DNA from: Methylocystis parvus OBBP
Lineage (GTDB): Bacteria; Pseudomonadota; Alphaproteobacteria; Rhizobiales; Beijerinckiaceae
Assembly (NCBI RefSeq): GCF_027571405.1
Contig: NZ_CP092968.1
Span: 2,502,001-2,566,000 of the forward strand
Direction: 5' to 3'
Length of the DNA stretch: 64,000 nt
Numbering within the stretch: the first letter of the stretch is position 1; each line of letters opens with the position of its first letter. This document shows positions 1 to 64,000 of this stretch, piece after piece. The notes under the pieces are model-generated. The model searched no databases. It saw only the letters and a list, made by a program, of their open reading frames with translations, and had not been told where the DNA came from. Both the position numbers and the translations under genes were made by a program.

Positions 1-245
1 TCAACGAAGTCTTCGGCATGGGCTTCGTCGCGCTCAAGCGCGCCATAAGGTTGCATCAGGCCGACGCGCTCTTGAAGGAAGGCGCGCCGCCCGGCGAGAT
101 CGCACGCATTGCGCGCGCGTACGAATTCAATCATCTCGGCCGCTTCTCGCAATATTACCGCGCGTTTTTCGGCGTCCTTCCGTCGGAGCGCGCATCGGAT
201 CGGCCGCCGGCGGCGGATAAAGCGGGATCGGATCTTCGCGACTAG
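1..245 (+). CDS. AraC-family transcriptional regulator, C-terminal part (cut by window edge)
   Basis: The reading frame is open from base 3 to the TAG at 243-245 and has no start inside the window, so only the last 80 or so residues are seen. They form the second helix-turn-helix of an AraC/XylS DNA-binding domain: FGMGFVALKRAIRLHQA, then IARAYEFNHLGRFSQYYRAFFG ending in GVLPSE. This closely matches the end of the AraC gene at 1786-2772 (GLGYVALKRLIRLQQA and GVLPSTE), so the two are paralogues with the transpeptidase and NUDIX genes between them. The effector cannot be judged because the sensor half is missing. Confidence 0.85.
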   Translation, partial: NEVFGMGFVALKRAIRLHQADALLKEGAPPGEIARIARAYEFNHLGRFSQYYRAFFGVLPSERASDRPPAADKAGSDLRD

Positions 246-270
246 GCGGAGGCGCGCCGTCTCCAGTCCG

Positions 271-840
271 CTATTTGAGAACCACGACCTTGGTCCCGAT
301 TTTCACGCGCGAATAGAGATCGATCACGTCATTATTGGTCATGCGAATGCAGCCCGACGAGACGGCGGCGCCGATCGTATCGGGCTCGTTGGAGCCGTGA
401 ATGCGGTATTCGCTGGAGCCGAGATAAAGCGCCCTCGCGCCGAGGGGATTCTCCATCCCACCCGCCATATGGCGCGGCAGGTCCGGCCGGCGCTTCAGCA
501 TGGGCGCGGGCGGGCGCCAGTCGGGCCATTCGCGTTTGCGGCTGATCGTCTTCGTCCCGGACCAGGTGAAGCCCTCGCGTCCGACGCCCACGCCATATTC
601 GATGGCCCGGCCGCCGCCCAGAACGTAATAGAGCCGCCTCTCCGTCGTGGAGATGACGACCGACCCGGCCTTATATTCCGGGTGCCGCCAAAGGACGAGC
701 TGCTTGGAGATCGCCTGCTGGCGGAAGATGGTCAGAAAGTCGGCGACAGGACCTCTGTCGAGGGGGCCCGCGGCGGCCGGCGCAAGGCAAAGGGCGAAAG
801 CGAAGAAAGCCAGTGAACCTTGCTTGCATGTCGTCGACAT
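271..840 (-). CDS. L,D-transpeptidase (YkuD/ErfK family), exported
   Basis: A 189-residue exported protein with an N-terminal signal peptide (hydrophobic residues 9-24, ending PAAAG). The YkuD catalytic signature is intact: H148 in IHGSNEP, then SSGCIRM with C164 as nucleophile and R166. Family members form 3-3 cross-links in peptidoglycan or attach proteins to it in the periplasm, using meso-DAP stems. The length is that of the short single-domain alphaproteobacterial members, and no LysM or peptidoglycan-binding domain is present. It converges with the AraC tail and diverges from the NUDIX gene, so it is probably monocistronic. Confidence 0.9.
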   Translation of the reverse strand: MSTTCKQGSLAFFAFALCLAPAAAGPLDRGPVADFLTIFRQQAISKQLVLWRHPEYKAGSVVISTTERRLYYVLGGGRAIEYGVGVGREGFTWSGTKTISRKREWPDWRPPAPMLKRRPDLPRHMAGGMENPLGARALYLGSSEYRIHGSNEPDTIGAAVSSGCIRMTNNDVIDLYSRVKIGTKVVVLK

Positions 841-943
841 CAGGTCGTCCCGCCTCTCGCCAGAGCTTGCCTCATGCCCTTGTTCGACGAAGATTGAGGC
901 CGAAATCCGACGCCGTCAGGCGCATTCACCGAAAGGCGTCAGC

Positions 944-1420
944 ATGCCGAAACGTAGCGCGGGCGTGATTTTGCACCGTCGGGGCGCAAGCGGGACCGAG
1001 GTGCTGCTCGCCCATCCCGGGGGCCCCTTTTGGGCCCGGAAAGACGCGGGCGCCTGGTCCGTCCCGAAGGGCGAGATCGAGGAAGGCGAAGACGCGCGGG
1101 AGGCCGCGAGGCGCGAGTTCCGCGAGGAGACGGGCCTCCCGCTTTCCGGCGAACCGGTCGCGCTCGGCGCTTTTCGCCAGCCGAGCGGGAAAACCGTGCT
1201 CGCCTTCGCCCTCGAGGGCGATCTCGACCCGTCGCAAGTCTCGAGCAATCTCTGTCGGCTCGAATGGCCGCCGAGAACGGGCCGCTTCATCGAAATCCCG
1301 GAAATCGACCGGGCCGCCTGGTTCACCCTCGCTGAAGCCGAAACGAAAATCATCGCGGGCCAGAAGCCGATTCTCGCGGCGCTCGCAGCGCGGCTGGGTT
1401 CGGTGAAGAGAGAGGGCTGA
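944..1420 (+). CDS. NUDIX hydrolase
   Basis: 158 residues from the ATG at 944; the longer upstream frame overlaps the transpeptidase promoter and has no conserved content. The Nudix box is a full match to G-x5-E-x7-R-E-U-x-E-E-x-G-U: G43, E49, R57, E58, E61, E62 and G64. The family cleaves nucleoside diphosphates linked to another group, with Mg2+ bound by the Glu cluster. The N-terminal KRSAGVILHRR strand and the KGEIEEGE loop resemble the diadenosine polyphosphate/ADP-ribose type, but substrate cannot be assigned. Likely a single cytosolic gene. Confidence 0.88.
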   Translation: MPKRSAGVILHRRGASGTEVLLAHPGGPFWARKDAGAWSVPKGEIEEGEDAREAARREFREETGLPLSGEPVALGAFRQPSGKTVLAFALEGDLDPSQVSSNLCRLEWPPRTGRFIEIPEIDRAAWFTLAEAETKIIAGQKPILAALAARLGSVKREG

Positions 1421-1432
1421 AATGCAGCTTCG

Positions 1433-1630
1433 TCACGGCGCCGGCGCGGTCCAGCGGGGCGTTCGCGGAATCCAGCATTCGACGCCGTGGTGGCATTCGG
1501 CGCCGGTGAGACGGTTGCGGTGGAGATAAGGCGAGGCGGAGGGACCGAAGCGGTTGCTCCAGGCGAGGAAGGCCAGGCCGAGAGCGACGAGCGTGAAAAA
1601 GGCGTTCCGCCAGACCCGTAACCGCCGCAT
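1433..1630 (-). CDS. Small single-pass membrane protein, unknown function
   Basis: A 65-residue frame starting at the ATG at 1630; a longer start at 1678 gives 81 residues. It has a basic N-terminus (MRRLRVWRN), one hydrophobic segment (FFTLVALGLAFLAW, about residues 10-23) and a tail with two cysteines (ECHHGVEC). It converges with the NUDIX gene, leaving only 12 bases between the stops. No family recognised; a spurious frame in GC-rich DNA remains possible. Confidence 0.35.
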   Translation of the reverse strand: MRRLRVWRNAFFTLVALGLAFLAWSNRFGPSASPYLHRNRLTGAECHHGVECWIPRTPRWTAPAP

Positions 1631-1785
1631 GAGCTTTCCCCGCGCAACTCGACGGCGGGAAATTGGGGCGTTGCGCAAGGAAGCCCAGCGTGGCCGCCTG
1701 GGGCCGGCCTCCCTAGCGGATGCGCGAAATGGATATGGCGGGAAGATGAAAGCTTTGTCATAGATCGATAGCGAAAATTTGGATT

Positions 1786-2772
1786 ATGGCAGATCGCTCC
1801 GAACTGATTTCCGCGACCGATCCGGCAAAGATCGGCGCAACGCTCCCGGCAGGCTGGCGGCCGCGCGTCTACCGCCTCGACTCCGGCCGAGTTCGCATCC
1901 GCCGTCGACATCGTGAAATCGCTCCCGGCGTCTCCATCGAGGAGCTGCAGCTTCTGGCCGGCTCGATGCGCGTCATTGGCGTTGTTGATCCGGGCGTCCT
2001 CAAGATTGCGTTTTTCGACGCGCCCGAGATGCGCGTTCTCGGGCATCACGTCCGCAATTCCTTCATGGTCGTCGCCTGCGGCGGCGCGCGCTTCGACAGC
2101 GTCGGCGCGGCTCCAGGCGCAGCCCTTACGCTGAACTTCAGCGCGGCGGCGGCAGGCTGCATCGTTTCGGAAGCCGCGGCGCCTCGCCTCAAGGAACGGC
2201 TCACAGGGCCGCTCGGATGCGAGGCGCTGCTCTTTCCGCAAACCCCGAGAGCCGCCGCGCTTCAGCGACAATTGCGCGAACTCCTTGGCGCGGCCGACAT
2301 CGACCGGCCGGACAATCCTGCGCCGCAGCCTCTCGTCGCGGTCGCCGACATCTTCGCGATTACTGCGGAGCTGATCGATCAGATCCTTTCGATGGACCTG
2401 CGCATACCGGGCCTCACCGTCGGACGCCGGCGCGAATTGGCGTTCGCGACGGAAGAATTGCTGTGGGAGCCGCCAATGTCCGACGGCGCGCGCAGGCTCT
2501 CGCTCGACGACGCATCGAAGCGGCTGAAAAGCTCGCGGCGCGGCATACAGCTCGCGCTGCAACAAGAGTTCGGCCTCGGATATGTCGCGCTCAAGCGGCT
2601 CATTCGCTTGCAGCAGGCGTACGCCGCGCTGAAGCGCGCGCCCGGAACAGGCATTGGCGAGCTCGCGCGGTCGCACGAATTCTTTCATCCGAGCCGTTTC
2701 TCGAAACAATATCGGGAGATGTTCGGCGTACTTCCTTCGACCGAGCCCAAAGATCCCGCCACCGACGGTTGA
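1786..2772 (+). CDS. AraC-family transcriptional regulator
   Basis: 328 residues with a weakly conserved N-terminal sensor half (about 1-220) and a C-terminal pair of helix-turn-helix motifs (about 225-322), ending in the typical FHPSRFSKQYREMFGVLPS. This is the AraC-binding-like arrangement. The C-terminal 60 residues closely match the truncated gene at 1-245, so the pair is a local duplication. No operon partner: the next gene starts 165 bases downstream on the same strand. Ligand and targets are unknown. Confidence 0.85.
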   Translation: MADRSELISATDPAKIGATLPAGWRPRVYRLDSGRVRIRRRHREIAPGVSIEELQLLAGSMRVIGVVDPGVLKIAFFDAPEMRVLGHHVRNSFMVVACGGARFDSVGAAPGAALTLNFSAAAAGCIVSEAAAPRLKERLTGPLGCEALLFPQTPRAAALQRQLRELLGAADIDRPDNPAPQPLVAVADIFAITAELIDQILSMDLRIPGLTVGRRRELAFATEELLWEPPMSDGARRLSLDDASKRLKSSRRGIQLALQQEFGLGYVALKRLIRLQQAYAALKRAPGTGIGELARSHEFFHPSRFSKQYREMFGVLPSTEPKDPATDG

Positions 2773-2804
2773 AGACGCTTGGTTTTTGCGTTTCAGCCGC
2801 AACC

Positions 2805-2821
2805 AAAGCGCGATGCGCTTT
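2805..2821 (+). terminator. Possible terminator hairpin after the AraC gene
   Basis: Perfect 7-base inverted repeat AAAGCGC-GAT-GCGCTTT, 33 bases past the AraC stop. The 3' arm ends in three T but no long T-run follows, so termination is plausible rather than clear. Confidence 0.35.
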
Positions 2822-2937
2822 GCGCAAAATGGCTAAGGACAAGATCCGACTCCCCCTTCTATTCTGTTTAGACGATCGCTGACTCAGCGTTTCGTAGAAA
2901 TATTCGTCGGGAATTGTTGTGGGACGGGCAAAGCGCA

Positions 2938-3318
2938 ATGCTCAGGGAAGACGAACAAGACCATGATTTTCCGTCGAAGTTCAATTTAGACGTCGAAGAA
3001 GCTTCAGCGACTCGAACCTTAACGAGACGCGAACTCGCGCGGGCGGTCGCCACGGCCTGCGCCGCCATCCCCCAAAATCGCGCCGGCGTTCTCGTCCACG
3101 AAGTCCTGTCGGAAATTTCCGCCGCCCTCGTCGCCGGCGAAAACGTAACGTTGTGCAATTTCGGCAAATTCGTTCTGGTCGAGAAGAAAGAGCGCAAGGG
3201 ACGCAATCCCCGGACCGGCGATCTCGCCATCGTCGCGCCGCGGCGGGTCGCAAGTTTCCGCGCCTCCCGTCACATGAAGGCCGCGATCGCAAGCAATGTC
3301 GGCCGCCGATCCGATTGA
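2938..3318 (+). CDS. HU/IHF-family DNA-binding protein (IHF-alpha-like)
   Basis: 126 residues from the ATG at 2938; a TTG at 2914 would add eight. The core matches the HU/IHF fold: TLTRRELARAVA, then LSEISAALVAGENVTLCNFGKF, then the DNA-binding arm signature GRNPRTGD. Family members dimerise and bend DNA, acting in nucleoid structure, recombination and promoter architecture. The 25-residue acidic N-terminal extension and the lone position (no pheT or rpsA neighbour) suggest an extra paralogue rather than the housekeeping ihfA. The orphan nuoD follows 207 bases downstream. Confidence 0.88.
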   Translation: MLREDEQDHDFPSKFNLDVEEASATRTLTRRELARAVATACAAIPQNRAGVLVHEVLSEISAALVAGENVTLCNFGKFVLVEKKERKGRNPRTGDLAIVAPRRVASFRASRHMKAAIASNVGRRSD

Positions 3319-3480
3319 GGCCGCCCTGCGCGCGCAAGCGTAAAGGCCTCGCCAATCGCATCGGGACCGTTCGGGCGCCGCTGCGGACCAGGACGGAATG
3401 CGAAAGCCGAACTTACCTCGCGGAAGCGTAAGCGCGCGCGAAGGACCTTGAGCGCGGCTCGATCCTTCGCCTTTCAGCGG

Positions 3481-3502
3481 CCCGCTCTTCCTTGCGAGCG
3501 GG
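3481..3502. other. Inverted repeat ahead of orphan nuoD
   Basis: CCCGCTC at 3481-3487 and GAGCGGG at 3496-3502 pair perfectly around an 8-base loop, 23 bases before the nuoD start. It could end the HU/IHF transcript or shield the nuoD start, which has no clear Shine-Dalgarno sequence. Short GC-rich repeats are common by chance in this DNA. Confidence 0.3.
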
Positions 3503-3525
3503 ACGCGGCGCCCTAACTCGCTCGC

Positions 3526-4761
3526 ATGCCAATGCGAACGCACGACCACGACGCCTTGCAAAGCTCTCCGCGGGAAGTCGATCCGCAACGAAGCTTCACA
3601 GTCAATTTCGGGCCGGTGCATCCCGCCGCGCATGGCGTGCTTCGCCTGATATTGGAGCTTGAGGGCGAAGTCGTCGCGCGCGCGGATCCGCATATCGGCT
3701 TTCTGCATCGCGGCACCGAGAAGTTGATCGAAGACAAGACCTATCTCCAGGCTCTCCCTTATTTCGACAGGCTCGATTACGTCGCGCCGATGAATCAGGA
3801 GCACGCCTTCTGCCTCGCGATCGAGCGGCTTCTGGAGATAACGATCCCGCGCCGCGCACAGCTTATTCGCGTGCTTTACTGCGAGATCGGCCGGCTGCTT
3901 TCCCATCTCCTCAACATCACCACGCAAGCGTCGGACGTCGGGGCGCTGACGCCCAATCTCTGGGGTTTCGAGGAACGCGAAAAGCTCATGGTCTTCTATG
4001 AACGCGGGTCCGGCGCGCGCATGCATGCGAATTATTTTCGCGTCGGCGGCGTTCACCAGGATCTTGCGGCGGATCTTTTGGACGACATCGCCGCATTCTG
4101 CGACCCTTTTCTGCGCGTTTGCGACGATCTTGATACGGTGCTCGGCGACAACCGCGTTTTCAAGGAACGCAATGTCGGCATCGCCGAAACGACGCTCGAC
4201 GAAGCCTGGGCGCGCGGCTTTTCGGGCGTGATGGTTCGGGCCTGCGGCGCCGCCTGGGATCTCCGCAAGTCGCAGCCCTACGAATGCTATGAGGAACTCG
4301 ACTTCGACATTCCTGTCGGTTCGCATGGCGATTGCTACGATCGCTATTGCGTCAGAATGGAGGAGATGCGTCAATCCACGCGCATCATGCGTCAGTGCCT
4401 CGACAGGCTGCGCGGGCGCGACGGCGCCGGCCCCGTCATATCGGAGAACGCGAAGATCGCGCCGCCCAAACGCGCCGTCATGAAACGATCGATGGAAGCG
4501 ACGATCGAACATTTCAAACTGTTTTCGGAAGGCGTCCGCGCTCCCGCCGGCGAGGTCTATGCGGCGGTCGAGGCGCCCAAAGGGGAATTCGGCGTGTATC
4601 TTGTGTCGCAAGGCTTCAACAAGCCGTACAGGTGCAAGATCAGAGCGCCTTCCTTCGCCAATCTTCAGGCGATTGACCGGTTGGCGCGAGGGCACATGCT
4701 GGCCGACGTCTCCGCGATCGTCGGTTCGCTCGACATCGTATTCGGCGAAATCGACAGATAG
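3526..4761 (+). CDS. nuoD: Orphan NADH-quinone oxidoreductase subunit D paralogue
   Basis: 411 residues, full length for NuoD, the 49-kDa subunit that lines the quinone pocket of complex I. Family landmarks run the whole length: [86 protein letters not shown] and [11 protein letters not shown]. The usual GPQHP is GPVHP and the usual RGSGAAWDLR is [10 protein letters not shown], so it is diverged from the housekeeping copy. No other nuo gene is in the window; it lies between an HU/IHF gene and hemP. It may be a backup subunit or part of a modified complex; a full nuo operon must exist elsewhere for either role. Confidence 0.9.
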
Positions 4762-4881
4762 CCGGAAAGGCCGGAATTCGCCGCGCCGCGGTCGCCCCGG
4801 CGCGCGCGTCGATGACTTGATGAATGTCGATCGACCGGCCTCTCGTCAAATTGTCGAGCGCGGCGCGACGGCGGCGGCGTC

Positions 4882-5073
4882 TTACTTCGTCAGGATGAGC
4901 TTGTTGTTGGCCGTGATGCGCAATCGATAGCGTTCGCCGGCATGAAGAATGATGGCTTCCTGTCGCGGCCCGAGAAGCTCCCGCGCGTCGAATTCAGATC
5001 GAGGCGATGCGGAGCCCGTCTTGGAATCCGGCGACGGTTTCGCCTCCCCCGTCCTATCGATTTGCTTTGTCAT
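4882..5073 (-). CDS. hemP: Hemin uptake protein HemP
   Basis: 63 residues. The C-terminal core is classic HemP: RELLGPRQEAIILHAGERYRLRIT followed by a LILTK ending (the first motif is spread over residues 31-54). In rhizobia and Burkholderia-type bacteria HemP/HmuP is needed for expression or function of haem and siderophore receptors. Here it diverges from the TonB receptor at 5368 across a 294-base region with several palindromes, which fits joint iron control. The N-terminal 30 residues are polar and probably unstructured. Confidence 0.88.
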   Translation of the reverse strand: MTKQIDRTGEAKPSPDSKTGSASPRSEFDARELLGPRQEAIILHAGERYRLRITANNKLILTK

Positions 5074-5149
5074 GACGGAAATGGTTCGGCGGTCGCGCCA
5101 ATAACGTCAATAGCGCCGCGCGCAAATTGGAATATTTCTAGACTTTCGA

Positions 5150-5167
5150 GTGTCAGTATTCTGACAC
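5150..5167. promoter_or_regulatory. Perfect palindrome, candidate operator
   Basis: GTGTCAG-TATT-CTGACAC, two 7-base arms in perfect symmetry around 4 bases, midway between hemP and the receptor gene. The size and placement fit a dimeric regulator. It matches no iron-regulator consensus I can name with confidence. Confidence 0.5.
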
Positions 5168-5205
5168 CGGAATTGTTTCATTGGGCCCAATATGACATAT
5201 CTATC

Positions 5206-5218
5206 TGGAAATTTTCCA
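5206..5218. promoter_or_regulatory. Second palindrome, candidate operator
   Basis: TGGAAA-T-TTTCCA, perfect 6-base arms around one T, 150 bases before the receptor start and inside the AT-rich part of the region. May be a binding site or promoter-linked element; unproven. Confidence 0.35.
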
Positions 5219-5367
5219 AATTCGACAGCCAAGTTTTTTCTTGAGTGTGCAACTGGACCACTTTTACACAAAGAAGAATGACTGCACTCTTTCAGCAAGC
5301 CAGCCAAGGCGTGAAGCCCAGCCAGCCAGCGACCGCAGCAGCACTCGCATGGCAGGAGGGATTTTAA

Positions 5368-7935
5368 GTGAAACGCGTTCCGAGCTCCATCAAATCACCG
5401 CTTTCGCTTCGCTCGCTACAGGACACGTTGACAAGCGCAACCATGCGCAGCGGCGCCACTGCGACCGCTCTCGGCGTCGCGGCGCTCATGGCCTCCATGG
5501 ACGCCGCAACGGCTCAGGATTCGTCGACGACGCTGCCGCCGGTCAAGGTCGACGCCCCGCGCGAGAAGCCGCGCCCGGTGGTCGTGCCCGTGAAGCCGAA
5601 ACCGACGCCCGTCGTCGTCGCCAAGCCGCAACCGGCGCATCATCCCGCGCAGACGCATGCCGCCTCGACGACGCATCACACGGGACCCACGACGGCGAGC
5701 GCGCGCGCGACTGGCGGCGGCGCCGCGCCCGCCGGCGCCCCGGCCGCGGCGGGGCCGAGCGTTCCGCTCTTCATCCAGGCGGAGCGGGACCCCTATGCGG
5801 ATCCGGTTGCGCCCTATCGCGCGGTCCGGGTGCAGTCGAACAAATTCACTCAGCCGATCATCAACACGCCCCGCACCATCACTGTCCTCACGCGCGAAGC
5901 TCTCGATGACAAGAATGCGACGAGTCTTCGCGAAATCGGCCGCAGCACCGCGGGCGTGACTCTCGGCACGGGCGAAGGCGGCAACGCTTTCGGCGACCGC
6001 TTCTTCATTCGCGGCTTCGACGCGCGCAACGACATCTTCGTCGACGGCATTCGCGACCCGGCGGTCAATGTCCGCGAAAACTTCTACACCGAACAGGTCG
6101 AAATCCTTCGTGGTCCGGGCTCGAGCTTCGCTGGACGCGGCACCGCCGGCGGCGCGATCAACATCGTCACCAAGCAGGCGAACACGATCAGCGACTTCGT
6201 GGACATGCGGGCGCAGGGCGGCACGGCGGATCAGACGAAGCGCGTCACGCTCGACGTCAACAAGGTGATCAGCCCGATGCTCGCGGTGCGCGCCAACGGC
6301 CTCTTCCAGGACGCCAATGTCGCGGGCCGCAGCTTCGTCACCGACGACCGCAACGGCGCGGCCGGCTCGGTGGTGTTCAAGCCGCTCGAAAATCTGACCT
6401 TCACGGCGCAATACACCCATGTCTATCAGAACGGCCTGCCGGATTTCGGCGTGCCGTATAACCGCGCGAGAAACCGGCCCTATCCGGAAGGCGTGACGCC
6501 GCGTTACGTCTGGTACGGGCTCATCAATCGCGACTTTTCCGCCTACTCCCAGGATTTCGGAACCTTCACGGCGACGTGGCGCTATAATGAGAATCTGACG
6601 CTGAGCAGCCGTCTCCGTCAGGGCCGGTCGGTGATCGACTATGTCGGCACGCTGACGCAGAACTCCAATCTCGCGGCCCGCACGGTGACGATCGGCGCGC
6701 AGAGCCGCTATCAGGTGACGAACGTCCTCGCCAACCAGACGGACGCCAACATCAAATTCGACACCGGTCCGATCAAGCACGAGGCGGTCACCGGCGTCGA
6801 GTTCTCCCGAGAGGGCGTGACGCGCACGAATTATCAGGGGCTCAATTCGGAATTCAACGGGCAGCCGATCGTCGCCGGGCAGCTCAACTGCAACATCTAC
6901 CTGCCCTGCACCTATCTGCCCTTCACGAACAAGCCTTATCTCAATCCCAACTTCACGCGCATCGCGGTCGACACGGCGTCGGGCTACGTGATCGAGACGG
7001 CGAACTACCAGGACATCGTCATCGCCAATGCCGGCGTGCGTTTCGACGACTACACCATCACCAACCGCAACGAGACCTACACGACCTTCGCCGCCAATCA
7101 TTCCTTCATGACCAATTACAACGCCGGCCTGGTGTTGAAGCCGATGAAGGATGTGAGCCTTTACACCGCCTACGCCACGTCGACCAATCCGGTCGGCGCG
7201 GAGCTCGACGGCGGCGCGGCGAATTATGGCGGCCTGACCACGGCGGTTCAGATCTTCCCGCCGCAATATAACCGCGCCAAGGAAATCGGCGTGAAATGGC
7301 AGGCGATGGAGCATCTGCTCGCGACGCTCGCTCTCTTCAGGACCGACGTCAGCAATGCGCGCGAGGTCAATTCCGGCGTCACGACGGGCAACTCCGCCTA
7401 TTACGTGCAGGGCGTCGACCTGGAGGTCGCCGGCAACATCACCGACAGATGGAGCATGATCGGCGGTCTGGTGATCATGGAGTCGAAAGTCAAGCAGTCC
7501 CCTGTCTGGACGAATGTCGGCCTCCAGCTCGCCAATATCGCGCACGAGTCCTTCAGCCTCCTGTCGAAATACAAATTCGGCGACCTGATTGGCCTCGATC
7601 TGGATGGTCTCGAAGTCGGCGGGCAGGCGGTCTATCGCTCGAAGATCTATGGCGGCAACAATATCGTCGCCAACGGCGCCACGGCCCTCAACGCCGCATT
7701 TTGGCCGGCGCCGACCGCGGCCAATCCCTTCGTCAACGTGCCGACGATCCTGCCTTCCTACTGGCGCTTCGACGTGTTCGCGGAAGCGAACATCTCGAAA
7801 AACGTCGGCATGAAGCTGACCGTCAGCAACCTCTTCAACCGGACCTATTACGACGCCTTCTACCAGACGGCGGCGCCATACGCGCAGATGGCGCCGGGAC
7901 GCGCCGTCTATCTCGAAACCCACGTAAACTTCTAG
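5368..7935 (+). CDS. TonB-dependent siderophore receptor with long Pro/His-rich N-terminus
   Basis: 855 residues. A GTG start is supported by AGGAGG eight bases upstream. The signal peptide core is residues 29-48 (cleavage near ATAQD). A linker of about 80 residues follows, rich in Lys-Pro and His. The plug begins near 155 (PRTITVLTREALDD, then FFIRGFDARNDIFVDGIRD and EILRGPGSSFAGRGTAGGAINIVTKQ). The 22-strand barrel follows and ends in the outer-membrane signature LETHVNF. The plug is of the catecholate type (Fiu/FhuE-like). It leads an operon with two piuC-like genes and exbB-exbD-tonB, so ferric-siderophore import is the likely role. Expression is probably iron-repressed through the region shared with hemP. 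Confidence 0.93.
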   Translation: MKRVPSSIKSPLSLRSLQDTLTSATMRSGATATALGVAALMASMDAATAQDSSTTLPPVKVDAPREKPRPVVVPVKPKPTPVVVAKPQPAHHPAQTHAASTTHHTGPTTASARATGGGAAPAGAPAAAGPSVPLFIQAERDPYADPVAPYRAVRVQSNKFTQPIINTPRTITVLTREALDDKNATSLREIGRSTAGVTLGTGEGGNAFGDRFFIRGFDARNDIFVDGIRDPAVNVRENFYTEQVEILRGPGSSFAGRGTAGGAINIVTKQANTISDFVDMRAQGGTADQTKRVTLDVNKVISPMLAVRANGLFQDANVAGRSFVTDDRNGAAGSVVFKPLENLTFTAQYTHVYQNGLPDFGVPYNRARNRPYPEGVTPRYVWYGLINRDFSAYSQDFGTFTATWRYNENLTLSSRLRQGRSVIDYVGTLTQNSNLAARTVTIGAQSRYQVTNVLANQTDANIKFDTGPIKHEAVTGVEFSREGVTRTNYQGLNSEFNGQPIVAGQLNCNIYLPCTYLPFTNKPYLNPNFTRIAVDTASGYVIETANYQDIVIANAGVRFDDYTITNRNETYTTFAANHSFMTNYNAGLVLKPMKDVSLYTAYATSTNPVGAELDGGAANYGGLTTAVQIFPPQYNRAKEIGVKWQAMEHLLATLALFRTDVSNAREVNSGVTTGNSAYYVQGVDLEVAGNITDRWSMIGGLVIMESKVKQSPVWTNVGLQLANIAHESFSLLSKYKFGDLIGLDLDGLEVGGQAVYRSKIYGGNNIVANGATALNAAFWPAPTAANPFVNVPTILPSYWRFDVFAEANISKNVGMKLTVSNLFNRTYYDAFYQTAAPYAQMAPGRAVYLETHVNF

Positions 7936-7943
7936 GAGGCTCA

Positions 7944-8624
7944 ATGCTCGCTCACGTCCCCGGCGCGCTCGGCGAAGCTGAAATCCTGCGGTTGCGGGAG
8001 GCGCTCGCCGGCGCGTCGTGGGAGGACGGCGCGTCGTCCGGCGGCGCGAGCAAGACGATGAAGCGGAACAGCCAGCTTCCGCCCGACTCGGAATTGTCGC
8101 GCAAGCTCGGATCGGCCGTCGCGTCGGCCCTCCTCGCGAGCCCGGCCTTCATCGCGGCGGCGATCCCGCTCAGAATCTTCCCGCCTCTCTTCGAAAGATA
8201 TGAGGCGGGAGACCGCTTCGATCCGCATGTCGACAATGCGGTGCGCGGCGACGCCATGACCGGCGCGCGCATTCGCGTCGATCTCTGCGCGACGCTGCTC
8301 CTCTCGGAGCCCGACGAATATGAGGGCGGCCATCTCTTCGTCGAAGACATATTCGGCTCCCGCGAATTCAAGCCCCATGCGGGAGACGTCGTGCTCTTTT
8401 CCGCCGGCAGCCTGAACATGGTGACGCCGGTCACGCGCGGCGAACGCCTCGCCTCCTTCGTCTGGCTGCAAAGCATGATCCAGTCGGACGAGGCGCGCGA
8501 TCTCGTCTGCGACCTCGATGCGGCCATACAGGACCTCTCGCCGCGCATTGGCGGCGACGACGCCGATATGCGCAGGCTTTCGACGGTCTATCACAATCTC
8601 ATCCGCATCTGGGGGGAGGCGTAG
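7944..8624 (+). CDS. PiuC-like Fe/2-oxoglutarate dioxygenase, first copy; distal iron His replaced by Asn
   Basis: 226 residues, with AGGAGG seven bases before the ATG. It belongs to the PKHD-type hydroxylase family (PiuC/YbiX), whose genes sit beside siderophore receptors. The iron site in this family is H96-x-D98...H159 with R169 for 2-oxoglutarate. Here H95 and D97 (PHVDNAVRG) and R168 (RGERLAS) are present, but the distal histidine is N158 (AGSLNMV; codon AAC). The rest of the fold is intact, down to [11 protein letters not shown], and there are no stops or frameshifts, so the gene is not a plain pseudogene. It may be inactive, structural, or changed in chemistry. A normal copy follows 5 bases later. 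Confidence 0.9.
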
Positions 8625-8629
8625 GCGCC

Positions 8630-9313
8630 ATGCTGATCTGCATCCCCGAAGTCTTGACGAAGCAGCAGGTCGCCTATTTCCGCGAGACGATGGCGGCCGC
8701 CGATTGGGAGGACGGCCGCGCGACCGCCGGTTCCCAATCCTCTCTCGTGAAGAACAATCTGCAATTGCCGCAGGACGGCGCGGTCGCGCGCGAATTGGGA
8801 GAGCATGTGCTGCAGGCGCTCGTGGACAATCCGGGCTTCGTGTCGGCGGCTTTGCCCCTGAAAATTTTTCCGCCGCTTTTCAACCGCTATGGCGTCGGAC
8901 AGAATTTCGGTCTTCACGTCGACAACGCCATACGCGGCGTTCCAGGCACGCCGGTCCGAATCCGCACCGATCTTTCCTGTACGCTGTTTCTGTCGGAGGC
9001 GGAGGATTATGACGGCGGCGAACTCGTCATCGAGGACCGCGTTGGCAGCCAGGAGGTCAAGCTTGCCGCCGGCGATCTCGTTCTCTACCCTTCGACGAGC
9101 CTTCATTTCGTTCGCGAAGTCACGCGCGGCGAACGCGTCGCTTCGTTTTTTTGGCTGCAAAGCATGATCAGGGACAATGTGGCCCGCGCTTTGCTGTTCG
9201 ATCTGGACCAGGCGATACAGTCCTTGAGCAATCGGCTTGGCGCGGGCGATCCCGCTTGCGTCCGGCTAACCGGCATCTATCACAACCTCATTCGGATATG
9301 GGCGGAAGCATGA
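8630..9313 (+). CDS. piuC: PKHD-type Fe/2-oxoglutarate dioxygenase PiuC, second copy
   Basis: 227 residues, the usual PiuC length. All expected ligands are present: H96 and D98 ([10 protein letters not shown]), H159 (STSLHFV) and R169 (RGERVAS). The tail FDLDQAIQ and [13 protein letters not shown] is typical. Proteins of this family are iron-repressed and coupled to TonB receptors; the substrate is unproven, though siderophore modification or release is often proposed. It is clearly paralogous to the gene just upstream. Its stop overlaps the exbB start (ATGA), so translation is coupled. Confidence 0.93.
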
Positions 9314-10122
9314 AAAACATGATGCGTTCAGCGTTCCTGGGAATGCTTTCTTTCGCGGCCTTCGTTCCTGCGGGCTGGGCTCAGGGAAATCCAACCGCGC
9401 ATGCGGTCGACGCGGCGATCGCGGCGACGAAGCCGCATGATCTCTCCGTCTGGACGATGTTTCTAAACGCCGACATCGTCGTGAAAGTCGTGATGCTCGG
9501 CTTGCTTCTCGCTTCGATCGGCACCTGGACGGTTCTCATCGCCAAGACGATCGAATTGAAGCGCGCGCGTCAGCGCGCCGTCGACGCCATCGCCAAACTT
9601 TCCGAAGCGCGCGGACTGTCGGAGGCGCGTCTCGCGCTCGGCAATGGCGACCGCCTCACGACGGCGCTCCTTTCGGAAGCCACGCGCGAATTGAAGCTGT
9701 CGTCCGACATTCTCTCCGGTCCCGGCGTCAAGGAGCGCGTCGCGGCCTGTTTCTCGGAAGTCGAACGCGCCGAGGCGCTGTCGATCAAGCGCGGCACGGG
9801 GCTGCTGGCCTCGGTCGGTTCGACGGGTCCCTTCGTCGGCCTCTTCGGCACGGTCTGGGGCATCATGAACAGCTTCATCGGCATTTCGAAAGCGCAGACG
9901 ACCAATCTCGCCGTCGTCGCGCCCGGCATCGCCGAAGCCTTGCTCGCGACCGCCATCGGCCTCTTCGCGGCCATCCCGGCCGTGCTGATCTACAATCACC
10001 TCGCCCGGCAGACGAGCGCCTATCTCGAACTCGTCTCCAATGTGTCGGGCGAGCTGTTGCGCATCGTCTCCCGCGATCTCGATCGCGGACATCATGCAAG
10101 CAAGATCCACGCGGCGGAGTAA
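9310..10122 (+). CDS. exbB: TonB-system energizer ExbB
   Basis: 270 residues starting at the ATG at 9310, which overlaps the piuC stop; upstream in-frame codons belong to the shadow of piuC. A signal-like N-terminus (residues 1-27, ending GWAQG) is followed by three membrane segments: about 55-78, [20 protein letters not shown] near 155-180, and [20 protein letters not shown] near 205-225. This is the MotA/TolQ/ExbB proton-channel family. With ExbD it uses the proton gradient to energise TonB for the receptor at 5368. Confidence 0.95.
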
Positions 10123-10128
10123 GCGATC

Positions 10129-10560
10129 ATGGCCGCGCATCTTGGAAGAGACGATCTTCAGGAAACGCATGAGATCAACGTCACGCCTTTCATTGACGTG
10201 ATGCTGGTTCTGCTCATCATCTTCATGGTGGCCGCGCCGCTCGCGACCGTCGACCTCCCCGTCGATCTGCCGGCCTCCAACGCCGCGCCGCATGAGAAGC
10301 CGGAAAAGCCCGTCTATGTGACGATCCAATCCGACCTCGCCCTCGCCATCGGCGACGCGCCGGTGAAGCGCAGCGAACTCGTCGCGACGCTCGAGCATCA
10401 GCTCGGCGACAAAAGCAAGCGCATCTATCTGCGCGCCGACGCCGCCGTGCCCTATGGCGAGATGATGGCGGTGCTGGAGCGGCTGCGGGCCGGCGGATTT
10501 CTGAAAGTCGCGCTGGTCGCGCTCGACGCCGGCGGCAAAGATCCGAGCGCCGTGAAATGA
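10129..10560 (+). CDS. exbD: TonB-system protein ExbD
   Basis: 143 residues. A short cytoplasmic N-terminus leads to one membrane helix with the channel aspartate in TPFIDVMLVLLIIFMVAAPL; the periplasmic domain follows (VYVTIQSDLALAIGD, then IYLRADAAVPYGEMMAVLERLR). Six bases separate it from exbB and its stop overlaps the tonB start (ATGA). The protein forms the proton path with ExbB. Confidence 0.95.
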   Translation: MAAHLGRDDLQETHEINVTPFIDVMLVLLIIFMVAAPLATVDLPVDLPASNAAPHEKPEKPVYVTIQSDLALAIGDAPVKRSELVATLEHQLGDKSKRIYLRADAAVPYGEMMAVLERLRAGGFLKVALVALDAGGKDPSAVK

Positions 10561-11348
10561 GCGGCGCGACGGCACTCAGGAACGAAGCGCCGAACAACAG
10601 GCTTTGGAGTCTTGCGGCGTTCTGCGCGATCCTTCTGCATGTCGGCGGCGCAGCGACGGCGCTTCTCACGCTGCGCGGCGACATTGACGACGATATGAGC
10701 GGCGCGCCCGCGATCGAACTTTCGCTCGAACCCGTCGCCGCGCGCGAGACCGAGCCCACCGATCTTCCGCCCGGCCCCGTGACCGACGAGTCCGCCGCGG
10801 CGGCGCCTTCCGTCGCCTCGGCGGAGACGAAGGAGAACACCGAAGAGAAAATCGCGCGCACCGAGGCGGAAGACGCGGAGCTGTCGCGCGACGCCAAGCC
10901 GGAAAAGCCGGTCGAGGACGAGAAGTCGCGGCAGGCCCAGCAGGTGGTTTCGAGCGAATCCGCCGCCTCCGAAGCGACTGCGCCGCCGAAATCCGAAGCC
11001 GCCAAAGTCGCCGATCGTCCCGCCGCGCCCGTGCAGGGCGCGGACGCCGCGGCGAACGCCGTCAAGCTGACCTGGCAGAAGGCGCTGATGGCCCATCTCA
11101 ACCGCGCGAAGCGCTATCCCGCCGGCGGCGGCAGACGCAGCGCGGAGGCGACCGTCCACTTCACGCTCGACCGGCGCGGCCACGTTCTGGGCTACAGCAT
11201 TAAACGCTCGTCGGGCCTGCCGCCTTTCGACGAGGCCGCGCTCAACATGATGAAGAAAGCCGACCCTGTTCCCGCTCCCCCGCCGGTCATCGCCGATGAG
11301 AACCTGTCTTTCGACGTGCCGGTGCAGTTCAGAGTCGACCACCGATAG
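10557..11348 (+). CDS. tonB: Energy transducer TonB
   Basis: 263 residues. One N-terminal membrane anchor (LWSLAAFCAILLHVGGAATALL, residues 16-37) is followed by a Pro/Glu/Lys-rich periplasm-spanning stretch (about 60-165). The C-terminal TonB fold begins WQKALMAHLNRAKRYPAGG and continues with VHFTLDRRGHVLGYSIKRSSG and FDEAALNMM. It ends the iron operon. Only 53 bases separate it from the convergent glycosyltransferase gene. Confidence 0.93.
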   Translation: MSGATALRNEAPNNRLWSLAAFCAILLHVGGAATALLTLRGDIDDDMSGAPAIELSLEPVAARETEPTDLPPGPVTDESAAAAPSVASAETKENTEEKIARTEAEDAELSRDAKPEKPVEDEKSRQAQQVVSSESAASEATAPPKSEAAKVADRPAAPVQGADAAANAVKLTWQKALMAHLNRAKRYPAGGGRRSAEATVHFTLDRRGHVLGYSIKRSSGLPPFDEAALNMMKKADPVPAPPPVIADENLSFDVPVQFRVDHR

Positions 11349-11401
11349 ACGCGCGCCGGCGCCGTGTGCGCGAGAGATGCGCGCAAGCGGCTATGGAACG
11401 C

Positions 11402-12379
11402 TCAGGCGCCGCCGAAAATGATCCGGTCCGCGAGCCAGCGGCGCGGCGCCAGGGGCAGGAGGGCCATGACGAGCAGCAGGCCGACATTCTTGGCCCGGCG
11501 CAGGGGGTCGATCGCGGGTTGGAGCAAGAAGCCTTTGATCGCCGCGGCGACGGTGACGAGACGGCTCTGATCGGGCAATGGCCGTCGATCGTAGCCGGCG
11601 TCCTTGGCCAATAAAAGCCATAGCGAGGGATAGGCGCCGACGAGGTGATCGCGCCGCGGAAGGTTCACGCCACGCTCCAGAGCGAAGCGCTGCGCATTCT
11701 GCTGCGCCCAATACTGGTAATATGCGTGATCCCCCAGATTGCGAACGGTCTTGCGTCCGGACGTCATCGAGACGTTCCCGCCATGCGTCCGGTAGACGCC
11801 AAGAACGTCGTCCACATGCGCGATCTTCCCGAAGACGGGCGCCGAGTAGAGGAGATAGGCGTCGACGCCGTCGCCATCGAGGCCGGCGGCGCGCGCGAGG
11901 ACCGTCGAGACATAGTCGCGGTCGAATGCGTTGCCGCTCATCGGCGCCGACGGATAATAGCCGTAAGCGGCGAGAAAAGCGGCGTGGCCTTCTTCGAGAA
12001 AGGCCTCGGCCGGCCAGATCTTCTCGCGATCGCCATTGAGGCTGAGACGATAATTCAGGCAGACGACGCCCGGCCGCCAAGACTGCGCGATCCGCGCGCA
12101 TGCCTCCGGAAGCAGCCAATCGTCGGCGTCCAGACTGATGACGATCTCGCCGCGCGCGGCCTCCACCCCCGTGCGCAGCGCTTGCGCCTGCCCGCCATTT
12201 TCCTTGAAGATGGCGACGACGCGGGGGCGCGACGCGATCACATCCCGGGAATTATCCGTCGAGCCGTCGTCGACCACCACGCACTCGACCTCCGAATGCG
12301 TCTGCGACAAGACGGAGTCGATGGCGTCTCCGAGAAACCGGCCGTAATTATAATTGGTGATGACGACCGAGATCAGCAT
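11402..12379 (-). CDS. Glycosyltransferase family 2
   Basis: 325 residues from the ATG at 12379, which overlaps the upstream gene's stop in the sequence ATGCTGA. The GT-A core is clear: ISVVITNYNYGRFLGDAIDSV at the start, CVVVDDGSTDNS, and the metal-binding ISLDADDWL (DxD-like). The C-terminal third carries hydrophobic segments (KGFLLQPAI, NVGLLLVMALLPLAP) that may touch the membrane. It is the last gene of a four-gene leftward operon with two other glycosyltransferases and a flippase, so it should build a surface polysaccharide repeat unit. Sugar specificity cannot be told. Confidence 0.9.
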   Translation of the reverse strand: MLISVVITNYNYGRFLGDAIDSVLSQTHSEVECVVVDDGSTDNSRDVIASRPRVVAIFKENGGQAQALRTGVEAARGEIVISLDADDWLLPEACARIAQSWRPGVVCLNYRLSLNGDREKIWPAEAFLEEGHAAFLAAYGYYPSAPMSGNAFDRDYVSTVLARAAGLDGDGVDAYLLYSAPVFGKIAHVDDVLGVYRTHGGNVSMTSGRKTVRNLGDHAYYQYWAQQNAQRFALERGVNLPRRDHLVGAYPSLWLLLAKDAGYDRRPLPDQSRLVTVAAAIKGFLLQPAIDPLRRAKNVGLLLVMALLPLAPRRWLADRIIFGGA

Positions 12380-13443
12380 GCCGGAATCCTTTTTTCGGCT
12401 GTCTGTTCGGGCGTCGCCATCTCGAGGAGACGCGACGCCACGGATTCCCACGAATAGCGACGGCGATAGGCGTCGACGTCGGCTCGACCCGGCGGCGAAG
12501 CCGCCCGCAACGCCGTCCATATCGCCCCCGCGCTCGCATCCGCGTCGATGAAGCTCGCCCAGGGCGGTGCGACCGAACGATGAATCGGGATGTCGCTGCA
12601 CAGGATCGCGCGGCCGCCAATCGCGCTTTCGACCAGCGGCATGTTGAACCCCTCGGCGAGCGACAGAGACAGGAAGCAGCTCGCATTGCGGACGAGCCAG
12701 CGCAAGCCGTCGTCCTGCAGATCGCGCAGCCAGACCAGGCGCGTCGGGTCGCGCGAGGCGGCGTCATGGACGCGTCCGACGATCTCGCCCCAACCGGGCC
12801 TGCCGACAAGAACGACCGGCGGCGCGCCCTCCGGCGCGTTCTCGATCAGTTCGATCAGACGATCATAGCCCTTGCGCGGTTCGACGGTCCCGACCATGAG
12901 GATGAAGGATTCCGGCGCGCCGTCCGGCCGCTGCACGGGGCCCGCGACGTCGAGGCCGGGCGCATTGCCGCACCAGTCTATATCCGCGCGGCCGAGCAGG
13001 CGGCGCAGCTCTTCCGCCACCGGCGGCGTCGTGCCCAGGAAGCGGTCGTATCGCCGCGCCATGAGGTTCTCGACGTAGCGGTAAAGCAGACGGCCCTTCC
13101 ACGGCATGCGCCGCTTCCAAGACCATGGAAAGACGTCGTGGGCGATCCGGCACAGATAGTCGCCGGAGAAGTGGAATAGCGGGCTCGCCGGCGCCGTCGG
13201 AAAGACGATCGCCTCGGGCGACAATCCGTCCCGGCGAATGGTCTGCGGCAGCAACAGCCAGTCGCGATAAACGTTCCGCACCGTCACGAGCCCGCTCTTG
13301 TCAGAGAAAGCGCTCGTGTCGCGCACGAAAGCGATGGCGTCCGGCCGCGTCTGCCGGACAGCCTCGAAGAGTTTCACGCCATAGCGCTCGACGCCCGTCA
13401 TGGCCGGCCGCCGCGTGGCGAGGATGAGATCGAAGATCAGCAT
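12373..13443 (-). CDS. Glycosyltransferase (GT4/GT1-like, GT-B fold)
   Basis: 356 residues. The N-terminal GT-B half includes TGVERYGVKLFEAV, and the donor-binding half has ILMVGTVEPRKGYDRLIEL, VVLVGRPGWG and SLAEGFNMPLVESAIGGRAILCSDIPIHR, which carries the E-x7-E type motif of family 4. It overlaps the genes on both sides by 7 bases, each time through ATGCTGA, so translation is tightly coupled. Likely a mannosyl- or similar transferase in polysaccharide assembly; the donor is unknown. Confidence 0.9.
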   Translation of the reverse strand: MLIFDLILATRRPAMTGVERYGVKLFEAVRQTRPDAIAFVRDTSAFSDKSGLVTVRNVYRDWLLLPQTIRRDGLSPEAIVFPTAPASPLFHFSGDYLCRIAHDVFPWSWKRRMPWKGRLLYRYVENLMARRYDRFLGTTPPVAEELRRLLGRADIDWCGNAPGLDVAGPVQRPDGAPESFILMVGTVEPRKGYDRLIELIENAPEGAPPVVLVGRPGWGEIVGRVHDAASRDPTRLVWLRDLQDDGLRWLVRNASCFLSLSLAEGFNMPLVESAIGGRAILCSDIPIHRSVAPPWASFIDADASAGAIWTALRAASPPGRADVDAYRRRYSWESVASRLLEMATPEQTAEKRIPAC

Positions 13444-14597
13444 CCTGCCGGCTCCCGCTCGACGACGCCGCGCGCCAGATCCGATAGTTCGTCGACGAGC
13501 TTCGGGACGGCGCGCGAGCGAGCGCGCGCCGTCATCTGGGCGGCGATTTTGGAGGGGTCCACGCCGCCCGCCAGCATGAGCGCGCGGACCCGCGCCATCG
13601 CCGCAAGATAATGCTGCGCTTCGTAGCGCTCGACGAAATAGACGCCCTCATATCCGTCATAGGCGGCGCGCAAGGTCGGCAGAGTCGGAAGGATGTATGG
13701 CCGTCCGCAGGCGAGCCCCTCGACGACGACATAGGGAGAGCCCTCGCCGAAGGCCGAACACATCAGTCCGAGATGGCAGGAGCGCATGGCGTCCGCGAGC
13801 GCTCGAGGCCCCAGAAAACCATGGTCGATGACGAGATCGTCGAGCCCTTCGCGCCCGAACGCCTCGAAGTCCGAGCCGAAATAATGGAACTCGAACGCGT
13901 TCGGCGTCGTGCGCGAGGCCTCTCTGATGATGTCGAAGAGAAGCTTTGGATTCTTCTGCGGCGCGATGCGGCCGCCATAGAAGACTCGCAGCGGCGCCGC
14001 CGCTTCGAGCGGCGGCAGCGGCGCCGGCGCGAAGCTTTCGTCATACCATGCGTCGAAATAGGCGATGCGCGCGCCGAGCAACCAGCGCGCGATGCGCGGA
14101 ACCCCGGAGGGATCGCGTCCGACGATCTGCACGCGATCCGCGAGGAACGGCAAGAGCAGGCAGCATCCGTGATGGAGAAGCCAGTGAAGGCGATTGCCCG
14201 GACCCGGGCCGGTGCCGTGGATCGTGACCGCGCGTTTTCCAGGAAACAGCAAGCCCGCGAAAATATATTCGGGTCGGCTGAACTCCAGCGTCTGGACATT
14301 ATTCTCGCGCAAAAAGGTCGCGATCGCTCGGCGCTCGGCGAAAACGGCGAGGAGATAGCCGATCCAACGGGGGACGCCGCCCGTCGGCTTCATGTCGACG
14401 TCGAATATGCGCGCCGAGTCGCGCGACTTCCCGGCGGAAACCAGAACAACGCGTTCGGGCGCGCCGTCGAAAATGGTCGCGACATAACGTTCGATGCCGC
14501 CTTGCGTCTGGAAGACGTCGTTCTGATGGAAGAAAGCCACGCGCGGCGCGACGCCAGAATGGGGTCGCCCGCCCGTTCCTGCGCAGATGGCGCTCAT
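13437..14597 (-). CDS. Glycosyltransferase family 4
   Basis: 386 residues. The N-terminal half contains GGIERYVATIFDGAP, and the C-terminal donor half has LRVFYGGRIAPQKNPKLLFDI, FGEGSPYVVVEGLACGRPYIL and a Pro-rich loop after it. Its start overlaps the flippase stop (ATGA at 14594-14597) and its stop overlaps the next transferase. Third enzyme of the leftward EPS operon. Confidence 0.9.
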   Translation of the reverse strand: MSAICAGTGGRPHSGVAPRVAFFHQNDVFQTQGGIERYVATIFDGAPERVVLVSAGKSRDSARIFDVDMKPTGGVPRWIGYLLAVFAERRAIATFLRENNVQTLEFSRPEYIFAGLLFPGKRAVTIHGTGPGPGNRLHWLLHHGCCLLLPFLADRVQIVGRDPSGVPRIARWLLGARIAYFDAWYDESFAPAPLPPLEAAAPLRVFYGGRIAPQKNPKLLFDIIREASRTTPNAFEFHYFGSDFEAFGREGLDDLVIDHGFLGPRALADAMRSCHLGLMCSAFGEGSPYVVVEGLACGRPYILPTLPTLRAAYDGYEGVYFVERYEAQHYLAAMARVRALMLAGGVDPSKIAAQMTARARSRAVPKLVDELSDLARGVVEREPAGC

Positions 14598-16057
14598 AGG
14601 GTCGCCTCACTGTAAGCGCGCTGAAGCCGGCGGGCGACGAGCGCTCGGATTTCGGGAAAAAAGACGAGGATCAGCGCGGCGTATATCGACGCGCCGGAGA
14701 GGATCGCGGCGGCGAGCGCCCCCGCATGCGCCGACGTCTCGGCGACGCTCAGAGCCAGGCCCATGACGCCGCTGGCGGCGCAGATTTTCAAAATGGCGGC
14801 GAAGGAGGGCGGCGGCAGATCCAGCTTGACGAAGCAATAGGCGAAAGCGCCGAACGTCGTGATCGCGGTGCCGATCAACATCCCTGCCGCCGCTCCAGAA
14901 AATCCGCCGACATGCAGGCCGATCGCGCAGAAGGCGATGTTCAGGACCGCCTCGACGCTCAGGACATAGAGGGTGAGGGCGGGCCGTTCGACAAGGAACA
15001 TCGACTGCTCGCAAGTGTGGATGCGCAGGAAGCGCAGGCTGGCCGCGGCCATTGCGATGGGCAGAACCGAGATCGTGGCTTCGCGGAACTTCTCCGCGAT
15101 GAGGAGCGTCACGACAGGCTCGGCGAGCATGGCCAATCCGACCGCCGCCGGCAGAAGCACGGCGAAGAGGAGCAGGCCGTTGAAGGAAACCTGAGCGAGA
15201 GCGCCGCGACGGTCGCCATCTTCATAATGCTTGACGGCGAGCGGATAGGCGGCCGCCGTCAGGAGCATGGCGAGCACGCTCGCAATTCTCTGTCCGACGC
15301 CCCAGCCGACGGAGATCAACCCGAGCGCGACGGGGCCGTCCATATATTGCACGAGGACGCGAATGACATTGCCGGCGCCCCATCCGATCACGCCGCCGAC
15401 CAGGATCGGAGCGGCGTAGCGTCGAAGCTCGGCGAATAATTCGCGGTCGAAGGCGCCGAGGCCGAAGCGGAACTGCTTCATCAGGACGAGCGCCGCTATG
15501 GCGAGCGCCTGGCCGGCCGCCTGGGCGCCGAGAACGACGCCCGCGACAGGCCCGTAAGTCAGAATGGCGAGGATCGACAGGGCGGCGCCGGCGACCGAAG
15601 CGATGATCTGCGCCGCGGAATAGGCGCGGATCGCGTGATCCGCGCGCGCCCAGTCGCTGTAATGCGCGACGAGCATGCGAGTGACGAGATAGGCCGCCGT
15701 CCCCGCGACCGTCGCCGCATCCAGCGGCAGATCCAGAAGGAACAGGACGAGAGGCGCGAGGAGAATCTGCAAGAGCGCGCCGAGCGCCGCCATCCGCTGG
15801 TCCATCGCGACGAAGCGTTCCGTGCCGCGGTCGCGAAACCGCTCCCGGAAACGCAGCACGAAGAGCGTCCAGCCCGTCAGGCCGGCATAGGCGACGATTT
15901 CCTGCACGGCGATGATGAAATTGACGAAGCCGAAAGTCGCCGGATCCAAAAGATACGTCCACGCGATCGTCGTGACGAATTGCACGAAGGGCGGCGCGAA
16001 TTGCGCGGGCAGATAAAGGATCGTGCTGCGCAGAAGTTTTCGAATATGTTCCGCCAT
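14594..16057 (-). CDS. Polysaccharide flippase (Wzx/MATE-like, MOP superfamily)
   Basis: 487 residues from the ATG at 16057; an ATG at 16099 would add 14 and cannot be ruled out. The protein is hydrophobic throughout, with about 12-14 membrane segments, beginning LLRSTILYLPAQFAPPFVQFV as in oligosaccharide flippases. It would move the lipid-linked repeat unit across the inner membrane. It heads the leftward operon of three glycosyltransferases, with which it overlaps. Confidence 0.88.
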   Translation of the reverse strand: MAEHIRKLLRSTILYLPAQFAPPFVQFVTTIAWTYLLDPATFGFVNFIIAVQEIVAYAGLTGWTLFVLRFRERFRDRGTERFVAMDQRMAALGALLQILLAPLVLFLLDLPLDAATVAGTAAYLVTRMLVAHYSDWARADHAIRAYSAAQIIASVAGAALSILAILTYGPVAGVVLGAQAAGQALAIAALVLMKQFRFGLGAFDRELFAELRRYAAPILVGGVIGWGAGNVIRVLVQYMDGPVALGLISVGWGVGQRIASVLAMLLTAAAYPLAVKHYEDGDRRGALAQVSFNGLLLFAVLLPAAVGLAMLAEPVVTLLIAEKFREATISVLPIAMAAASLRFLRIHTCEQSMFLVERPALTLYVLSVEAVLNIAFCAIGLHVGGFSGAAAGMLIGTAITTFGAFAYCFVKLDLPPPSFAAILKICAASGVMGLALSVAETSAHAGALAAAILSGASIYAALILVFFPEIRALVARRLQRAYSEATL

Positions 16058-16278
16058 TGGAGACGACCGCTTCCCGAAGCAATGCCGCGCGATCCTCATA
16101 TCGTCGCTTCGACGCGCCCGGCCAAGTCTTCTCTGCCTCCTTTAGCGCAAGGAAGATACCAAATATGGAAATTAAAGTTTACGCGAAGGAGCGCTGGCGT
16201 TATTCGCGCTTTTCCGCAATGCTAAATTAACTTCCGCGCCGTCGAATGCGCGCGTCTTGTGCAAATGCGTGCGCTCAC

Positions 16279-17415
16279 ATGGTCTCCAAACGTTATCTCG
16301 CTCTGGACGGGCTGCGCGGCGTCGCGGCGTTGGCCGTCATCTTCTATCACGCGCCCTGGACGACGCATTTCTCAAATCTCGAGGCGACGAGAAACGCCTA
16401 TCTTGCGGTCGATTTCTTTTTCATCCTGTCGGGCTTCGTCATCGCCGCGAACTATGCGAGAAACATTGCGGACGGGCGGGACTTGCGCGTCTTCTTAACC
16501 AAGCGCTTCTTTCGCCTCTATCCCTTGCATTTCGCCATTCTCGCAGCGCTGGTCGGGCTCGAAATTCTGAAATGGGCCGCGCAGAGCGGGCGCGCCTCGG
16601 ACGTCGCGCCGTTCACCGGACCGAATTCGCTCTCCCTGCTTTTCGAGAATCTGTTGATGCTGCAAGGCCTCGGGCTCGAGAGCCGGCTGGGATGGAATCC
16701 GCCGGCTTGGAGCGTCGGCGCGGAATGCGTCGCCTATCTGCTTTTCGCCGCGGCGGCGATCGCCGGCCAGGTCAGGCGCAGCGCAAGCGTCGTCGCGATC
16801 TGCGTTCTTTCGCTCGGCGCCTATCTGCTGATCGCGCTGTTCCAGAAAACGCTCGACGCGACCTTTATATTCGGGCTCGTGAGATGCGTCGCGGGCTTCT
16901 CTCTCGGCGTCGCCGTCTGGCTTTATTCCCCGGCCGCCTGGCGCGCGGCGCCGCTCGTCGCGACGGTCGCCGCGCTGCTCGCGCTTACGGTGGCGGCGCT
17001 CGCGCCCGGCGGAGAAACAGTCGCGATCATACCGCTCTTCGTCGCGCTCACCGCGTCGCTTCAATATGATCGCGGCCTCCTCGCCGAACGGCTTTCGACG
17101 CCGGCGATCCAATTCCTCGGGCGCGCCTCATATTCGATCTATCTGACGCATATGCCGATATTCTATATATTCACGATCGTTCTGAAGCGCGTCGGCCACG
17201 TTCCTTTTCACGCTGGCGCGCATGGCCAAATTCTGGATATTGGCTCGCCCTGGACGGGCGATCTGCTTTTCGCGGGGGTTGTCGGCGTGACTCTGATGAC
17301 GTCTTGGGCGACTTACAGGCTCATCGAGGAGCCGGGTCGCCGCTTCGGGGCGCGCATCGCGCAATCTCTGGCGTCCCGGACGGGACGCCAGACCGGGATC
17401 GAACAGTCGGCGTAA
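16279..17415 (+). CDS. Membrane acyltransferase (OafA/YrhL family, acyltransferase 3)
   Basis: 378 residues from the ATG at 16279; an ATG at 16246 is the alternative. It shows the acyltransferase-3 signature near the N-terminus: RYLALDGLRGVAALAVIFYH with the conserved His, then AVDFFFILSGFVIA and RFFRLYPLHF. About ten membrane segments follow, with QFLGRASYSIYLTHMP near the end. Members O-acetylate or succinylate surface sugars. Its place between the flippase operon and the wecG-type gene suggests decoration of the same polysaccharide. Confidence 0.9.
   Translation: MVSKRYLALDGLRGVAALAVIFYHAPWTTHFSNLEATRNAYLAVDFFFILSGFVIAANYARNIADGRDLRVFLTKRFFRLYPLHFAILAALVGLEILKWAAQSGRASDVAPFTGPNSLSLLFENLLMLQGLGLESRLGWNPPAWSVGAECVAYLLFAAAAIAGQVRRSASVVAICVLSLGAYLLIALFQKTLDATFIFGLVRCVAGFSLGVAVWLYSPAAWRAAPLVATVAALLALTVAALAPGGETVAIIPLFVALTASLQYDRGLLAERLSTPAIQFLGRASYSIYLTHMPIFYIFTIVLKRVGHVPFHAGAHGQILDIGSPWTGDLLFAGVVGVTLMTSWATYRLIEEPGRRFGARIAQSLASRTGRQTGIEQSA
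17367..17392. repeat. Perfect 12-base inverted repeat at the 3' end of the acyltransferase gene
   Basis: TCTGGCGTCCCG and CGGGACGCCAGA flank two bases (GA). The structure lies in the coding sequence, 23 bases before the stop codon region. In RNA it would form a very stable hairpin. No T-run follows, so it is not a standard intrinsic terminator; it may slow decay or pause transcription. Confidence 0.6.
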
Positions 17416-17626
17416 ACCGCTCCGCGCTGTCCCTCTACAGGAAAACATGTTTCATTTTGGGATGGCCTCCCGCTTTCGTCTGTGCCGAAAAACGATGGCG
17501 GAAACGTCAGGAATCAACAAAGTCTATTCAATTCAGATTGGTAGAGCGATCCGCGCGCGACGGCGCATCGGTTGCTGAATGCGCATGTGGCGTCGACTCC
17601 TGACGCCGTCATGCGAGTTGACGACG

Positions 17627-18457
17627 ATGAGTTCGATTTCCGGAGCGCGCGCGCCCGCCCAAGTCGTTCCGATAGCGATAACGGTGAATGTCGGAAGTCG
17701 CGCTGCGGCCATCGACAAGATCCTCGAGCGCCTCCACGCCGGCCTCGGTTTCCGCTTCTACACTTTGAACCTCGACCATTTGTCCCGACTATCGGAAAAT
17801 GCCGAGTTTCGAGCCGCGTATCGCGCCGCCGAACTGGTGTCGGCGGATGGTTGGCCGATCGTCTGGCTGATGCGCCGCCAAGGCGCGAGCGTCGCGCGCA
17901 CGACCGGCGCCGATCTCATCGAACCGATCTGCGCGGCGGCGGCCCGGAACGGCTTTGGAATTTATTTCGTCGGCCCCGGCGAGGCGTCTCAGGCGGGCGC
18001 CATCGCAAATCTGCGCGCGGGATCTCCGGGTTTGAAAGTCGTCGGCGCCGAGTGTCCGTCGCTTTCGGAGCAGTTGGACGAGGCGTCGCTCACGCAGCTC
18101 GCAAGCCGCATTGAGAGATCGGGCGCCGCGCTTTGCTTTCTCGCGCTCGGTTCCCCCAAGCAGGAATTGGCCGCCCACCGCCTGCGCGTCTTGTGTCCGA
18201 AAGTCGGCTTCATCGGCATCGGCGCCGGAATGGACTTTCTGTCCGGCTTCGCCATTCGCGCCCCGCTTCGGATGCAGCGCTGGCGCCTGGAGTGGCTATG
18301 GCGTCTCGTGACTCAACCGAAGCGACTGGCGCCGCGCTATTGGCGTTGCGGAAGCTTCTTCGCGGCTCTCATCCTGCGCGGCGCGATCGACCGGAACGAA
18401 CTGGCGGTCGTGCGCGGCGCGGACGCCCGGTTGCGCCACGCGCTCGACCCCCGATGA
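17627..18457 (+). CDS. WecG/TagA/CpsF-family glycosyltransferase (GT26)
   Basis: 276 residues from the ATG at 17627; a start at 17579 would add 16. The GT26 landmarks are present: FYTLNLDHL, LVSADGWPIVW (with the catalytic-type Asp), FGIYFVGPG and ALCFLALGSPKQE, then FIGIGAGMDFLSG. Family members add a sugar, usually N-acetylmannosaminuronate or a related one, to a lipid-linked intermediate at the inner membrane. It fits early assembly of the polysaccharide. A 160-base gap precedes it, so it probably has its own promoter. Confidence 0.9.
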   Translation: MSSISGARAPAQVVPIAITVNVGSRAAAIDKILERLHAGLGFRFYTLNLDHLSRLSENAEFRAAYRAAELVSADGWPIVWLMRRQGASVARTTGADLIEPICAAAARNGFGIYFVGPGEASQAGAIANLRAGSPGLKVVGAECPSLSEQLDEASLTQLASRIERSGAALCFLALGSPKQELAAHRLRVLCPKVGFIGIGAGMDFLSGFAIRAPLRMQRWRLEWLWRLVTQPKRLAPRYWRCGSFFAALILRGAIDRNELAVVRGADARLRHALDPR

Positions 18458-18482
18458 CGAAGGTTTAGTCCCGCGACGCCGT

Positions 18483-19949
18483 CTATTTCCGTCGCCATCC
18501 GCAAATGTCGATCGTCTCGAAGCCGCCCTCGGCGTTGAGCGTATGCACGCCGAGCGCGTTGATCCCGGGCGGGGGGCCGAGGCGCTTTTCGACCGACTGT
18601 CGCAGCCCTCGCTCATCGACGCCTTCGATCCGGCACAGGCTCAGGCCCGAGCCGTAGCCGGCCGAGCAATCCTGCGCCGGCCGCCACAAGGCGTCGCCGC
18701 GCCGAAACACATTGCCGGCGGGGCGCGCCGCCGTCGCGTCGATCAGGACCGGCCCGTCGCCGCACCGCCGCCAGGCGCCGAAAGGCGACTCGGCGACGAA
18801 GAGCGAGAGGCAGTCCCAGGAGGAGCCGTCATCCTCGCGCGTCGCCGCCGTGATCCACCAGCGTTCGTCGCTTTCGAATATCGTGGCGTCGGAAATGTCG
18901 AAACCTTCGACGAGCACGCTGTGCAGCGTCCACTTTTCCGGAAAAGGGTCGGCGCGATAGATCGCCAGCGAATGGGAGCCGGAGCTTTCCGGCATCATCC
19001 AGATCTCTCCGTCGCGCTGGAACAAAAGCGGATAGGAGAGGTGACAATCGGCCTCGAGAATGACGCGGGGCGGCTGAGCGGGCGCGCCGCGTTCATCGAG
19101 GGGAAACCAGGAAATCACCGCCTTGCCTGTCGCGTAAGGATATTCTTCGCAGAAGACATGAACGACGCCATCCTTTTCGAAGAGAAAAGGATCGGCGTAA
19201 TAACGCCGCCTATCGTCGTCGAGCCAGGTCCATTGCGCCTTGTTTGGCCAGGCGAGACACGCCTGCGTCGCGTCCGCGGCGCAAGACAGCCGCCGCCAGC
19301 CGATTCGCCAATGGCCCTCATGAGCGACGAGCCTGCCGACCCTCGACGCGACGCGACGCGCGAGGGACTTTGCGAGAAAGCTCGCCGCCAGCGCGCGGCG
19401 CGGCGCCTCGCGGGCCTGCGACGCGTTCGTCTGGGCGCGACCGTTCCGCACAAGTGCGCGAATCAGCGTGATGAGGCGTGACGCAACGGCTTCTCGACCG
19501 CTTCTCAGAATGTGGGGTTGCTCCAGCGCGATCTCGGCCTCGGAGAAGATGACGATTCGTTCGCCTTCCTTCTTCGCGAGTCCGATCCGGGGCGGCGCGC
19601 CGTCGAGCAGCATGGCGTTACAGGCGTCTTCGCCCGCAACTCCGCAATAGACTGGAAATACGGCCGCCGCCGCCGGCATAGGCTGACCGGTGAGGTCGAT
19701 GACGAGATCGGCCGGCCCCGTCCATTGCGGCAGGCCGTCGGGGCGCGTCTCGCGATCGAGGAGATTCTCGCAGCGCCGGGCGAGAAGCTGGCGCTCCAAT
19801 TCGTCGAGCAGAAAGACCGAAAGCTCCTGCTTCGGCCCCGTTCGCCATTCGAAACAGACCCGGGCGCCGTCGCGCGTGAGCGCGTCGAAAAGCTTTCTGT
19901 GCCAGCGCCGCAATTCGCCCTTCGGGGCCAGAATTCGCACCGTGGTCAT
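18483..19949 (-). CDS. Two-domain EPS-locus protein: Rossmann-like N-half, five-bladed propeller C-half
   Basis: 488 residues, on the opposite strand to both neighbours. The N-terminal half (about 1-185) begins TTVRILAPKGELRRWHRKL and carries a DLVIDLTGQ stretch; it resembles the formyltransferase-like halves annotated in similar EPS genes. The C-terminal half (about 235-480) has repeated beta-propeller motifs: YYADPFLFEKDGVVHVFCEE, HLSYPLLFQRDGEIWMMPES, DISDATIFESDERWWITA and AGNVFRRGDALWRPAQD. This is the GH43-like propeller also found in glucosamine inositolphosphorylceramide transferases. Activity is unproven; a role in sugar modification is inferred from location. Confidence 0.7.
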   Translation of the reverse strand: MTTVRILAPKGELRRWHRKLFDALTRDGARVCFEWRTGPKQELSVFLLDELERQLLARRCENLLDRETRPDGLPQWTGPADLVIDLTGQPMPAAAAVFPVYCGVAGEDACNAMLLDGAPPRIGLAKKEGERIVIFSEAEIALEQPHILRSGREAVASRLITLIRALVRNGRAQTNASQAREAPRRALAASFLAKSLARRVASRVGRLVAHEGHWRIGWRRLSCAADATQACLAWPNKAQWTWLDDDRRRYYADPFLFEKDGVVHVFCEEYPYATGKAVISWFPLDERGAPAQPPRVILEADCHLSYPLLFQRDGEIWMMPESSGSHSLAIYRADPFPEKWTLHSVLVEGFDISDATIFESDERWWITAATREDDGSSWDCLSLFVAESPFGAWRRCGDGPVLIDATAARPAGNVFRRGDALWRPAQDCSAGYGSGLSLCRIEGVDERGLRQSVEKRLGPPPGINALGVHTLNAEGGFETIDICGWRRK

Positions 19950-20026
19950 TCTTCTCGCTCCTGAAACTATTTTGCGTCAGAACCGCTAGCACGGAGGCGC
20001 CTGACGATTTGCGAACGGGAACGGGA

Positions 20027-21106
20027 ATGACGCAGCGTCGTAAACTGGTCTTTTATACACATGCGCTGGCCGGCGGCGGGGCCGAGCGCGTTTTTGCGCG
20101 CCTCGCCTCCGGTTTCGCCGCCCGCGGCGATCGCGTGACGTTCGTCGTGGATTTCGAGGCGCAGGAAAATCTCGATCTGTTGTCTCGCGAGGTCGATCTC
20201 ATCGTCTTGCCGCGCGGCCACGCAAGGGGAGCGGCCGCTCTGGCGAAGCTGCTGCGCCGCGCGGGCGCCGACGCCAGCCTTTCCGCGATCAGCGTCTCGA
20301 ATTTAAAACACGCCGCCGCCGCCGCGCTGGCCGGGCGTCTCGATCGAGCGATCATCAGCTATCACGGCTTTTACGAAAGCGAGTCCGCGCGGTTGAGCAA
20401 TATCGGCTATCGACTCACGCCGGTTCTTTCCCGCGCCGTCGGCGCCACAGTCGCCGTGTCCGACGCCTTGCGGAACGATCTCGTGGCGCGCTTTTTTGTT
20501 CCGGAAAGGCGCATCCGCAAAATCTACAATCCCGCCGCGCCGGAGCCGTTTCCCGATGAGCCGACCGCGGACGACCTCGCCGCGCGCGCGCCGATCACGC
20601 TCGCCATGGGGCGTCTCGTCCCCGACAAGGATTTCTTGACCTTGATCCGCGCTTTCGCGCGCATAAGCGACCCGGAGGCGCGGCTGGTCATTCTCGGAGA
20701 AGGGCCCGAGCGCGACCGGCTCGGTTCGGAAGCGCGGGCGCTCGGCGTCGCGGCCCGCGTCGCCATGCCGGGTTTCACGGCCGATATCGGCCGCGCGCTT
20801 TCAAGGGCGAAATGTCTCGTCATTTCCTCGGAGCGCGAGTCCTTTGGCCTCTCCTGCGTGGAAGGCCTCGCCTATGGGCTGCCCGTCATCGTGACGGATT
20901 GCGGCGGACCCGCGGAGGTCCTCGGCCCGGCGGCCGACGACGCGCCAGTCCCCGTCGGCGATGTCGATCTTCTCGCCCGGCGCATCGCGCGCGCGCTGGC
21001 GAATCCGGGCGATCCCGCCAGACGCCAAAGCCGCGCGCGCGCCTTCTCGCTGGAGGCCGCGCTCGACGCCTATGACGAAGCGATCCGGGCCGTCGCCAGA
21101 CGATAA
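20027..21106 (+). CDS. Glycosyltransferase family 4
   Basis: 359 residues from the ATG at 20027 (a TTG at 20009 is less likely). N-terminal GAGGAERV-type motif (ALAGGGAERVFARLASG), donor half with TLAMGRLVPDKDFLTLIRAF, LVILGEGPERDRL, and the E-x7-E region SSERESFGLSCVEGLAYGLPVI. Typical of GT4 enzymes that use nucleotide sugars on the cytoplasmic face. It begins a rightward set with the Wzz and VpsF-like genes. Confidence 0.92.
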   Translation: MTQRRKLVFYTHALAGGGAERVFARLASGFAARGDRVTFVVDFEAQENLDLLSREVDLIVLPRGHARGAAALAKLLRRAGADASLSAISVSNLKHAAAAALAGRLDRAIISYHGFYESESARLSNIGYRLTPVLSRAVGATVAVSDALRNDLVARFFVPERRIRKIYNPAAPEPFPDEPTADDLAARAPITLAMGRLVPDKDFLTLIRAFARISDPEARLVILGEGPERDRLGSEARALGVAARVAMPGFTADIGRALSRAKCLVISSERESFGLSCVEGLAYGLPVIVTDCGGPAEVLGPAADDAPVPVGDVDLLARRIARALANPGDPARRQSRARAFSLEAALDAYDEAIRAVARR

Positions 21107-21304
21107 GAGCGGCCTTACGCCCCGGCCCGCTTGCGCCAGCTAACCAATTCGTAAGCATAATTCGCCTAATCTCGAAGGAATTAAGATTCTGGAAGGCTTC
21201 GCGCGCATGGGCTGGAAATCGGGAAGAAGCACGGCGACGGCTCCATCCGCGCCGCGCCCGCGCCACGCCGCGATGCGAGAGCCGGCGGTCGGAGCCGATC
21301 GACC

Positions 21305-23392
21305 ATGAGCGGCGCCGACCTTGCCGCGGGCGCCGGCCGTAAGACGCCCGCCGACCGATCCACGGAGCTCGATATCGGCGATTTCTACCGCGCGCTCATG
21401 CGGCGCTGGCGGCTGCTCCCGTTCTGCCTCGCCGCCACCTTCGCGATTGCGGGCGCCTATATCGTCGTCACGCCGGCGCGCTACGCGGCGACGATGTCTT
21501 TTCTCGTCGATACGAAGGAGCGGCCGCCCGTCGGCTCCGACGCGGCGCCGGTGCCGCAAAGTCCGGACTCGGCTCTCGTCGAAAACCAGATGCGGCTTCT
21601 CCAGTCCAATACGGTCCTGAAGCGCGTCGTCGACAGCGAGCGTCTGCGCGACGATCCCGAATTCAATTCGACCAGTCTCATTGGCCGCCTCAAGAATATG
21701 ATCTTCGGCAAATCGCAAAGCGGCCCAACGGAGATCCAGCTTGCCGAAGCGCTGGCGCGCTCGGTGACGGTCAAGCGCAGCGACAAAAGCTATGTGATCG
21801 ACGTTGAAGTGCGCGCCTCCTCGACCGAGAAGGCGGAAAGCCTGGCGCGGGCGCTCGGGCAAGCCTTCATGGATGCGAATAACGAAATGCGGGATTCGAT
21901 CTCCGATCAGGAGACCAAATGGCTCGACCGGAAGATCGACGAATTGCGCCGCCGGCTCGAAGCCGCGGAAGCGCGCGTGCAGGATTATCGAGCGCGGAAC
22001 GCGATCGTCGTCACCGACGGGCTGACGCCGCCGGAAGATCAACTCAAGGACGCCAACGCGGCGCTGGTCAATGCGCGAAACCGGCGCGCGGACGCCGAAG
22101 CGAGATATGAGCAGTTCCTCGCCGCGACTCGCGGCGGCTCTGTTGAGACGCTGCGCTCGCCGCTCATGGAAAGGCTGCGCGTCGAATATGCCGCCCTGAT
22201 TCGCGAGGCCGCGCAGCAGCAAATGACGCTCGGGCCGAAACACCCCTCCTATATCGCGCTCCAATCCCAGATCGCCGCGCAACGCGCGCAGATCGAGCGC
22301 GAATTGCACAATATGAAGGAGACCCAGCGCCGCGATCTGGAAGCCACGCGCGAGGTCGAGCGCGACGCCGAGGCGCATGTCGCGAAACTCAAAAAGGCGA
22401 TCACCGATTCCGGCGGCGGCCGCATCGAGCTCAACGAGCTCGAGCGCAAGGCCGAATCGCTGCGCGAGAACTATCAGAAGGCGCTCGCCGCGCGCGAAAG
22501 CACGCGGCGCGAAATTGTGACGTCGCCCAATCCGGTCCTGATCAACCAGCCGGTCGCCCAGGCCGGCCGCGTCAGTCCCAAAATCCTGCCGGCGCTTCTC
22601 ATCGCGTTCGCCGGCGGCGTGAATCTGTGGATCGTCTCCGCGCTCGTCGCCGAATATCTCGCCCGCCGCGGCGGCCACGCGGCCCCGATCGGTCCGACGC
22701 CGTCGCGCGCGCGGGACGCTGAGCGGCAAGCGGGAGAGGACTTCGCATTGCCCGATTTCGGCCGCGCGGCGGCGGCGCATGCGGGAGGCGGGCCAAGGCG
22801 CGCATCGATGATCGAGCAGACCGTCGACGCGATGGAGACGCGCGCCGGCCCCTATCGCCGCGCCGTCCTCCAGCTTTACAAAATGTTGTGCGACGACCTC
22901 GAGGGGAAATCGGCGCCCGCCGTGGCCGTCGGCGGGCGCGAGCCGGGTCTCGGCTCCACGTCGCTCACGCTTTCTCTCGCGCTCCTGGCTTGCGAAACCG
23001 GCGCGCGGGTTCTGGTCGTCGAAGCATCCGATCGACCCGCTTTGACCGGTCTTCTTCCCCATCTCAAGGTCGTCGGTCCCGGCGACCGCGACATGGGGGA
23101 GATATTCCTTTGCCGGCACGACGCTAAAAGCGGCGGACGCATCTATCTCGCTCAGAGCGACGGCGGATCGCCCCGCGCCGGAAGCTGGCTCGACGGGCGC
23201 TTCGACGTGACGCTCCTCGATTACGGCGCGTCGGGAGCGCCCGAGAACGGCGCCGCGATCGATGCGGGCGTCGAAATAGAACGCTTGCAGGAGGGCGTCC
23301 GATATGGACGTCTCATTGCGATCGACGAGAATCGGCGGCCGCGTCGCGCGCCCGAGCGTAAGAGCGCCTATAAGCAAGCCGCCGCGCGATGA
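21305..23392 (+). CDS. Wzz/GumC-type chain-length protein with degenerate tyrosine-kinase domain
   Basis: 695 residues. The Wzz domain starts near 22 (DIGDFYRALMRRWRLLP) with a first membrane helix at about 36-56; a long coiled-coil periplasmic region follows (about 150-400) and a GNVR-type segment (RIELNELERKAESLRENYQKAL). The second helix is ILPALLIAFAGGVNLWIV. The C-terminal third looks like a BY-kinase but the Walker A reads GREPGLGSTS (residues 544-553), with S551 where the lysine should be. Walker A' reads VLVVEASDRP with Glu for the usual Asp, and no terminal Tyr cluster exists. It likely sets polymer length without kinase activity. Its stop overlaps the next start. Confidence 0.85.
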   Translation: MSGADLAAGAGRKTPADRSTELDIGDFYRALMRRWRLLPFCLAATFAIAGAYIVVTPARYAATMSFLVDTKERPPVGSDAAPVPQSPDSALVENQMRLLQSNTVLKRVVDSERLRDDPEFNSTSLIGRLKNMIFGKSQSGPTEIQLAEALARSVTVKRSDKSYVIDVEVRASSTEKAESLARALGQAFMDANNEMRDSISDQETKWLDRKIDELRRRLEAAEARVQDYRARNAIVVTDGLTPPEDQLKDANAALVNARNRRADAEARYEQFLAATRGGSVETLRSPLMERLRVEYAALIREAAQQQMTLGPKHPSYIALQSQIAAQRAQIERELHNMKETQRRDLEATREVERDAEAHVAKLKKAITDSGGGRIELNELERKAESLRENYQKALAARESTRREIVTSPNPVLINQPVAQAGRVSPKILPALLIAFAGGVNLWIVSALVAEYLARRGGHAAPIGPTPSRARDAERQAGEDFALPDFGRAAAAHAGGGPRRASMIEQTVDAMETRAGPYRRAVLQLYKMLCDDLEGKSAPAVAVGGREPGLGSTSLTLSLALLACETGARVLVVEASDRPALTGLLPHLKVVGPGDRDMGEIFLCRHDAKSGGRIYLAQSDGGSPRAGSWLDGRFDVTLLDYGASGAPENGAAIDAGVEIERLQEGVRYGRLIAIDENRRPRRAPERKSAYKQAAAR

Positions 23393-24660
23393 CCCGCTCG
23401 GCGCCGGAACAAGCGGCCGAATGCGCGCCCCGATGGGCGGCGCGGCTGCTGGTCCTCTCCGTGATGCTGCTCTTTTCCGTGTCGCCGATGGCGCTCGGGC
23501 TTATTGGCGTCAAATATGATCTCGCGGAAGCGCCGTTCTGGCATAAGCTGCATCCATGCACGATCGTGGCGATGCTCGCTTTTTGCGTCGACGTCGCGGC
23601 GCGTCCCCGTCCATTCCGTCGCGTCCGTCGCATCGCGGCCGCGTTTCCAGGCGCGATGTATTTCACGGCGATGTGGCTGCTGCTGGTCGCTCATGGCCTC
23701 ATCAATCAACAGGCGCAGCTCACGGCGCTCGTCGAGCCTTACGCCTTGTCGCTCGTCGCGCTCTTCATGATTGACGAAATCGGCGACAGCCGGCGCAATT
23801 TCCTGCGTCTATTCGCACATGTCGCGATCCTTGCGAACGCTTTCATCGGAATCATCGAGTTCGTCACGCATTTGCGTCTCTTTCCTTACGAGATCGGCGG
23901 CGTCGAGGTCGTGGGCGACTACCGTTCGACGGCGCTGATCGGCCATCCGCTTCTGAACGCCAGCACGACCGGCGCCTATATCCTCTGCCTCGTCCTGGGC
24001 GGAGACAGCCGCCTTTCCGCGGTTTGGCGCATTTCGGCCTTGCTGCTCGCAGGATTCGGGATGATCGCCTTTGGCGGGCGCACCGCCATCGCCGCATCGT
24101 CCGTCATTATCCTTCTCGTCGCGCTCCGGCGCTTCGCGGCGATCTTGATGGGCGCGCGCGTCGACATCCGGCAGGTTCTGGCGACGCTCGTCGTCGGGCC
24201 CCTGCTCTTCGGCGCCCTTATCGGCGCGGCGCAGGCCGGCGCGTTCGACGCCTTTTTCGCGCGCTATGTCGACGACAACGGATCCGGCGAAGCGCGAAGC
24301 ATCGCGCTGCAGCTCTTCGACATGTTCGATCTGAGCGATCTTATGATCGGCCCGCGTCCGGACCTCGTCAATTCGGCGCTGAAGCTCCTCGGCATCGAGA
24401 TCGGCATCGAAAGCAGCTGGCTCGCGCTGCTGTTTCAATTCGGCGCCTGGATGGAGTTCTTTTTCGTTTGCGGACTGCTCGGGCTGTTTTACGAATTCTG
24501 GCGGCGCGGACGGCCCGGCGTCACCCTGCTCTTCGTCTATTTCGTCGTGGTGATCAGCTCCGCGATCGGCATTGCGGCGAAAACGTTGATCTTCGCGCAG
24601 TTTTCATTGCTGCTCCTTCTCCTGTTCAGGCGCGAGGACGCCGCGCCGTCGCGGAATTAA
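23389..24660 (+). CDS. VpsF / O-antigen-ligase-like polysaccharide membrane protein
   Basis: 423 residues with about ten to twelve membrane segments and short loops, one of them larger (about 300-335, before ESSWLALLFQFG). This is the layout of Wzy polymerases, O-antigen ligases and the VpsF family. It overlaps the Wzz gene by four bases (ATGA), and Wzz plus polymerase pairs normally act together. Polymerase is therefore the best guess, from context rather than a catalytic motif. Confidence 0.75.
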   Translation: MTRSAPEQAAECAPRWAARLLVLSVMLLFSVSPMALGLIGVKYDLAEAPFWHKLHPCTIVAMLAFCVDVAARPRPFRRVRRIAAAFPGAMYFTAMWLLLVAHGLINQQAQLTALVEPYALSLVALFMIDEIGDSRRNFLRLFAHVAILANAFIGIIEFVTHLRLFPYEIGGVEVVGDYRSTALIGHPLLNASTTGAYILCLVLGGDSRLSAVWRISALLLAGFGMIAFGGRTAIAASSVIILLVALRRFAAILMGARVDIRQVLATLVVGPLLFGALIGAAQAGAFDAFFARYVDDNGSGEARSIALQLFDMFDLSDLMIGPRPDLVNSALKLLGIEIGIESSWLALLFQFGAWMEFFFVCGLLGLFYEFWRRGRPGVTLLFVYFVVVISSAIGIAAKTLIFAQFSLLLLLLFRREDAAPSRN

Positions 24661-24766
24661 TGTTAAATTTCGATTCAGGGCGGCGCCGGCTACGCTCCGC
24701 CTGGAGCAGACGATATTTGTGGTTTGCGGAACCGCGCGCGTTTCAAAAAGAAAGCTGACCCCGGCA

Positions 24767-26062
24767 ATGAGCGGGAAATCAAGATCTCCGGCAGGCTCTC
24801 GCCGCGCCTTTTGCAAAGCCTTGCTCGGCGGACTGGCGTTCGCTCCCTTGCGCGCCAGGACCGAAGAAATGTGTCTCGACGCAACCCCGGCGCCGCCTTA
24901 TTCGCAAATCGGCAAGACGCCCTTGGGCGAGATCGATCCCTACATTCTCTGGGGCGCGCATATAGAGGGCGAAACGATTTACGATCAGCCCTTCCTCGAA
25001 GCGTTGCGGCGGGAGAGGCCGCGCGTGATCGCGATCGGCAGCGGCCTCAAATATGGCAGCCTGCATCCCTTGTCGCTCGCTTGCGAGCGCGAAGCGGACG
25101 GCAAGAAATATTCAACCTGGATCGAGGCGGACGATATCGTCAAGGTCGCCGCCCGCTTCGACGCGAAGGTTCGCGGCGACGCGCTGATCTGGAACGACTG
25201 GCTTCCGCATTGGATCAACGAGCTGGCCAAAAGGCGCCGCAAGAACTGGCGCGACCTCCTCCAGGAGGCGTTCGAGAGGCATTTCGCCGACATATTCGCG
25301 CATTTCGCCGCGCTCGACCGTGAAAAGGGCGATCAGGTCATGCCTTGGTGCGGGCTCGTCAACGAGCCCCTGGAGCCATGGAGTCTCAGCAAAGGCGGCG
25401 ATCCATGGCGCAACGGCGCTTGGCTTGCGGCCTTCGAGGCGCGTCCCGACGGCGCGCCCGGCTACATACACAAGGCGTTCGAATTCGGCGAGAAATATGG
25501 CGGCTCCACAAGAACGGACTTCTATCTCAACGAAGCCAATTGCGAGAATGACCGCTTTGGAAGGGCCATGCGGCCCGCGCTTTTGAAGCTTGTCGAAAGT
25601 CTGATGCGCGCCGGACGGAAGATCGACGCCGTCGGCCTCGAGGCGCATCTGATGCCGCAATGGATGGACGATCCGCGCAAGCCGGACTGGAAGCCGTTCA
25701 AGACGTTCCTGGACGACATCGGCGCGCTCGGCCTGAAGGTCTATATCACCGAACTCGACGTCAATGATTGCATGATCGAGGACATGGCCGAGCGCGACAA
25801 GCTCGTCGCCGATTACACATATGGCTTCGTTTCGACCGCGCTGTCGAGCAACGCCGTCAGCATGATCACCAATTGGGATTTCTCGGACAATCATTCCTGG
25901 TATCGCGGCGACGGATCGCCGGAGGCGACCTTCCGCACGCTCGGACGATGGGCGAATTGCGGATCGCGCTGGGCATGCCCCCGCCCGACGATCTACGATC
26001 AGAACCTGCTCCCGAAAGCGTCGCGCGACGCATTGGCCCGCGCCTTTGCGAGGTCTCGGTGA
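24767..26062 (+). CDS. Exported glycoside hydrolase family 10 (endo-beta-1,4-glycanase)
   Basis: 431 residues from the ATG at 24767; a GTG at 24719 is possible. The N-terminus has a Tat-type motif, SRRAFCK, and a hydrophobic stretch ending LRARTEE. The GH10 core includes WGAHIEGE, KVRGDALIWNDWLPHW, the acid/base E200 in LVNEPL and the nucleophile E329 in YITELDVND. GH10 enzymes cut xylan or other beta-1,4 chains with retention. In an EPS locus the likely target is the organism's own polymer, for release or length trimming. The domain is shorter at the C-terminus than many xylanases and has no binding module. Confidence 0.88.
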   Translation: MSGKSRSPAGSRRAFCKALLGGLAFAPLRARTEEMCLDATPAPPYSQIGKTPLGEIDPYILWGAHIEGETIYDQPFLEALRRERPRVIAIGSGLKYGSLHPLSLACEREADGKKYSTWIEADDIVKVAARFDAKVRGDALIWNDWLPHWINELAKRRRKNWRDLLQEAFERHFADIFAHFAALDREKGDQVMPWCGLVNEPLEPWSLSKGGDPWRNGAWLAAFEARPDGAPGYIHKAFEFGEKYGGSTRTDFYLNEANCENDRFGRAMRPALLKLVESLMRAGRKIDAVGLEAHLMPQWMDDPRKPDWKPFKTFLDDIGALGLKVYITELDVNDCMIEDMAERDKLVADYTYGFVSTALSSNAVSMITNWDFSDNHSWYRGDGSPEATFRTLGRWANCGSRWACPRPTIYDQNLLPKASRDALARAFARSR

Positions 26063-26486
26063 AATCGGGGCGAACATGTTGCCGTCGATGAGGCTGTGGC
26101 GGCGTAACGCCGCGAAATCCTCGAGAGACGCGACCTCAGGCGTTTTCGCGATTGCGGTCTCTGCAACGCCGCTCGCCGGAAATAGGCCGAGCAGGATTGC
26201 GAGAGCATGACCTGAATGGCGTTTTCGCGATAGGCCGCCGGTGCGGCCGAGCATTAATGAGCGCCTCGGGCGCGTCGAATCATTGAAAAAAAGCAGGGTG
26301 AAATTTGGGATGGCGACGCCGCTCGGACCCGTCATTTATCAAGAACGAGACGGTCAAAATCGCCGACGCCGCATTTCCAAATGGAACGCTCGTATCGCTC
26401 AGCCTTCCGACGAGCGAGACGGGCGTTTACATCGTTGGAAAACGGACCGACGACGAACCAAGCAAGTCTAGCGCGCGCAATAAGAT
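26063..26486. other. Intergenic stretch between GH10 and tRNA-His, with a possible ORF remnant
   Basis: 424 bases without a confident gene. On the minus strand an ATG at 26257 opens a frame with a signal-like start (HALAILLGLFPASGVAET) and then EVASLEDFAALRRHSLIDGN. This runs into the GH10 coding region antisense, which suggests the 5' remnant of a truncated gene. A 14-base direct repeat, GGCGTTTTCGCGAT, occurs at 26139-26152 and 26218-26231. Confidence 0.3.
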
Positions 26487-26563
26487 TGGTACCGCCACCC
26501 CGGCTCGAACGGGGGACCCCCAGATCCACAATCTGGTGCTCTAACCAACTGAGCTATGGCGGC
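26487..26563 (-). tRNA. tRNA-His (anticodon GTG)
   Basis: A 77-base cloverleaf including an encoded CCA. The acceptor stem GCCGCCA pairs with TGGCGGT, giving G1-U72. The D-arm is AGCTCAGTTGGTTAGAGC, the anticodon arm CCAGA-TTGTGGA-TCTGG with anticodon GTG, and the T-loop TTCGAGC. The discriminator is A73, not the usual C73. U72-A73 in tRNA-His is a known alphaproteobacterial trait tied to their unusual histidyl-tRNA synthetase, and supports the taxonomic call. Confidence 0.97.
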
Positions 26564-26649
26564 CCGAAGCGGCGCGAAACTATTCGCAAGCGTCGTGGAT
26601 TGCAAGCGTTCCCGGAAACTCCGCGTCGGGACGGGCGCCGCGGGCGCGG

Positions 26650-27168
26650 TCACCCAATTCTGCGGGGCTTCAGCGCCTGTTCGCCGAGGCGGATCAGGGC
26701 GGCGCGCAGGCTCTCTTCGGCGACTCCTTGCGTGGCGGCTTCGGCGCGAGCGCGGGAGGCGGGGTCGGCGAGGGCGGGGCGGGGGGGACGTCTCTTTTCC
26801 GCGCGCGGCGCGAGCGCCTGCTGGCGCAGGGTCACGCGGACGACGCAGCGCCAGCCGAGATGGGCGTTGACCCTGTCGACGATCGCGGGGGCCATGTGCT
26901 GGATCTCGAGGCCGAAGCCGGGTTCGACCCGCAGCACGAGCGTCGCCGGCTCCTGCGGCCTGTCGGGCGCGGGCTTGCGGGCGCGAGCGGGCCATTGCAG
27001 GCGCTCCGGCGCGCAAATGTCGGCGACGCGCGCGCCGACGATCTCACGCCATTGCAGGAGCAGCGACGCCTCGCCGAAGCCTTGCCTGGCGACGAGCGGG
27101 TCGAGCTCGCGCAGCACATAGTCGACGAGCGGCCGGGCGAAGACGCCTTTACGCGGCGCGGCGCTCAT
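26650..27168 (-). CDS. DUF721 (DciA-like) protein
   Basis: 172 residues from the ATG at 27168. The DUF721 core is seen in the first 100 residues: LVDYVLRELDPLVARQGFGEASLLLQWREIVGARVA, then ATLVLRVEPGFGLEIQHMAPAIVDRVNAHLGW (each motif spread over its region). The C-terminal part is basic and low-complexity. Some DUF721 proteins (DciA) load the replicative helicase; the alphaproteobacterial version is not well studied. It diverges from mutY across 55 bases, a common alphaproteobacterial pairing. Confidence 0.85.
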   Translation of the reverse strand: MSAAPRKGVFARPLVDYVLRELDPLVARQGFGEASLLLQWREIVGARVADICAPERLQWPARARKPAPDRPQEPATLVLRVEPGFGLEIQHMAPAIVDRVNAHLGWRCVVRVTLRQQALAPRAEKRRPPRPALADPASRARAEAATQGVAEESLRAALIRLGEQALKPRRIG

Positions 27169-27223
27169 GGGGCCCCTTTCCTGCTCTTGCCCGGGAGCGG
27201 GCGCGCCCCCTAAATCGAGGCCG

Positions 27224-28285
27224 ATGATAGAGCCAATGCGACAGAGACAAAAGCTCGCCCCGGCGCTTCTGCGCTGGTACGATTCGCATCGCCGCGACCT
27301 GCCCTGGCGCGCGCCGCCGGGCGCGCGCGTCGATCCATACGCCGTCTGGCTTTCCGAGATCATGCTGCAGCAGACGACCGTGGCGACGGTGAAGGGCTAT
27401 TTCGAGCGGTTCCTGACGCGTTGGCCGACGGTCGAGGCGCTCGCCGCCGCGCCGCTGGAGGAGGCGCTCGCCGCCTGGGCCGGGCTCGGCTATTACGCTC
27501 GCGCCCGCAATCTCCACGCCTGCGCCGGCGCGGTCGCGCGCGACCATGGCGGGCGCTTTCCCTCGACCGAGGCGGCGCTGCTGGCGTTGCCGGGCGTCGG
27601 CCCCTATACGGCCGCGGCCGTCGCCGCCATCGCCTTCGATCAGCCTTGCGCCGCCGTGGACGGCAATGTCGAGCGCGTCGTGACCCGCCTCTACGCCATC
27701 GGGACGCCCGCGCGCCGGGCGAAGCCGCTCATTCGGGAGAAGGTCGAGGCCATGATGCCCGCCGCCCGCGCCGGAGATTTCGCGCAGGCGCTGATGGATC
27801 TCGGCGCGACGGTCTGCACGCCGCGCGCGCCCGGTTGCGGCGCCTGCCCGTGGTCGGCGGATTGCGCGGCTCGCGCCGCCGGGACGCAGGAGGCCTATCC
27901 CGTCAAGGAGAAGAAGGCCGAAAAGCCGAAGCGGCGTGGGGGCATCTTCATTCTCGAACGCGGCGAGGAGACGCTGCTGAGCCGCCGCCCGGAAAAAGGG
28001 CTCTTCGGCGGCATGAGCGCCTTCCCTTCCACGCCCTTCACACGCGACGTCGCGCCAGACGAGCAGCTCGCTTTCGCGCCCTGCGCCGCCGACTGGCGCG
28101 CTCTGCCCGAGCCCGTGTCGCATGTCTTCACTCATTTTGCGCTGACGGCCACGGTTTTCACGGCGCGCACGAAGAGCCCGAAAGCGCCGGGCGCGAATTG
28201 CCGCTGGGCGTCGCGGGCCAATCTGGATAGAGAAGGCCTGCCCACGCTCATGCGCAAGGCCGCCTTGCTGGCTGGGCTGATCTGA
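27224..28285 (+). CDS. mutY: A/G-specific adenine glycosylase MutY
   Basis: 353 residues from the ATG at 27224 (27236 is an alternative). Catalytic Glu in SEIMLQQTTV, helix-hairpin-helix LPGVGPYTAAAV, catalytic Asp in AVDGNVERV, and four cysteines of the 4Fe-4S loop in CTPRAPGCGACPWSADC. The C-terminal NUDIX-like domain that reads 8-oxoG begins GGIFILERGEETLLSRRP and has the SHVFTHF motif. It removes adenine opposite 8-oxoguanine. Confidence 0.95.
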   Translation: MIEPMRQRQKLAPALLRWYDSHRRDLPWRAPPGARVDPYAVWLSEIMLQQTTVATVKGYFERFLTRWPTVEALAAAPLEEALAAWAGLGYYARARNLHACAGAVARDHGGRFPSTEAALLALPGVGPYTAAAVAAIAFDQPCAAVDGNVERVVTRLYAIGTPARRAKPLIREKVEAMMPAARAGDFAQALMDLGATVCTPRAPGCGACPWSADCAARAAGTQEAYPVKEKKAEKPKRRGGIFILERGEETLLSRRPEKGLFGGMSAFPSTPFTRDVAPDEQLAFAPCAADWRALPEPVSHVFTHFALTATVFTARTKSPKAPGANCRWASRANLDREGLPTLMRKAALLAGLI

Positions 28286-28306
28286 GAAAAGGCGGAGAGG
28301 GCGACC

Positions 28307-28567
28307 ATGGCGCGGGCGAAGATCAAGGTCGAGATGACGGAGGGCGCGATCCGCGTCCATCAGGACGGGCGCACGCTGACGATCCACGCCGAGGCGCCGG
28401 ATGCGGAGTCGGGCGAGGAGACGGATTTCGTCGTGCGTCTCGACGAGATCGACGTCTGGGACGCGCCGGACCAGGACAAAGAAATCGACATAGACGATCT
28501 GCAGCGCATTCTCGACGCGGTGGAGAAGGAATTGGCGAAGCATGGGCTGACGGTGGATTTCGATTGA
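28307..28567 (+). CDS. Small acidic protein, unknown function
   Basis: 86 residues, very acidic in its second half (DVWDAPDQDKEIDIDDLQRIL). A beta-rich start (IKVEMTEGAIRVHQDGRTLTIHAEA) is followed by a helix (ILDAVEKELAKHG). It starts 21 bases after mutY in the same direction, so they may be co-transcribed. The first part vaguely recalls Imm74-type immunity proteins but I do not assign it. Codon use matches the chromosome side. Confidence 0.6.
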   Translation: MARAKIKVEMTEGAIRVHQDGRTLTIHAEAPDAESGEETDFVVRLDEIDVWDAPDQDKEIDIDDLQRILDAVEKELAKHGLTVDFD

Positions 28568-28814
28568 GCGCGGCGGATTCAGGCTGTCGACATCCGCGTA
28601 GCGGCGCCCCTCCCATGCGCACCGTCACTGCTGTCGCGCATGGTCACGCCGAAGGGTTGAAATTGGCGATTTCTAATGTCGCAAAGGCAGGGGCCGACGC
28701 CCATTCTAGCAAGGGGTCAGCAAGAATGGGGAGGAATGTCGCCCGATAGCGAAACGCGGGACGTCCTTGAGCTCCTGTAAACTATTGATTTATCGTAGCG
28801 TAGAATGGGGGAGA

Positions 28815-28865
28815 TGGTGCCAGCGGCGGAATCGAACCACCGACACTGCGATTTTCAGTCGCGAC
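28815..28865 (-). repeat. 3' fragment of a tRNA-Phe gene; likely element attachment site
   Basis: Read on the minus strand, the segment gives an anticodon arm with loop CTGAAAA (anticodon GAA), then GTGTC, a T-arm GGTGG-TTCGATT-CCGCC and an acceptor end GCTGGC-A-CCA. No D-arm or 5' acceptor half precedes it; the upstream DNA is unrelated and AT-rich. The acceptor 3' strand is one base short of seven. This is what integration at the 3' end of tRNA-Phe leaves at the far end of an element. Gene style changes here from chromosomal to accessory, and trb genes follow from 55 kb. Confidence 0.75.
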
Positions 28866-29120
28866 TCAATTGTAATTATCACACTGTATTCAAATGGTAT
28901 TTATAGACACAAAAAAACTCAGCAAGGCGTCAGCAAGGGCACCGCATTTGTGGCCTCGATTATTGGTCCGTCTCGGCGAGAGAGGATTGCGCAGTGACCA
29001 CCTGAGGCGCCCTTGGTGCGAGTGCACGGTCGACGAGAAACCACCCTCTGCAGAATTGCAGTTTTTCCCGCCCTTGCGCCTGGCTTCCGCGGCCAGCTCA
29101 GGATTCCTCGAGAAGCTACG
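28866..29120. other. Gene-free AT-richer start of the accessory region
   Basis: 255 bases directly inside the tRNA-Phe fragment, noticeably AT-richer at first (28866-28925). I see no gene, terminator or clear promoter in it. The 247 bases before the fragment (28568-28814) are also without a recognisable gene. Confidence 0.5.
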
Positions 29121-30053
29121 CTATTCGTTAGGAGCGCTTTGCGCGCCCATGCACGCGAACTCGCGCTGCTTCTCAGGTCGATTCCCCATACGGGGAGCGG
29201 CTTCTGACGTGACGAGGACCTGGACCGACATTCCGAGAAATGAATCAGCGCTCCCGATGAAGCTTCCAGCAATAGGCATCGCCTGCCGAATGTTACGCGC
29301 GACGGCCACGGGGATTAGATTTAAGCCTCCGACCCCACGATTAGTGGGATCGAAAGTGATCCAGCCCGCGCCAGGCACATAAACTTCCGCCCAAGCATGG
29401 GTAGACCCTTCGCCGCTAGATCCTTCGGGATTGTAGCGATAGCCTGAAACGATCCGTGCTCCGAAACCAAGGCTACGCGCTGCTTCAACAAAGAGGACGG
29501 CGAAATCCCGGCAAGATCCCCAACCGCGGTCCAGAGTTTCGGTCGGCGACTGGGTCCCCTCTTCATCCCGGCTCTGATAATTGATCCACGCTGAAACGCC
29601 CGCGCTTAGGTCTTTGAGCAAGGAAAGAGTGTCCGTTCGATCACCCCTAACGAAAGCACGAGCCCAATCCCTTAGCCGCCCGGACGGATCTGGATACTGT
29701 TGAATCGTCAGGGCGCCGAGGTCGGCCCATTCATCGTCAGAGTAGAGGAATGGAAAGAAAATGGCGGTGGCGGCAATCTCGAAAACCGGCCAAGCGGCGG
29801 CATTAAGTTCGATTTCCACGAAGCTGTCGATGCAAAGCCCCTCCGCTGCAGCGCCAAAATTAGCGATCGCGACAGCATTGCCAAAGACATCCTGCGTCCA
29901 AGTCACCGCCGCGTCGGGAGCCGCGGTCACGTCGATGGAAATGAGGCGAAGGTCAAGGCTCTCACGCGGCCGAAGCATCAAGCGGTGCGGACCCAAATTT
30001 ACGGATTGATTGTAGCGATAGATTGTTTGGTGATGAATTTTGAGCGTGACCAA
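29121..30053 (-). CDS. Transglutaminase-like cysteine protease-fold protein
   Basis: 310 residues. I place the start at the TTG at 30053, because AAGGAGG lies six bases upstream and the protein then opens with the family's usual N-terminal strand, LKIHHQTIYRYNQSV. The bacterial transglutaminase N-domain is at about 3-85 (GPHRLMLRPRES). The catalytic core follows with Cys in GWGSCRDFAVLFVEAAR, His in THAWAEVYVPG and Asp in WITFDPTN. Such proteins may cross-link or cleave peptides; substrates are mostly unknown. First gene of the cargo. Motif copy at 30323-30336 lies upstream on the same strand. Confidence 0.88.
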   Translation of the reverse strand: MVTLKIHHQTIYRYNQSVNLGPHRLMLRPRESLDLRLISIDVTAAPDAAVTWTQDVFGNAVAIANFGAAAEGLCIDSFVEIELNAAAWPVFEIAATAIFFPFLYSDDEWADLGALTIQQYPDPSGRLRDWARAFVRGDRTDTLSLLKDLSAGVSAWINYQSRDEEGTQSPTETLDRGWGSCRDFAVLFVEAARSLGFGARIVSGYRYNPEGSSGEGSTHAWAEVYVPGAGWITFDPTNRGVGGLNLIPVAVARNIRQAMPIAGSFIGSADSFLGMSVQVLVTSEAAPRMGNRPEKQREFACMGAQSAPNE

Positions 30054-30322
30054 CGCGTGCCTCCTTGCCCGGAGATTGAACCCAGTTAGACACGAAACCA
30101 AATCTCCATCTTGTAAAGGAGAATCGACTTTCGAACCGAGAGGCATGCAAGGTGGAAGGATATCACGCCATGTAAATGCATGCGCGTAAACTCTCCTCCT
30201 GCGACTTTGTGTCATGATGACTACGACGGGAATCCTGATTGTCGCAGATGTTCTGCGCGCAACGCACCCGCCGATTTGCAATTGACGTCCAGACCATATC
30301 CGGCCTGAGCGATTGTCGGATA

Positions 30323-30336
30323 GGTTCGGAAATTAC
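30323..30336 (-). repeat. Cargo motif copy 1
   Basis: GTAATTTCCGAACC on the minus strand, inside the loop and arms of the hairpin at 30318-30342 and 270 bases upstream of the transglutaminase start, same strand. Confidence 0.5.
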
Positions 30337-30566
30337 CTATCCGGGACGTCGAGCGCCGACTCGGCCAGAAGGGTAGAAGCATGGGGCTTGAACGAAGCGT
30401 CCATCGACCGCCTGAACGGTGGCTGCCTGGTCTTCACAGTGAGCCCGATCGAGCCTTCTGTCTTTCATGAGTCGGATAGCGCGACACAACGAGCGCCGGC
30501 ATGACGATGTTCTTTGACGTGCGGACGATAGGCATTGTCACGCGTAGCCAAAGCAGCATACTCGTG

Positions 30567-30586
30567 CTGAGTAATTTCCGAGCCTG
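30567..30586 (+). repeat. Cargo motif copy 2
   Basis: CTGAGTAATTTCCGAGCCTG, beginning 109 bases before the PRC-barrel gene start on the same strand. It matches the copy at 37211 in 18 of 20 bases. Confidence 0.6.
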
Positions 30587-30675
30587 CCGAAAACTATAAC
30601 CGACTGATACGTTCGCAAGTCATCGCAACAGTCGTAAAGAGTCGGATCGCGATGCGACACAAATGGAGTTATAGA

Positions 30676-31113
30676 ATGTCAAAGTCCCTTATTCTCATCG
30701 CTTCGGCAATGACAATTGCGGCCAGTCTTGCTCTCGCCGAAGCCCCTACGAAAATGACGATGGCGCCGGCGTCGACGACGACCACTGAATTTCTCTCGAC
30801 GATCCCCAGCAACGCGCTGCTCGTTTCCAACATCTATGACCGGAACGTCTATGATGCCGGGGAGAACAAGCTCGGCGAGATCAAGGATATCGTCATCGAT
30901 CGTTCCGGCACGATCGGCGCCGTGATCGTTTCGGTGGGCGGGTTTCTCGGCGTCGGCGACAAGGACGTGGCCGTCGCTTTTGAAGCGGTCAACATCTCCC
31001 AGCGCAACAACAAGACCTGGCTATCGATGAACACGACGAAGGCCGCGCTCATGAGTGCGACAGGATTCAAGTTTGACAAGTCGCAGGGCTTGTGGACGCT
31101 CGGGCAGAAGTAG
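30676..31113 (+). CDS. Exported PRC-barrel domain protein
   Basis: 145 residues from the ATG at 30676. A signal peptide (SLILIASAMTIAASLALA) is followed by a Thr-rich linker and a PRC-barrel at about 55-125: NRNVYD-type start, KLGEIKDIVIDRSGTIGAVIVSVGGFLG, then KDVAVAFEAVNI. PRC-barrel proteins with signal peptides are common in alphaproteobacterial stress regulons; ligand unknown. Probably monocistronic, with a cargo-motif copy upstream. Confidence 0.88.
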   Translation: MSKSLILIASAMTIAASLALAEAPTKMTMAPASTTTTEFLSTIPSNALLVSNIYDRNVYDAGENKLGEIKDIVIDRSGTIGAVIVSVGGFLGVGDKDVAVAFEAVNISQRNNKTWLSMNTTKAALMSATGFKFDKSQGLWTLGQK

Positions 31114-31321
31114 CCTTGGGCTGCGTCCGCCGCCTTGCCTCCCCCAAGTCGCAAGATGGCGGACGTCTCCTGTCGATACAAAGCAGACCGCAGCGAGGAA
31201 ATCGGCGCCGTTTCGATCCTAAGGCGTCACGACGCGCCTGAAATCCTACAACCAGCGGAAAGCGGCCGGATGGCGTTGCCGACATAGGCTTTGTCGCGGA
31301 TATCAAACGGAGGGTGTCTGG

Positions 31322-31888
31322 ATGACGACGACGCATGGCTTTCTGCGGGACTATTCTCCGCCGGCGCAGCTTTTCCACTGGGGCTCCGCGCTGCTTGTCC
31401 TCTTCGCTTGGGCCTTGGGCTCGTTTGGCGACGATCTTCCCAAAGGCTCTATTCGCAATCTTGGCGAGTTCGTGCATGTGTCGGCCGGGCAACTCATTTT
31501 GATCCTACTTCTCGCGCGTCTCGCTTGGCGTGCGATCTCGCCGCCGCCGCCGCCGGAGACCACGCCTCTGGGAAAATGGGCGGATCGCGGCGGCGTCGCC
31601 ATGCACTATGTTCTTTACGCGCTGCTTGTGGCGGCGCCGGTCGCCGGCGTCGTGACCCTGTTCGCCAACGGAGAGAGCCTGCCGCTATTTGGTCTGGGCG
31701 AAATCCCGTCGCCCTGGCTCAAGGACAAGGCCTTCGCGCATGACGTGAAGGAAATACACGAGACGTTGGCGAATGCGTTGATCATACTGGCGCTCGCACA
31801 CGCCGGGGCAGCTCTTGCGCATCACTTTTATTTTCACGACAGAACCCTGAAGCGGATGTTGCCCAATATCTTCGATGCGAATGTGTGA
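31322..31888 (+). CDS. Cytochrome b561 family protein
   Basis: 188 residues with four membrane helices and the expected haem histidines: H19 in QLFHWGSALL, H47 in EFVHVSAGQLIL, H95 in VAMHYVLYALLV, and H140/H158 in EIHETLANALIILALAHAGAAL. The family passes electrons between quinol or other donors and periplasmic acceptors such as superoxide. Followed closely by the VIT-type gene (33 bases), so probably one operon. Confidence 0.9.
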   Translation: MTTTHGFLRDYSPPAQLFHWGSALLVLFAWALGSFGDDLPKGSIRNLGEFVHVSAGQLILILLLARLAWRAISPPPPPETTPLGKWADRGGVAMHYVLYALLVAAPVAGVVTLFANGESLPLFGLGEIPSPWLKDKAFAHDVKEIHETLANALIILALAHAGAALAHHFYFHDRTLKRMLPNIFDANV

Positions 31889-31920
31889 AATCGCCAAAAC
31901 AGCCGCCGAGAGAATTGTCG

Positions 31921-32622
31921 ATGACGCGACTCCGCATACACGATGAACGCCACCTCATCTCCCGCATCGGATGGCTGAGAGCGGCGGTTCTGGGCGCCAA
32001 TGACGGCATCGTCTCGACCGCAAGCCTCATTTTGGGCGTCGCGGCGGCGTCCTCTCCACAGAAGGATATCTTGATCGCCGGCGTCGCGGGCCTCGTGGCG
32101 GGCGCGATGTCCATGGCTGCCGGAGAATATGTGTCGGTGAGTTCGCAGGCCGATACCGAGCGGGCAGACTTTGCGCGCGAGAAAGAGGAGTTGAGCAATA
32201 ATAGGGGGCCTGAACTGGAAGAGCTCGCGCAGATTTATATTGCGCGCGGGATTGACCCCGAACTTTCCCGAGAGGTCGCTGAGCAACTGATGGCGAAGGA
32301 TTCACTGGCCGCTCACATGCGTGACGAGCTCGGCCTGTCCGATGTCAGCAAAGCCCGTCCGGTGCAAGCAGCCTTTGCTTCGGCAGCGGCTTTCGCGATC
32401 GGCGCCCTGATGCCGTTGCTCATGGTCGTCGTGTCGCCCGCTGACATGCTCGTCCCCATCGTTTCGGGAACGTCTCTCGGCTTTCTCGCGCTGCTCGGCG
32501 CGATCGGCGGGAAAGCAGGAGGGGCAGGCATTTTACGCGCCACTACGCGCGTGACGTTCTGGGGCGCCATCGCTATGGTCCTGACTGCCGGCGTAGGTAA
32601 CCTATTCGGCGCCGTCATTTAG
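31921..32622 (+). CDS. VIT1/CCC1-family iron/manganese transporter
   Basis: 233 residues from the ATG at 31921. The VIT signature opens the protein: LRAAVLGANDGIVSTASLILGV, then AGAMSMAAGEYVSVSSQADTE. A soluble helical insert (about 80-140) precedes three further membrane segments. Relatives move Fe2+ or Mn2+ out of the cytoplasm. With the b561 gene upstream this suggests metal and redox stress tolerance. Confidence 0.92.
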   Translation: MTRLRIHDERHLISRIGWLRAAVLGANDGIVSTASLILGVAAASSPQKDILIAGVAGLVAGAMSMAAGEYVSVSSQADTERADFAREKEELSNNRGPELEELAQIYIARGIDPELSREVAEQLMAKDSLAAHMRDELGLSDVSKARPVQAAFASAAAFAIGALMPLLMVVVSPADMLVPIVSGTSLGFLALLGAIGGKAGGAGILRATTRVTFWGAIAMVLTAGVGNLFGAVI

Positions 32623-32720
32623 GGGCATGCGCAGTCGCTGAAGAGGCGCCACTCGTTTAACATTGCATGGCAGGAGCGCTCGACATCCAAAGCATCCTAT
32701 CCAGAAGACGTCTGTGCAAA

Positions 32721-35700
32721 CTAACTTTTCGACGTCGCCGCAAGCGCCAGGCGAGCCAATGCCGGAAGAGATTTAGCGCCCATCCTCTTCATGATTGAAG
32801 CCCGATGATTCTCGACGGTGCGTTGGCTAATGCCGAGGTCAACGGCGATATTTTTGCTGGGGTGCCCGGCGAGAACCAAATCCATGATTTCGCGCTGTCG
32901 TGGCGTCAGCCCGGCCACGTGAGCCGCGGCGGCCTCATGCCACGCCGACAATTCATTCGCATCGTGCCCATGTTCAAGCGCGCGCGTGACGCAGGCAAGC
33001 AGATCGTCGCCGCTGATCGGCTTCTCGACGAAATCAAAGGCTCCGGCCTTCATTGCGTCGACGGCCATCGTCACGTCGGCCGCGCCGGTGATCATAATGA
33101 CCGACAAATGGCCTCCGCCGTCTTTTAGGCGTTGCAACAGGTCGAGCCCGTTCATTCCGGGAAGGTAGGCGTCCAGCAGAAGGCAGCCGCGTCGCTCCGG
33201 GCGATACTCTTCGAGGAAACGCTCACAGGATTCGAAATCCCTGACCTCCCATCCATTGTCCTCGAGCACGTCCCGCAGCGTCTCGCGAAGACGCGTGTCG
33301 TCGTCGACGACGAAAATGATGGGTCGTTCATCATCTGCACTTGCTTCGACCAGGCGCGGCGGGAGGGCAGGCGCCGGCTTGTCGAAAGAGGCGTCGGCGA
33401 GCAGTCGCCGAGTTTCCTGCACCAACTGGCCAGGGTCCACAGGCTTGGTGAGCTGAACGCAATCCTGACGCGCGATGGTTTTCAAAACATTCGTCGAGAT
33501 ATCGCCCGTCAGAATGATAATCGGGATCTGGCGCTGAAGTCTGGTTCGAACGCTTCCCGCGACTTCGAGCCCATTCATGCCGCCTGGAAGATTGTAGTCC
33601 GCAAGAATTAGATCAGGGAGAAAGCCGTCGCGCTCAACGGAGTCGAATGCACCAATTCCGTCCGAGGCCATCGATGTGCGATAACCTTCGTCTTCGAGGA
33701 GAAGCTTGAGGAGGCCTCCGACATCCGGATCATCTTCGATGATCAGCACAGCGCCTGTCGGGGGAGCCTCTTTGGCGGCGTCGACAATCTTGCCAAGGAT
33801 ATCCGATGCTGGAAGTGGCGCGCATTCACCTGTAGGGACTGTCACCTCGATCGCGAAGACAGAGCCCTTGCCAAGTTTGGAGGTGACGTGGATTGGATGA
33901 CTAAGGAGGCCAGCCAGGCGCTGCACGATGGATAGCCCCAAGCCGAGTCCTCGCGTTCGCTCACGTGCAGCGTTGTCGATCTGATGATATTCGTCAAAAA
34001 TGGCGAGCAATTCAGCGTCCGGAATGCCGATCCCCGTATCCCAGATCTCGATGCGCAGCATTCCGTCCCGCCGTCGGCAGCCGAGCAATATCTTCCCGTC
34101 TCGGGTGTATTTGAAGGCGTTGGAGAGCAGATTGCGAATCATCTGCTCCAGCAGCGCCGGATCACTGCGCACCAAGAGCCCGCAAGAGACCACCCGGAAG
34201 GAAAGTTGCTGTGTTTGTGCGTGATATGCGAACTCCGCCCGCAATCGATGGAGAAGGTCGTTGATCGGAAAGCAGACGATTTCCGGACGCACCTTGCCGG
34301 CCTCGATCTGGTTGATGTCGAGCAGCGCGTTCAGCATGCCGGACATTGAGTGTAGCGTTTCGTCGAAGCGCGCCACCAATTTCTTCGCCTTCTCTCCTTC
34401 GACGATCTTGGCCAAGAGGCCCTGAAGAAGCACGAGGGATTGTAGCGGCTGGCGCAGATCGTGACTCGCCGCGGCGAGAAAACGCGATTTCGCCAGATTG
34501 GCCTGTTGCGCCTGACGCTTTGCAGCCTCCAGTTCCTGCTGAGAATGATGCCGTTCGGTGACATCGGAAAAAGTGATGACGACGCCTTCGATGCGATCAT
34601 CCTGGGCGCGATACGGCATGATTCGGCGGCTATACCAGGCGCCGCTCTGCGCCTTGATCTCCCGTTCAATCGGCGCCCGCTCTTGCAGCACCAATCGGGC
34701 GTCGTCGAGAAGCGCGTCGTCCGCCGCCAAAGAGCGCAGATCCGCCAGCGGCCGCCCGACGTCGCCGGGAATGACGCTGAACAGCAGCTTGGTGGTCGGC
34801 GTGAAGAAGCGGATCTTGAGGTTGGCGTCGAGGAAAAGCGTCGCCACATCCGTGCTATAGAGAACGTTTTGGAGATCGTTCGACAGGATGCGCTGGCGCT
34901 CCAATGTCTCCTGGAGCTGCGCGTTGAGCGCCGTCAACTCCTCATTGAGCGATTGCAACTCCTCCTTGGAGGTTAGCAGCTCCTCATTCGTCGACTGCAA
35001 TTCTTCGTTGACGGACAACGCCTCTTCGTTTGTCGCCTTCTGCTCGTCATTGGACGTCTCCAAATTGTGAATGGCGCCTTGAAGCTCAAGCCTCGTGGCT
35101 TCGAGCTCCTGTTCCAGCTCGGCGACTTGTGCGCTTTGTCCTGGCGCAGATTGCCTGTCCTGTCTGCGTGCGGGCGTAGGCTGATCGATGAAGCAAACCA
35201 GCAGGAGCTCTTCTCCGTCGCTCTGAACCGGCTGCGCAGCGATATTGAATGAGAACGGCTCTCCGTTTTGCTTGAGCTCGCCGCCTGAGACGACGATGCG
35301 CCGCTTCTCCTGACGAGCTCGCTGAACCGCCGACCTCAGCTTGGTGCGCACACCCTCACGCACCATCGTCAACAGGTTCTGAACAGCATGCCCCGATGCG
35401 ACCTTCAGATAGGTATCCGTCGGGCCGAGATAATAGAGACATTCGTAATTGTGATTTATCAAGACGGCGGCTGGCGCGTAGGTGTCGAGGAGCAAACGCG
35501 TACAGAGATCGGCGAGGGCGGCCGGGCGCATCCTTTCGTGTTCCTTGTCGCGGCGTTTTGGGAGCGCGGCCTCATAATTCGGTCGTATCAGATTGATAAG
35601 CTCACCCGCTCTGGTTCGACCGATGCGTCGATAGATCCGATTGGCCTTGGAGATCGGCTCAAAGCGACCGTCTACGCTACCAATCGTCTCAGCGGCCCCA

Positions 35701-37121
35701 AGGAGAACGACACCCCCTTCCCGCAATGAGAAATGGAGCAGCGCAATCACCTTCTCTTGCGCCTCCGGGCGCAAATAGATCAGAAGATTGCGACATGAAA
35801 CGAGATCGAGACGCGAGAAGGGAGGATCGGCAAGCAAATCCTGAACCGTAAAAACCACTATCGAGCGCAGCTCGGGCGTCACCCTGTAGCAATGATCCTC
35901 TCGTGTGAAAAAGCGGGATAGACGTTCCGTCGAAACGTCCTTCTCAATGGTTTCAGGGTAAATCCCCTCGCGTGCGCTAGCGACCGCGTCGGGGTCGACG
36001 TCCGAGGCGAATATTTGAAGCTTGAGACTGCGGCTTTCAGCGGCGATCCGCTCGAGGAAGAGCATGGCGAGCGAATAGGTTTCCTCACCTGTGCTACAAC
36101 CTGCAATCCATATGCGAATGTTCCGGTCAGGCGCATGGTTCCTGACGATTTCAGGGACAATCTTTTCCGCCAGCAATGCGAAGGTCCGTGGGTCACGAAA
36201 AAAGCTCGTCACATGGATGAGCAGGTCCTTTGCGAGAAGATCGAGTTCCCCGGCGTCGCGGCGCAGCAGGTCGAGATACTGCGTCATTTCGACGGCTTTA
36301 CCTGCTGACATCCCCATCCGTCGAATGATTCGGCGCTCCAATGTGCCCGGCTTGTAGAGCGTAAAATCGTGTGCGGTCTTTGTGCGCAACAGTTCGACGA
36401 TCTGCAAAAGGATGTCTGGATTTGCTGGCGAGGCTCGAGCCTCCTTGATTGGGTTTGCTAAGGCCAGCTCGTATGCGACGAGCGCTTCTCCGATCTTCGC
36501 CGCCGGAAGCACCAGGTCGACATCGCCGGTCATGATCGCGCTGCGCGGCATCCCGTCAAATCCAGCTTCCTTCGGATCTTGCACGATCACATGGCCACGG
36601 TGCTCCTTGATTGCCTTCAACCCGAGAGCGCCGTCTGCGCCGGTTCCCGAGAGAACCACGCAAACGGCCCGCGAGTCGAAATTCGTAGCAAGCGACAGCA
36701 GCAAATAGTCGAAGGGGAGGCGCGCCCCATGAGGCGCAAGCGGCTGCGAGAGGCGCAAGCCCCCCTCTATCACCGAGAGATACTTGCCTGGCGGGATCAC
36801 ATAGAGATGATTGGCCTCGATTGGCATGTGATCCGTGGCCTGCACGACCGGCATCGACGTATGCGACGAGAGCAGATCGACCATCATGCTTTCATGCGTC
36901 GGATCGAGATGCTGAATCAGGATAAGCGCCAAGCGGTCTGAAGCGGGAAGGTTGTCAAGGAAGTTCTTACAGGCGTCGAGGCCGCCCGCCGACGCGCCGA
37001 TCCCGACGACCAGAAAATCACCGGATCTGCGAGGTTTCTGTCGCTCCGAGGTGATAGGTTTTTTCGGCAGTGACTTGGCCTCCTTGCTGACATGCTTTCG
37101 ATGCGACCATCGCTTTAACAC
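32721..37121 (-). CDS. CheB-CheR-PAS-histidine kinase-REC-REC-HTH fusion protein
   Basis: 1466 residues in one frame. CheB methylesterase at 36-225 (S44 in GASAGG, H71 in QHLDP, D163 in GTGADG). CheR at 235-505 (SFFRDP, GCSTGEETYSLAM, VSCRNLLIYL). A PAS-like region near 540-645, then a coiled coil of NEELQSTNEELL repeats at 665-750, and a second PAS at 750-855. Histidine kinase with H887 in ASHDLRQPL and ATPase motifs NAFKYT, DTGIGIP and GLGLGLSIV. Receiver 1 with D1175 and receiver 2 with D1317 (FixJ-like), then a LuxR-type HTH at 1405-1460 (LTPRQREIMDLV, ISQRTVENHRASIMKRMG). It joins sensing, methylation enzymes, phosphotransfer and DNA binding in one chain. Cytosolic; no membrane segment. 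Confidence 0.95.
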   Translation of the reverse strand: MLKRWSHRKHVSKEAKSLPKKPITSERQKPRRSGDFLVVGIGASAGGLDACKNFLDNLPASDRLALILIQHLDPTHESMMVDLLSSHTSMPVVQATDHMPIEANHLYVIPPGKYLSVIEGGLRLSQPLAPHGARLPFDYLLLSLATNFDSRAVCVVLSGTGADGALGLKAIKEHRGHVIVQDPKEAGFDGMPRSAIMTGDVDLVLPAAKIGEALVAYELALANPIKEARASPANPDILLQIVELLRTKTAHDFTLYKPGTLERRIIRRMGMSAGKAVEMTQYLDLLRRDAGELDLLAKDLLIHVTSFFRDPRTFALLAEKIVPEIVRNHAPDRNIRIWIAGCSTGEETYSLAMLFLERIAAESRSLKLQIFASDVDPDAVASAREGIYPETIEKDVSTERLSRFFTREDHCYRVTPELRSIVVFTVQDLLADPPFSRLDLVSCRNLLIYLRPEAQEKVIALLHFSLREGGVVLLGAAETIGSVDGRFEPISKANRIYRRIGRTRAGELINLIRPNYEAALPKRRDKEHERMRPAALADLCTRLLLDTYAPAAVLINHNYECLYYLGPTDTYLKVASGHAVQNLLTMVREGVRTKLRSAVQRARQEKRRIVVSGGELKQNGEPFSFNIAAQPVQSDGEELLLVCFIDQPTPARRQDRQSAPGQSAQVAELEQELEATRLELQGAIHNLETSNDEQKATNEEALSVNEELQSTNEELLTSKEELQSLNEELTALNAQLQETLERQRILSNDLQNVLYSTDVATLFLDANLKIRFFTPTTKLLFSVIPGDVGRPLADLRSLAADDALLDDARLVLQERAPIEREIKAQSGAWYSRRIMPYRAQDDRIEGVVITFSDVTERHHSQQELEAAKRQAQQANLAKSRFLAAASHDLRQPLQSLVLLQGLLAKIVEGEKAKKLVARFDETLHSMSGMLNALLDINQIEAGKVRPEIVCFPINDLLHRLRAEFAYHAQTQQLSFRVVSCGLLVRSDPALLEQMIRNLLSNAFKYTRDGKILLGCRRRDGMLRIEIWDTGIGIPDAELLAIFDEYHQIDNAARERTRGLGLGLSIVQRLAGLLSHPIHVTSKLGKGSVFAIEVTVPTGECAPLPASDILGKIVDAAKEAPPTGAVLIIEDDPDVGGLLKLLLEDEGYRTSMASDGIGAFDSVERDGFLPDLILADYNLPGGMNGLEVAGSVRTRLQRQIPIIILTGDISTNVLKTIARQDCVQLTKPVDPGQLVQETRRLLADASFDKPAPALPPRLVEASADDERPIIFVVDDDTRLRETLRDVLEDNGWEVRDFESCERFLEEYRPERRGCLLLDAYLPGMNGLDLLQRLKDGGGHLSVIMITGAADVTMAVDAMKAGAFDFVEKPISGDDLLACVTRALEHGHDANELSAWHEAAAAHVAGLTPRQREIMDLVLAGHPSKNIAVDLGISQRTVENHRASIMKRMGAKSLPALARLALAATSKS

Positions 37122-37210
37122 AGCTCGCTAAAGCGCATCATACCCGAACTCTACCGTGGATAGTCGCACGTCCGCGCGGCTCTTTGAAGCAGGATGGAGC
37201 CGAGTGTCGT

Positions 37211-37230
37211 CTGAGTAGGTTCCGAGCCTG
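37211..37230 (+). repeat. Cargo motif copy 3
   Basis: CTGAGTAGGTTCCGAGCCTG in the divergent region between the CheB/CheR kinase gene and the small receiver operon; it begins 161 bases before the operon's first start, on the operon's strand. Confidence 0.55.
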
Positions 37231-37371
37231 TTCCTCAGACAAGTCGTCAAATACCTTTGTAGGCGCAGGATGGGGAATATCCCGCCGGAAGTTGTGCGCG
37301 ATTCGCATCAGGGCCCTTACCGTCACGGTCGCTCGTGATTTCTGCTTTGGCCGCGTTTTGGAGCTTAAGCT

Positions 37372-37644
37372 ATGCATTCGAAGCTAGCCTCCTTATCCGA
37401 CAGCTTTCGATCTCAATCCGCACATTCTTTCCTAACCGCCAATCCGCTTGAGCATCCGGATGTACAGGAGCACATATTAGGCATTTCCAAGACTCTCGCA
37501 GCATTCGGCCAATCTCTCAACGCAGCCATCGATCAGGCGAGCCAACTTGATTGTTCGCACATGGACATTGACTCAATCGAAATGGCGCCAATGGGCGACT
37601 CGCAACACTGGTTCCTCGAATCTCATTTAGCGCCGACGGAATGA
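37372..37644 (+). CDS. Small unknown protein, first gene of a receiver operon
   Basis: 90 residues, no recognised family, with mid-part helix (EHPDVQEHILGISKTLAAFGQSLNAAIDQ) and an acidic end. Its stop overlaps the next ATG (ATGA at 37641-37644). The chain of overlaps down to a clear receiver gene is the main reason to accept it. It faces away from the CheB/CheR kinase gene and may share its control region. Confidence 0.55.
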   Translation: MHSKLASLSDSFRSQSAHSFLTANPLEHPDVQEHILGISKTLAAFGQSLNAAIDQASQLDCSHMDIDSIEMAPMGDSQHWFLESHLAPTE

Positions 37645-37832
37645 AGATTTGCGCGCAACATCTGGCTTCGATAGAGAGCCGGCCTGCTGATTCGCGACAT
37701 GCGGCTCCGACAAAGTTCGTTTCCCACCCTCCTATTCCATCGGAAGCGGACGAAGGCGCGCTGACTGGCCTCAACGATCGCATCGACATCTGGGTGAATG
37801 AAGGCGGAGCGGGCGGCGAGGTGGTCCGATGA
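37641..37832 (+). CDS. Small unknown protein, second gene of the receiver operon
   Basis: 63 residues, mostly polar, no recognised domain. It overlaps both neighbours by ATGA (37641-37644 and 37829-37832). The tail DRIDIWVNEGGAGGEVVR is the only ordered-looking part. It may be a short regulator or only a translation bridge to the receiver gene. Confidence 0.45.
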   Translation: MKICAQHLASIESRPADSRHAAPTKFVSHPPIPSEADEGALTGLNDRIDIWVNEGGAGGEVVR

Positions 37833-38191
37833 GTGCGCTCCGGATCCTCGTCATCGAGGACGAACCTCTGCTCGGCGAGTTGCTTGCCGAAATGCTCGAA
37901 ACGATGGGTCACGAGGTTTGCGGGGTTGAGAGCACCGAAGCGGAGGCTGTGGCTGCAGCGGCTCGCTGCAAGCCGGATTTGATGATCATCGATGCATGTC
38001 TTCGTGATGGAAGCGGCGTCTCGGCAATGGACAAAATATGCGACGCCGGCTTCATCCCTCATTTCTTTGTAAGTGGCGATATTTCGAGAATAGCAGCGTC
38101 GAGGCGTGGCGCGATTGCGGTTCAAAAGCCATTCCGTGAATCCGACCTCGCAACCGCGATTCAACTTGCGCTCGAAGCCGTGTCACCATGA
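37829..38191 (+). CDS. Stand-alone receiver-domain response regulator
   Basis: 120 residues: a single CheY-like receiver and nothing else. Acidic pocket in VIEDEPLL, phosphoacceptor Asp in LMIIDACLRDGSG, conserved Lys in AVQKPFRESDL. The switch position normally Thr/Ser is S in FFVSGDIS. Such single receivers shuttle phosphate or act on partner proteins. The large hybrid kinase next door, with two receivers of its own, is the obvious partner to test. Confidence 0.92.
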   Translation: MSALRILVIEDEPLLGELLAEMLETMGHEVCGVESTEAEAVAAAARCKPDLMIIDACLRDGSGVSAMDKICDAGFIPHFFVSGDISRIAASRRGAIAVQKPFRESDLATAIQLALEAVSP

Positions 38192-38192
38192 G

Positions 38193-38206
38193 CTGAGTAA
38201 ATTCGG
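38193..38206 (+). repeat. Cargo motif copy 4 (weak)
   Basis: CTGAGTAAATTCGG starts two bases after the receiver stop. It keeps the CTGAGTA half but is imperfect in the second half. Confidence 0.3.
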
Positions 38207-38256
38207 CGCGCCTAACTCACAAAAAATTATGTGGCGCGTGAGCAGCGCCGCACTGA

Positions 38257-39163
38257 GAGCCTGTTTGAAAATTCTGTTTTTGGGGGATTCCGGTTTTGCT
38301 GCACATGTGATTCACACTTTTGATGTGGACACGCAAGCAGCGGGGCCGGATGGCCAAGATCGCCCGTAAGACCAAGCGCTACCCGTCTGATCTGACGGAT
38401 GAGGAGTGGGCGCGGATCGCGCCGCTGATGCCGAAGCCTGGGCGCCGCGGGCGTCCGCGGGAAGTCGAGTTCCGCGAAGTGATCAATGCGGTGCGCTATC
38501 TCGTGCGCTCGGGTTGCGGCTGGCGGATGCTGCCGGTGCATTTCGGTCATTGGCGAACCGTCTATGGCTGGTTTCGCGAGTTGGCGCGGCGTTTCCTGTT
38601 CCAGACGATTCATGACGTCGAGCTCATGCTCGATCGGGAGCGCCAGGGACGAGAAGCGAGCCCTTCGGCGGCGGTGATCGACAGCCAGTCGATCAAGGCC
38701 CCGCATGCGCAAACGCGGGGCTATGACGCGGGCAAGAAGATCGTCGGCCGCAAGCGCCATATCGCGGTCGACGCGGATGGGCGACTGCTGATGGTCAATC
38801 TGACGACCGCCGACATTTCCGACAGCGCCGGGGCGCAGGCGATCCTCGACGCCATCCGCAAGCGATGGCCATGGGTGAAGCATCTCTTCGCCGACGCCGC
38901 CTACGACCGACTGAAGTTGATGGACAAGGCCCGCTATCTCGAGTTCGTGCTCGAGATCATTCGTCGCCGCGATGGTCAGAAGGGTTTCGAAGTCCTGCCG
39001 CGTCGCTGGGTCGTCGAACGAACTTTCGGCTGGATGATCCGCTGGCGCAGGCTCGTAAGAGATTACGAGCGCCGCATCGACGTCTCAACAGCTATGATCC
39101 ATGTCGCCATGGGCGGCGTTCTCATCCGCCGAAATGCGCACCCGTGACTTTCCAAACAGGCTC
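38257..39163 (+). mobile_element. IS5-family insertion sequence, complete (907 bp)
   Basis: Terminal inverted repeats start GAGCCTGTTTGAAAA on the left and, read inward from the right, GAGCCTGTTTGGAAA. A 3-base target duplication TGA flanks it (38254-38256 and 39164-39166). It carries one transposase gene with no stop or frameshift, so it looks recently active. The insertion splits a copy of the cargo motif: joining the flanks restores CTGAGTAGTTTCCGAATC. Confidence 0.93.
38320..39147 (+). CDS. IS5-family transposase
   Basis: 275 residues; the ATG two codons later or at 38350 (MAKIARK) may be used. The N-terminal domain PSDLTDEEWARIAPLMP is the IS5/IS4-type helix-turn-helix. The DDE catalytic residues lie in AVIDSQSIKAP (D), ADAAYDR (D) and VVERTFGWMIRWRRL (E). 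The gene fills the element. Other copies should exist in the genome. Confidence 0.95.
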   Translation: MMWTRKQRGRMAKIARKTKRYPSDLTDEEWARIAPLMPKPGRRGRPREVEFREVINAVRYLVRSGCGWRMLPVHFGHWRTVYGWFRELARRFLFQTIHDVELMLDRERQGREASPSAAVIDSQSIKAPHAQTRGYDAGKKIVGRKRHIAVDADGRLLMVNLTTADISDSAGAQAILDAIRKRWPWVKHLFADAAYDRLKLMDKARYLEFVLEIIRRRDGQKGFEVLPRRWVVERTFGWMIRWRRLVRDYERRIDVSTAMIHVAMGGVLIRRNAHP

Positions 39164-39182
39164 TGAGTAGTTTCCGAATCTT
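39163..39182 (+). repeat. Cargo motif copy 5 (split by the IS)
   Basis: CTGAGTAGTTTCCGAATCTT, of which the first base is shared with the IS end and TGA is the target duplication. It begins 160 bases before the DUF3309 gene on the same strand. Confidence 0.6.
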
Positions 39183-39322
39183 GTCATTGTCCGCATCAAA
39201 CATCGATCATATTCGCCCAAGAACCTGTTTGCCACGTTCATCGCTGGCGGAATTGGCCGTCGGACTGAGAGACAGCGCCGACAGACGAGCATCGCAACAG
39301 GACACAATTGAAAGGCATTCAT

Positions 39323-39478
39323 ATGCTCGGAACAATCATCCTTGTGCTCCTCATCCTCATGCTTGTCGGCGCCCTTCCCAATTGGCCGCATAGTTCGAGT
39401 TGGGGCTATGCGCCATCGGGAACATTGGGCACATTGCTTATCATTGTCCTCGTACTCGTTCTTCTTGGAAAACTTTAG
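39323..39478 (+). CDS. DUF3309 small membrane protein
   Basis: 51 residues, too short for routine gene calling. It matches the DUF3309 pattern: MLGTIILVLLILMLVGALP, then WPHSSSWGYAPSG and a second hydrophobic helix ending LGKL. The WPHS-SWGY-PSG loop between two helices is diagnostic. Function unknown; in alphaproteobacteria these are often found with CsbD and DUF1328 genes under stress control. Confidence 0.9.
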   Translation: MLGTIILVLLILMLVGALPNWPHSSSWGYAPSGTLGTLLIIVLVLVLLGKL

Positions 39479-39551
39479 AAGCGCATGCGCTCAATCGACG
39501 ACTATATAATGTTTGAAAATGACGGCGCTCTGAATCAACGGAGACACGCAA

Positions 39552-39695
39552 ATGTCAATAGGCCTATCACACCTTCAACCGATCGTTTCACTGATCGCCG
39601 GCATCCTCATTTTGATCATGCCGCAGTTGCTCAACTATATCGTTGCAATCTTTTTGATCGTCTCGGGCATATTGGGGCTAGGACTCATCAATTGA
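39552..39695 (+). CDS. DUF3096 small membrane protein
   Basis: 47 residues: LQPIVSLIAGILILIMPQLL, then NYIVAIFLIVSGILGLG. The PxLLNxIVAIFLIxxGxxGL ending is the DUF3096 signature. Two hydrophobic helices joined by MPQLLN. Function unknown. It follows the DUF3309 gene by 73 bases and probably shares its transcript. Confidence 0.9.
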   Translation: MSIGLSHLQPIVSLIAGILILIMPQLLNYIVAIFLIVSGILGLGLIN

Positions 39696-39715
39696 TGATG
39701 CGTGACGCCTCCATA

Positions 39716-39731
39716 GGTACATTCCGACGCT
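39716..39731 (+). repeat. Cargo motif copy 6 (weak)
   Basis: GGTACATTCCGACGCT, a distant match, 118 bases before the first CsbD gene on the same strand. Included because its spacing matches the better copies. Confidence 0.3.
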
Positions 39732-39786
39732 AGGCCGCGCCATTCCTCACCAGATACACTTCTGATGTCGAACACGTATCGACGGA

Positions 39787-39810
39787 AACAATGTGCATCA
39801 ATGCATTGTT
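39787..39810. promoter_or_regulatory. Hairpin in the leader of the first CsbD gene
   Basis: AACAAT-(GT)-GCAT pairs with ATGC-ATTGTT around a 2-base loop: ten pairs with a two-base bulge. It ends 23 bases before the ATG and just ahead of the TTCGGAG ribosome site. Possible mRNA control element. Confidence 0.4.
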
Positions 39811-39833
39811 CTCCTTCCTTTCGGAGAAGCCCC

Positions 39834-40025
39834 ATGAACAGTACAACTGACAAGATCAAAGGCGCCGCGAATGAAGCCGCTGGCGCGGTCAAAGAGGCCG
39901 TCGGCAAGGCCGTCGGCAATCCGGGCCTCGAGATCGAGGGCGCCGGACAGAAGCTCAAGGGCGAAGCTCAAGGGGCTGTCGCCGACGCCAAGGATGCTGT
40001 GAAGAAGCTCGTCGACAAAGTCTGA
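39834..40025 (+). CDS. CsbD family stress protein (copy 1)
   Basis: 63 residues from the ATG at 39834. CsbD pattern: TDKIKGAANEAAGAVKEAVGK, then EIEGAGQKLKGEAQGAV (the two halves are the imperfect KGxxxExxGxxK repeats). CsbD proteins are abundant, disordered or helical stress proteins of unclear function. The gene at 47801 is a close paralogue. Confidence 0.93.
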   Translation: MNSTTDKIKGAANEAAGAVKEAVGKAVGNPGLEIEGAGQKLKGEAQGAVADAKDAVKKLVDKV

Positions 40026-40348
40026 TCGACCTTACTCTCAACGGGTAAGTGAGGCGCCCGTCAGAGCCGTCCCCATCAGGTCGGCTTTGACAGGCGCTTG
40101 CGCTGTCTGTTCCTGGGCCTTTATAAAATTCGGACGTTTGGAAGCCGCGCCAGCGCGCTCAGTGCTTTGCCCGTGCTTTCGAGACTTTTGGCGAGCTGAA
40201 TGTCGATCTCCTGACCGCGCGACTCACCTGATCTTCGACGCAAATAAGCCCGCGCCATTTCTGTTCGCGGGCCGTTTCCTTCTCAAAGTTTAGCGGACCT
40301 CCATTTATTCGCGAAGCGAACGGAAAGTCTGGAAGTCATGTTCGGCGT
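40026..40348. other. Intergenic stretch after the first CsbD gene
   Basis: 323 bases with no gene seen. A likely terminator hairpin for one or both convergent genes is at 40248-40272. Confidence 0.5.
40248..40272 (+). terminator. Probable terminator hairpin
   Basis: GCCCGCG and CGCGGGC pair perfectly around 11 bases, followed by CGTTTCCTTCTC, which is T-rich but interrupted. It lies between the convergent CsbD and Gly-rich genes. Confidence 0.45.
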
Positions 40349-40828
40349 TCATTTGCACGGCCCACGAACCTGCACATAGCCTTCTAACGCATCCCAAGCC
40401 GTCTGAGTGCAGAGACGTCCCTTCCCCGAGCGGTGAGCATGGGTGGTCCCATAATGATATTGCGCCTGGGGATATGCGTAGCCGTATCCATATTGGCTTT
40501 GTTGCGAAGCGCCGGCGGCAATTGCGCCAATCGCGGCTGCGCCGATCGCCGCGCCGGCGAGCCCCGCGCCGTATCCGCCATATCCCCAGCCGGGACCCCA
40601 TCCGCCACCATAGCCGCCATAACCGCCATATCCCCAGCCGCGACCATATCCCCAGCCGCCGCCATAACCGCCGCCCCAGGCTGGGCGGCCCCATCCGCCG
40701 CCGCCCCATCCGCCCCCACGGCCCCAACCGCCCCGGCCCCATGCCGAAGCCGGCGTCGCAGCCACAAGGCTCGCCGCGATCGTTGCGACCATCAGGCCGC
40801 CTGTTAGAAACTTCCGCATCTTGCTCAT
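40349..40828 (-). CDS. Secreted Gly/Trp/Tyr-rich protein (BA14K-like)
   Basis: 159 residues. AAAGGAG lies eight bases before the ATG. Signal peptide 1-29 (GGLMVATIAASLVAATPASA). Residues 30-90 are a low-complexity GGW/GGY repeat tract. A small-residue helix follows (GAGLAGAAIGAAAIGAIAAGA), then a short C-terminal domain with two cysteines (LCTQTAWD and GPCK), resembling the tail of BA14K-like proteins. Probably periplasmic or surface-attached; function unknown. Confidence 0.75.
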   Translation of the reverse strand: MSKMRKFLTGGLMVATIAASLVAATPASAWGRGGWGRGGGWGGGGWGRPAWGGGYGGGWGYGRGWGYGGYGGYGGGWGPGWGYGGYGAGLAGAAIGAAAIGAIAAGASQQSQYGYGYAYPQAQYHYGTTHAHRSGKGRLCTQTAWDALEGYVQVRGPCK

Positions 40829-40955
40829 GATCTCACTCCTTTAGCTTTCAAGAAAAAGCATCTACGAATGCAAAGTAGTGTAGCTTTGCTCTAACGGAAG
40901 GCGCGCGTCACAGTTAAACGCTGATGTGCGCCAGCGAGACGGACCGCATGTCCAA

Positions 40956-42749
40956 TCAGTTGGGCAGCGACTCGCGCAATATCGTCGACGCCTTGGATAA
41001 CGCCGCCTCCCGGCCCTTCGCCGCTTCTCTGACTCTCTCAGCCGGTCTCGACTTCAGCTGGATTTCGCGGTCGTAGAAGCGTTTGTCGACATTGCGTCGT
41101 GCGGCATGAATGATGGTCGAGCGCGGCGCTTCCTCACTGAGTAATTCCATCAGACGGGTCTGGCTGAGATCGTCGAGGGCCGATGTGGGTTCATCCATGA
41201 TGATGATGTCGGGCGGCCTCAGCAACACGCGTGCGAAGCCGAGCTGTTGCTGCTCGCCGCCTGAAAGGACATCGGACCAGCTCTGTTCCTCATCCAGTCG
41301 CGATACGAGATGACCAAGCCCGCAGGCGACAAGGATCGTTTCGATCCGCGCGGCATCCGGCAGAGTGTCGTCATGAGGATAGTCGAGCGCGTCCCGCAAC
41401 GTGCCGCGGGGCATGTAGGGCTGCTGCGGCATAAACGCGATGCGGGCGTCCTTCGGACGAAGAATCCGCCCGCTGCCCCAGGGCCATAACCCGGCCATCG
41501 CGCGGATCAGCGTGCTCTTGCCGGCCCCGGACTCTCCTTTCACGAGGATTCTCTCGCCGCTCCTGATAACGGCGTCCGTGTCGGCCAGCATCTGTGTGCC
41601 GTCATGCTGCGCGATGGAGAGCCCGCACAGATGCAATGCGCTATCGTCACTGAAGGCGAGGTCAATCCTCTTGTCCTCGGCGCTGATGGCGAGCTTGTCG
41701 AGATTGTCGAAGAAGAGGTCGAGGGCCGCGACGCGCCGCGCCGAGGCGAACCAGTCTGCAAGGCGCATTGAATTGTCGGCCAACCAGTTGAGGGCCAACT
41801 GCACCTGTATAAAGGCCGCGGCGGCTTGCATAAGGTCTCCGAGCGACAACTCCCCGGCGAGATATTTGGGGGCGCCAAGCATGAGTGGGATGACTGGCGC
41901 GAGAACATTGTTGCCGCTCGACAAGAACAGCATACGGGCCTGTCGGCCGATAACTGCGATCCAGCGTGTGGCCACTTGATCGAATCTATTGTAGTGGAGC
42001 TCTCGCTCGGCGTCGTCGCCGCCGATGAGGGCGATCGTTTCCGCATTCTCGCGCGTATGCGAAAGTTCAAAACGAAAATCCGCCTCAGCCATCGCCTTCG
42101 CCTCAGCGCGCGCGACGAGCGGGCCTCCCAGAAGCAACATTCCGTACGAGGTGCATGCTGAATAGATCACGACGGCGATGACGAGATAGCCGGGGATCGT
42201 CATGCCCCACAACGTCAGCGAACCACCGATGAACCACAAAACGCTGACAAAGGAGGCCGCCATAAGAAGCGCATTCGTGACGCCGGTCGCGAAGTCGACA
42301 AAGAGCTCGATGGCGATCCGCCCATCCTCGGCGATCCGCGCTTCCGGATTATCGACAAGCCGAAGCACGCTGAGCTGATAGAAGCGGCGTCGCTCCATCC
42401 AGCGCCTGACAAGCGTTCGCGTCAGCCATTCGCGCCAGCGCAACTGAAAATTCATGCGCATTTGCAACAAGGCGACGCTCGTCATGGCGGAGAGCAAGGC
42501 AAGCGCCAACATGAGGCCGATGCTGAGAAGGATCAGATGCTGATCCTTGCTTTGCAGCGCGTCGAAGAAGAACTTGTTCCATCGGTTCACGGCGATGGCG
42601 GGGATGAGATTCAAGACGAGGCAACCGAAGAGGCCAAGCACAAACAGCGCAGCCTTTCTGCGCGTGGGGCCGGTCCAGAAGCCGAACGAGAGGTATACGA
42701 AGTGACGTAAGAGCCATGCGTCAGCCGTTGGACGACAAACTTCAGGCAT
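40956..42749 (-). CDS. SbmA/BacA-like (ABCD-type) ABC transporter, fused permease-ATPase
   Basis: 597 residues. The membrane half has six helices (about 25-330) with the SbmA/BacA-type motif RWREWLTRTLVRRWMERRRFYQL. The ATPase half has Walker A GESGAGKST, signature VLSGGEQQQLGFARVLL and Walker B IIIMDEPTSALDD. Relatives (YddA, Rv1819c) import peptides, cobalamin or very long chain fatty acids. Its neighbours are an RpoH-type sigma factor and oleate hydratase, so a lipid-related substrate is possible. Monocistronic. Confidence 0.9.
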   Translation of the reverse strand: MPEVCRPTADAWLLRHFVYLSFGFWTGPTRRKAALFVLGLFGCLVLNLIPAIAVNRWNKFFFDALQSKDQHLILLSIGLMLALALLSAMTSVALLQMRMNFQLRWREWLTRTLVRRWMERRRFYQLSVLRLVDNPEARIAEDGRIAIELFVDFATGVTNALLMAASFVSVLWFIGGSLTLWGMTIPGYLVIAVVIYSACTSYGMLLLGGPLVARAEAKAMAEADFRFELSHTRENAETIALIGGDDAERELHYNRFDQVATRWIAVIGRQARMLFLSSGNNVLAPVIPLMLGAPKYLAGELSLGDLMQAAAAFIQVQLALNWLADNSMRLADWFASARRVAALDLFFDNLDKLAISAEDKRIDLAFSDDSALHLCGLSIAQHDGTQMLADTDAVIRSGERILVKGESGAGKSTLIRAMAGLWPWGSGRILRPKDARIAFMPQQPYMPRGTLRDALDYPHDDTLPDAARIETILVACGLGHLVSRLDEEQSWSDVLSGGEQQQLGFARVLLRPPDIIIMDEPTSALDDLSQTRLMELLSEEAPRSTIIHAARRNVDKRFYDREIQLKSRPAERVREAAKGREAALSKASTILRESLPN

Positions 42750-43324
42750 ATAACGAACCTCGATGGCTGGATGCGTGGATTTTTATCAAAAGATCAACCG
42801 CGGATATTATGCTTAGGTTGCCGTCACGGGGTCGATAGGAACGCCAGTTCCGGTCTTCACGCCTCAATCCTCGAGCGCGCTCTGAATGTATGATGGCTTT
42901 GCCAACTGCCTCAAGATAAACGTGACGTTTCAACATAGCCGACGACCAAGTGTCGATTTCAGCCTCGGAATCTACTTACGGCCGCCGACCATAAGTGGAG
43001 CTCGACCGAGATCTTTCGCGAATCGAGGCGAGGGGATGTTGATTTCAGAGGAAGGGATCGTGTCCGGTCCATGGCGCGTGGGCGACCGCCGGTGCTCCAA
43101 TCAAACATGTTGCGTCGCTTGCCTCCGGAGCAGAGCGAACGCGCACTTTTGGCGTGATCGATGCTCGTCCGTCTCGCCGCGAGTGGGTAGTTTCCGGGGC
43201 TAGCGCACGATCGCACCACGGTTAGGGTCTTTTCTCGCCCATGTAACGCGCAGGAATTCCCATGACGGCACAAATCGATTTTGCCTCGGCGCGGTTACGC
43301 AAGAGCACCTAATAAGGAACAGAT
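42750..43324. promoter_or_regulatory. Divergent control region, ABC transporter / sigma factor
   Basis: 575 bases, no credible gene. It holds the cargo motif at 43183-43200 facing the sigma factor gene, and an AAGGA ribosome site seven bases before that gene's start. Confidence 0.5.
43183..43200 (+). repeat. Cargo motif copy 7
   Basis: GTGGGTAGTTTCCGGGGC, beginning 142 bases before the sigma factor start on the same strand. The GTAGTTTCCG core is exact. Confidence 0.5.
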
Positions 43325-44281
43325 ATGCTGACGCCCCTGCCCATGCTCTCTCCCGAAGGCGGACTCACGCGCTATCTGCGTGAGATCCGCCAACTCCCCA
43401 TGCTCGAGTTCGCGGAAGAACAGACGTTGGCGCAACGGTGGCGTGAGCGGAAGGATTCGCAGGCCGCGAGCGCGCTCGTTAGCTCGCACCTGCGCCTCGT
43501 CGTCAAAATCGCGATGGGCTATCGCGGTAATGGTCTGCCAATCGGAGAGCTGATCTCAGAGGGCAATCTCGGCCTGATGCAAGCCGTCGCCCGATTTGAA
43601 CCGGAACGCGGTTTTCGCCTCTCAACGTACGCGCGCTGGTGGATCCGGGCGTCGATTCAACAATATGTCCTGAGATCCTGGTCTATCGTAAGGATAGGCT
43701 CTAGCTCGAACAGCAAGAAGCTTTTCTTCAATCTCCGTCGGGTCAAGAGCTGCCTTTCGGCTTATGAAGATGGTGACCTCAAGCCGGAGCATGTCGCAAT
43801 GATCGCCATCCGACTTGGCGTTCGTCAGAAGGACGTCATCGAGATGAACCGGCGTCTGGGAGGCGATGCTTCGCTTAATGCGCCAATTTCCGAACGGGAG
43901 GAAGGAGGCGGGGAAAGGCAAGACTGGCTTGTCGACGCCCGGGATAATCAGGAGAAGGTGCTCGTCGACCACGAAGAGGGCGACCACCGTAAAATCTCGC
44001 TGCGGAACGCGCTTGAGGTGCTGAATCCGCGGGAGCGTCGAATCCTGGAAGCCCGCAGGCTGACAGATCTACCTCTTACGCTTGCAATATTAGCCGCCGA
44101 ATTTGGGGTCTCGCGGGAGAGGGTCCGCCAGATTGAGGTGCGAGCTTTTGGGAAAGTTCAGCGGGAAATTCGCGCTCTCGTTGCTCGTATCGAGGAACCG
44201 AAAGCGGATCTCCGAAACGCGGTCTTCATTCCAGACGTGTACGCGATCCACAAGAATCCCCAAAGTCCGATCCGGCACTAA
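43325..44281 (+). CDS. RpoH-type (sigma-32) RNA polymerase sigma factor
   Basis: 318 residues. Region 1.2/2 starts GLTRYLREIRQLPMLEFAEEQ; region 2.4 reads FRLSTYARWWIRASIQQYVLRSWSIV; the RpoH box is seen as SKKLFFNLRRVKSCL. Region 4 has LNPRERRILEARRL and FGVSRERVRQIEVRAFGKVQ. A C-terminal extension of about 30 residues (after ALVARIEEP) is unusual. An extra RpoH on mobile cargo could switch on heat-shock genes or the cargo itself. Whether the host RpoH regulon overlaps is untested. Confidence 0.93.
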   Translation: MLTPLPMLSPEGGLTRYLREIRQLPMLEFAEEQTLAQRWRERKDSQAASALVSSHLRLVVKIAMGYRGNGLPIGELISEGNLGLMQAVARFEPERGFRLSTYARWWIRASIQQYVLRSWSIVRIGSSSNSKKLFFNLRRVKSCLSAYEDGDLKPEHVAMIAIRLGVRQKDVIEMNRRLGGDASLNAPISEREEGGGERQDWLVDARDNQEKVLVDHEEGDHRKISLRNALEVLNPRERRILEARRLTDLPLTLAILAAEFGVSRERVRQIEVRAFGKVQREIRALVARIEEPKADLRNAVFIPDVYAIHKNPQSPIRH

Positions 44282-44556
44282 TGTCGCATCGGACCGCGTT
44301 TCCGGCGCCACTCCCGAGACGCAGGGCGGTAGCGCCTTGGCAGAGCCGAATGCGAACCCGAAGTGAAAGCGGCCCGAGTGGGAATTGCGCAACGAGCCGC
44401 ATTGTGATTCGAACGGGAGATCTGGCGCCGGGCGATGACGCTCCCCGCGCGCGAACGCGGAGAGCGCGACCGCCGGCAGACATCAATAGTAGTATCCTCT
44501 ACACCGGCGGGGCCGAGCTCTCCACGGAGGCAAGTCGACGTCTCGCAGGGATGCCG

Positions 44557-46188
44557 TCATGAATGAAAGTCGTGCAGCGCCATAAACGCCGCAAAGAGGA
44601 CGCGTGGATCGAACTTCCCCTTGTAGACTGGCGGCGGCTCCCTGTTCAGGCCAAGTCGTGTGTAGACCGCGGCCTGCGCCGATCGAATCGAATATTCGAC
44701 CGTGAACACGACATCATCCGGCAGTTCGCAAAACTGGCCGATGAAGGCGAAGTTCTTGGCGCCGTTTGGAACGACTTGCGGTCTATCGCCTCGCTCACGC
44801 CGAAGAAACTGACTCGTGACGAATGGCATCATGCAAGGTATGCAATTCGCGGTCTCAAGGATCTTGGCGGCTTCCGTCCCGATGTTCAAATGGCCGAGCA
44901 ATTCGATCATGATTTCCCTGCCAGTGCATGCTGCCATGGGCTTGTCTACAAAGTTGCCTGGTTCGTCGAGACAGAGCCCGTAGCCCCAGAAAACGCTGAC
45001 GCCCTCTGGTTGATCGATGAAGTGGGGCTGAAAGGGTACAACGAAAGAGAGCACCCAGTTCGATTTGGGGAAAGTGACGAGCCCGCCTTCGCCAGGGGTG
45101 TTGCCGGTGGCGTCCCGGACAAGGCGGAGAAATGTCGGATCATGCAAGGTTGTCGTGAACGACTCCCATTTCGACTCTTCGATATGATCCGCAAATGCCG
45201 AGGGTCGTCCGAAATGGGGACGGCCTGCTGCCATTTTCTCCCAAAGCGTCCACGCGCCGCCGTCCTTCTTGCCCCTGATTTCAGGCGCCGCCTCCATACC
45301 CCCGAGGCTCGACGCCTCGGTCATAGAGCCAAGCGTGACAAAGACCCAGTCGGATGCGTCGATCGCGAGCTTCTCTAAGCTGCCACTCCGGACAACGGAA
45401 ATTTCTGTGATGAGCGTATCATCGCCTTGATCGTAAAATGCGATGTCCGTTACCTGAGCATTCAATTCGAAGACGACGCCTCGGTCTTCAAGCCACTTTT
45501 GCAGCGGTCTCACAAGGGAGTCATATTGGTTGTAGACGGTGCGCATGATCCCCGTCAGTCGATCGAACCCGTCGACCATATGCGCAAATCGTTCGAGATA
45601 GCGTTTGAATTCGATGGCGCTATGCCATGGCTGAAAGGCAAAGGTCGTGCGCCACATGACCCAGAAATTTGTCTTGAAGAACGTCGGATCGAAGATATCC
45701 TCGATGCTGGCCGCCCCAAGCATGGCCTCAGGCTCCAACACTAGGCGCTCGATCGTGAGAATGTGATTCTCGCTGAGTCCGAACTCCGGAGCCGTTTTGC
45801 GGCGACCATCGTGCATCAGACGCGACTTGGATGAGGTTTTTATCGTCTCGTTCCAATCGAATATCTCTTGTGTGACCGTTCGTTCGTTGTCGAGAGTTGG
45901 GATGGAGGCGAAGAGATCGAAGGTGCAAACGTATTTACTCTCGAGCATTCGACCGCCCCGAAGGACGTATCCTTCCACTGCCGAACCGGAGCCGTCGAGA
46001 CTTCCGCCGATCACATCAAGTTCTTCCAGGATCGTTATACGATGGCCGCGAACGTCGCCATCCCGAATAAGGAAGGCAGCCGCCGCTAATGACGCAATCC
46101 CGCCGCCAACCAGATAGATATTTCGTTCGCTCTGAATGTAGGTTGCCTGTGAGGCTGCGAGATCGGAGAACTGAGGTTCCATCGCCAT
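44557..46188 (-). CDS. Oleate hydratase (FAD-dependent fatty acid hydratase)
   Basis: 543 residues from the ATG at 46188, which has GGGAG seven bases upstream; the longer frame to 46368 is unlikely. The N-terminal FAD site is YLVGGGIASLAAAAFLIRDG, with EELDVIGGSLDG next. Further family stretches are GGRMLESKYVCTFDL, RTTFAFQPWHSAIEFKRYL and IGQFCELPDDVVFTVEYSIR. The enzyme adds water to cis-9 double bonds of free unsaturated fatty acids. It is somewhat shorter at the C-terminus than firmicute versions. Likely a membrane or fatty-acid stress function here. Confidence 0.93.
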   Translation of the reverse strand: MAMEPQFSDLAASQATYIQSERNIYLVGGGIASLAAAAFLIRDGDVRGHRITILEELDVIGGSLDGSGSAVEGYVLRGGRMLESKYVCTFDLFASIPTLDNERTVTQEIFDWNETIKTSSKSRLMHDGRRKTAPEFGLSENHILTIERLVLEPEAMLGAASIEDIFDPTFFKTNFWVMWRTTFAFQPWHSAIEFKRYLERFAHMVDGFDRLTGIMRTVYNQYDSLVRPLQKWLEDRGVVFELNAQVTDIAFYDQGDDTLITEISVVRSGSLEKLAIDASDWVFVTLGSMTEASSLGGMEAAPEIRGKKDGGAWTLWEKMAAGRPHFGRPSAFADHIEESKWESFTTTLHDPTFLRLVRDATGNTPGEGGLVTFPKSNWVLSFVVPFQPHFIDQPEGVSVFWGYGLCLDEPGNFVDKPMAACTGREIMIELLGHLNIGTEAAKILETANCIPCMMPFVTSQFLRRERGDRPQVVPNGAKNFAFIGQFCELPDDVVFTVEYSIRSAQAAVYTRLGLNREPPPVYKGKFDPRVLFAAFMALHDFHS

Positions 46189-46515
46189 TTTGAACTCCCG
46201 ACTTGGGTAAGTGTGGGCAGCGTCGTTGCAAAAATGCGGTGGCGCTTGTGGTTCATTTTGTATCGTTGCGGCGCAGACGGAGTCCTGCACCGCTTTACAG
46301 GCGGCGGCTGGGCTTTTCCGCACAGGAGAGGGCAAGCGAACGACGTCTTTCAAGAGGCCGCGGTGCACTCACTTGTTGCACTTGAGTCGCTGAGGGTCGC
46401 GTTCGCCTGTGGTGTCGTGGCTTCAGGCGCAAAGGTAGAGACAAAATTTCACGTGACGCCAGAATCGGAAACTACGCAGACGCGCCGTTGGCGGCGCTGC
46501 CCGCGGCGCCAGACA
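46189..46515. other. Upstream region of the oleate hydratase gene
   Basis: 327 bases with no supported gene. It carries the minus-strand cargo motif at 46460-46479, facing the hydratase gene. Confidence 0.5.
46460..46479 (-). repeat. Cargo motif copy 8
   Basis: CTGCGTAGTTTCCGATTCTG on the minus strand, beginning 291 bases before the oleate hydratase start, same strand. It matches the copy at 54696 in 18 of 20 bases. Confidence 0.6.
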
Positions 46516-47583
46516 TCAGGAAGCGGGGAAGTCGCTCTGTGACGCCTGTCTCGTTGCCGAATAAATCTCCCATGAGGCGATGAACATCGCCGCGATTACG
46601 GGCCCGATCACAAAGCCATTGAGGCCAAACATTTCGATGCCGCCCAGTGTGGAAATCAACACAACGTAGTTCGGCATCTTGGTGTCGTTCCCTACCAAGA
46701 TCGGACGGAGAACATTATCCGCCAGACCAATCACGAAAGCGCCGTAGGCGACGAGAGTAACGCCGCGCCACATTTCGTCGATTGCTAGAAAATAGATCGC
46801 CACCGGACCCCAAACCAACGCGGCGCCTATTGCTGGGACGAGAGATAGAAGCGCCATTGAAGCTGCCCATAGCAGTGGAGCGCTGACTCCGAGGAACCAG
46901 AAGATGAGGCCGCCGAGCGCTCCTTGCAGGAGCGCCACAAGCAGATCGCCTTTGACCGTGGCTCGAATGACAATCGCGAATTTGCGGAAGAGCGCATCCT
47001 TCTGTGCAGCCCGGAGAGGAATTGCATCTCTGATTTTGCGGGCTAGCGCCTGTTCGTCGCGTAGCAGGAAGAACAAAAGGTAGAGCATTACACACAGATT
47101 TAGGATGAAACTCACCGCGCTCTGACCGATGCCCAGTACCTCAGTGGCGACAAGCTGACTTCCCTTCATGAGACCTGCAGCCAACTTATCTTGCGCTTCA
47201 CCAAGACTCGCCAGACCAAACCGCCGCATGAGATCGGCAGCCCATGCAGGCAGCGCCTCGAAGAGGCGCCGGAAGACGACTACGAGGTCGAGATCGCCTG
47301 TTTGGAGTCGATCATATATGCCGGAGGCTTCTTGCGCCATGGAGAGCGCGAGCAGGACCAATGGGAGAATCACGACAAGGACGATGATCATCACTGTCGC
47401 GACCGCAGCAAGGTTGTGATTCTGGTGCATCGAATTCAAGAGGCGCCGATACAGCGGCGCAAACACGATCGCGACTACAGTTCCCCAGAGAATCGCTCCG
47501 TAGAAGGGCCAAAGCATCCAGGCGAAGGCGGCCGATACCGCCAAAACCAATGCGATAAAGGCTATGTCTTCACTTGTGCGCAT
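46516..47583 (-). CDS. AI-2E family transporter (PerM/UPF0118)
   Basis: 355 residues with about eight membrane segments. Typical features: paired N-terminal helices (FIALVLAVSAAFAWMLWPF), a soluble helical insert (about 90-150), then GALGGLIFWFLGV, LLSLVPAIGAALVWGP and NVLRPILVGNDTKMPNYVVLIS with the conserved DNVLRPILVG-type loop. Family roles include Na+/H+ antiport and signal export; AI-2 transport itself is not general. Substrate not assigned. Confidence 0.9.
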   Translation of the reverse strand: MRTSEDIAFIALVLAVSAAFAWMLWPFYGAILWGTVVAIVFAPLYRRLLNSMHQNHNLAAVATVMIIVLVVILPLVLLALSMAQEASGIYDRLQTGDLDLVVVFRRLFEALPAWAADLMRRFGLASLGEAQDKLAAGLMKGSQLVATEVLGIGQSAVSFILNLCVMLYLLFFLLRDEQALARKIRDAIPLRAAQKDALFRKFAIVIRATVKGDLLVALLQGALGGLIFWFLGVSAPLLWAASMALLSLVPAIGAALVWGPVAIYFLAIDEMWRGVTLVAYGAFVIGLADNVLRPILVGNDTKMPNYVVLISTLGGIEMFGLNGFVIGPVIAAMFIASWEIYSATRQASQSDFPAS

Positions 47584-47680
47584 TTGACTGGTCCATCACC
47601 GTGTGTCCTCCCGTGTCGAGGCCGCTTTACCGTGAGTCAGCCGGCGACAGATCATTTCATTGGCATACGTCATTTCGTCA

Positions 47681-47698
47681 TGGGTATTTTCCGAAGCT
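47681..47698 (+). repeat. Cargo motif copy 9
   Basis: TGGGTATTTTCCGAAGCT, beginning 120 bases before the second CsbD gene on the same strand. One base differs in the GTAGTTTCCGA core. Confidence 0.45.
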
Positions 47699-47800
47699 AT
47701 ACGATGCCTTTGCATGTCCGATAGGAATCGGCCGTCGAACAATAAGTCGACTGAGACAGTGCAGATCAAGCACCGTCATAATTTCATTCAGGAGACCACC

Positions 47801-47992
47801 ATGGGCAGCACAACGGACAAGATCAAGGGCGCCGCAAACGAAGCCGCTGGCGCGGTCAAACAGACCGTCGGCAAGGCGAGTGGCAATCCAAGCCTGGAGA
47901 TCGAGGGCGCCGGGCAGAAGCTCAAGGGCGAAGCTCAAGGAGCTGTCGGCGGCGCCAAGGAAGCTGTGAAGAAGATCATCGACAAGGACTGA
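47801..47992 (+). CDS. CsbD family stress protein (copy 2)
   Basis: 63 residues, with AGGAG eight bases before the ATG. It is a near-copy of the protein at 39834 (same length; differences cluster around residues 21-31 and 50-63). Both keep TDKIKGAANEAAGAVK and EIEGAGQKLKGEAQGAV. Probably a duplication within the cargo. Confidence 0.93.
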   Translation: MGSTTDKIKGAANEAAGAVKQTVGKASGNPSLEIEGAGQKLKGEAQGAVGGAKEAVKKIIDKD

Positions 47993-48183
47993 TCTAGTTT
48001 CCCGGCTTGCCTACGAAAAAACGTCTTTCAGAGCGGACCGAGCAGGTCGGCTTTGAAGGGCGCCAACGGCACAGTCTTCCAAGCGTGCTTCACCTCGACC
48101 AGACGGCCAATGACGCCGGCACGGCGAAAGCTTGAGCGCACGGCACAGGCCGATCCTGTAACTGCGATTTTATAGAGGCAATT

Positions 48184-48258
48184 ATGAACGGCATCATCTA
48201 CCTTGTCGGTCTCATCGTGATCATCATGGCGATTCTTTCCTTCCTCGGCCTGCGCTGA
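48184..48258 (+). CDS. 24-residue single-helix membrane peptide
   Basis: Sequence begins MNGIIYLVGLIVIIMAIL and ends FLGLR. It is one hydrophobic helix with a basic end, preceded by an AGAGG-type ribosome site. Similar peptides occur in other alphaproteobacteria beside CsbD genes, as far as I recall, but are rarely annotated. It precedes the 404-residue membrane protein by 25 bases and is probably co-transcribed. Confidence 0.7.
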   Translation: MNGIIYLVGLIVIIMAILSFLGLR

Positions 48259-48283
48259 GCAGCACAAGAAGGGAGGCGCAGCT

Positions 48284-49498
48284 ATGACCGATTTATCGAA
48301 GCCAACCATGTCAATTTCTGACGGCCCGCCGGGCTCCTCCTATGTCGAGTGGCCGGCGATCTTGGCTGGAGCGATATTGACCTCGGCCATCATCGTCCTG
48401 ATGTCCGCCTTTGGCTCAGCTATCGGGCTCTCGCTTGTCTCGCCCTATCATGGCCCTTCCCCCATATTGTTTTACGTTGTCTTGGCGCTCTGGTTCACCT
48501 GGATCACGGTCTCCAGCTTCGTCGCCGGCGGATATGTGACAGGTCGACTGCGCCGTTCCTTAGAAGGCACTACGCCTCATGAGGTTCATGTCAGAGACGG
48601 CGCGCACGGGCTCATCGTTTGGGCTGTCGCCGTTGTCGTGGGCACGGCGCTCGCGACCTTCTCGCTTTCATCCGCTGTGACAACATTGTCCCTTTCTTCC
48701 GCAGTCAAACGCGGCGAGGAGCTTACAAGCGCTGGCGCGATCGCATCGACCGTCGGCTCGAACGCGGATCCGATCGGCTATCAGATCGATATGCTTCTAC
48801 GGAAGGAAGCTCCCGCGACGGCTAGAGGCGTGACATTGGATCCGTCACGTCGCGACGTCGCGCAAGTTTTGGCGATGGGCGCAGCTCATGGTTCCCTGAG
48901 CAGCAACGATCGCATTTATGTGGCGCGCGCGATTGCGGCGCGGACAGGTCTTTCGCAGGCCGAAGCTGAGAGGCAAGTTGACGCAATTCTTTCGCAGGCG
49001 CGAACTGCCGCCGACAGAGCGCGCAACGCAATTGTAGCAGCTCGAAAGGCGGGGCTCCTTCTCGACTTGAGCGTCGCCGCCCGCGAGGAACCGATTGGCG
49101 CTCAAAATGCGCTGAGGGGCGAAGGAACTGGTTCAACAGGCGACGATGGGACAATGGAAGCAACCCGCCAGGAGATCTCGCGACTTCTGTCGGCGGCTGC
49201 CGCCAATGCCTCTCTCAGCGATGGCGATCGCGCCTATCTTGTTCGGATCGTCGCAGCGCGGACCAACCTCGCGCAGGCTGATGCAGAAGCGCGTGTCGAT
49301 GTGCTTTCGGAGCAGATGAAGACATCCGCCGCCAAAGTGCGGGCGACAACCGAAGCCGCCCGCAAGGGCGGAGTCCTCCTTGCCTTCTTGACAGCGGCAA
49401 CGATGGTTCTCGGCGCTGCGGCCGCCTGGTGGGGCGCCGGCGTCGGCGGCCGTCACCGTGACGAGAATTTCGACGCCAGCCATCTGACACGCTGGTAA
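48284..49498 (+). CDS. Membrane protein with two internal helical repeats
   Basis: 404 residues. Membrane helices at about 24-46, 60-85, 107-130 and 363-387. The soluble middle holds two related units: residues 188-260 (RRDVAQVLAMGAAHGSLS...RIYVARAIAARTGLSQAEAE) and 294-366 (RQEISRLLSAAAANASLS...RAYLVRIVAARTNLAQADAE). Each ends in a helix before KAGLLL or KGGVLL. Alphaproteobacterial genomes have homologues annotated only as membrane proteins. Function unknown; GGGAGG precedes the start. Confidence 0.8.
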   Translation: MTDLSKPTMSISDGPPGSSYVEWPAILAGAILTSAIIVLMSAFGSAIGLSLVSPYHGPSPILFYVVLALWFTWITVSSFVAGGYVTGRLRRSLEGTTPHEVHVRDGAHGLIVWAVAVVVGTALATFSLSSAVTTLSLSSAVKRGEELTSAGAIASTVGSNADPIGYQIDMLLRKEAPATARGVTLDPSRRDVAQVLAMGAAHGSLSSNDRIYVARAIAARTGLSQAEAERQVDAILSQARTAADRARNAIVAARKAGLLLDLSVAAREEPIGAQNALRGEGTGSTGDDGTMEATRQEISRLLSAAAANASLSDGDRAYLVRIVAARTNLAQADAEARVDVLSEQMKTSAAKVRATTEAARKGGVLLAFLTAATMVLGAAAAWWGAGVGGRHRDENFDASHLTRW

Positions 49499-49522
49499 GG
49501 CACATCCTCGAGGAGATGCGTG

Positions 49523-49600
49523 ATGGGACGTTCTATTCTGCTCTGGATGCTCGGCGTTCCAATTCCGATCATCATTCTTCTGGTGTTGATGGGTCATTAG
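49523..49600 (+). CDS. 25-residue single-helix membrane peptide
   Basis: Begins MGRSILLWMLGVPIPIIILL and ends VLMGH. GAGGAG lies six bases before the ATG. It follows the 404-residue membrane protein by 24 bases. The LGVPIPIIILL core looks conserved in similar peptides I have seen in rhizobial genomes; unverified here. Confidence 0.7.
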   Translation: MGRSILLWMLGVPIPIIILLVLMGH

Positions 49601-49856
49601 CGGCGGGGTGGCAAGCGGATTTTGAGACGCCTCGCCTTCAGAATTGAATCTCGCGAGACTACTCCAACTATGTTGCAGTTTGTCGTTGCCTTGTGAGGCT
49701 TTCAGAAGTCCACACTGGCAATCGCGGGCTTGAGCTTTCATCTTTCTTCAGCGTGCGACATGAGCGCACATAACCCTTCAAGCTATTCTTTCACGGATTA
49801 ATTGGTTCTTGTGAGGCCGTATTCGCGGCGCGTCATTTTCACTGAGGGAGGAAGCC

Positions 49857-50030
49857 GTGGGAGATCTGCTGCATTACGCAATTGTGTTTCTGGTCGTCGC
49901 ATTAGTTGCTGCATTTTTGGGCTTCGGTGGCGCCGCAGGCATAGCAATGGAAGGGGCGCGCCTTCTCTTCTGGATTGCGATCGTCCTCTTCGTCGTCACT
50001 GCAGTCATGGGCGTGGTCAGACGCTCATAG
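49857..50030 (+). CDS. DUF1328 (UPF0391, YtjA-like) small membrane protein
   Basis: 57 residues with a GTG start and GGGAGG five bases upstream. Family pattern: HYAIVFLVVALVAAFLGFGG, then AGIAMEGARLLFWIAIVLFVV. Two helices around the GFGGAAG turn. Widespread stress-induced membrane protein of unknown function. It precedes the tandem CsbD gene by 61 bases. Confidence 0.92.
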   Translation: MGDLLHYAIVFLVVALVAAFLGFGGAAGIAMEGARLLFWIAIVLFVVTAVMGVVRRS

Positions 50031-50091
50031 ATGGTGCCGTCAATCGAGCGGCGCCGAATTCTACTCAACAGCAATGGATAGGGAGTTCGTC

Positions 50092-50484
50092 ATGGACTGG
50101 GATCGAATCGCCGGAAACTGGAAGCAATTCACCGGGAGCATCAAGGAGCAATGGGCCAAGCTGACTGATGACGATCTTGCTCAGATCGCCGGCAAGCGCG
50201 AGCAACTTGAGGGCAAGTTGCAAGAGCTTTACGGTCACGGCAAGGAGAATGTGACGAAGGAAATCGACGAGTTTATCGCCCGTCACAAGAGCTGGGATGG
50301 CATCGCAGGAAACTGGAAACAGTTTACGGGAAGCATCAAGGAGCAGTGGGGCAAGCTGACAGACGACGATCTCGCCCAAATCAACGGCAGGCGCGAGCAG
50401 CTCGAAGGCAAGCTACAAGAGCTTTATGGTCGCGGGAAGCACGAAGCAAAAAAGGAAATCGACGACTTTCTCGCCCGCCTATAG
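50092..50484 (+). CDS. CsbD protein with two tandem CsbD domains
   Basis: 130 residues from the ATG at 50092. Domain 1 (residues 2-64) and domain 2 (67-130) both read W-D-x-IAGNWKQFTGSIKEQW, then KLTDDDLAQI, REQLEGKLQELYG and a KEID-x-F-x-AR end. The units differ at about 11 of 62 residues, but their DNA differs at many silent sites, so the duplication is not recent. CsbD proteins normally have one such unit. This one is of the YjbJ-like type, unlike the two 63-residue CsbD genes. Confidence 0.95.
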   Translation: MDWDRIAGNWKQFTGSIKEQWAKLTDDDLAQIAGKREQLEGKLQELYGHGKENVTKEIDEFIARHKSWDGIAGNWKQFTGSIKEQWGKLTDDDLAQINGRREQLEGKLQELYGRGKHEAKKEIDDFLARL

Positions 50485-50712
50485 GTCTGGATAGGCGTTG
50501 GCTGTGATTGCGCGGCGAGCGCAGACTCGACGACGTCAACTCAGCTTTCAGGGAGCGTCACCAGAATGTCCGCACACCACGCGCGGTTCAACCCGAGCGC
50601 CTCATCCAATATCAGATCGCGTGTCCCGACATCGAGCCGCGCTGAATGGACGCCAAGGAGTATCCATGGCAGATCGCCTTGATCTAGGCGTCGGAGAATT
50701 TTTGCGCATCAC

Positions 50713-50739
50713 CACATGGGCGCCGGCGGCGCCCATGTG
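50713..50739. repeat. Perfect 12-base hairpin
   Basis: CACATGGGCGCC and GGCGCCCATGTG around a 3-base loop (GGC), with no mismatch. No T-run follows on either side, so it is not an obvious terminator. Confidence 0.6.
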
Positions 50740-51121
50740 CGCGCGTGCATCTGTGAGGAAGTAGCTCTGCCAGCCGAAGCGTAGGCCGAAGGATGACGCG
50801 ACCACTGCATGCCGCGCCACAGGCATATGATGCAATGTCTCGTGCAGCCCCAACGTGGAGGTGTCTAGTCCCTGACTTCCGAGGCTCTTGCCAGCCCCGA
50901 TAATGGGTCAGCGAGAAGCCGATGGATTTCGCAATGTTTGTTGGATTGGTATCCAGCTCGATCGCGCTACGTCCGGGGAAGTTCTTGCTCTGCGGGTCGA
51001 AGAGAACGTGTCGACTGGTCACCAGTACAGGCGTTCACCGCGCTCGAAGCAACATGAAAGCACCCGCCCGAGGGACAGGACTCGGGGGCTGCGCCCTACC
51101 GTAGCCAGTGAGTAAATTGGA

Positions 51122-51141
51122 ATGAGTAGTTTCGGAACCTC
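51122..51141 (+). repeat. Cargo motif copy 10
   Basis: ATGAGTAGTTTCGGAACCTC, one core change (C to G), 254 bases before the 51376 gene. A weaker GTGAGTAAATTGG lies just upstream at 51108. Confidence 0.5.
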
Positions 51142-51261
51142 TTCCGGAGGATTCGCTACTCGCGCGCTCATCACGGCTAGCTTCCAACGAGGCGCTACGG
51201 GAACGGGCCCCACACCGCCTTCTCTACCAGCGTCAGGGCCGAAGACATCGGCCCTAGCGCG

Positions 51262-51281
51262 CTGAGTAGATTCCACAACTG
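51262..51281 (+). repeat. Cargo motif copy 11
   Basis: CTGAGTAGATTCCACAACTG, beginning 114 bases before the 51376 gene on the same strand; the second half is diverged. Confidence 0.4.
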
Positions 51282-51375
51282 TGTCTTTCCGACAGGATGT
51301 GAAACTTAAGCTTGTGAGGAATGCGTCAAGACATCCCCAAGCGCTCGCCACGATGAGAGAGAGGGTCTCGCCCCC

Positions 51376-51645
51376 ATGCCCGGTCGGCAGGAACGCTTAA
51401 TTGTCCGGAGAACCGACAATTGTCGCTTAGGCGAACCGCCGCGCGTGCACGTATGGCTTGAGACCGCGGAATCTGCGCTTTTGCACTATGAAGCGGCCAC
51501 CCTCGCCGACGCGGTGCGCTACGAAGACGAGACGATTGCTTCCCTGACCTCTGAAAAGGACCGGCTTGATGTCGTCAGAGTGGACGAAACCTCCTGCGAG
51601 CGCTGCGAACGAAGAGCGGAGTGTTTTCTGGCTTACGATCATTAG
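51376..51645 (+). CDS. Small unknown protein with C-terminal cysteine cluster
   Basis: 89 residues, no family recognised. The first 50 residues are mixed beta/alpha in character (RVHVWLETAESALLHYEAATLADAV). The end has SCERCERRAEC, three Cys that could bind metal. Two cargo-motif copies upstream at spacings like those of firm genes raise its credit. Start choice rests only on the first ATG. Confidence 0.45.
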   Translation: MPGRQERLIVRRTDNCRLGEPPRVHVWLETAESALLHYEAATLADAVRYEDETIASLTSEKDRLDVVRVDETSCERCERRAECFLAYDH

Positions 51646-51671
51646 GCCAACGTTTTAGGAGCCCCAAAAAG

Positions 51672-51800
51672 ATGGTCGTGGAGGACCGGCCGGGATTGGC
51701 GGGTCCTCAAGACCATGCCCGCAAGGGCGACGTGCTGGTGGTGTGGAAACTCGACTGGCTGGAGTGGTTCTTTGCCGAGCACGCTCGACATGCTCGATAA
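51672..51800 (+). pseudogene. Serine recombinase (resolvase/invertase) fragment
   Basis: A 42-codon frame reading EDRPGLAGPQDHARKGDVLVVWKLDWLEWF in parts matches the region before the catalytic domain's middle in Tn3-type resolvases (DRPGL-x-ALDHAR-GDVLVVWKLDRLGR). The catalytic serine region and the C-terminal HTH are absent, and the frame ends at a TAA. It is a remnant of an old transposon or invertase. Confidence 0.6.
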
Positions 51801-51989
51801 GCGGGAGCTCCGACGTTCCTTCATTGGCTCACTGCGATTCTTGTCATCGGCATATTCGGAGACGAAATTCCGCGAGGTGAATGGCGGGATTTGGGGCGGG
51901 GGCGACGGCGCGGAGCGATGCGGCTCCGAGCGGAACGTGCTTCCTGAATCTTGACTACCTCAGCCTATCCCGATGGCGAAGCTCTTGGG

Positions 51990-53243
51990 TTAGATACCGA
52001 ATGCAACGTAACCGGCGGCGATTGCGACAACCCACGCTGCGGCCATCGACAAGACAAGGCCCGGCACGATGCGCGCTGAAAATTCAGTCGAACCCGCTCC
52101 AATTGCCATAGCGACTTTCGCCAAGGCATTGCTCGTCAACGCTGCCAGAATTGGGACCAAGGCGTCTCGTGTTTCGAGCTTTCCTGCGGCGACGAGGGAA
52201 GCGACAGAGATTGCAGAAGAATGGGCGTCGACGATCCCGGCAAGTGCCGATCCGACGATAATCCCGGCTTCTCCCAGCGAATCCCTCAGCGCTGCGGCTA
52301 CGATCAGCATCAACGCCATTAACGAGGCGAGGGCAAAGGCAGCCGGGAGACTGAATGCCCGTCCCTCTTCGAGGGACGACGATGTTTCCGGCGCTCGGCG
52401 ACCCAGCGCAAATGCGAAACCATAAATCGCCGCGACGATCCCGCCGGCGGCTAGCATTGGAGCTACCTGTAAGAATGTTGGTTGACTGACTGCGAAGATC
52501 AAAAGCGCCGATTGTATGAACGTTGAAACCGTCGAGAAGGCTGCTCCAGATACCGCGGCGGTCATTCCTGTCGGGTCCTTCGCTGCATAACTGGCCATAG
52601 AACCGATCGTCGCCGTACTGGAGACAAAGCCCGATGCAAGTCCTGAGACCGGGAGACCGTACTGCGCGCCGAAGAGTCGCGTCGCGACATGCCCGCAGGC
52701 CCCGATCGCGAGTACGAGGATGACCAGAAGCCAGATATTGTGTGGATTTATCGCCTGATATGGTCCGAGATAGCGATTTGGGAGCTGTGGCCATACAACA
52801 AAAGTGGCTATGGCGAAGACAAGGCCGTCGTTGACTTCGGCTTCGGTGAGCGTGGCCTTGATGAAGCCATGTACGGAATTCTTCGCGGCAAAGATAACCG
52901 CCACCATTGCGCCAAGACCGGAAGCCAGCGGCGCGTCCGACATTGTAAGGCCGCCCAGGAGCCGCGTTGCTAGCAGGCCGACTTCGGTGGTCAATCCCGG
53001 ATCAGTGTCCCGATCCCTGAAGTATGACACTGCGGCCAACGCCGCGACGGCGCCCTCCGTCACACCGAGAAGATTCTCACCGCCGACATGCATTGCAATC
53101 GCGCCGATTATCGCGGCGAGCGCGAATGTTCTGACGCCCGCCTGCCGTCGTGCGAGACCCTCTCCTTTGCTGCGTTCTCGCTCGAGGCCGATCATCAGGC
53201 CGACAGCGAGCGCGACCGAAAATTCCGACCAGGGATACGTCAT
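51990..53243 (-). CDS. MgtC/SapB-like membrane protein with DUF4010
   Basis: 417 residues from the ATG at 53243 (GGAGCAGGGGG just upstream; a GTG at 53261 is possible). The N-terminal part is MgtC-like: FSVALAVGLMIGLERERSKGE and GVRTFALAAIIGAIA. The rest is the DUF4010 region with eight or more helices (GLASGFVSSTATIGSMA, AGIVDAHSSAISVASLVA). MgtC-like proteins modulate Mg2+ or ATP-synthase related stress; the DUF4010 fusion is uncharacterised. Confidence 0.9.
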   Translation of the reverse strand: MTYPWSEFSVALAVGLMIGLERERSKGEGLARRQAGVRTFALAAIIGAIAMHVGGENLLGVTEGAVAALAAVSYFRDRDTDPGLTTEVGLLATRLLGGLTMSDAPLASGLGAMVAVIFAAKNSVHGFIKATLTEAEVNDGLVFAIATFVVWPQLPNRYLGPYQAINPHNIWLLVILVLAIGACGHVATRLFGAQYGLPVSGLASGFVSSTATIGSMASYAAKDPTGMTAAVSGAAFSTVSTFIQSALLIFAVSQPTFLQVAPMLAAGGIVAAIYGFAFALGRRAPETSSSLEEGRAFSLPAAFALASLMALMLIVAAALRDSLGEAGIIVGSALAGIVDAHSSAISVASLVAAGKLETRDALVPILAALTSNALAKVAMAIGAGSTEFSARIVPGLVLSMAAAWVVAIAAGYVAFGI

Positions 53244-53454
53244 GCCCCCTGCTCCACGCACTTATGGCCGAAATCTGATCGAGTTCGGGCGCGACTGCTC
53301 TTATTGCCCAGTGCGAAGACAGGATCGTCGTGCGTGCGGAGGAGCATTTTCAGCTTGCGATAGATGATAATGGACAAATTCTCAATTGAGGCGTTGGCGA
53401 CAGGAGCGCCTCGGTCATTGGCGCCCTATAGCTGCATAGCTGCCCGGGAGGAGG

Positions 53455-54042
53455 TTAGCGATGACAGACGCTCTCGCCCTCATCACCGATGTAGTGGCTG
53501 ACGAAGGCGCCGAACCGCCGGCGCTGCGAAGGTTCGAGGCTATCGTATAACGCGCTAGATGCGTCTGCGATTTTGCGCAAGTCGTCGGCGCGAACGTTCA
53601 AAAGATCGGCTTGCATGCGCATATCGCTGATCGCGGTCCAGTCTCGATCGCCGCGCCCGCTGTCGGCTTTGGCTTTGCCTTCCTTGTCGTCCGTTCGTTG
53701 TGCCTCCCGCATCGTGGCTGCTCGTTGCTCGCGAAGCTTGAGCATCCTGTCCGCTCGGCGTTGGGCCATGTCGTGCAACGCTTTCTGCGTAGAGTCCCAA
53801 TTCTTGTCCTGTTCAGCCGTCAATCGAAGCTCCGCCTTGAAGCGGGCGATGCGAGCGTCGGCAACATCCAGAATTTGATTGACGGTCTGTCTGCACATCT
53901 CGTCACCATCGCGTCGATCGTGTGCGAGAGCGCTAGCGGGAAGAACCGTCGCAGCGGAGAGCGTCATCATTGTCACGATGACGGCGCTTCGGACGACTCG
54001 GCGCATATGCTTCGCCGACCCGGCGCAGTGATTGTTATTCAT
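53455..54042 (-). CDS. Exported Spy/CpxP-like LTXXQ protein
   Basis: 195 residues from the ATG at 54042 (AGGAAAC upstream); the frame extends to 54087. Signal peptide about 15-44 (VVRSAVIVTMMTLSAATVLPASALA). The mature part is helical, with the LTXXQ-type stretch LRLTAEQDKNWDSTQKAL, a charged middle, and a second related stretch AISDMRMQADLLNVRADDLRKI. Family members are periplasmic chaperone-like or stress-sensing proteins. Confidence 0.8.
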   Translation of the reverse strand: MNNNHCAGSAKHMRRVVRSAVIVTMMTLSAATVLPASALAHDRRDGDEMCRQTVNQILDVADARIARFKAELRLTAEQDKNWDSTQKALHDMAQRRADRMLKLREQRAATMREAQRTDDKEGKAKADSGRGDRDWTAISDMRMQADLLNVRADDLRKIADASSALYDSLEPSQRRRFGAFVSHYIGDEGESVCHR

Positions 54043-54210
54043 GGCTTGTTTCCTGCAACCTTCAAGAATACATTTCGATCCCGCCAAGCATTCGCTGTCG
54101 AGATGAAATTGCCGTGCGTTCGTCCAAAGTCAATGCCGCTGCCGCCGGCCAAGGAGCCGGCAGCAGTCACGAAATTATACGAAAGCCGCAATCGATCTGG
54201 CGGCGCTCTA

Positions 54211-54588
54211 CTAGCAGCCCCAAACCCAACCGACGCCCGGATCCCACCGCCAGCACGAATTGCCGCCGTATCCGCCGCCATAGCCGTAGCCACCATAACC
54301 ATAGCCCGAAGCGCCTGCGATTCCTGCGCCCAGGAGACCTGCCGCGGCGCCCGCTGCGCCAACCGCTGCGCCCGGAACGCCGTAGCCGTAGCGATAGCCG
54401 CGATGGTAGTGTCTACCGTAGCCGCGTCGATAGCCGCGGTAGTGAGCCTTTTCAATCGACGTATTGAGCCCCGTGCTCGCTGGGGCGGCAACGCTCATGG
54501 GGCCGGCAAAAGCATCTGTCGGGAGGACCGCCAGTACGGTAACGGCGCACAGCCCAGCGGCAAGAGCGGATGTCACATTCGTTCGCAT
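54211..54588 (-). CDS. Secreted Gly/Tyr-rich protein
   Basis: 125 residues with AGAGG eight bases before the ATG. Signal peptide 1-28 (AAGLCAVTVLAVLPTDAFA). The middle is a RGYxxGYGRHYHRGYRYGYG tract, then a small-residue helix GAAVGAAGAAAGLLGAGIAGA, then GYGGY repeats and a two-Cys end (NSCWRWDPGVGWVWGC). Same overall plan as the protein at 40349. A strong cargo-motif copy begins 127 bases upstream on the same strand. Confidence 0.75.
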   Translation of the reverse strand: MRTNVTSALAAGLCAVTVLAVLPTDAFAGPMSVAAPASTGLNTSIEKAHYRGYRRGYGRHYHRGYRYGYGVPGAAVGAAGAAAGLLGAGIAGASGYGYGGYGYGGGYGGNSCWRWDPGVGWVWGC

Positions 54589-55059
54589 TCCGAACCTCTC
54601 TTAGAAGACTGGATTTACTCCCCGCACGTCGCGGCCGTGTTGTCCGCTGCGACTGAGTTCCAATCAGAGTATTTGTTCGGAAACGTGAAGGCGTCGAGGA
54701 TCGGAAACTACGCAGGCCGAATTCAATGACGGAAGACCGACGGGCCAATCAGTAGCTTCGCATGCGCTCGCAAATGTCGGCACGGCGCTAGGGTCTTCCG
54801 AGTTCGCGGCGTTCAACCGTCTGCGACAACTGTGTCGAGGTGCATTCGAGTTGTTCGAACGAGGAGCGTGGCCGTCTGCCCTCTTGCAATCAAGCAAAGC
54901 ACATATTGTCTGAAATGCATCGATCGATCCCGCTCCGCAACCCGGCGGGCGTACAGCCGGATGGCGCCGGCTGAGGAGTTTGGTTAAGGCTTATCCGGCA
55001 GGGTCTCGGATGCGCCTAGAAGCGTTCCTTCACGAAGCATGCAGACTATCTTTGATGAT
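54589..55059. other. Intergenic stretch between cargo and trb operon
   Basis: 471 bases with no credible gene. The cargo motif (54696-54715) and, beside it, TTTCCGAAC in 54676-54684 lie here. This is the last motif copy; none is seen in the trb operon. Confidence 0.5.
54696..54715 (-). repeat. Cargo motif copy 12
   Basis: CTGCGTAGTTTCCGATCCTC on the minus strand, beginning 127 bases before the Gly/Tyr-rich gene's start, same strand. Confidence 0.6.
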
Positions 55060-55311
55060 TCATTGAGGCTCACGCTCGAATTTCTGGGTCAGGTTCTTGT
55101 CTTTGGGCTGCGCTCGTCTGAATCCACGATCGCTTTGCATGAATCGCTCCAGCATCGGAGAAATGAGTTTCGCCGGCTCGACAGGCTTTCCGGACTCGCG
55201 CGCAAGGATCTCGGCGTATGCGACGAGGCTCCTATGGAGGGTGGCAGACAAGATCACGGTGACCTTCACCGGTTTTTCATCTTCGATGACAGACAGTTTG
55301 AGCTTGGTCAT
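55060..55311 (-). CDS. DUF2274 protein of the trb operon
   Basis: 83 residues. The DUF2274 pattern is clear: KLKLSVIEDEKPVKVTVILSATLHRSLVAYAEIL, then EPAKLISPMLERFMQSDRGF (each within its region). It overlaps the trbI stop by four bases and ends the operon, its usual place in this trb type. Role in conjugation unknown. Confidence 0.9.
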   Translation of the reverse strand: MTKLKLSVIEDEKPVKVTVILSATLHRSLVAYAEILARESGKPVEPAKLISPMLERFMQSDRGFRRAQPKDKNLTQKFEREPQ

Positions 55312-56522
55312 CTGTGACCTCTTTGGGCGTCAACTTCAGCGCGCTCGCGATAGGGTGTGAAGTCCAGATCGCGCGTGACGATCACCCGCAACGGAAACCC
55401 TGGCCGGATGGTGAGCGTCGGCTGAATATTGAGATTGCGCCCGACGATCTGCTGTCCCGTCTGATTGAGACTTTGCGCGCCGCCGCGGCGCAACGCCTGG
55501 ATGAGGGCGTTTTCTTCGCCGGTTGTGCCAAGCTGCGTCCCGACGCCGAGGATGGTCGAAAGCGCGGCGGCGCCGGCAAGACGAAGCCAGTGATGGTCGA
55601 CTTCGTCCTCGAGCCCGGAATAGCCAGCGGCGTCGGCGCCGGGCTGCCGCTCGAGAACGATGGAGCGCCCATCGGGGAGAATGAGACGATTCCAGACGAG
55701 GAGCACGCGCGATTGCCCGAAGGCGATCTGCGAGTCGTAGACGCCGACGAGCTTGGCGCCCTGCGGGATAAGGAGGAACCGCCCGGTCGGGCTGTCATAG
55801 ACGTTCTCGGTGACTTGCGCGGTGATCTGGCCGGGAAGATCGGAGCGGATGCCGGTGACGAGCGCAGCGGGAATGACCGCGCCCGCCTGCAGGACATAGC
55901 GCGACGCAGGCGCGGCAAGACGATCGGGGCTGACAGTGCGCCGATCGGCGGGCGCGTTCACGAAAGCGAGCTTGCGATCCTGGATGTTCTGGACGTCGCT
56001 GGGATCGATTGGGGCCGGCTCGGTTGGAAGCGCCGATGCGTGGACGCTCGGATCAACCGTCGATCCTTGATCGCCCTCGGCAATACTCCACGGCCGCTCC
56101 CGCGCGCTGGTCGTAGCGAAGAGTTTGGCGGTGCGCGCCGCCTCGCGCTCCTGGCCGATGCGTTGTTGCTCGGGATCAGGGCCGGTCGACGGCAATTGTC
56201 CCTGGGCCGCGAGGATCGGCCGTCCGAGGTCGCCCGGGAGCGGCGGCCCGAGTTTTGGGACATTCTTCGGCAGGCCCGCATAATCGCGTGGCAAGGACGC
56301 GAGGCCGTCGGGCGTCGTCTTCGCGTCCGTATTGATGAGCTCCGGCGCGGGGCCGGAACGCGAGCGCCCCTGCAAGGCCCAGATGGTCAGGCCGAGAAGC
56401 GCGGCGGAGGAGACGCCCGCGAGCGCGATCAGAACGCGGCGCGAAAGGCGCGTGACCGCCGGTCGCTCGGGGTGAAGGCGTAACTCCTCGGCAAGCTTCT
56501 TCTCGTGCGCGGGCGCGCTCAT
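55308..56522 (-). CDS. trbI: Conjugal transfer protein TrbI (VirB10 family)
   Basis: 404 residues. An N-terminal cytoplasmic tail leads to one membrane helix (RRVLIALAGVSSAALLGLTIWAL, about 27-50), then a Pro-rich linker and the VirB10 barrel domain (LQAGAVIPAALVTGIRSDLPGQ, then GRFLLIPQGAKLVGVYDSQ). VirB10 proteins span the envelope and gate the outer-membrane pore. Overlaps trbG by ATGA. Confidence 0.95.
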   Translation of the reverse strand: MSAPAHEKKLAEELRLHPERPAVTRLSRRVLIALAGVSSAALLGLTIWALQGRSRSGPAPELINTDAKTTPDGLASLPRDYAGLPKNVPKLGPPLPGDLGRPILAAQGQLPSTGPDPEQQRIGQEREAARTAKLFATTSARERPWSIAEGDQGSTVDPSVHASALPTEPAPIDPSDVQNIQDRKLAFVNAPADRRTVSPDRLAAPASRYVLQAGAVIPAALVTGIRSDLPGQITAQVTENVYDSPTGRFLLIPQGAKLVGVYDSQIAFGQSRVLLVWNRLILPDGRSIVLERQPGADAAGYSGLEDEVDHHWLRLAGAAALSTILGVGTQLGTTGEENALIQALRRGGAQSLNQTGQQIVGRNLNIQPTLTIRPGFPLRVIVTRDLDFTPYRERAEVDAQRGHR

Positions 56523-57514
56523 ATGGCGGACCTTCCGTCGCTGCGCACGATCCGAACGAGCCTCTGGTCGTCGGAACCGAAGCGCAGCTCCGCTGCGGCG
56601 AAGAGCCGGTCGACGATCATGTGATTGCCGCGCACGCGATAATTGACGAGCTGGCTGTCGCCCGAGGCGCCGGTGACGAAGAGCGGCGGCATCTCGCCCT
56701 GGGAGACGCCGCGCGGGAATTCGATATAGACCTTGCGTCCGTCGTCGAAGGCGCGCAGCGGCCGCCAGGGCGCGGCGTCGCCCTCGATCGCGTAGCGGAA
56801 ATTGAGCCGGGCGAGATCGAGGCCGACGTCGACCGGCGCGGCGGCCTCGGCGGCGGCGTTCTGGCGGCGCAGCGCGATGAGCTCGTCCTGCGGATATTGC
56901 CAGGAGACCGAGGCCATGTAGGTCTTTTCGGTTGAGCGAAGTTCGAGATGATAGGTGCGCCGGTCGGTGTTGATGACGAGATTGGTCATCAGATCGGCGC
57001 GGGTGGGCTTGACCATGATGTGCGTCTTGCGGGCGTTCCCCGCGCGGCTTTCCGTATCGCCGATGATCCAGCGCACCGTGTCGCCTGCGGCGACGGGGCC
57101 GGAGCCGACGAGCTGCTCGCCATCCTGCAGGGCGATGTCAGTGATCTCGCCAGGGGCGGCATAGACCTGATAGAGCGCGCCCTCGGTGAAGGGATAGATT
57201 TGAACAGCGTTGATATAGCCGGCGCGGCGCGGCTCCATGCGCGCGGCGGCGTTGGCCTGTTCGATCCGCGCTTTCGGGTCGATGGGCTCGGGACGCTCGC
57301 CCTTGCCCCGCGCAAGGGATTTGAGCTGGCCGGGGAGCGGCAGAACCTTCGGGACTTCGACAATCTTGACCGGGCCAAGCGGATCGCTCTGCAGGTTCGC
57401 CGGGACGGGCAGATCGTCATAGGCGATCTCCGGCGGCTTGAAGCTCGAACAGGCGCCTAGCAAAGACGACGAGAGAGTGAGGCCTATAAAAGCCCGAAAC
57501 GGGAATGGCGTCAT
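56519..57514 (-). CDS. trbG: Conjugal transfer protein TrbG (VirB9 family)
   Basis: 331 residues with a lipoprotein-type signal (SSSLLGAC, Cys 22). The VirB9 domain has VQIYPFTEGALYQVYAAPGE (as VQIYPF...), DIALQDGEQLVG and TYHLELRSTEKTYMASVSWQYP, and the C-terminal IEFPRGVSQGEMPPLFVTG. It forms the outer-membrane core ring with TrbI. Overlaps trbF by ATGA. Confidence 0.95.
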   Translation of the reverse strand: MTPFPFRAFIGLTLSSSLLGACSSFKPPEIAYDDLPVPANLQSDPLGPVKIVEVPKVLPLPGQLKSLARGKGERPEPIDPKARIEQANAAARMEPRRAGYINAVQIYPFTEGALYQVYAAPGEITDIALQDGEQLVGSGPVAAGDTVRWIIGDTESRAGNARKTHIMVKPTRADLMTNLVINTDRRTYHLELRSTEKTYMASVSWQYPQDELIALRRQNAAAEAAAPVDVGLDLARLNFRYAIEGDAAPWRPLRAFDDGRKVYIEFPRGVSQGEMPPLFVTGASGDSQLVNYRVRGNHMIVDRLFAAAELRFGSDDQRLVRIVRSDGRSAI

Positions 57515-58194
57515 TGGCCAAGCTCCTTCGACCAGTTGATCGCGTGAATGAAAAGACCGAGCGGGTTCTTGCGCAGGCGCTCGGCGTCGCGGGGCGGCTG
57601 AACGATGATGGTGAGAATGGCGGTCCAGCGTTCGGTGGAAGCGAGGCTGGCGTTCTCGTAGCGGCGCTCAGTCCAGGCGACGCGAAAGGAATCGTCGGAG
57701 GCGCGAATGACGCTGGCGACGTCGACGGCGATCTGGACCTGACCGACCTTGGCGAAGGGGTCGTTCGCGCGGGCGTAGTCGTTCAAGGCCAGCGCGCCCT
57801 TGTCGGTGACGAAGTCATAGGCCTTGAGCCAGTTCTGCCGCACGACGATGGGGTCGGCCGGGATCGAGCGGACATGTTCGACGAAGCGGGCGAGATGCCA
57901 GGCGATCTGCGGATCGGTTGGCCGATAATCGGCGACGGCGGGCGCGACGGCTTGCGCTTCGCCGAATTTATCGATCTGCACGACCCAGGGAACGACCGAA
58001 CCGCGCGCATTCTGCCAGACAAGGGCGACGGCGAGACCGCCTGCGAGGAAGAGATTGCCGAAGGCGATCAGCCGCCAGTTCTTGGCCTGCACGCGGGCGG
58101 AGCCGATGCGCTCGTCCCAGACCTGCGCGGCTTTCTGGTAGGGCGTTTCGGGTTCGGGCGTGCGCCCGTAGCGCACGGAGCTTCGTTTGAACAT
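57511..58194 (-). CDS. trbF: Conjugal transfer protein TrbF (VirB8 family)
   Basis: 227 residues. A short cytoplasmic start, one membrane helix (LIAFGNLFLAGGLAVALVWQN, about 42-62), then the periplasmic NTF2-like VirB8 fold (VPWVVQIDKFGEAQAVAP, then IRASDDSFRVAWTERRYEN). It nucleates assembly of the inner-membrane complex. Overlaps trbL and trbG by a few bases. Confidence 0.95.
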   Translation of the reverse strand: MFKRSSVRYGRTPEPETPYQKAAQVWDERIGSARVQAKNWRLIAFGNLFLAGGLAVALVWQNARGSVVPWVVQIDKFGEAQAVAPAVADYRPTDPQIAWHLARFVEHVRSIPADPIVVRQNWLKAYDFVTDKGALALNDYARANDPFAKVGQVQIAVDVASVIRASDDSFRVAWTERRYENASLASTERWTAILTIIVQPPRDAERLRKNPLGLFIHAINWSKELGQ

Positions 58195-59447
58195 CAGCGG
58201 GCCTCGGACAAATTGACGGAGGCGCCGCCGCCATGGGCGTCGCCGGAGCGCAGGGCGTGGGCGGCGATCGAGACGCCGTGCGAGACGGATTGAGAGCGCT
58301 TGAGGCGCTTCGCCCAGGCGGGTTCGCCGGAGGCAACTTGAGAGGCTCCAGCGTCTGAAGCGACGCCACCGTCAGGCGGAGGGGCCGACGCGGCGCCGGC
58401 CGAAGCGAGTGGCCGCGCAGCCGAACCTCCCGAGCCGCCGCCAAAACCGCCAGGCGGCGTGGAAGGCGGCGCGCCGCCGCCGGGCGGCTGCAGCCCCCGC
58501 GAGGGCGGCAATGTCGCCGCGGCCTGCGTTTCGCTCCTTCCGGCGAGCCCTGCGGCCGCCCCGCCCGCAAACCGTAGGGCGCCATAACCAGCGGCCCCCG
58601 CGCCGCCCGCGACAAGCCCGGTCCCCACGACCGCGCCCGCGCCAAGCTGCGGGCCTCCCGAGACAATTCCATTGGCGATGCCGGGGCCGAAGATTCCGAG
58701 GCCGAGAAGCGAGAGGGCGGCGAGCACCAGCGCCATGGCGTCATCGACGGTGGGCTGGCCTGAGAATCCTTGCGTGAATTGCGCAAAGAGCGTCGAGCCG
58801 ATGCCGACGATGACCGCAAGCACCAGCACCTTCACGCCGGACGAGACGACATTGCCGAGAACGCGTTCGGCGAGAAAGGCCGTCTTGCCGAAGAGTCCGA
58901 AGGGAATGAGGACGAAACCGGCGAGCGTCGTCAGCTTGAATTCGATCAGCGTGACGAAGAGCTGGATCGCCAGAATGAAGAAGCTCAGGAGAACGATGAG
59001 CCAGGCGATGAGGAGAATGGCGATCTGGATGACGTTCTCGAAGAAGGAGACATAGCCCAAAAGCTGCGAGAGGGAATCGAGCAGCGGCCGGCCGGCGTCG
59101 ATCCCGACCTGGGCGACGCGGCCGGGCCGCAGGAAGTCGGCGGCGGATAGCCCGGCGCCGGCGGCCTTGAGGCCGAGCCCTGAGAAGCTTTCAAAGACGA
59201 TGCGGGCGAGATTGTTCCAATTGCCGATGAGATAAGCAAAGACGCCGACGAACAGGGTCTTCTTCACCAAGCGAGCGATGATGTCTTCGCCCTCGCCCAT
59301 GCTCCAGAACAGCGCGGCGAGAGTGACGTCGATGACGACAAGGGTCGTCGCCAGAAACCCGACCTCGCCGCCGAGCAGGCCGAAGCCGGAGTCGATGTAG
59401 CGGGTGAAGGTCTCGAGGAAGCGATCGATGACGCCGGTTCCGCCCAT
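58194..59447 (-). CDS. trbL: Conjugal transfer protein TrbL (VirB6 family)
   Basis: 417 residues with six or more membrane helices in the first 280 (LIAWLIVLLSFFILAIQLFVTLIEFKLT is typical, about residues 145-172). The C-terminal 130 residues are low-complexity, rich in Gly, Pro and Ala (PPSRGLQPPGGGAPPSTPPG). VirB6-type inner-membrane channel component. Confidence 0.93.
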   Translation of the reverse strand: MGGTGVIDRFLETFTRYIDSGFGLLGGEVGFLATTLVVIDVTLAALFWSMGEGEDIIARLVKKTLFVGVFAYLIGNWNNLARIVFESFSGLGLKAAGAGLSAADFLRPGRVAQVGIDAGRPLLDSLSQLLGYVSFFENVIQIAILLIAWLIVLLSFFILAIQLFVTLIEFKLTTLAGFVLIPFGLFGKTAFLAERVLGNVVSSGVKVLVLAVIVGIGSTLFAQFTQGFSGQPTVDDAMALVLAALSLLGLGIFGPGIANGIVSGGPQLGAGAVVGTGLVAGGAGAAGYGALRFAGGAAAGLAGRSETQAAATLPPSRGLQPPGGGAPPSTPPGGFGGGSGGSAARPLASAGAASAPPPDGGVASDAGASQVASGEPAWAKRLKRSQSVSHGVSIAAHALRSGDAHGGGASVNLSEAR

Positions 59448-59451
59448 GCGC

Positions 59452-59832
59452 TTACTCGCCCTTGCGCGCGGGCTTCGGCGACGCGCCGTCGGCGGGCGAG
59501 CGGTGCGACGGGAACATGTCGATCAGATGTTCGGCCGGCTCCGTCGTCGACTTTCGGCCCCCAAGAAAGCGCTTGCGCTCGTTTGCCCGGAGCGCCTTGC
59601 AGGCAGGATCGTCCGCCTCTTCGATGGGAAGCTGGGCGCAGCGCAAAAGCTCGGGATCGATGGCAGGCTCTCTCGATGGCGCGCCGCTTGGCAAGAGCGC
59701 CGCCGGTTTCGTTCGCGCCGCGACATCGGCGTCGCAGGCGGATTCGACGCCGATGAGCGCGATCGCGCCGATGACGATCCCAACGGCGACAAAGCCGATG
59801 TTTTCGGGCGCGAGCCATTCTCTCCAGTTCAT
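59452..59832 (-). CDS. TrbK-alt-like small membrane protein
   Basis: 126 residues from the ATG at 59832, with GGGGG upstream; a TTG at 59850 overlaps the trbJ stop. One N-terminal helix (IGFVAVGIVIGAIALIGV), then LRCAQLPIEEADDPACKALRANERKRFLG, the pattern seen in proteins annotated as alternative TrbK entry-exclusion proteins. The position between trbJ and trbL agrees. Confidence 0.85.
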   Translation of the reverse strand: MNWREWLAPENIGFVAVGIVIGAIALIGVESACDADVAARTKPAALLPSGAPSREPAIDPELLRCAQLPIEEADDPACKALRANERKRFLGGRKSTTEPAEHLIDMFPSHRSPADGASPKPARKGE

Positions 59833-59846
59833 GATGTGGCCCCCGC

Positions 59847-60581
59847 TCAATGAAACATCGCGACATTGCCGGGCTGATAGGCCTGGCCGGGCGTCACGAA
59901 GCGGCGCATCTGCTCGCGCGCCTGTTCCTGAGCTTCGGCGTTGCGTGCGAGTTCGAGGGATTGGGCGCGGCCTTGCGAGGCGAGGAGCGCGGTCACGTCG
60001 GCGAGTTGCTTGCTTTGCAACGCGAGAAGCTGATTGCCGGCCTGCGATGCCTGCAGGACGCCGAGCGCGGACTGGCTCGACGAGATGAGCGCGCCGGCCT
60101 CTGAGCGGGCCGTGTCGATGGATTGCACGATGCCGGCCTGAAGGCGCATCGCGTCCTGCAAGGCGGACAAAGAGTTTTGCCAGCGCTGCCTGGCGCCGTC
60201 GACAAGGCTCGCCGAACTCGCTGAGGCGTTGATGGGGCCATATTGCGTCGAGAAGGCCTGGTCGATCTGCTGCACGTCATAGGCGATGCGCTGAGCCTCG
60301 CGGAGCAGCTGTTGTGTTTGTGAGATAGACTGCTGGATTGTCTGCAGCGAGGAATAGGGAAGGTTCGCGAGGTTCCGTCCCTGATTGATCAGCATCCGCG
60401 CCTCGTTCTGGAGGCTCGTGATCTGATTGTTGATCTGCTGCAGCGTGTTTGCCGCGGTCAGGACGTTCTGGGCGTAATTGGTTGGGTCGAACACCATGAA
60501 TTGCGCCGAGGCGGGCGCGTTGAGAAATGTAAGCGAAAAAGCGAAAGCGCTCGCGGCTGCGAGGCGACGAATGCTCGTCAT
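59847..60581 (-). CDS. trbJ: Conjugal transfer protein TrbJ (VirB5 family)
   Basis: 244 residues from the ATG at 60581, which overlaps the trbE stop; upstream frame is the shadow of trbE. Signal peptide 1-27 (AAASAFAFSLTFLNAPASA), then a long helical protein starting VFDPTNYAQNVLTAANTLQQI and rich in Gln. TrbJ is the pilus-tip or adhesin-type VirB5 homologue. Confidence 0.94.
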   Translation of the reverse strand: MTSIRRLAAASAFAFSLTFLNAPASAQFMVFDPTNYAQNVLTAANTLQQINNQITSLQNEARMLINQGRNLANLPYSSLQTIQQSISQTQQLLREAQRIAYDVQQIDQAFSTQYGPINASASSASLVDGARQRWQNSLSALQDAMRLQAGIVQSIDTARSEAGALISSSQSALGVLQASQAGNQLLALQSKQLADVTALLASQGRAQSLELARNAEAQEQAREQMRRFVTPGQAYQPGNVAMFH

Positions 60582-63013
60582 GACGGTGTCTCCAGTTTGG
60601 TGGGGGTAGGCAGAAGATCGGCAGCCCAGTCGAGGCCACGTGCGGACAGCCAGGCACGGGCGAAGCCTTCGGGCCCGGCATCGGCGAAAATCTCGGCGAT
60701 GAGCTTCTGGTGGGTCTTCGAGGAGGCTGCGCAAAGGGCGAGCGCCACGGGTCCGAGGCCCAATTCGAAGAGCCGATTGCCGCGCCGCGACTGGCAGTAA
60801 TAGTCGCGCTTGGGCGTCGCGCGCGCGATTATCTCGATCTGCCGGTCGTTGAGACCGAAGCGGCGATAGATCGACAGGATCTGCGGTTCGATCGCGCGCT
60901 CGTTGGGCAGGAAAATCCGCGTCGGGCAGCTCTCGACGATCGCGGGCGCGATCGGGCTCGTCTCGATATCGGCGAGCGACTGGGTGGCGAAGACGACGGA
61001 GGCGTTCTTCTTCCTCAACGTCTTGAGCCATTCGCGCAATTGCGCGGCGAAGCCCGGATCGTCGAGGGCGAGCCAGCCTTCGTCGATGACGAGGAGCGCG
61101 GGCGCGCCATCGAGCCGGCCTTCGATGCGGTGGAAGAGGTAGGAGAGGACGGCGGGCGCGGCGGCGGAGCCGATCAGCCCCTCGGTCTCGAAACATTGGA
61201 CGTCGGCGGCGCCGAGAAGCTCCGCGTCGGAATCGAGAAGCCGTCCATGCGGCCCGCCGAGGCAAAAAGGCTTGAGGGCGCGCTTGAGCGGATTGGACTG
61301 AAGGAGCACCGAGAGGCCGGTGAGAGTGCGCTCTTCAATCGGCGCGGAGGCGAGCGACGAGAGCGCCGACCAAAGATGCTCCTTCACCTCCGGCGTGACG
61401 GCGACATTCTCGCGGGAGAGGATGGAGGCGATCCATTCGGCGGCCCAGCCACGCTCCACGGGATCGTCGACCGCGGCGAGCGGCTGCAAGGCGACGGGAT
61501 CGACCGTGTCGGCGGATAGCGCCCCGCCGAGATCGTGCCAGCTGCCGCCCATGGCGAGCGTCGCCGCACGCGCCGATCCCCCGAAATCGAAGACAAAGAT
61601 TTGCGAGCGCGCGTAGCGGCGGAACTGCAGCGCCATCAAAGCGAGCAGCACGCTCTTGCCGGCGCCAGTCGGCCCGATGACGAGCGTATGCCCGACATCG
61701 CCGACATGGAGCGAGAAGCGGAAGGGAGTCGAGCCTTCGGTCCGGCCAAAGAAGAGCGGCGGCGCCTTAAGATGCGCGTCCGTCATCGGGCCGGACCAGA
61801 CCGCCGAGAGCGGGATCATATGGGCGAGATTGATCGTCGAGATCGGCGGCTGACGGACATTGGCGTAGACATGACCCGGAAGCGAGCCGAGCCAGGCCTC
61901 GATGGCGTTGACCGTCTCGACCATCGACGTGAAGTCGCGGCCCTGTATGACCTTCTCGGCGAGGCGCAGCTTCTCGTCTGCGAGACGGGCATCCTCGTCC
62001 CAGACGGTGATCGTCGCCGTCACATAGGCTTCACCGATCAAATCGGAGCCTAAGTCCTGCAGCGCGGCGTCGGCGTCGAGCGCCTTGTTGTGGGCGTCGG
62101 TGTCGAGAAGGACGGACGACTCATTGGTCATCACCTCCTTCAGGATCACCAGGATGGATTTTCGCTTGGCGAACCATTGCCGGCGGATGCGGGTGACGAT
62201 TTTGGTGGCGTCGGTCTTGTCGAGGGTGATCGCCCTTGTCGACCAGCGATAGGGGAAGGCGAGGCGGTTGAGCTCGTCGAGGATTCCGGGATGGGTCGCC
62301 GACGGAAAGCCCATGACGGTGAGGATGCGCAGATGCTTGCCTCCGAGCCGGGGCTCGAGGCCGCCGGTCAGCGGCTCGTCGGCGAGAATCGCGTCGAGAT
62401 GCATGGGCGTATCGGGAACGCGGACCTTGTGGCGTTTGGTCGAGACGCAGGAGTGGAGATAGGTCAGCGTCTCGCTGTCCGAGAGCCATTCGGCCTCCGG
62501 CGCGAAGCCGTCGATCAGCTGCAGCAGCCGGTCTGTCCTGTCGATGAAGCCCAAGATAACGGCGCCCGGCGCGCCTTCGGCAGAGCGGCCCTCATAGAGC
62601 CAGCTCTCGGCGCTCGCCGCCTCGTCTTCGGGCGGCAGATAGACGAGCGTGAGAAAATGACCGCTCTCGAAATGCGCCCCTTCCTCTTCGAATTGGGCGC
62701 GGCGCTCTTCGTCGATGAGCGCTGACACCGGATCGGGAAAGGAACTCGCCGGATAATCCTGCGCCGGATTGCGCTGCGCCTCGAAGAAGATTGCCCAGCC
62801 GGACCCCAGGCGCCGCAGGGCATTGTTGAGCCGCGCCGTGACGCCGACGAGTTCGGCTTGGGTGGCGCTTTCGAGATCGGGACCGCGAAAGCGCGCGGTG
62901 CGCTGCAACGAGCCGTCCTTATTGAGGACGACGCCGGGCGCGATGAGCGCCGCCCAGGGCAGGAAGTCGGCAAGGCTTTGCGGCTTCCTCCGATACTCGG
63001 CGAGGTTCAGCAT
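60578..63013 (-). CDS. trbE: Conjugal transfer ATPase TrbE (VirB4 family)
   Basis: 811 residues. N-terminal VirB4 domain (RFRGPDLESATQAELVGVTARLNNAL), then the ATPase with Walker A VIGPTGAGKSVLL near 446 and Walker B ALLVIDEGWLAL near 641, and the following ATQSLADIETS. It powers pilus assembly and substrate transfer. Full length, so this part of the operon is intact. Confidence 0.96.
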   Translation of the reverse strand: MLNLAEYRRKPQSLADFLPWAALIAPGVVLNKDGSLQRTARFRGPDLESATQAELVGVTARLNNALRRLGSGWAIFFEAQRNPAQDYPASSFPDPVSALIDEERRAQFEEEGAHFESGHFLTLVYLPPEDEAASAESWLYEGRSAEGAPGAVILGFIDRTDRLLQLIDGFAPEAEWLSDSETLTYLHSCVSTKRHKVRVPDTPMHLDAILADEPLTGGLEPRLGGKHLRILTVMGFPSATHPGILDELNRLAFPYRWSTRAITLDKTDATKIVTRIRRQWFAKRKSILVILKEVMTNESSVLLDTDAHNKALDADAALQDLGSDLIGEAYVTATITVWDEDARLADEKLRLAEKVIQGRDFTSMVETVNAIEAWLGSLPGHVYANVRQPPISTINLAHMIPLSAVWSGPMTDAHLKAPPLFFGRTEGSTPFRFSLHVGDVGHTLVIGPTGAGKSVLLALMALQFRRYARSQIFVFDFGGSARAATLAMGGSWHDLGGALSADTVDPVALQPLAAVDDPVERGWAAEWIASILSRENVAVTPEVKEHLWSALSSLASAPIEERTLTGLSVLLQSNPLKRALKPFCLGGPHGRLLDSDAELLGAADVQCFETEGLIGSAAAPAVLSYLFHRIEGRLDGAPALLVIDEGWLALDDPGFAAQLREWLKTLRKKNASVVFATQSLADIETSPIAPAIVESCPTRIFLPNERAIEPQILSIYRRFGLNDRQIEIIARATPKRDYYCQSRRGNRLFELGLGPVALALCAASSKTHQKLIAEIFADAGPEGFARAWLSARGLDWAADLLPTPTKLETPS

Positions 63014-63025
63014 GCTCGCTTCTCC

Positions 63026-63310
63026 TCACACCCCGAAATGCGTCGGGTAGCGCAGATGCCGACGGACGACTTCGACGAAGTCCGGATCGCGCTTGGCCGC
63101 CCAGACCGCCGCGAATTGCGCGACGACCCAGAAGGCGAGCCCGGCCAGCCAAAGCCGCAGACCGAGGCCGAGCGCCGCGGCGAGCGTGCCATTCAGGATG
63201 GCGATCGACCGCGGCGCGCCGCCAAGGAAGATCGGCTCGGTGAGCGCGCGGCGAACGGGAACGCGAAAGCCTGAGATGGGGCCTCCGACGGGAAAAGAGC
63301 CGTTCTCCAT
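63026..63310 (-). CDS. trbD: Conjugal transfer protein TrbD (VirB3 family)
   Basis: 94 residues: PVRRALTEPIFLGGAPRSIAILNGTL, a hydrophobic hairpin (AAALGLGLRLWLAGLAFWVV), then the end AAKRDPDFVEVVRRHLRYPTHF. The RDPDF-x6-RH motif is the TrbD hallmark. Start overlaps the trbC stop (TGATG). Confidence 0.95.
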   Translation of the reverse strand: MENGSFPVGGPISGFRVPVRRALTEPIFLGGAPRSIAILNGTLAAALGLGLRLWLAGLAFWVVAQFAAVWAAKRDPDFVEVVRRHLRYPTHFGV

Positions 63311-63648
63311 CAGATCAGCGCTCCGCCGCCGAAGGAAAAGAAGGACAAAAAGAAGCTAGAGGCGGCGAACGCGATCGAGAGGCCGAAGACGATCTGCACG
63401 AGCCGCCGGAAGCCACCCGAGGTGTCGCCGAAGGCGAGCGTAAGGCCCGTCGTGATGATGATGATCACCGCGATGATCTTGGCGACGGGCCCTTCGATCG
63501 ATTGCAGGATCTGCTGGAGCGGCTGCTCCCAGGGCATGTTGGAGCCGGCGGCGAGGGCAGGCGTCGAAAGCGCGGCGGCCGAGATCAGGAAGGCAAGATC
63601 AAAACTAATGCGAGCGCGCAATCGATTGCGGATCGGAAACCTATTCAT
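63310..63648 (-). CDS. trbC: Conjugal transfer pilin TrbC (VirB2 family)
   Basis: 112 residues from the ATG at 63648 (GGAG seven bases upstream, overlapping the trbB end); a TTG at 63660 is possible. Signal peptide to about residue 34 ([16 protein letters not shown]), then two hydrophobic helices ([20 protein letters not shown] and [18 protein letters not shown]). Processed and probably cyclised pilin. Confidence 0.94.
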
Positions 63649-64000
63649 GGGTGTCTCCAAAGGTGACGGAGGTGAGGTCGGCGAGCCCGTAGTCGCCGTA
63701 TGAATCGAGGCCCTGGACGGCGGCGAGCTCGATCAGCCGCCGCTCATTCCCGCGGCCAGCCAGAACCGCGATGATCTGGATGGTCTCCGCGATCAGCGCC
63801 CGCGGGACGGTGACAACGGCTTCCTGGATGAGCTGTTCGAGACGGCGGAGCGCCCCAAGCGCCGACCCAGCGTGAATGGTGCCGACGCCGCCCGGATGTC
63901 CCGTGCCCCAGGCTTTGAGCAAATCGAGCGCTTCGGCGCCGCGCACTTCGCCGATGGGGATGCGATCGGGTCGAAGTCGGAGCGACGAACGAACCAAATC
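63641..64000 (-). CDS. trbB: Conjugal transfer ATPase TrbB (VirB11 family), C-terminal part
   Basis: The last 119 residues; the gene runs off the right edge. Seen: [21 protein letters not shown] (the Walker B/Asp-box region), [17 protein letters not shown] (His box) and [16 protein letters not shown]. VirB11-type hexameric ATPase of the secretion channel. Its stop lies inside the start of trbC. Confidence 0.94.

Follow-up and report, generated by a model that had tools for sequence, protein, structure and literature searches.

The window analysed here, a stretch of 64,000 nucleotides from Methylocystis parvus OBBP (contig NZ_CP092968.1, positions 2,502,001 to 2,566,000), contains twelve copies of a 20-base sequence, referred to below as the FixJ-like box, together with a hybrid kinase gene and the putative target genes given here in order of position (-10 sequences with their offset after the box).

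29121..30053, - strand, transglutaminase gene, start as chosen; target
30321..30340, - strand, box before the transglutaminase gene; -10 TATGGT, offset 23
30567..30586, + strand, box before the PRC-barrel gene; -10 TACGTT, offset 22
30676..31113, + strand, PRC-barrel protein (PF05239); target
32721..37121, - strand, CheB-CheR-PAS-HisKA-HATPase-REC-REC-GerE(HTH) hybrid kinase, 1466 aa; likely reader of the box
37211..37230, + strand, box between the kinase gene and a divergent 90-aa ORF / receiver operon; -10 TACCTT, offset 22
37829..38191, + strand, single-domain receiver behind box 37211
39163..39182, + strand, box before the DUF3309 gene; exact TAnnnT absent at 21-23
39323..39478, + strand, DUF3309 protein (name from relatives' annotation); target
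39713..39732, + strand, box before CsbD gene 1; -10 TACACT, offset 23
39834..40025, + strand, CsbD-family protein 1 (name from relatives' annotation); target
40956..42749, - strand, ABC transporter ATP-binding/permease (name from relatives' annotation); target
42960..42979, - strand, box before the ABC transporter gene; -10 TATGTT, offset 23
43183..43202, + strand, box before the sigma-factor gene; -10 TAGGGT, offset 21
43325..44281, + strand, sigma-70 family factor (RpoH-type in the sequence-only reading); target
44557..46188, - strand, oleate hydratase (MCRA family); target
46460..46479, - strand, box before the oleate hydratase gene; -10 TACCTT, offset 23
47680..47699, + strand, box before CsbD gene 2; exact TAnnnT absent at 21-23 (TAGGAA at 23)
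47801..47992, + strand, CsbD-family protein 2 (name from relatives' annotation); target
51122..51141, + strand, box upstream of box 51262 and the Cys-cluster ORF; no -10 match
51262..51281, + strand, weakest box (17.5), before the Cys-cluster ORF; only TAAGCT at offset 26
51376..51645, + strand, 89-aa Cys-cluster ORF, no Pfam match; target
54211..54588, - strand, Gly/Tyr-rich ORF, no Pfam match; target
54696..54715, - strand, box before the Gly/Tyr-rich ORF; only TACTCT at offset 25

An IS5-type element abuts the 5' edge of the box at 39163, and the box at 42960 (-) is conserved in one relative (L057).

The twelve boxes were found by scanning the window with a matrix built on the window sites and then refined on relatives; they span 30321-54715 and score 17.5-30.6, the next-best sequence in the window scoring 9.0. 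When the 20-mer was searched with up to 3 mismatches, six sites were found in the window and none in 100 shuffles, so the recurring motif reported by the sequence-only reading is real. Most of the sites on its list are retained, with three coordinates corrected (30323 to 30321 (-), 39716 to 39713 (+) and 47681 to 47680 (+)); site 38193 was rejected with a matrix score below 7, and the box at 42960-42979 (-) had been overlooked. As that reading had described, the copies are intergenic (none of the 12 overlaps a called gene, with a caller that missed several small genes), and both the first 28 kb of the window and the trb genes (55-64 kb) are free of boxes in the matrix scan. The distance from the 3' end of the box to the start codon, as chosen rather than mapped, is 89-141 bp for 8 of the 12, which is the previously noted spacing of 109-161 bases counted from the other end of the box, and 210-271 bp for the boxes at 30321 (using start 30053), 42960, 46460 and 51122. 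A genome-wide check of motif density showed the same confinement: the exact core GTANNTTCCGANNCT occurs nine times in the 4.53-Mb genome and all nine copies, as well as all six whole-genome matches with up to 3 mismatches, lie inside a single 24-kb stretch of the element.

The box is directional, reading T(G/A)(A/G)GTA(G)(T/A)TTCCGAnnCT with only an imperfect dyad symmetry, and it lies upstream of stress-type genes with a TAnnnT -10 sequence that begins 21-23 bases behind it. Across relatives, TAnnnT was present at offsets 21, 22 and 23 in 20, 41 and 47 of 199 sites (set 1) and in 19, 72 and 54 (145 in total) of 270 further, non-redundant sites (set 2), against a background of about one per offset elsewhere; in the window an exact TAnnnT at 21-23 follows 7 of the 12 boxes and is absent in 5. 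Between -59 and +70 bases round the box, no column outside positions 1-23 and 42-48 was conserved in 180 and 270 non-redundant sites. Most sites in set 1 (187/199) fall outside gene calls, with 77% of the DNA called coding, and 177/195 share the strand of the gene that follows; these strand and distance counts are rough, as DUF3309, transglutaminase and several more genes of the window escaped the gene caller. Three publicly annotated records served as a check: all 15 sites there are intergenic and 14 are co-oriented with the next gene, a count made without L158 (Acidiphilium) and L160 (Methylocystis bryophila), whose features were only partly entered. In orthologous DUF3309 and CsbD promoters the flanks drift and the box is kept. 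Judged by sequence, the box and its -10 together resemble a promoter of the class-II activator type.

Comparison with known operators pointed to the oxygen regulator FixJ, whose site the box closely resembles. In PMC4999443, GTAGTTTCCC is the FixJ consensus from SELEX and TAAGTAATTTCCCTTA the fixK site of Sinorhizobium meliloti; both score best in one register of our matrix, at box positions 5-14 and 2-17 respectively, and only 23 of 20,000 random 10-mers score as high as or higher than the SELEX consensus. The same paper places the second FixJ footprint on fixK at -57 to -31, the centre of which (-44) matches the box centre deduced here. The box shares with the FixJ boxes of S. meliloti, B. 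japonicum and R. palustris the left 12 bases (T-A/G-A-GTA-A/G-TTTCC), the position near -44 and the same kind of REC-HTH reader, and at the window targets its left half lines up with the SELEX and fixK sites in register, whereas the right half differs (CGAnnCT here, CCCTTA in FixJ sites). The regulons also differ, since FixJ acts on fixK or nifA and the window targets are neither; no fixK/nifA-type regulator was found among the window targets and 19 Pfam-tested cluster representatives (2 without a match).

The likely reader of the box is the 1466-aa hybrid kinase, as judged from its sequence. Its C-terminal 200 aa, residues 1267-1466, consist of a receiver and a GerE HTH (REC2-HTH) with FixJ as the nearest solved relative (best match 5xso, E 6e-40). 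The receiver phosphorylation residues D7, D8, D51, T79 and K101 do not vary among 20 orthologues, nor do the helix residues SQRT-ENHRA. In FixLJ the kinase and the regulator are separate; here the presumed reader is not a separate two-domain protein with its own FixL, and its FixJ-like end is fused behind CheB-CheR-PAS-kinase-REC in one protein. The same N-terminal architecture occurs in CheB-CheR-PAS hybrid kinases annotated 'chemotaxis protein CheB', to which the subgroup described here adds REC-REC-FixJ HTH and the accompanying boxes.

The kinase and the box co-occur. Among 199 genomes of the family, at least one box match was found in 22/26 with the kinase and 20/173 others (Fisher p 5e-14), and at least two in 17/26 and 6/173 (p 1e-13), while among 289 genomes of the class a match was found in 14/21 and 5/268 (p 5e-15), all p-values treating related genomes as independent. 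With this strict pattern 7 of the 21 kinase-bearing class genomes had no match, and since the reversed pattern also matched in 13/289 genomes (one or two matches each), single matches can be due to chance. When loci were instead chosen by the kinase C-terminus (the best 80 of 499 relatives, 4 of them duplicating set 1 loci), 77/80 carried boxes at a score of at least 15, compared with 1/80 for the reversed control, and 3/80 were boxless; a box lay in the 5' region of the kinase in 57/73 loci, and in 19/80 no HTH was found within a frame of at least 1200 aa (contig ends, frameshifts or other architectures). Four kinase-bearing genomes of the family (G071, G101, G125 and G179) have no box with up to 3 mismatches. 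A looser pattern gives 1-4 matches in each, which apart from G071 do not exceed the reversed control, and what speaks for these matches is solely that some lie beside the kinase. The association could partly reflect linkage on one island, though G123 is among the genomes in which boxes also occur at a distance from the kinase. In total about 500 sites were predicted, duplicates included, in chromosomes and plasmids of records named as Alpha-, Beta- and Gammaproteobacteria. From these comparisons the box tends to travel across bacterial genomes with a giant sensor protein bearing a FixJ-like DNA-binding end.

The boxes might be real activator sites whose reader is a different FixJ/NarL-type regulator, one that belongs to the host chromosome, since the genome encodes three other FixJ-like regulators (36-42% identity) that could also bind, and G198, a closed genome, carries two exact boxes without a kinase match. 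We regard this as improbable: boxes track the hybrid kinase across genomes, whereas 26 of 31 searched kinase-free genomes without a box (up to 3 mismatches) yield a FixJ-like match (E<=1e-20, in some cases covering part of the query). In addition, in the single case of M. bryophila a related kinase (50% identity) stops before REC2-HTH and the 43.7 kb read are boxless. Still less credible is a reading of the boxes as promoters used by sigma factor 43325 of the element itself, one of two regulators that the sequence-only reading had named. Its gene does lie within the element behind a box, but a homologue was present in only 1 of 20 other genomes in the stretches fetched, the -10 is of the ordinary TAnnnT type and a near-invariant 20-bp box exceeds a -35 element. 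The distribution of homologues and the position of its own gene behind a box disfavour the sigma factor as reader and leave the other named candidate, the kinase-fusion HTH, as the favoured one. A mobile or extragenic repeat (REP, MITE or IS end) copied round the element, the alternative raised at the outset, for which the many copies and nearby IS elements speak (plasmid L158 has two identical boxes among IS elements), was rejected as hardly conceivable, because the flanks beyond the motif and -10 are unrelated, orientation follows the next gene and the box is kept where flanks drift.

Our analysis makes it highly probable that a FixJ-type activator uses the motif as its operator, which forms one half of a class-II promoter, and that the element's hybrid kinase is the reader; the kinase HTH is favoured because the box resembles a FixJ site, the C-terminus is FixJ-like and box and kinase co-occur, often as neighbours. 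The same comparative sequence evidence supports the original proposal, in which a regulator of the element itself would use the motif as its regulon box. A signal sensed by the N-terminal part would lead to autophosphorylation of the kinase and the phosphate would pass in cis to the second receiver, upon which the FixJ-like HTH would dimerise on the box, centred at about -44 beside a poor -35, and recruit ordinary sigma-70 type RNA polymerase. Once switched on, the single-domain receiver may drain phosphate as feedback, and sigma factor 43325, as a downstream target, would extend the cascade.

Genes behind the box in other hosts include those for Dps-like ferritin, CsbD, PRC-barrel and BON proteins, phosphoketolase and receivers, the last forming the largest cluster of first genes. 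The EcfG/PhyR general stress response of the Alphaproteobacteria has a similar kind of target genes, and one of the clusters into which the box-driven genes group (5 sites) encodes ECF factors similar to the PhyR sigma domain. The activator type of EcfG/PhyR is unlike the one here. In alignments of 180 and 270 promoters, neither GGAAC nor CGTT columns, as in the EcfG promoter consensus (GGAAC-N16/17-CGTT), were found at a constant spacing from the box; a site at variable spacing would not show in such alignments. The lxa low-oxygen locus of Burkholderia cenocepacia likewise clusters stress genes with universal stress proteins; FixK/FixLJ homologues are discussed as possible regulators in a paper on lxa, in which the word "motif" does not occur. 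Among the matches listed in the literature search, no title or abstract opening described the box regulon or the hybrid.

On balance we lean towards a general stress response of Proteobacteria that is self-contained and moves horizontally, in which one giant protein would be sensor, chemotaxis-type methylation unit, kinase, phosphorelay and activator, and each stress gene that joins would carry a FixJ-like class-II promoter; it would run parallel to EcfG/PhyR and could feed into it via box-driven sigma factors. For the proposed regulon this amounts to a list of parts that can be tested (reader, operator, promoter spacing and predicted sites), and the link to the box suggests a function for proteins now annotated merely as 'chemotaxis protein CheB'. 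A shared box would account for the way in which numerous small stress genes without an assigned role could switch on together.

The 20-base FixJ-like box recurring upstream of stress-type genes is, within its own genome, confined to the window, where its query form (20-mer) has six matches with at most three mismatches versus none in 100 dinucleotide shuffles. All six matches found in the whole 4.53-Mb genome are these, and all nine genome-wide copies of the exact core GTANNTTCCGANNCT fall in the window's 30.3-54.7 kb interval. Allowing the core one mismatch adds 20 places in the genome (two in the window), but the reversed pattern gives 71, so those outside the window are taken as background. 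A matrix, trained on window sites and then refined on relatives, returned 12 sites in the window, gaining 42960(-) and failing to recover the previously listed 38193; in agreement with the sequence-only reading, it placed no copy in the 1-28 kb part and none within the trb genes (TrbI and TrbL identified by Pfam). A tRNA-His gene (26487-26563) stands a few kilobases outside the box-bearing region, on its left, and may be an integration site.

Searching 199 same-family genomes with the 20-mer gave a match in 42 and two or more in 23, and these matches were clustered. In 40 stretches (765 kb) fetched from 20 family genomes, the refined matrix, partly trained on them, gave 187 sites at score 13 versus one in the reversed sequence, with the consensus T2 (G/A)3 (A/G)4 G5 T6 A7 (G)8 (T/A)9 T10 T11 C12 C13 G14 A15 n n C18 T19. 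Alignments of orthologous DUF3309 and CsbD promoters show the box kept and the flanks drifted, as do the ABC and sigma promoters (one relative each); the kinase-receiver promoter aligns poorly at the box. A mobile repeat had been the rival reading. An IS5-type element (38252-39168; transposase 38350-39147 with a DDE domain, 23-nt inverted ends) adjoins the box at 39163; the sequences on either side of it, CACTGA and TGAGTAG, are suggestive of a duplicated TGA target, with the box left intact, and the IS end is missing from the DUF3309 promoters aligned from two relatives. On Acidiphilium cryptum pACRY01 two identical boxes (locus L158, 1509 and 28832) lie amid IS elements, which may carry the box along.

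Columns reaching 59 bases ahead of the box and 70 beyond it were surveyed in the 180 non-redundant members of set 1 (199 sites from relatives and window) and in 270 further non-redundant sites filtered for downstream flanks unlike these (set 2). In the 180 sites the conserved columns outside the box were solely its 3' edge (21-23) and positions 42-48, and the same columns reappeared in set 2. In set 1 108/199 sites and in set 2 145/270 have a TAnnnT beginning at offset 21, 22 or 23, versus about one site at each other offset; in the window 7/12 have it. The conserved signal lies on one side only and the box is therefore directional; its 3' end, CTGCCG, resembles a weak -35, and its centre would fall near -44 if transcription starts 7 bases past the -10.

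A rough gene caller placed 187 of the 199 sites (12 window sites included) outside genes, with 177/195 oriented toward the next gene. Three plasmid records that carry annotation (Methylocystis iwaonis, Caballeronia sp. SBC2, Phyllobacterium sp. 628) served as a check: 15/15 of their sites are intergenic and 14/15 face the next gene, the exception facing the 3' end of the kinase gene. A downstream ORF follows 497 sites, among which some loci recur; single-linkage clustering of these first ORFs gave 184 clusters, nineteen representatives being tested against Pfam.

Largest first-gene clusters behind boxes (members)
Single-domain receivers (largest cluster): 44
PRC-barrel: 21
CsbD (named by similarity to annotated relatives): 21
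Dps-like ferritin representative, with the window's 90-aa ORF: 19
YflT-type stress proteins: 17
63-aa family without Pfam match (example L108:10735-10926): 17
OmpA: 17
BON: 16
SPFH: 11
LTXXQ: 11
DUF3309 (named by similarity to annotated relatives): 11
Phosphoketolase: 7

In another cluster, with 5 members, the product is an ECF sigma factor resembling PhyR-sigma (example L052:1122-1775); its gene lies behind a box and is a possible link to the EcfG response.

The candidate reader is the 1466-aa hybrid kinase at 32721-37121(-), with the order CheB-CheR-PAS-HisKA-HATPase-REC-REC-GerE, whose last 200 residues best match FixJ (5xso, E 6e-40). Twenty orthologues share the receiver acid pair, D51, T79 and K101, and the helix SQRTVENHRA, one position of which is nearly invariant. 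A comparative study (PMC4999443) gives GTAGTTTCCC and GTAMGTAG as FixJ SELEX products, TAAGTAATTTCCCTTA as bound by S. meliloti FixJ upstream of fixK, and protection by the latter at -69/-44 and -57/-31; PMC13327599 places GTACGTAG in the fixK promoter bound by R. palustris FixJ. The two S. meliloti sequences, GTAGTTTCCC and TAAGTAATTTCCCTTA, line up with the box matrix at a single register; among 20,000 random 10-mers, 23 score as well as GTAGTTTCCC. The box and DNA-binding domain here are of the FixJ kind.

Kinase and box also co-occur. The kinase C-terminus (E<=1e-50) is present in 26/199 family genomes, and at least one box match (<=3 mismatches) occurs in 22/26 of these versus 20/173 others, at least two in 17/26 versus 6/173. 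The kinase-bearing genomes G071, G101, G125 and G179, without such a match, have 1-4 matches each to a looser pattern, on the kinase contig in three, the reversed pattern being about as frequent. Among the six genomes kinase-free by search with two box matches, the kinase reading is cut at contig base 1 in G050 and stops at query residue 1058 in G154, both beside a box; no such partial reading was found in G198, G165, G116 and G100. The matches of G116 look like chance, and the two exact boxes of the closed genome G198 (L075:8951 and 10261, near an oleate hydratase gene; hybrid kinase search negative) may be an orphan remnant or another reader's sites. Across 289 genomes of the class, a stricter pattern matched in 14/21 with the kinase versus 5/268 without, its reversed control matching in 13 genomes.

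Among the best 80 of 499 loci found by the kinase C-terminus, 77 carry boxes scoring 15 or higher, against 1 in the reversed control, and these 77 include Caballeronia, Pseudomonas and Dyella; the three box-free loci are two contigs under 5 kb and Pseudomonas sp. TH41. Without four loci repeating set-1 stretches (L077, L097, L124, L152) the count is 73/76. In 61/80 the HTH belongs to a frame at least 1200 aa long; a box lies at the kinase 5' region in 57/73 sufficiently long loci, and one within about 400 bp past the kinase end in 31/76. On Methylocystis bryophila plasmid p1 a related kinase (L160:19986-23696, 50% identity) ends before REC2-HTH, and no box was found in the surrounding 43.7 kb.

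On sequence grounds, we have established an operator-like box, a -10, an orientation and a partner gene. The kinase would sense a signal and transfer phosphate in cis; by analogy with FixJ, its HTH would dimerise on the box and activate box promoters in class-II fashion, with possible feedback through the single-domain receiver. Among the matches listed, judged by title and start of abstract and with a minority of subscription papers covered, no published description of the regulon or hybrid was found. General or starvation-type stress is what the target genes suggest, and neighbouring genes in Caballeronia and Phyllobacterium suggest fermentative energy stress too; the novel part is the single-protein design, paired with a putative mobile stress regulon of its own.
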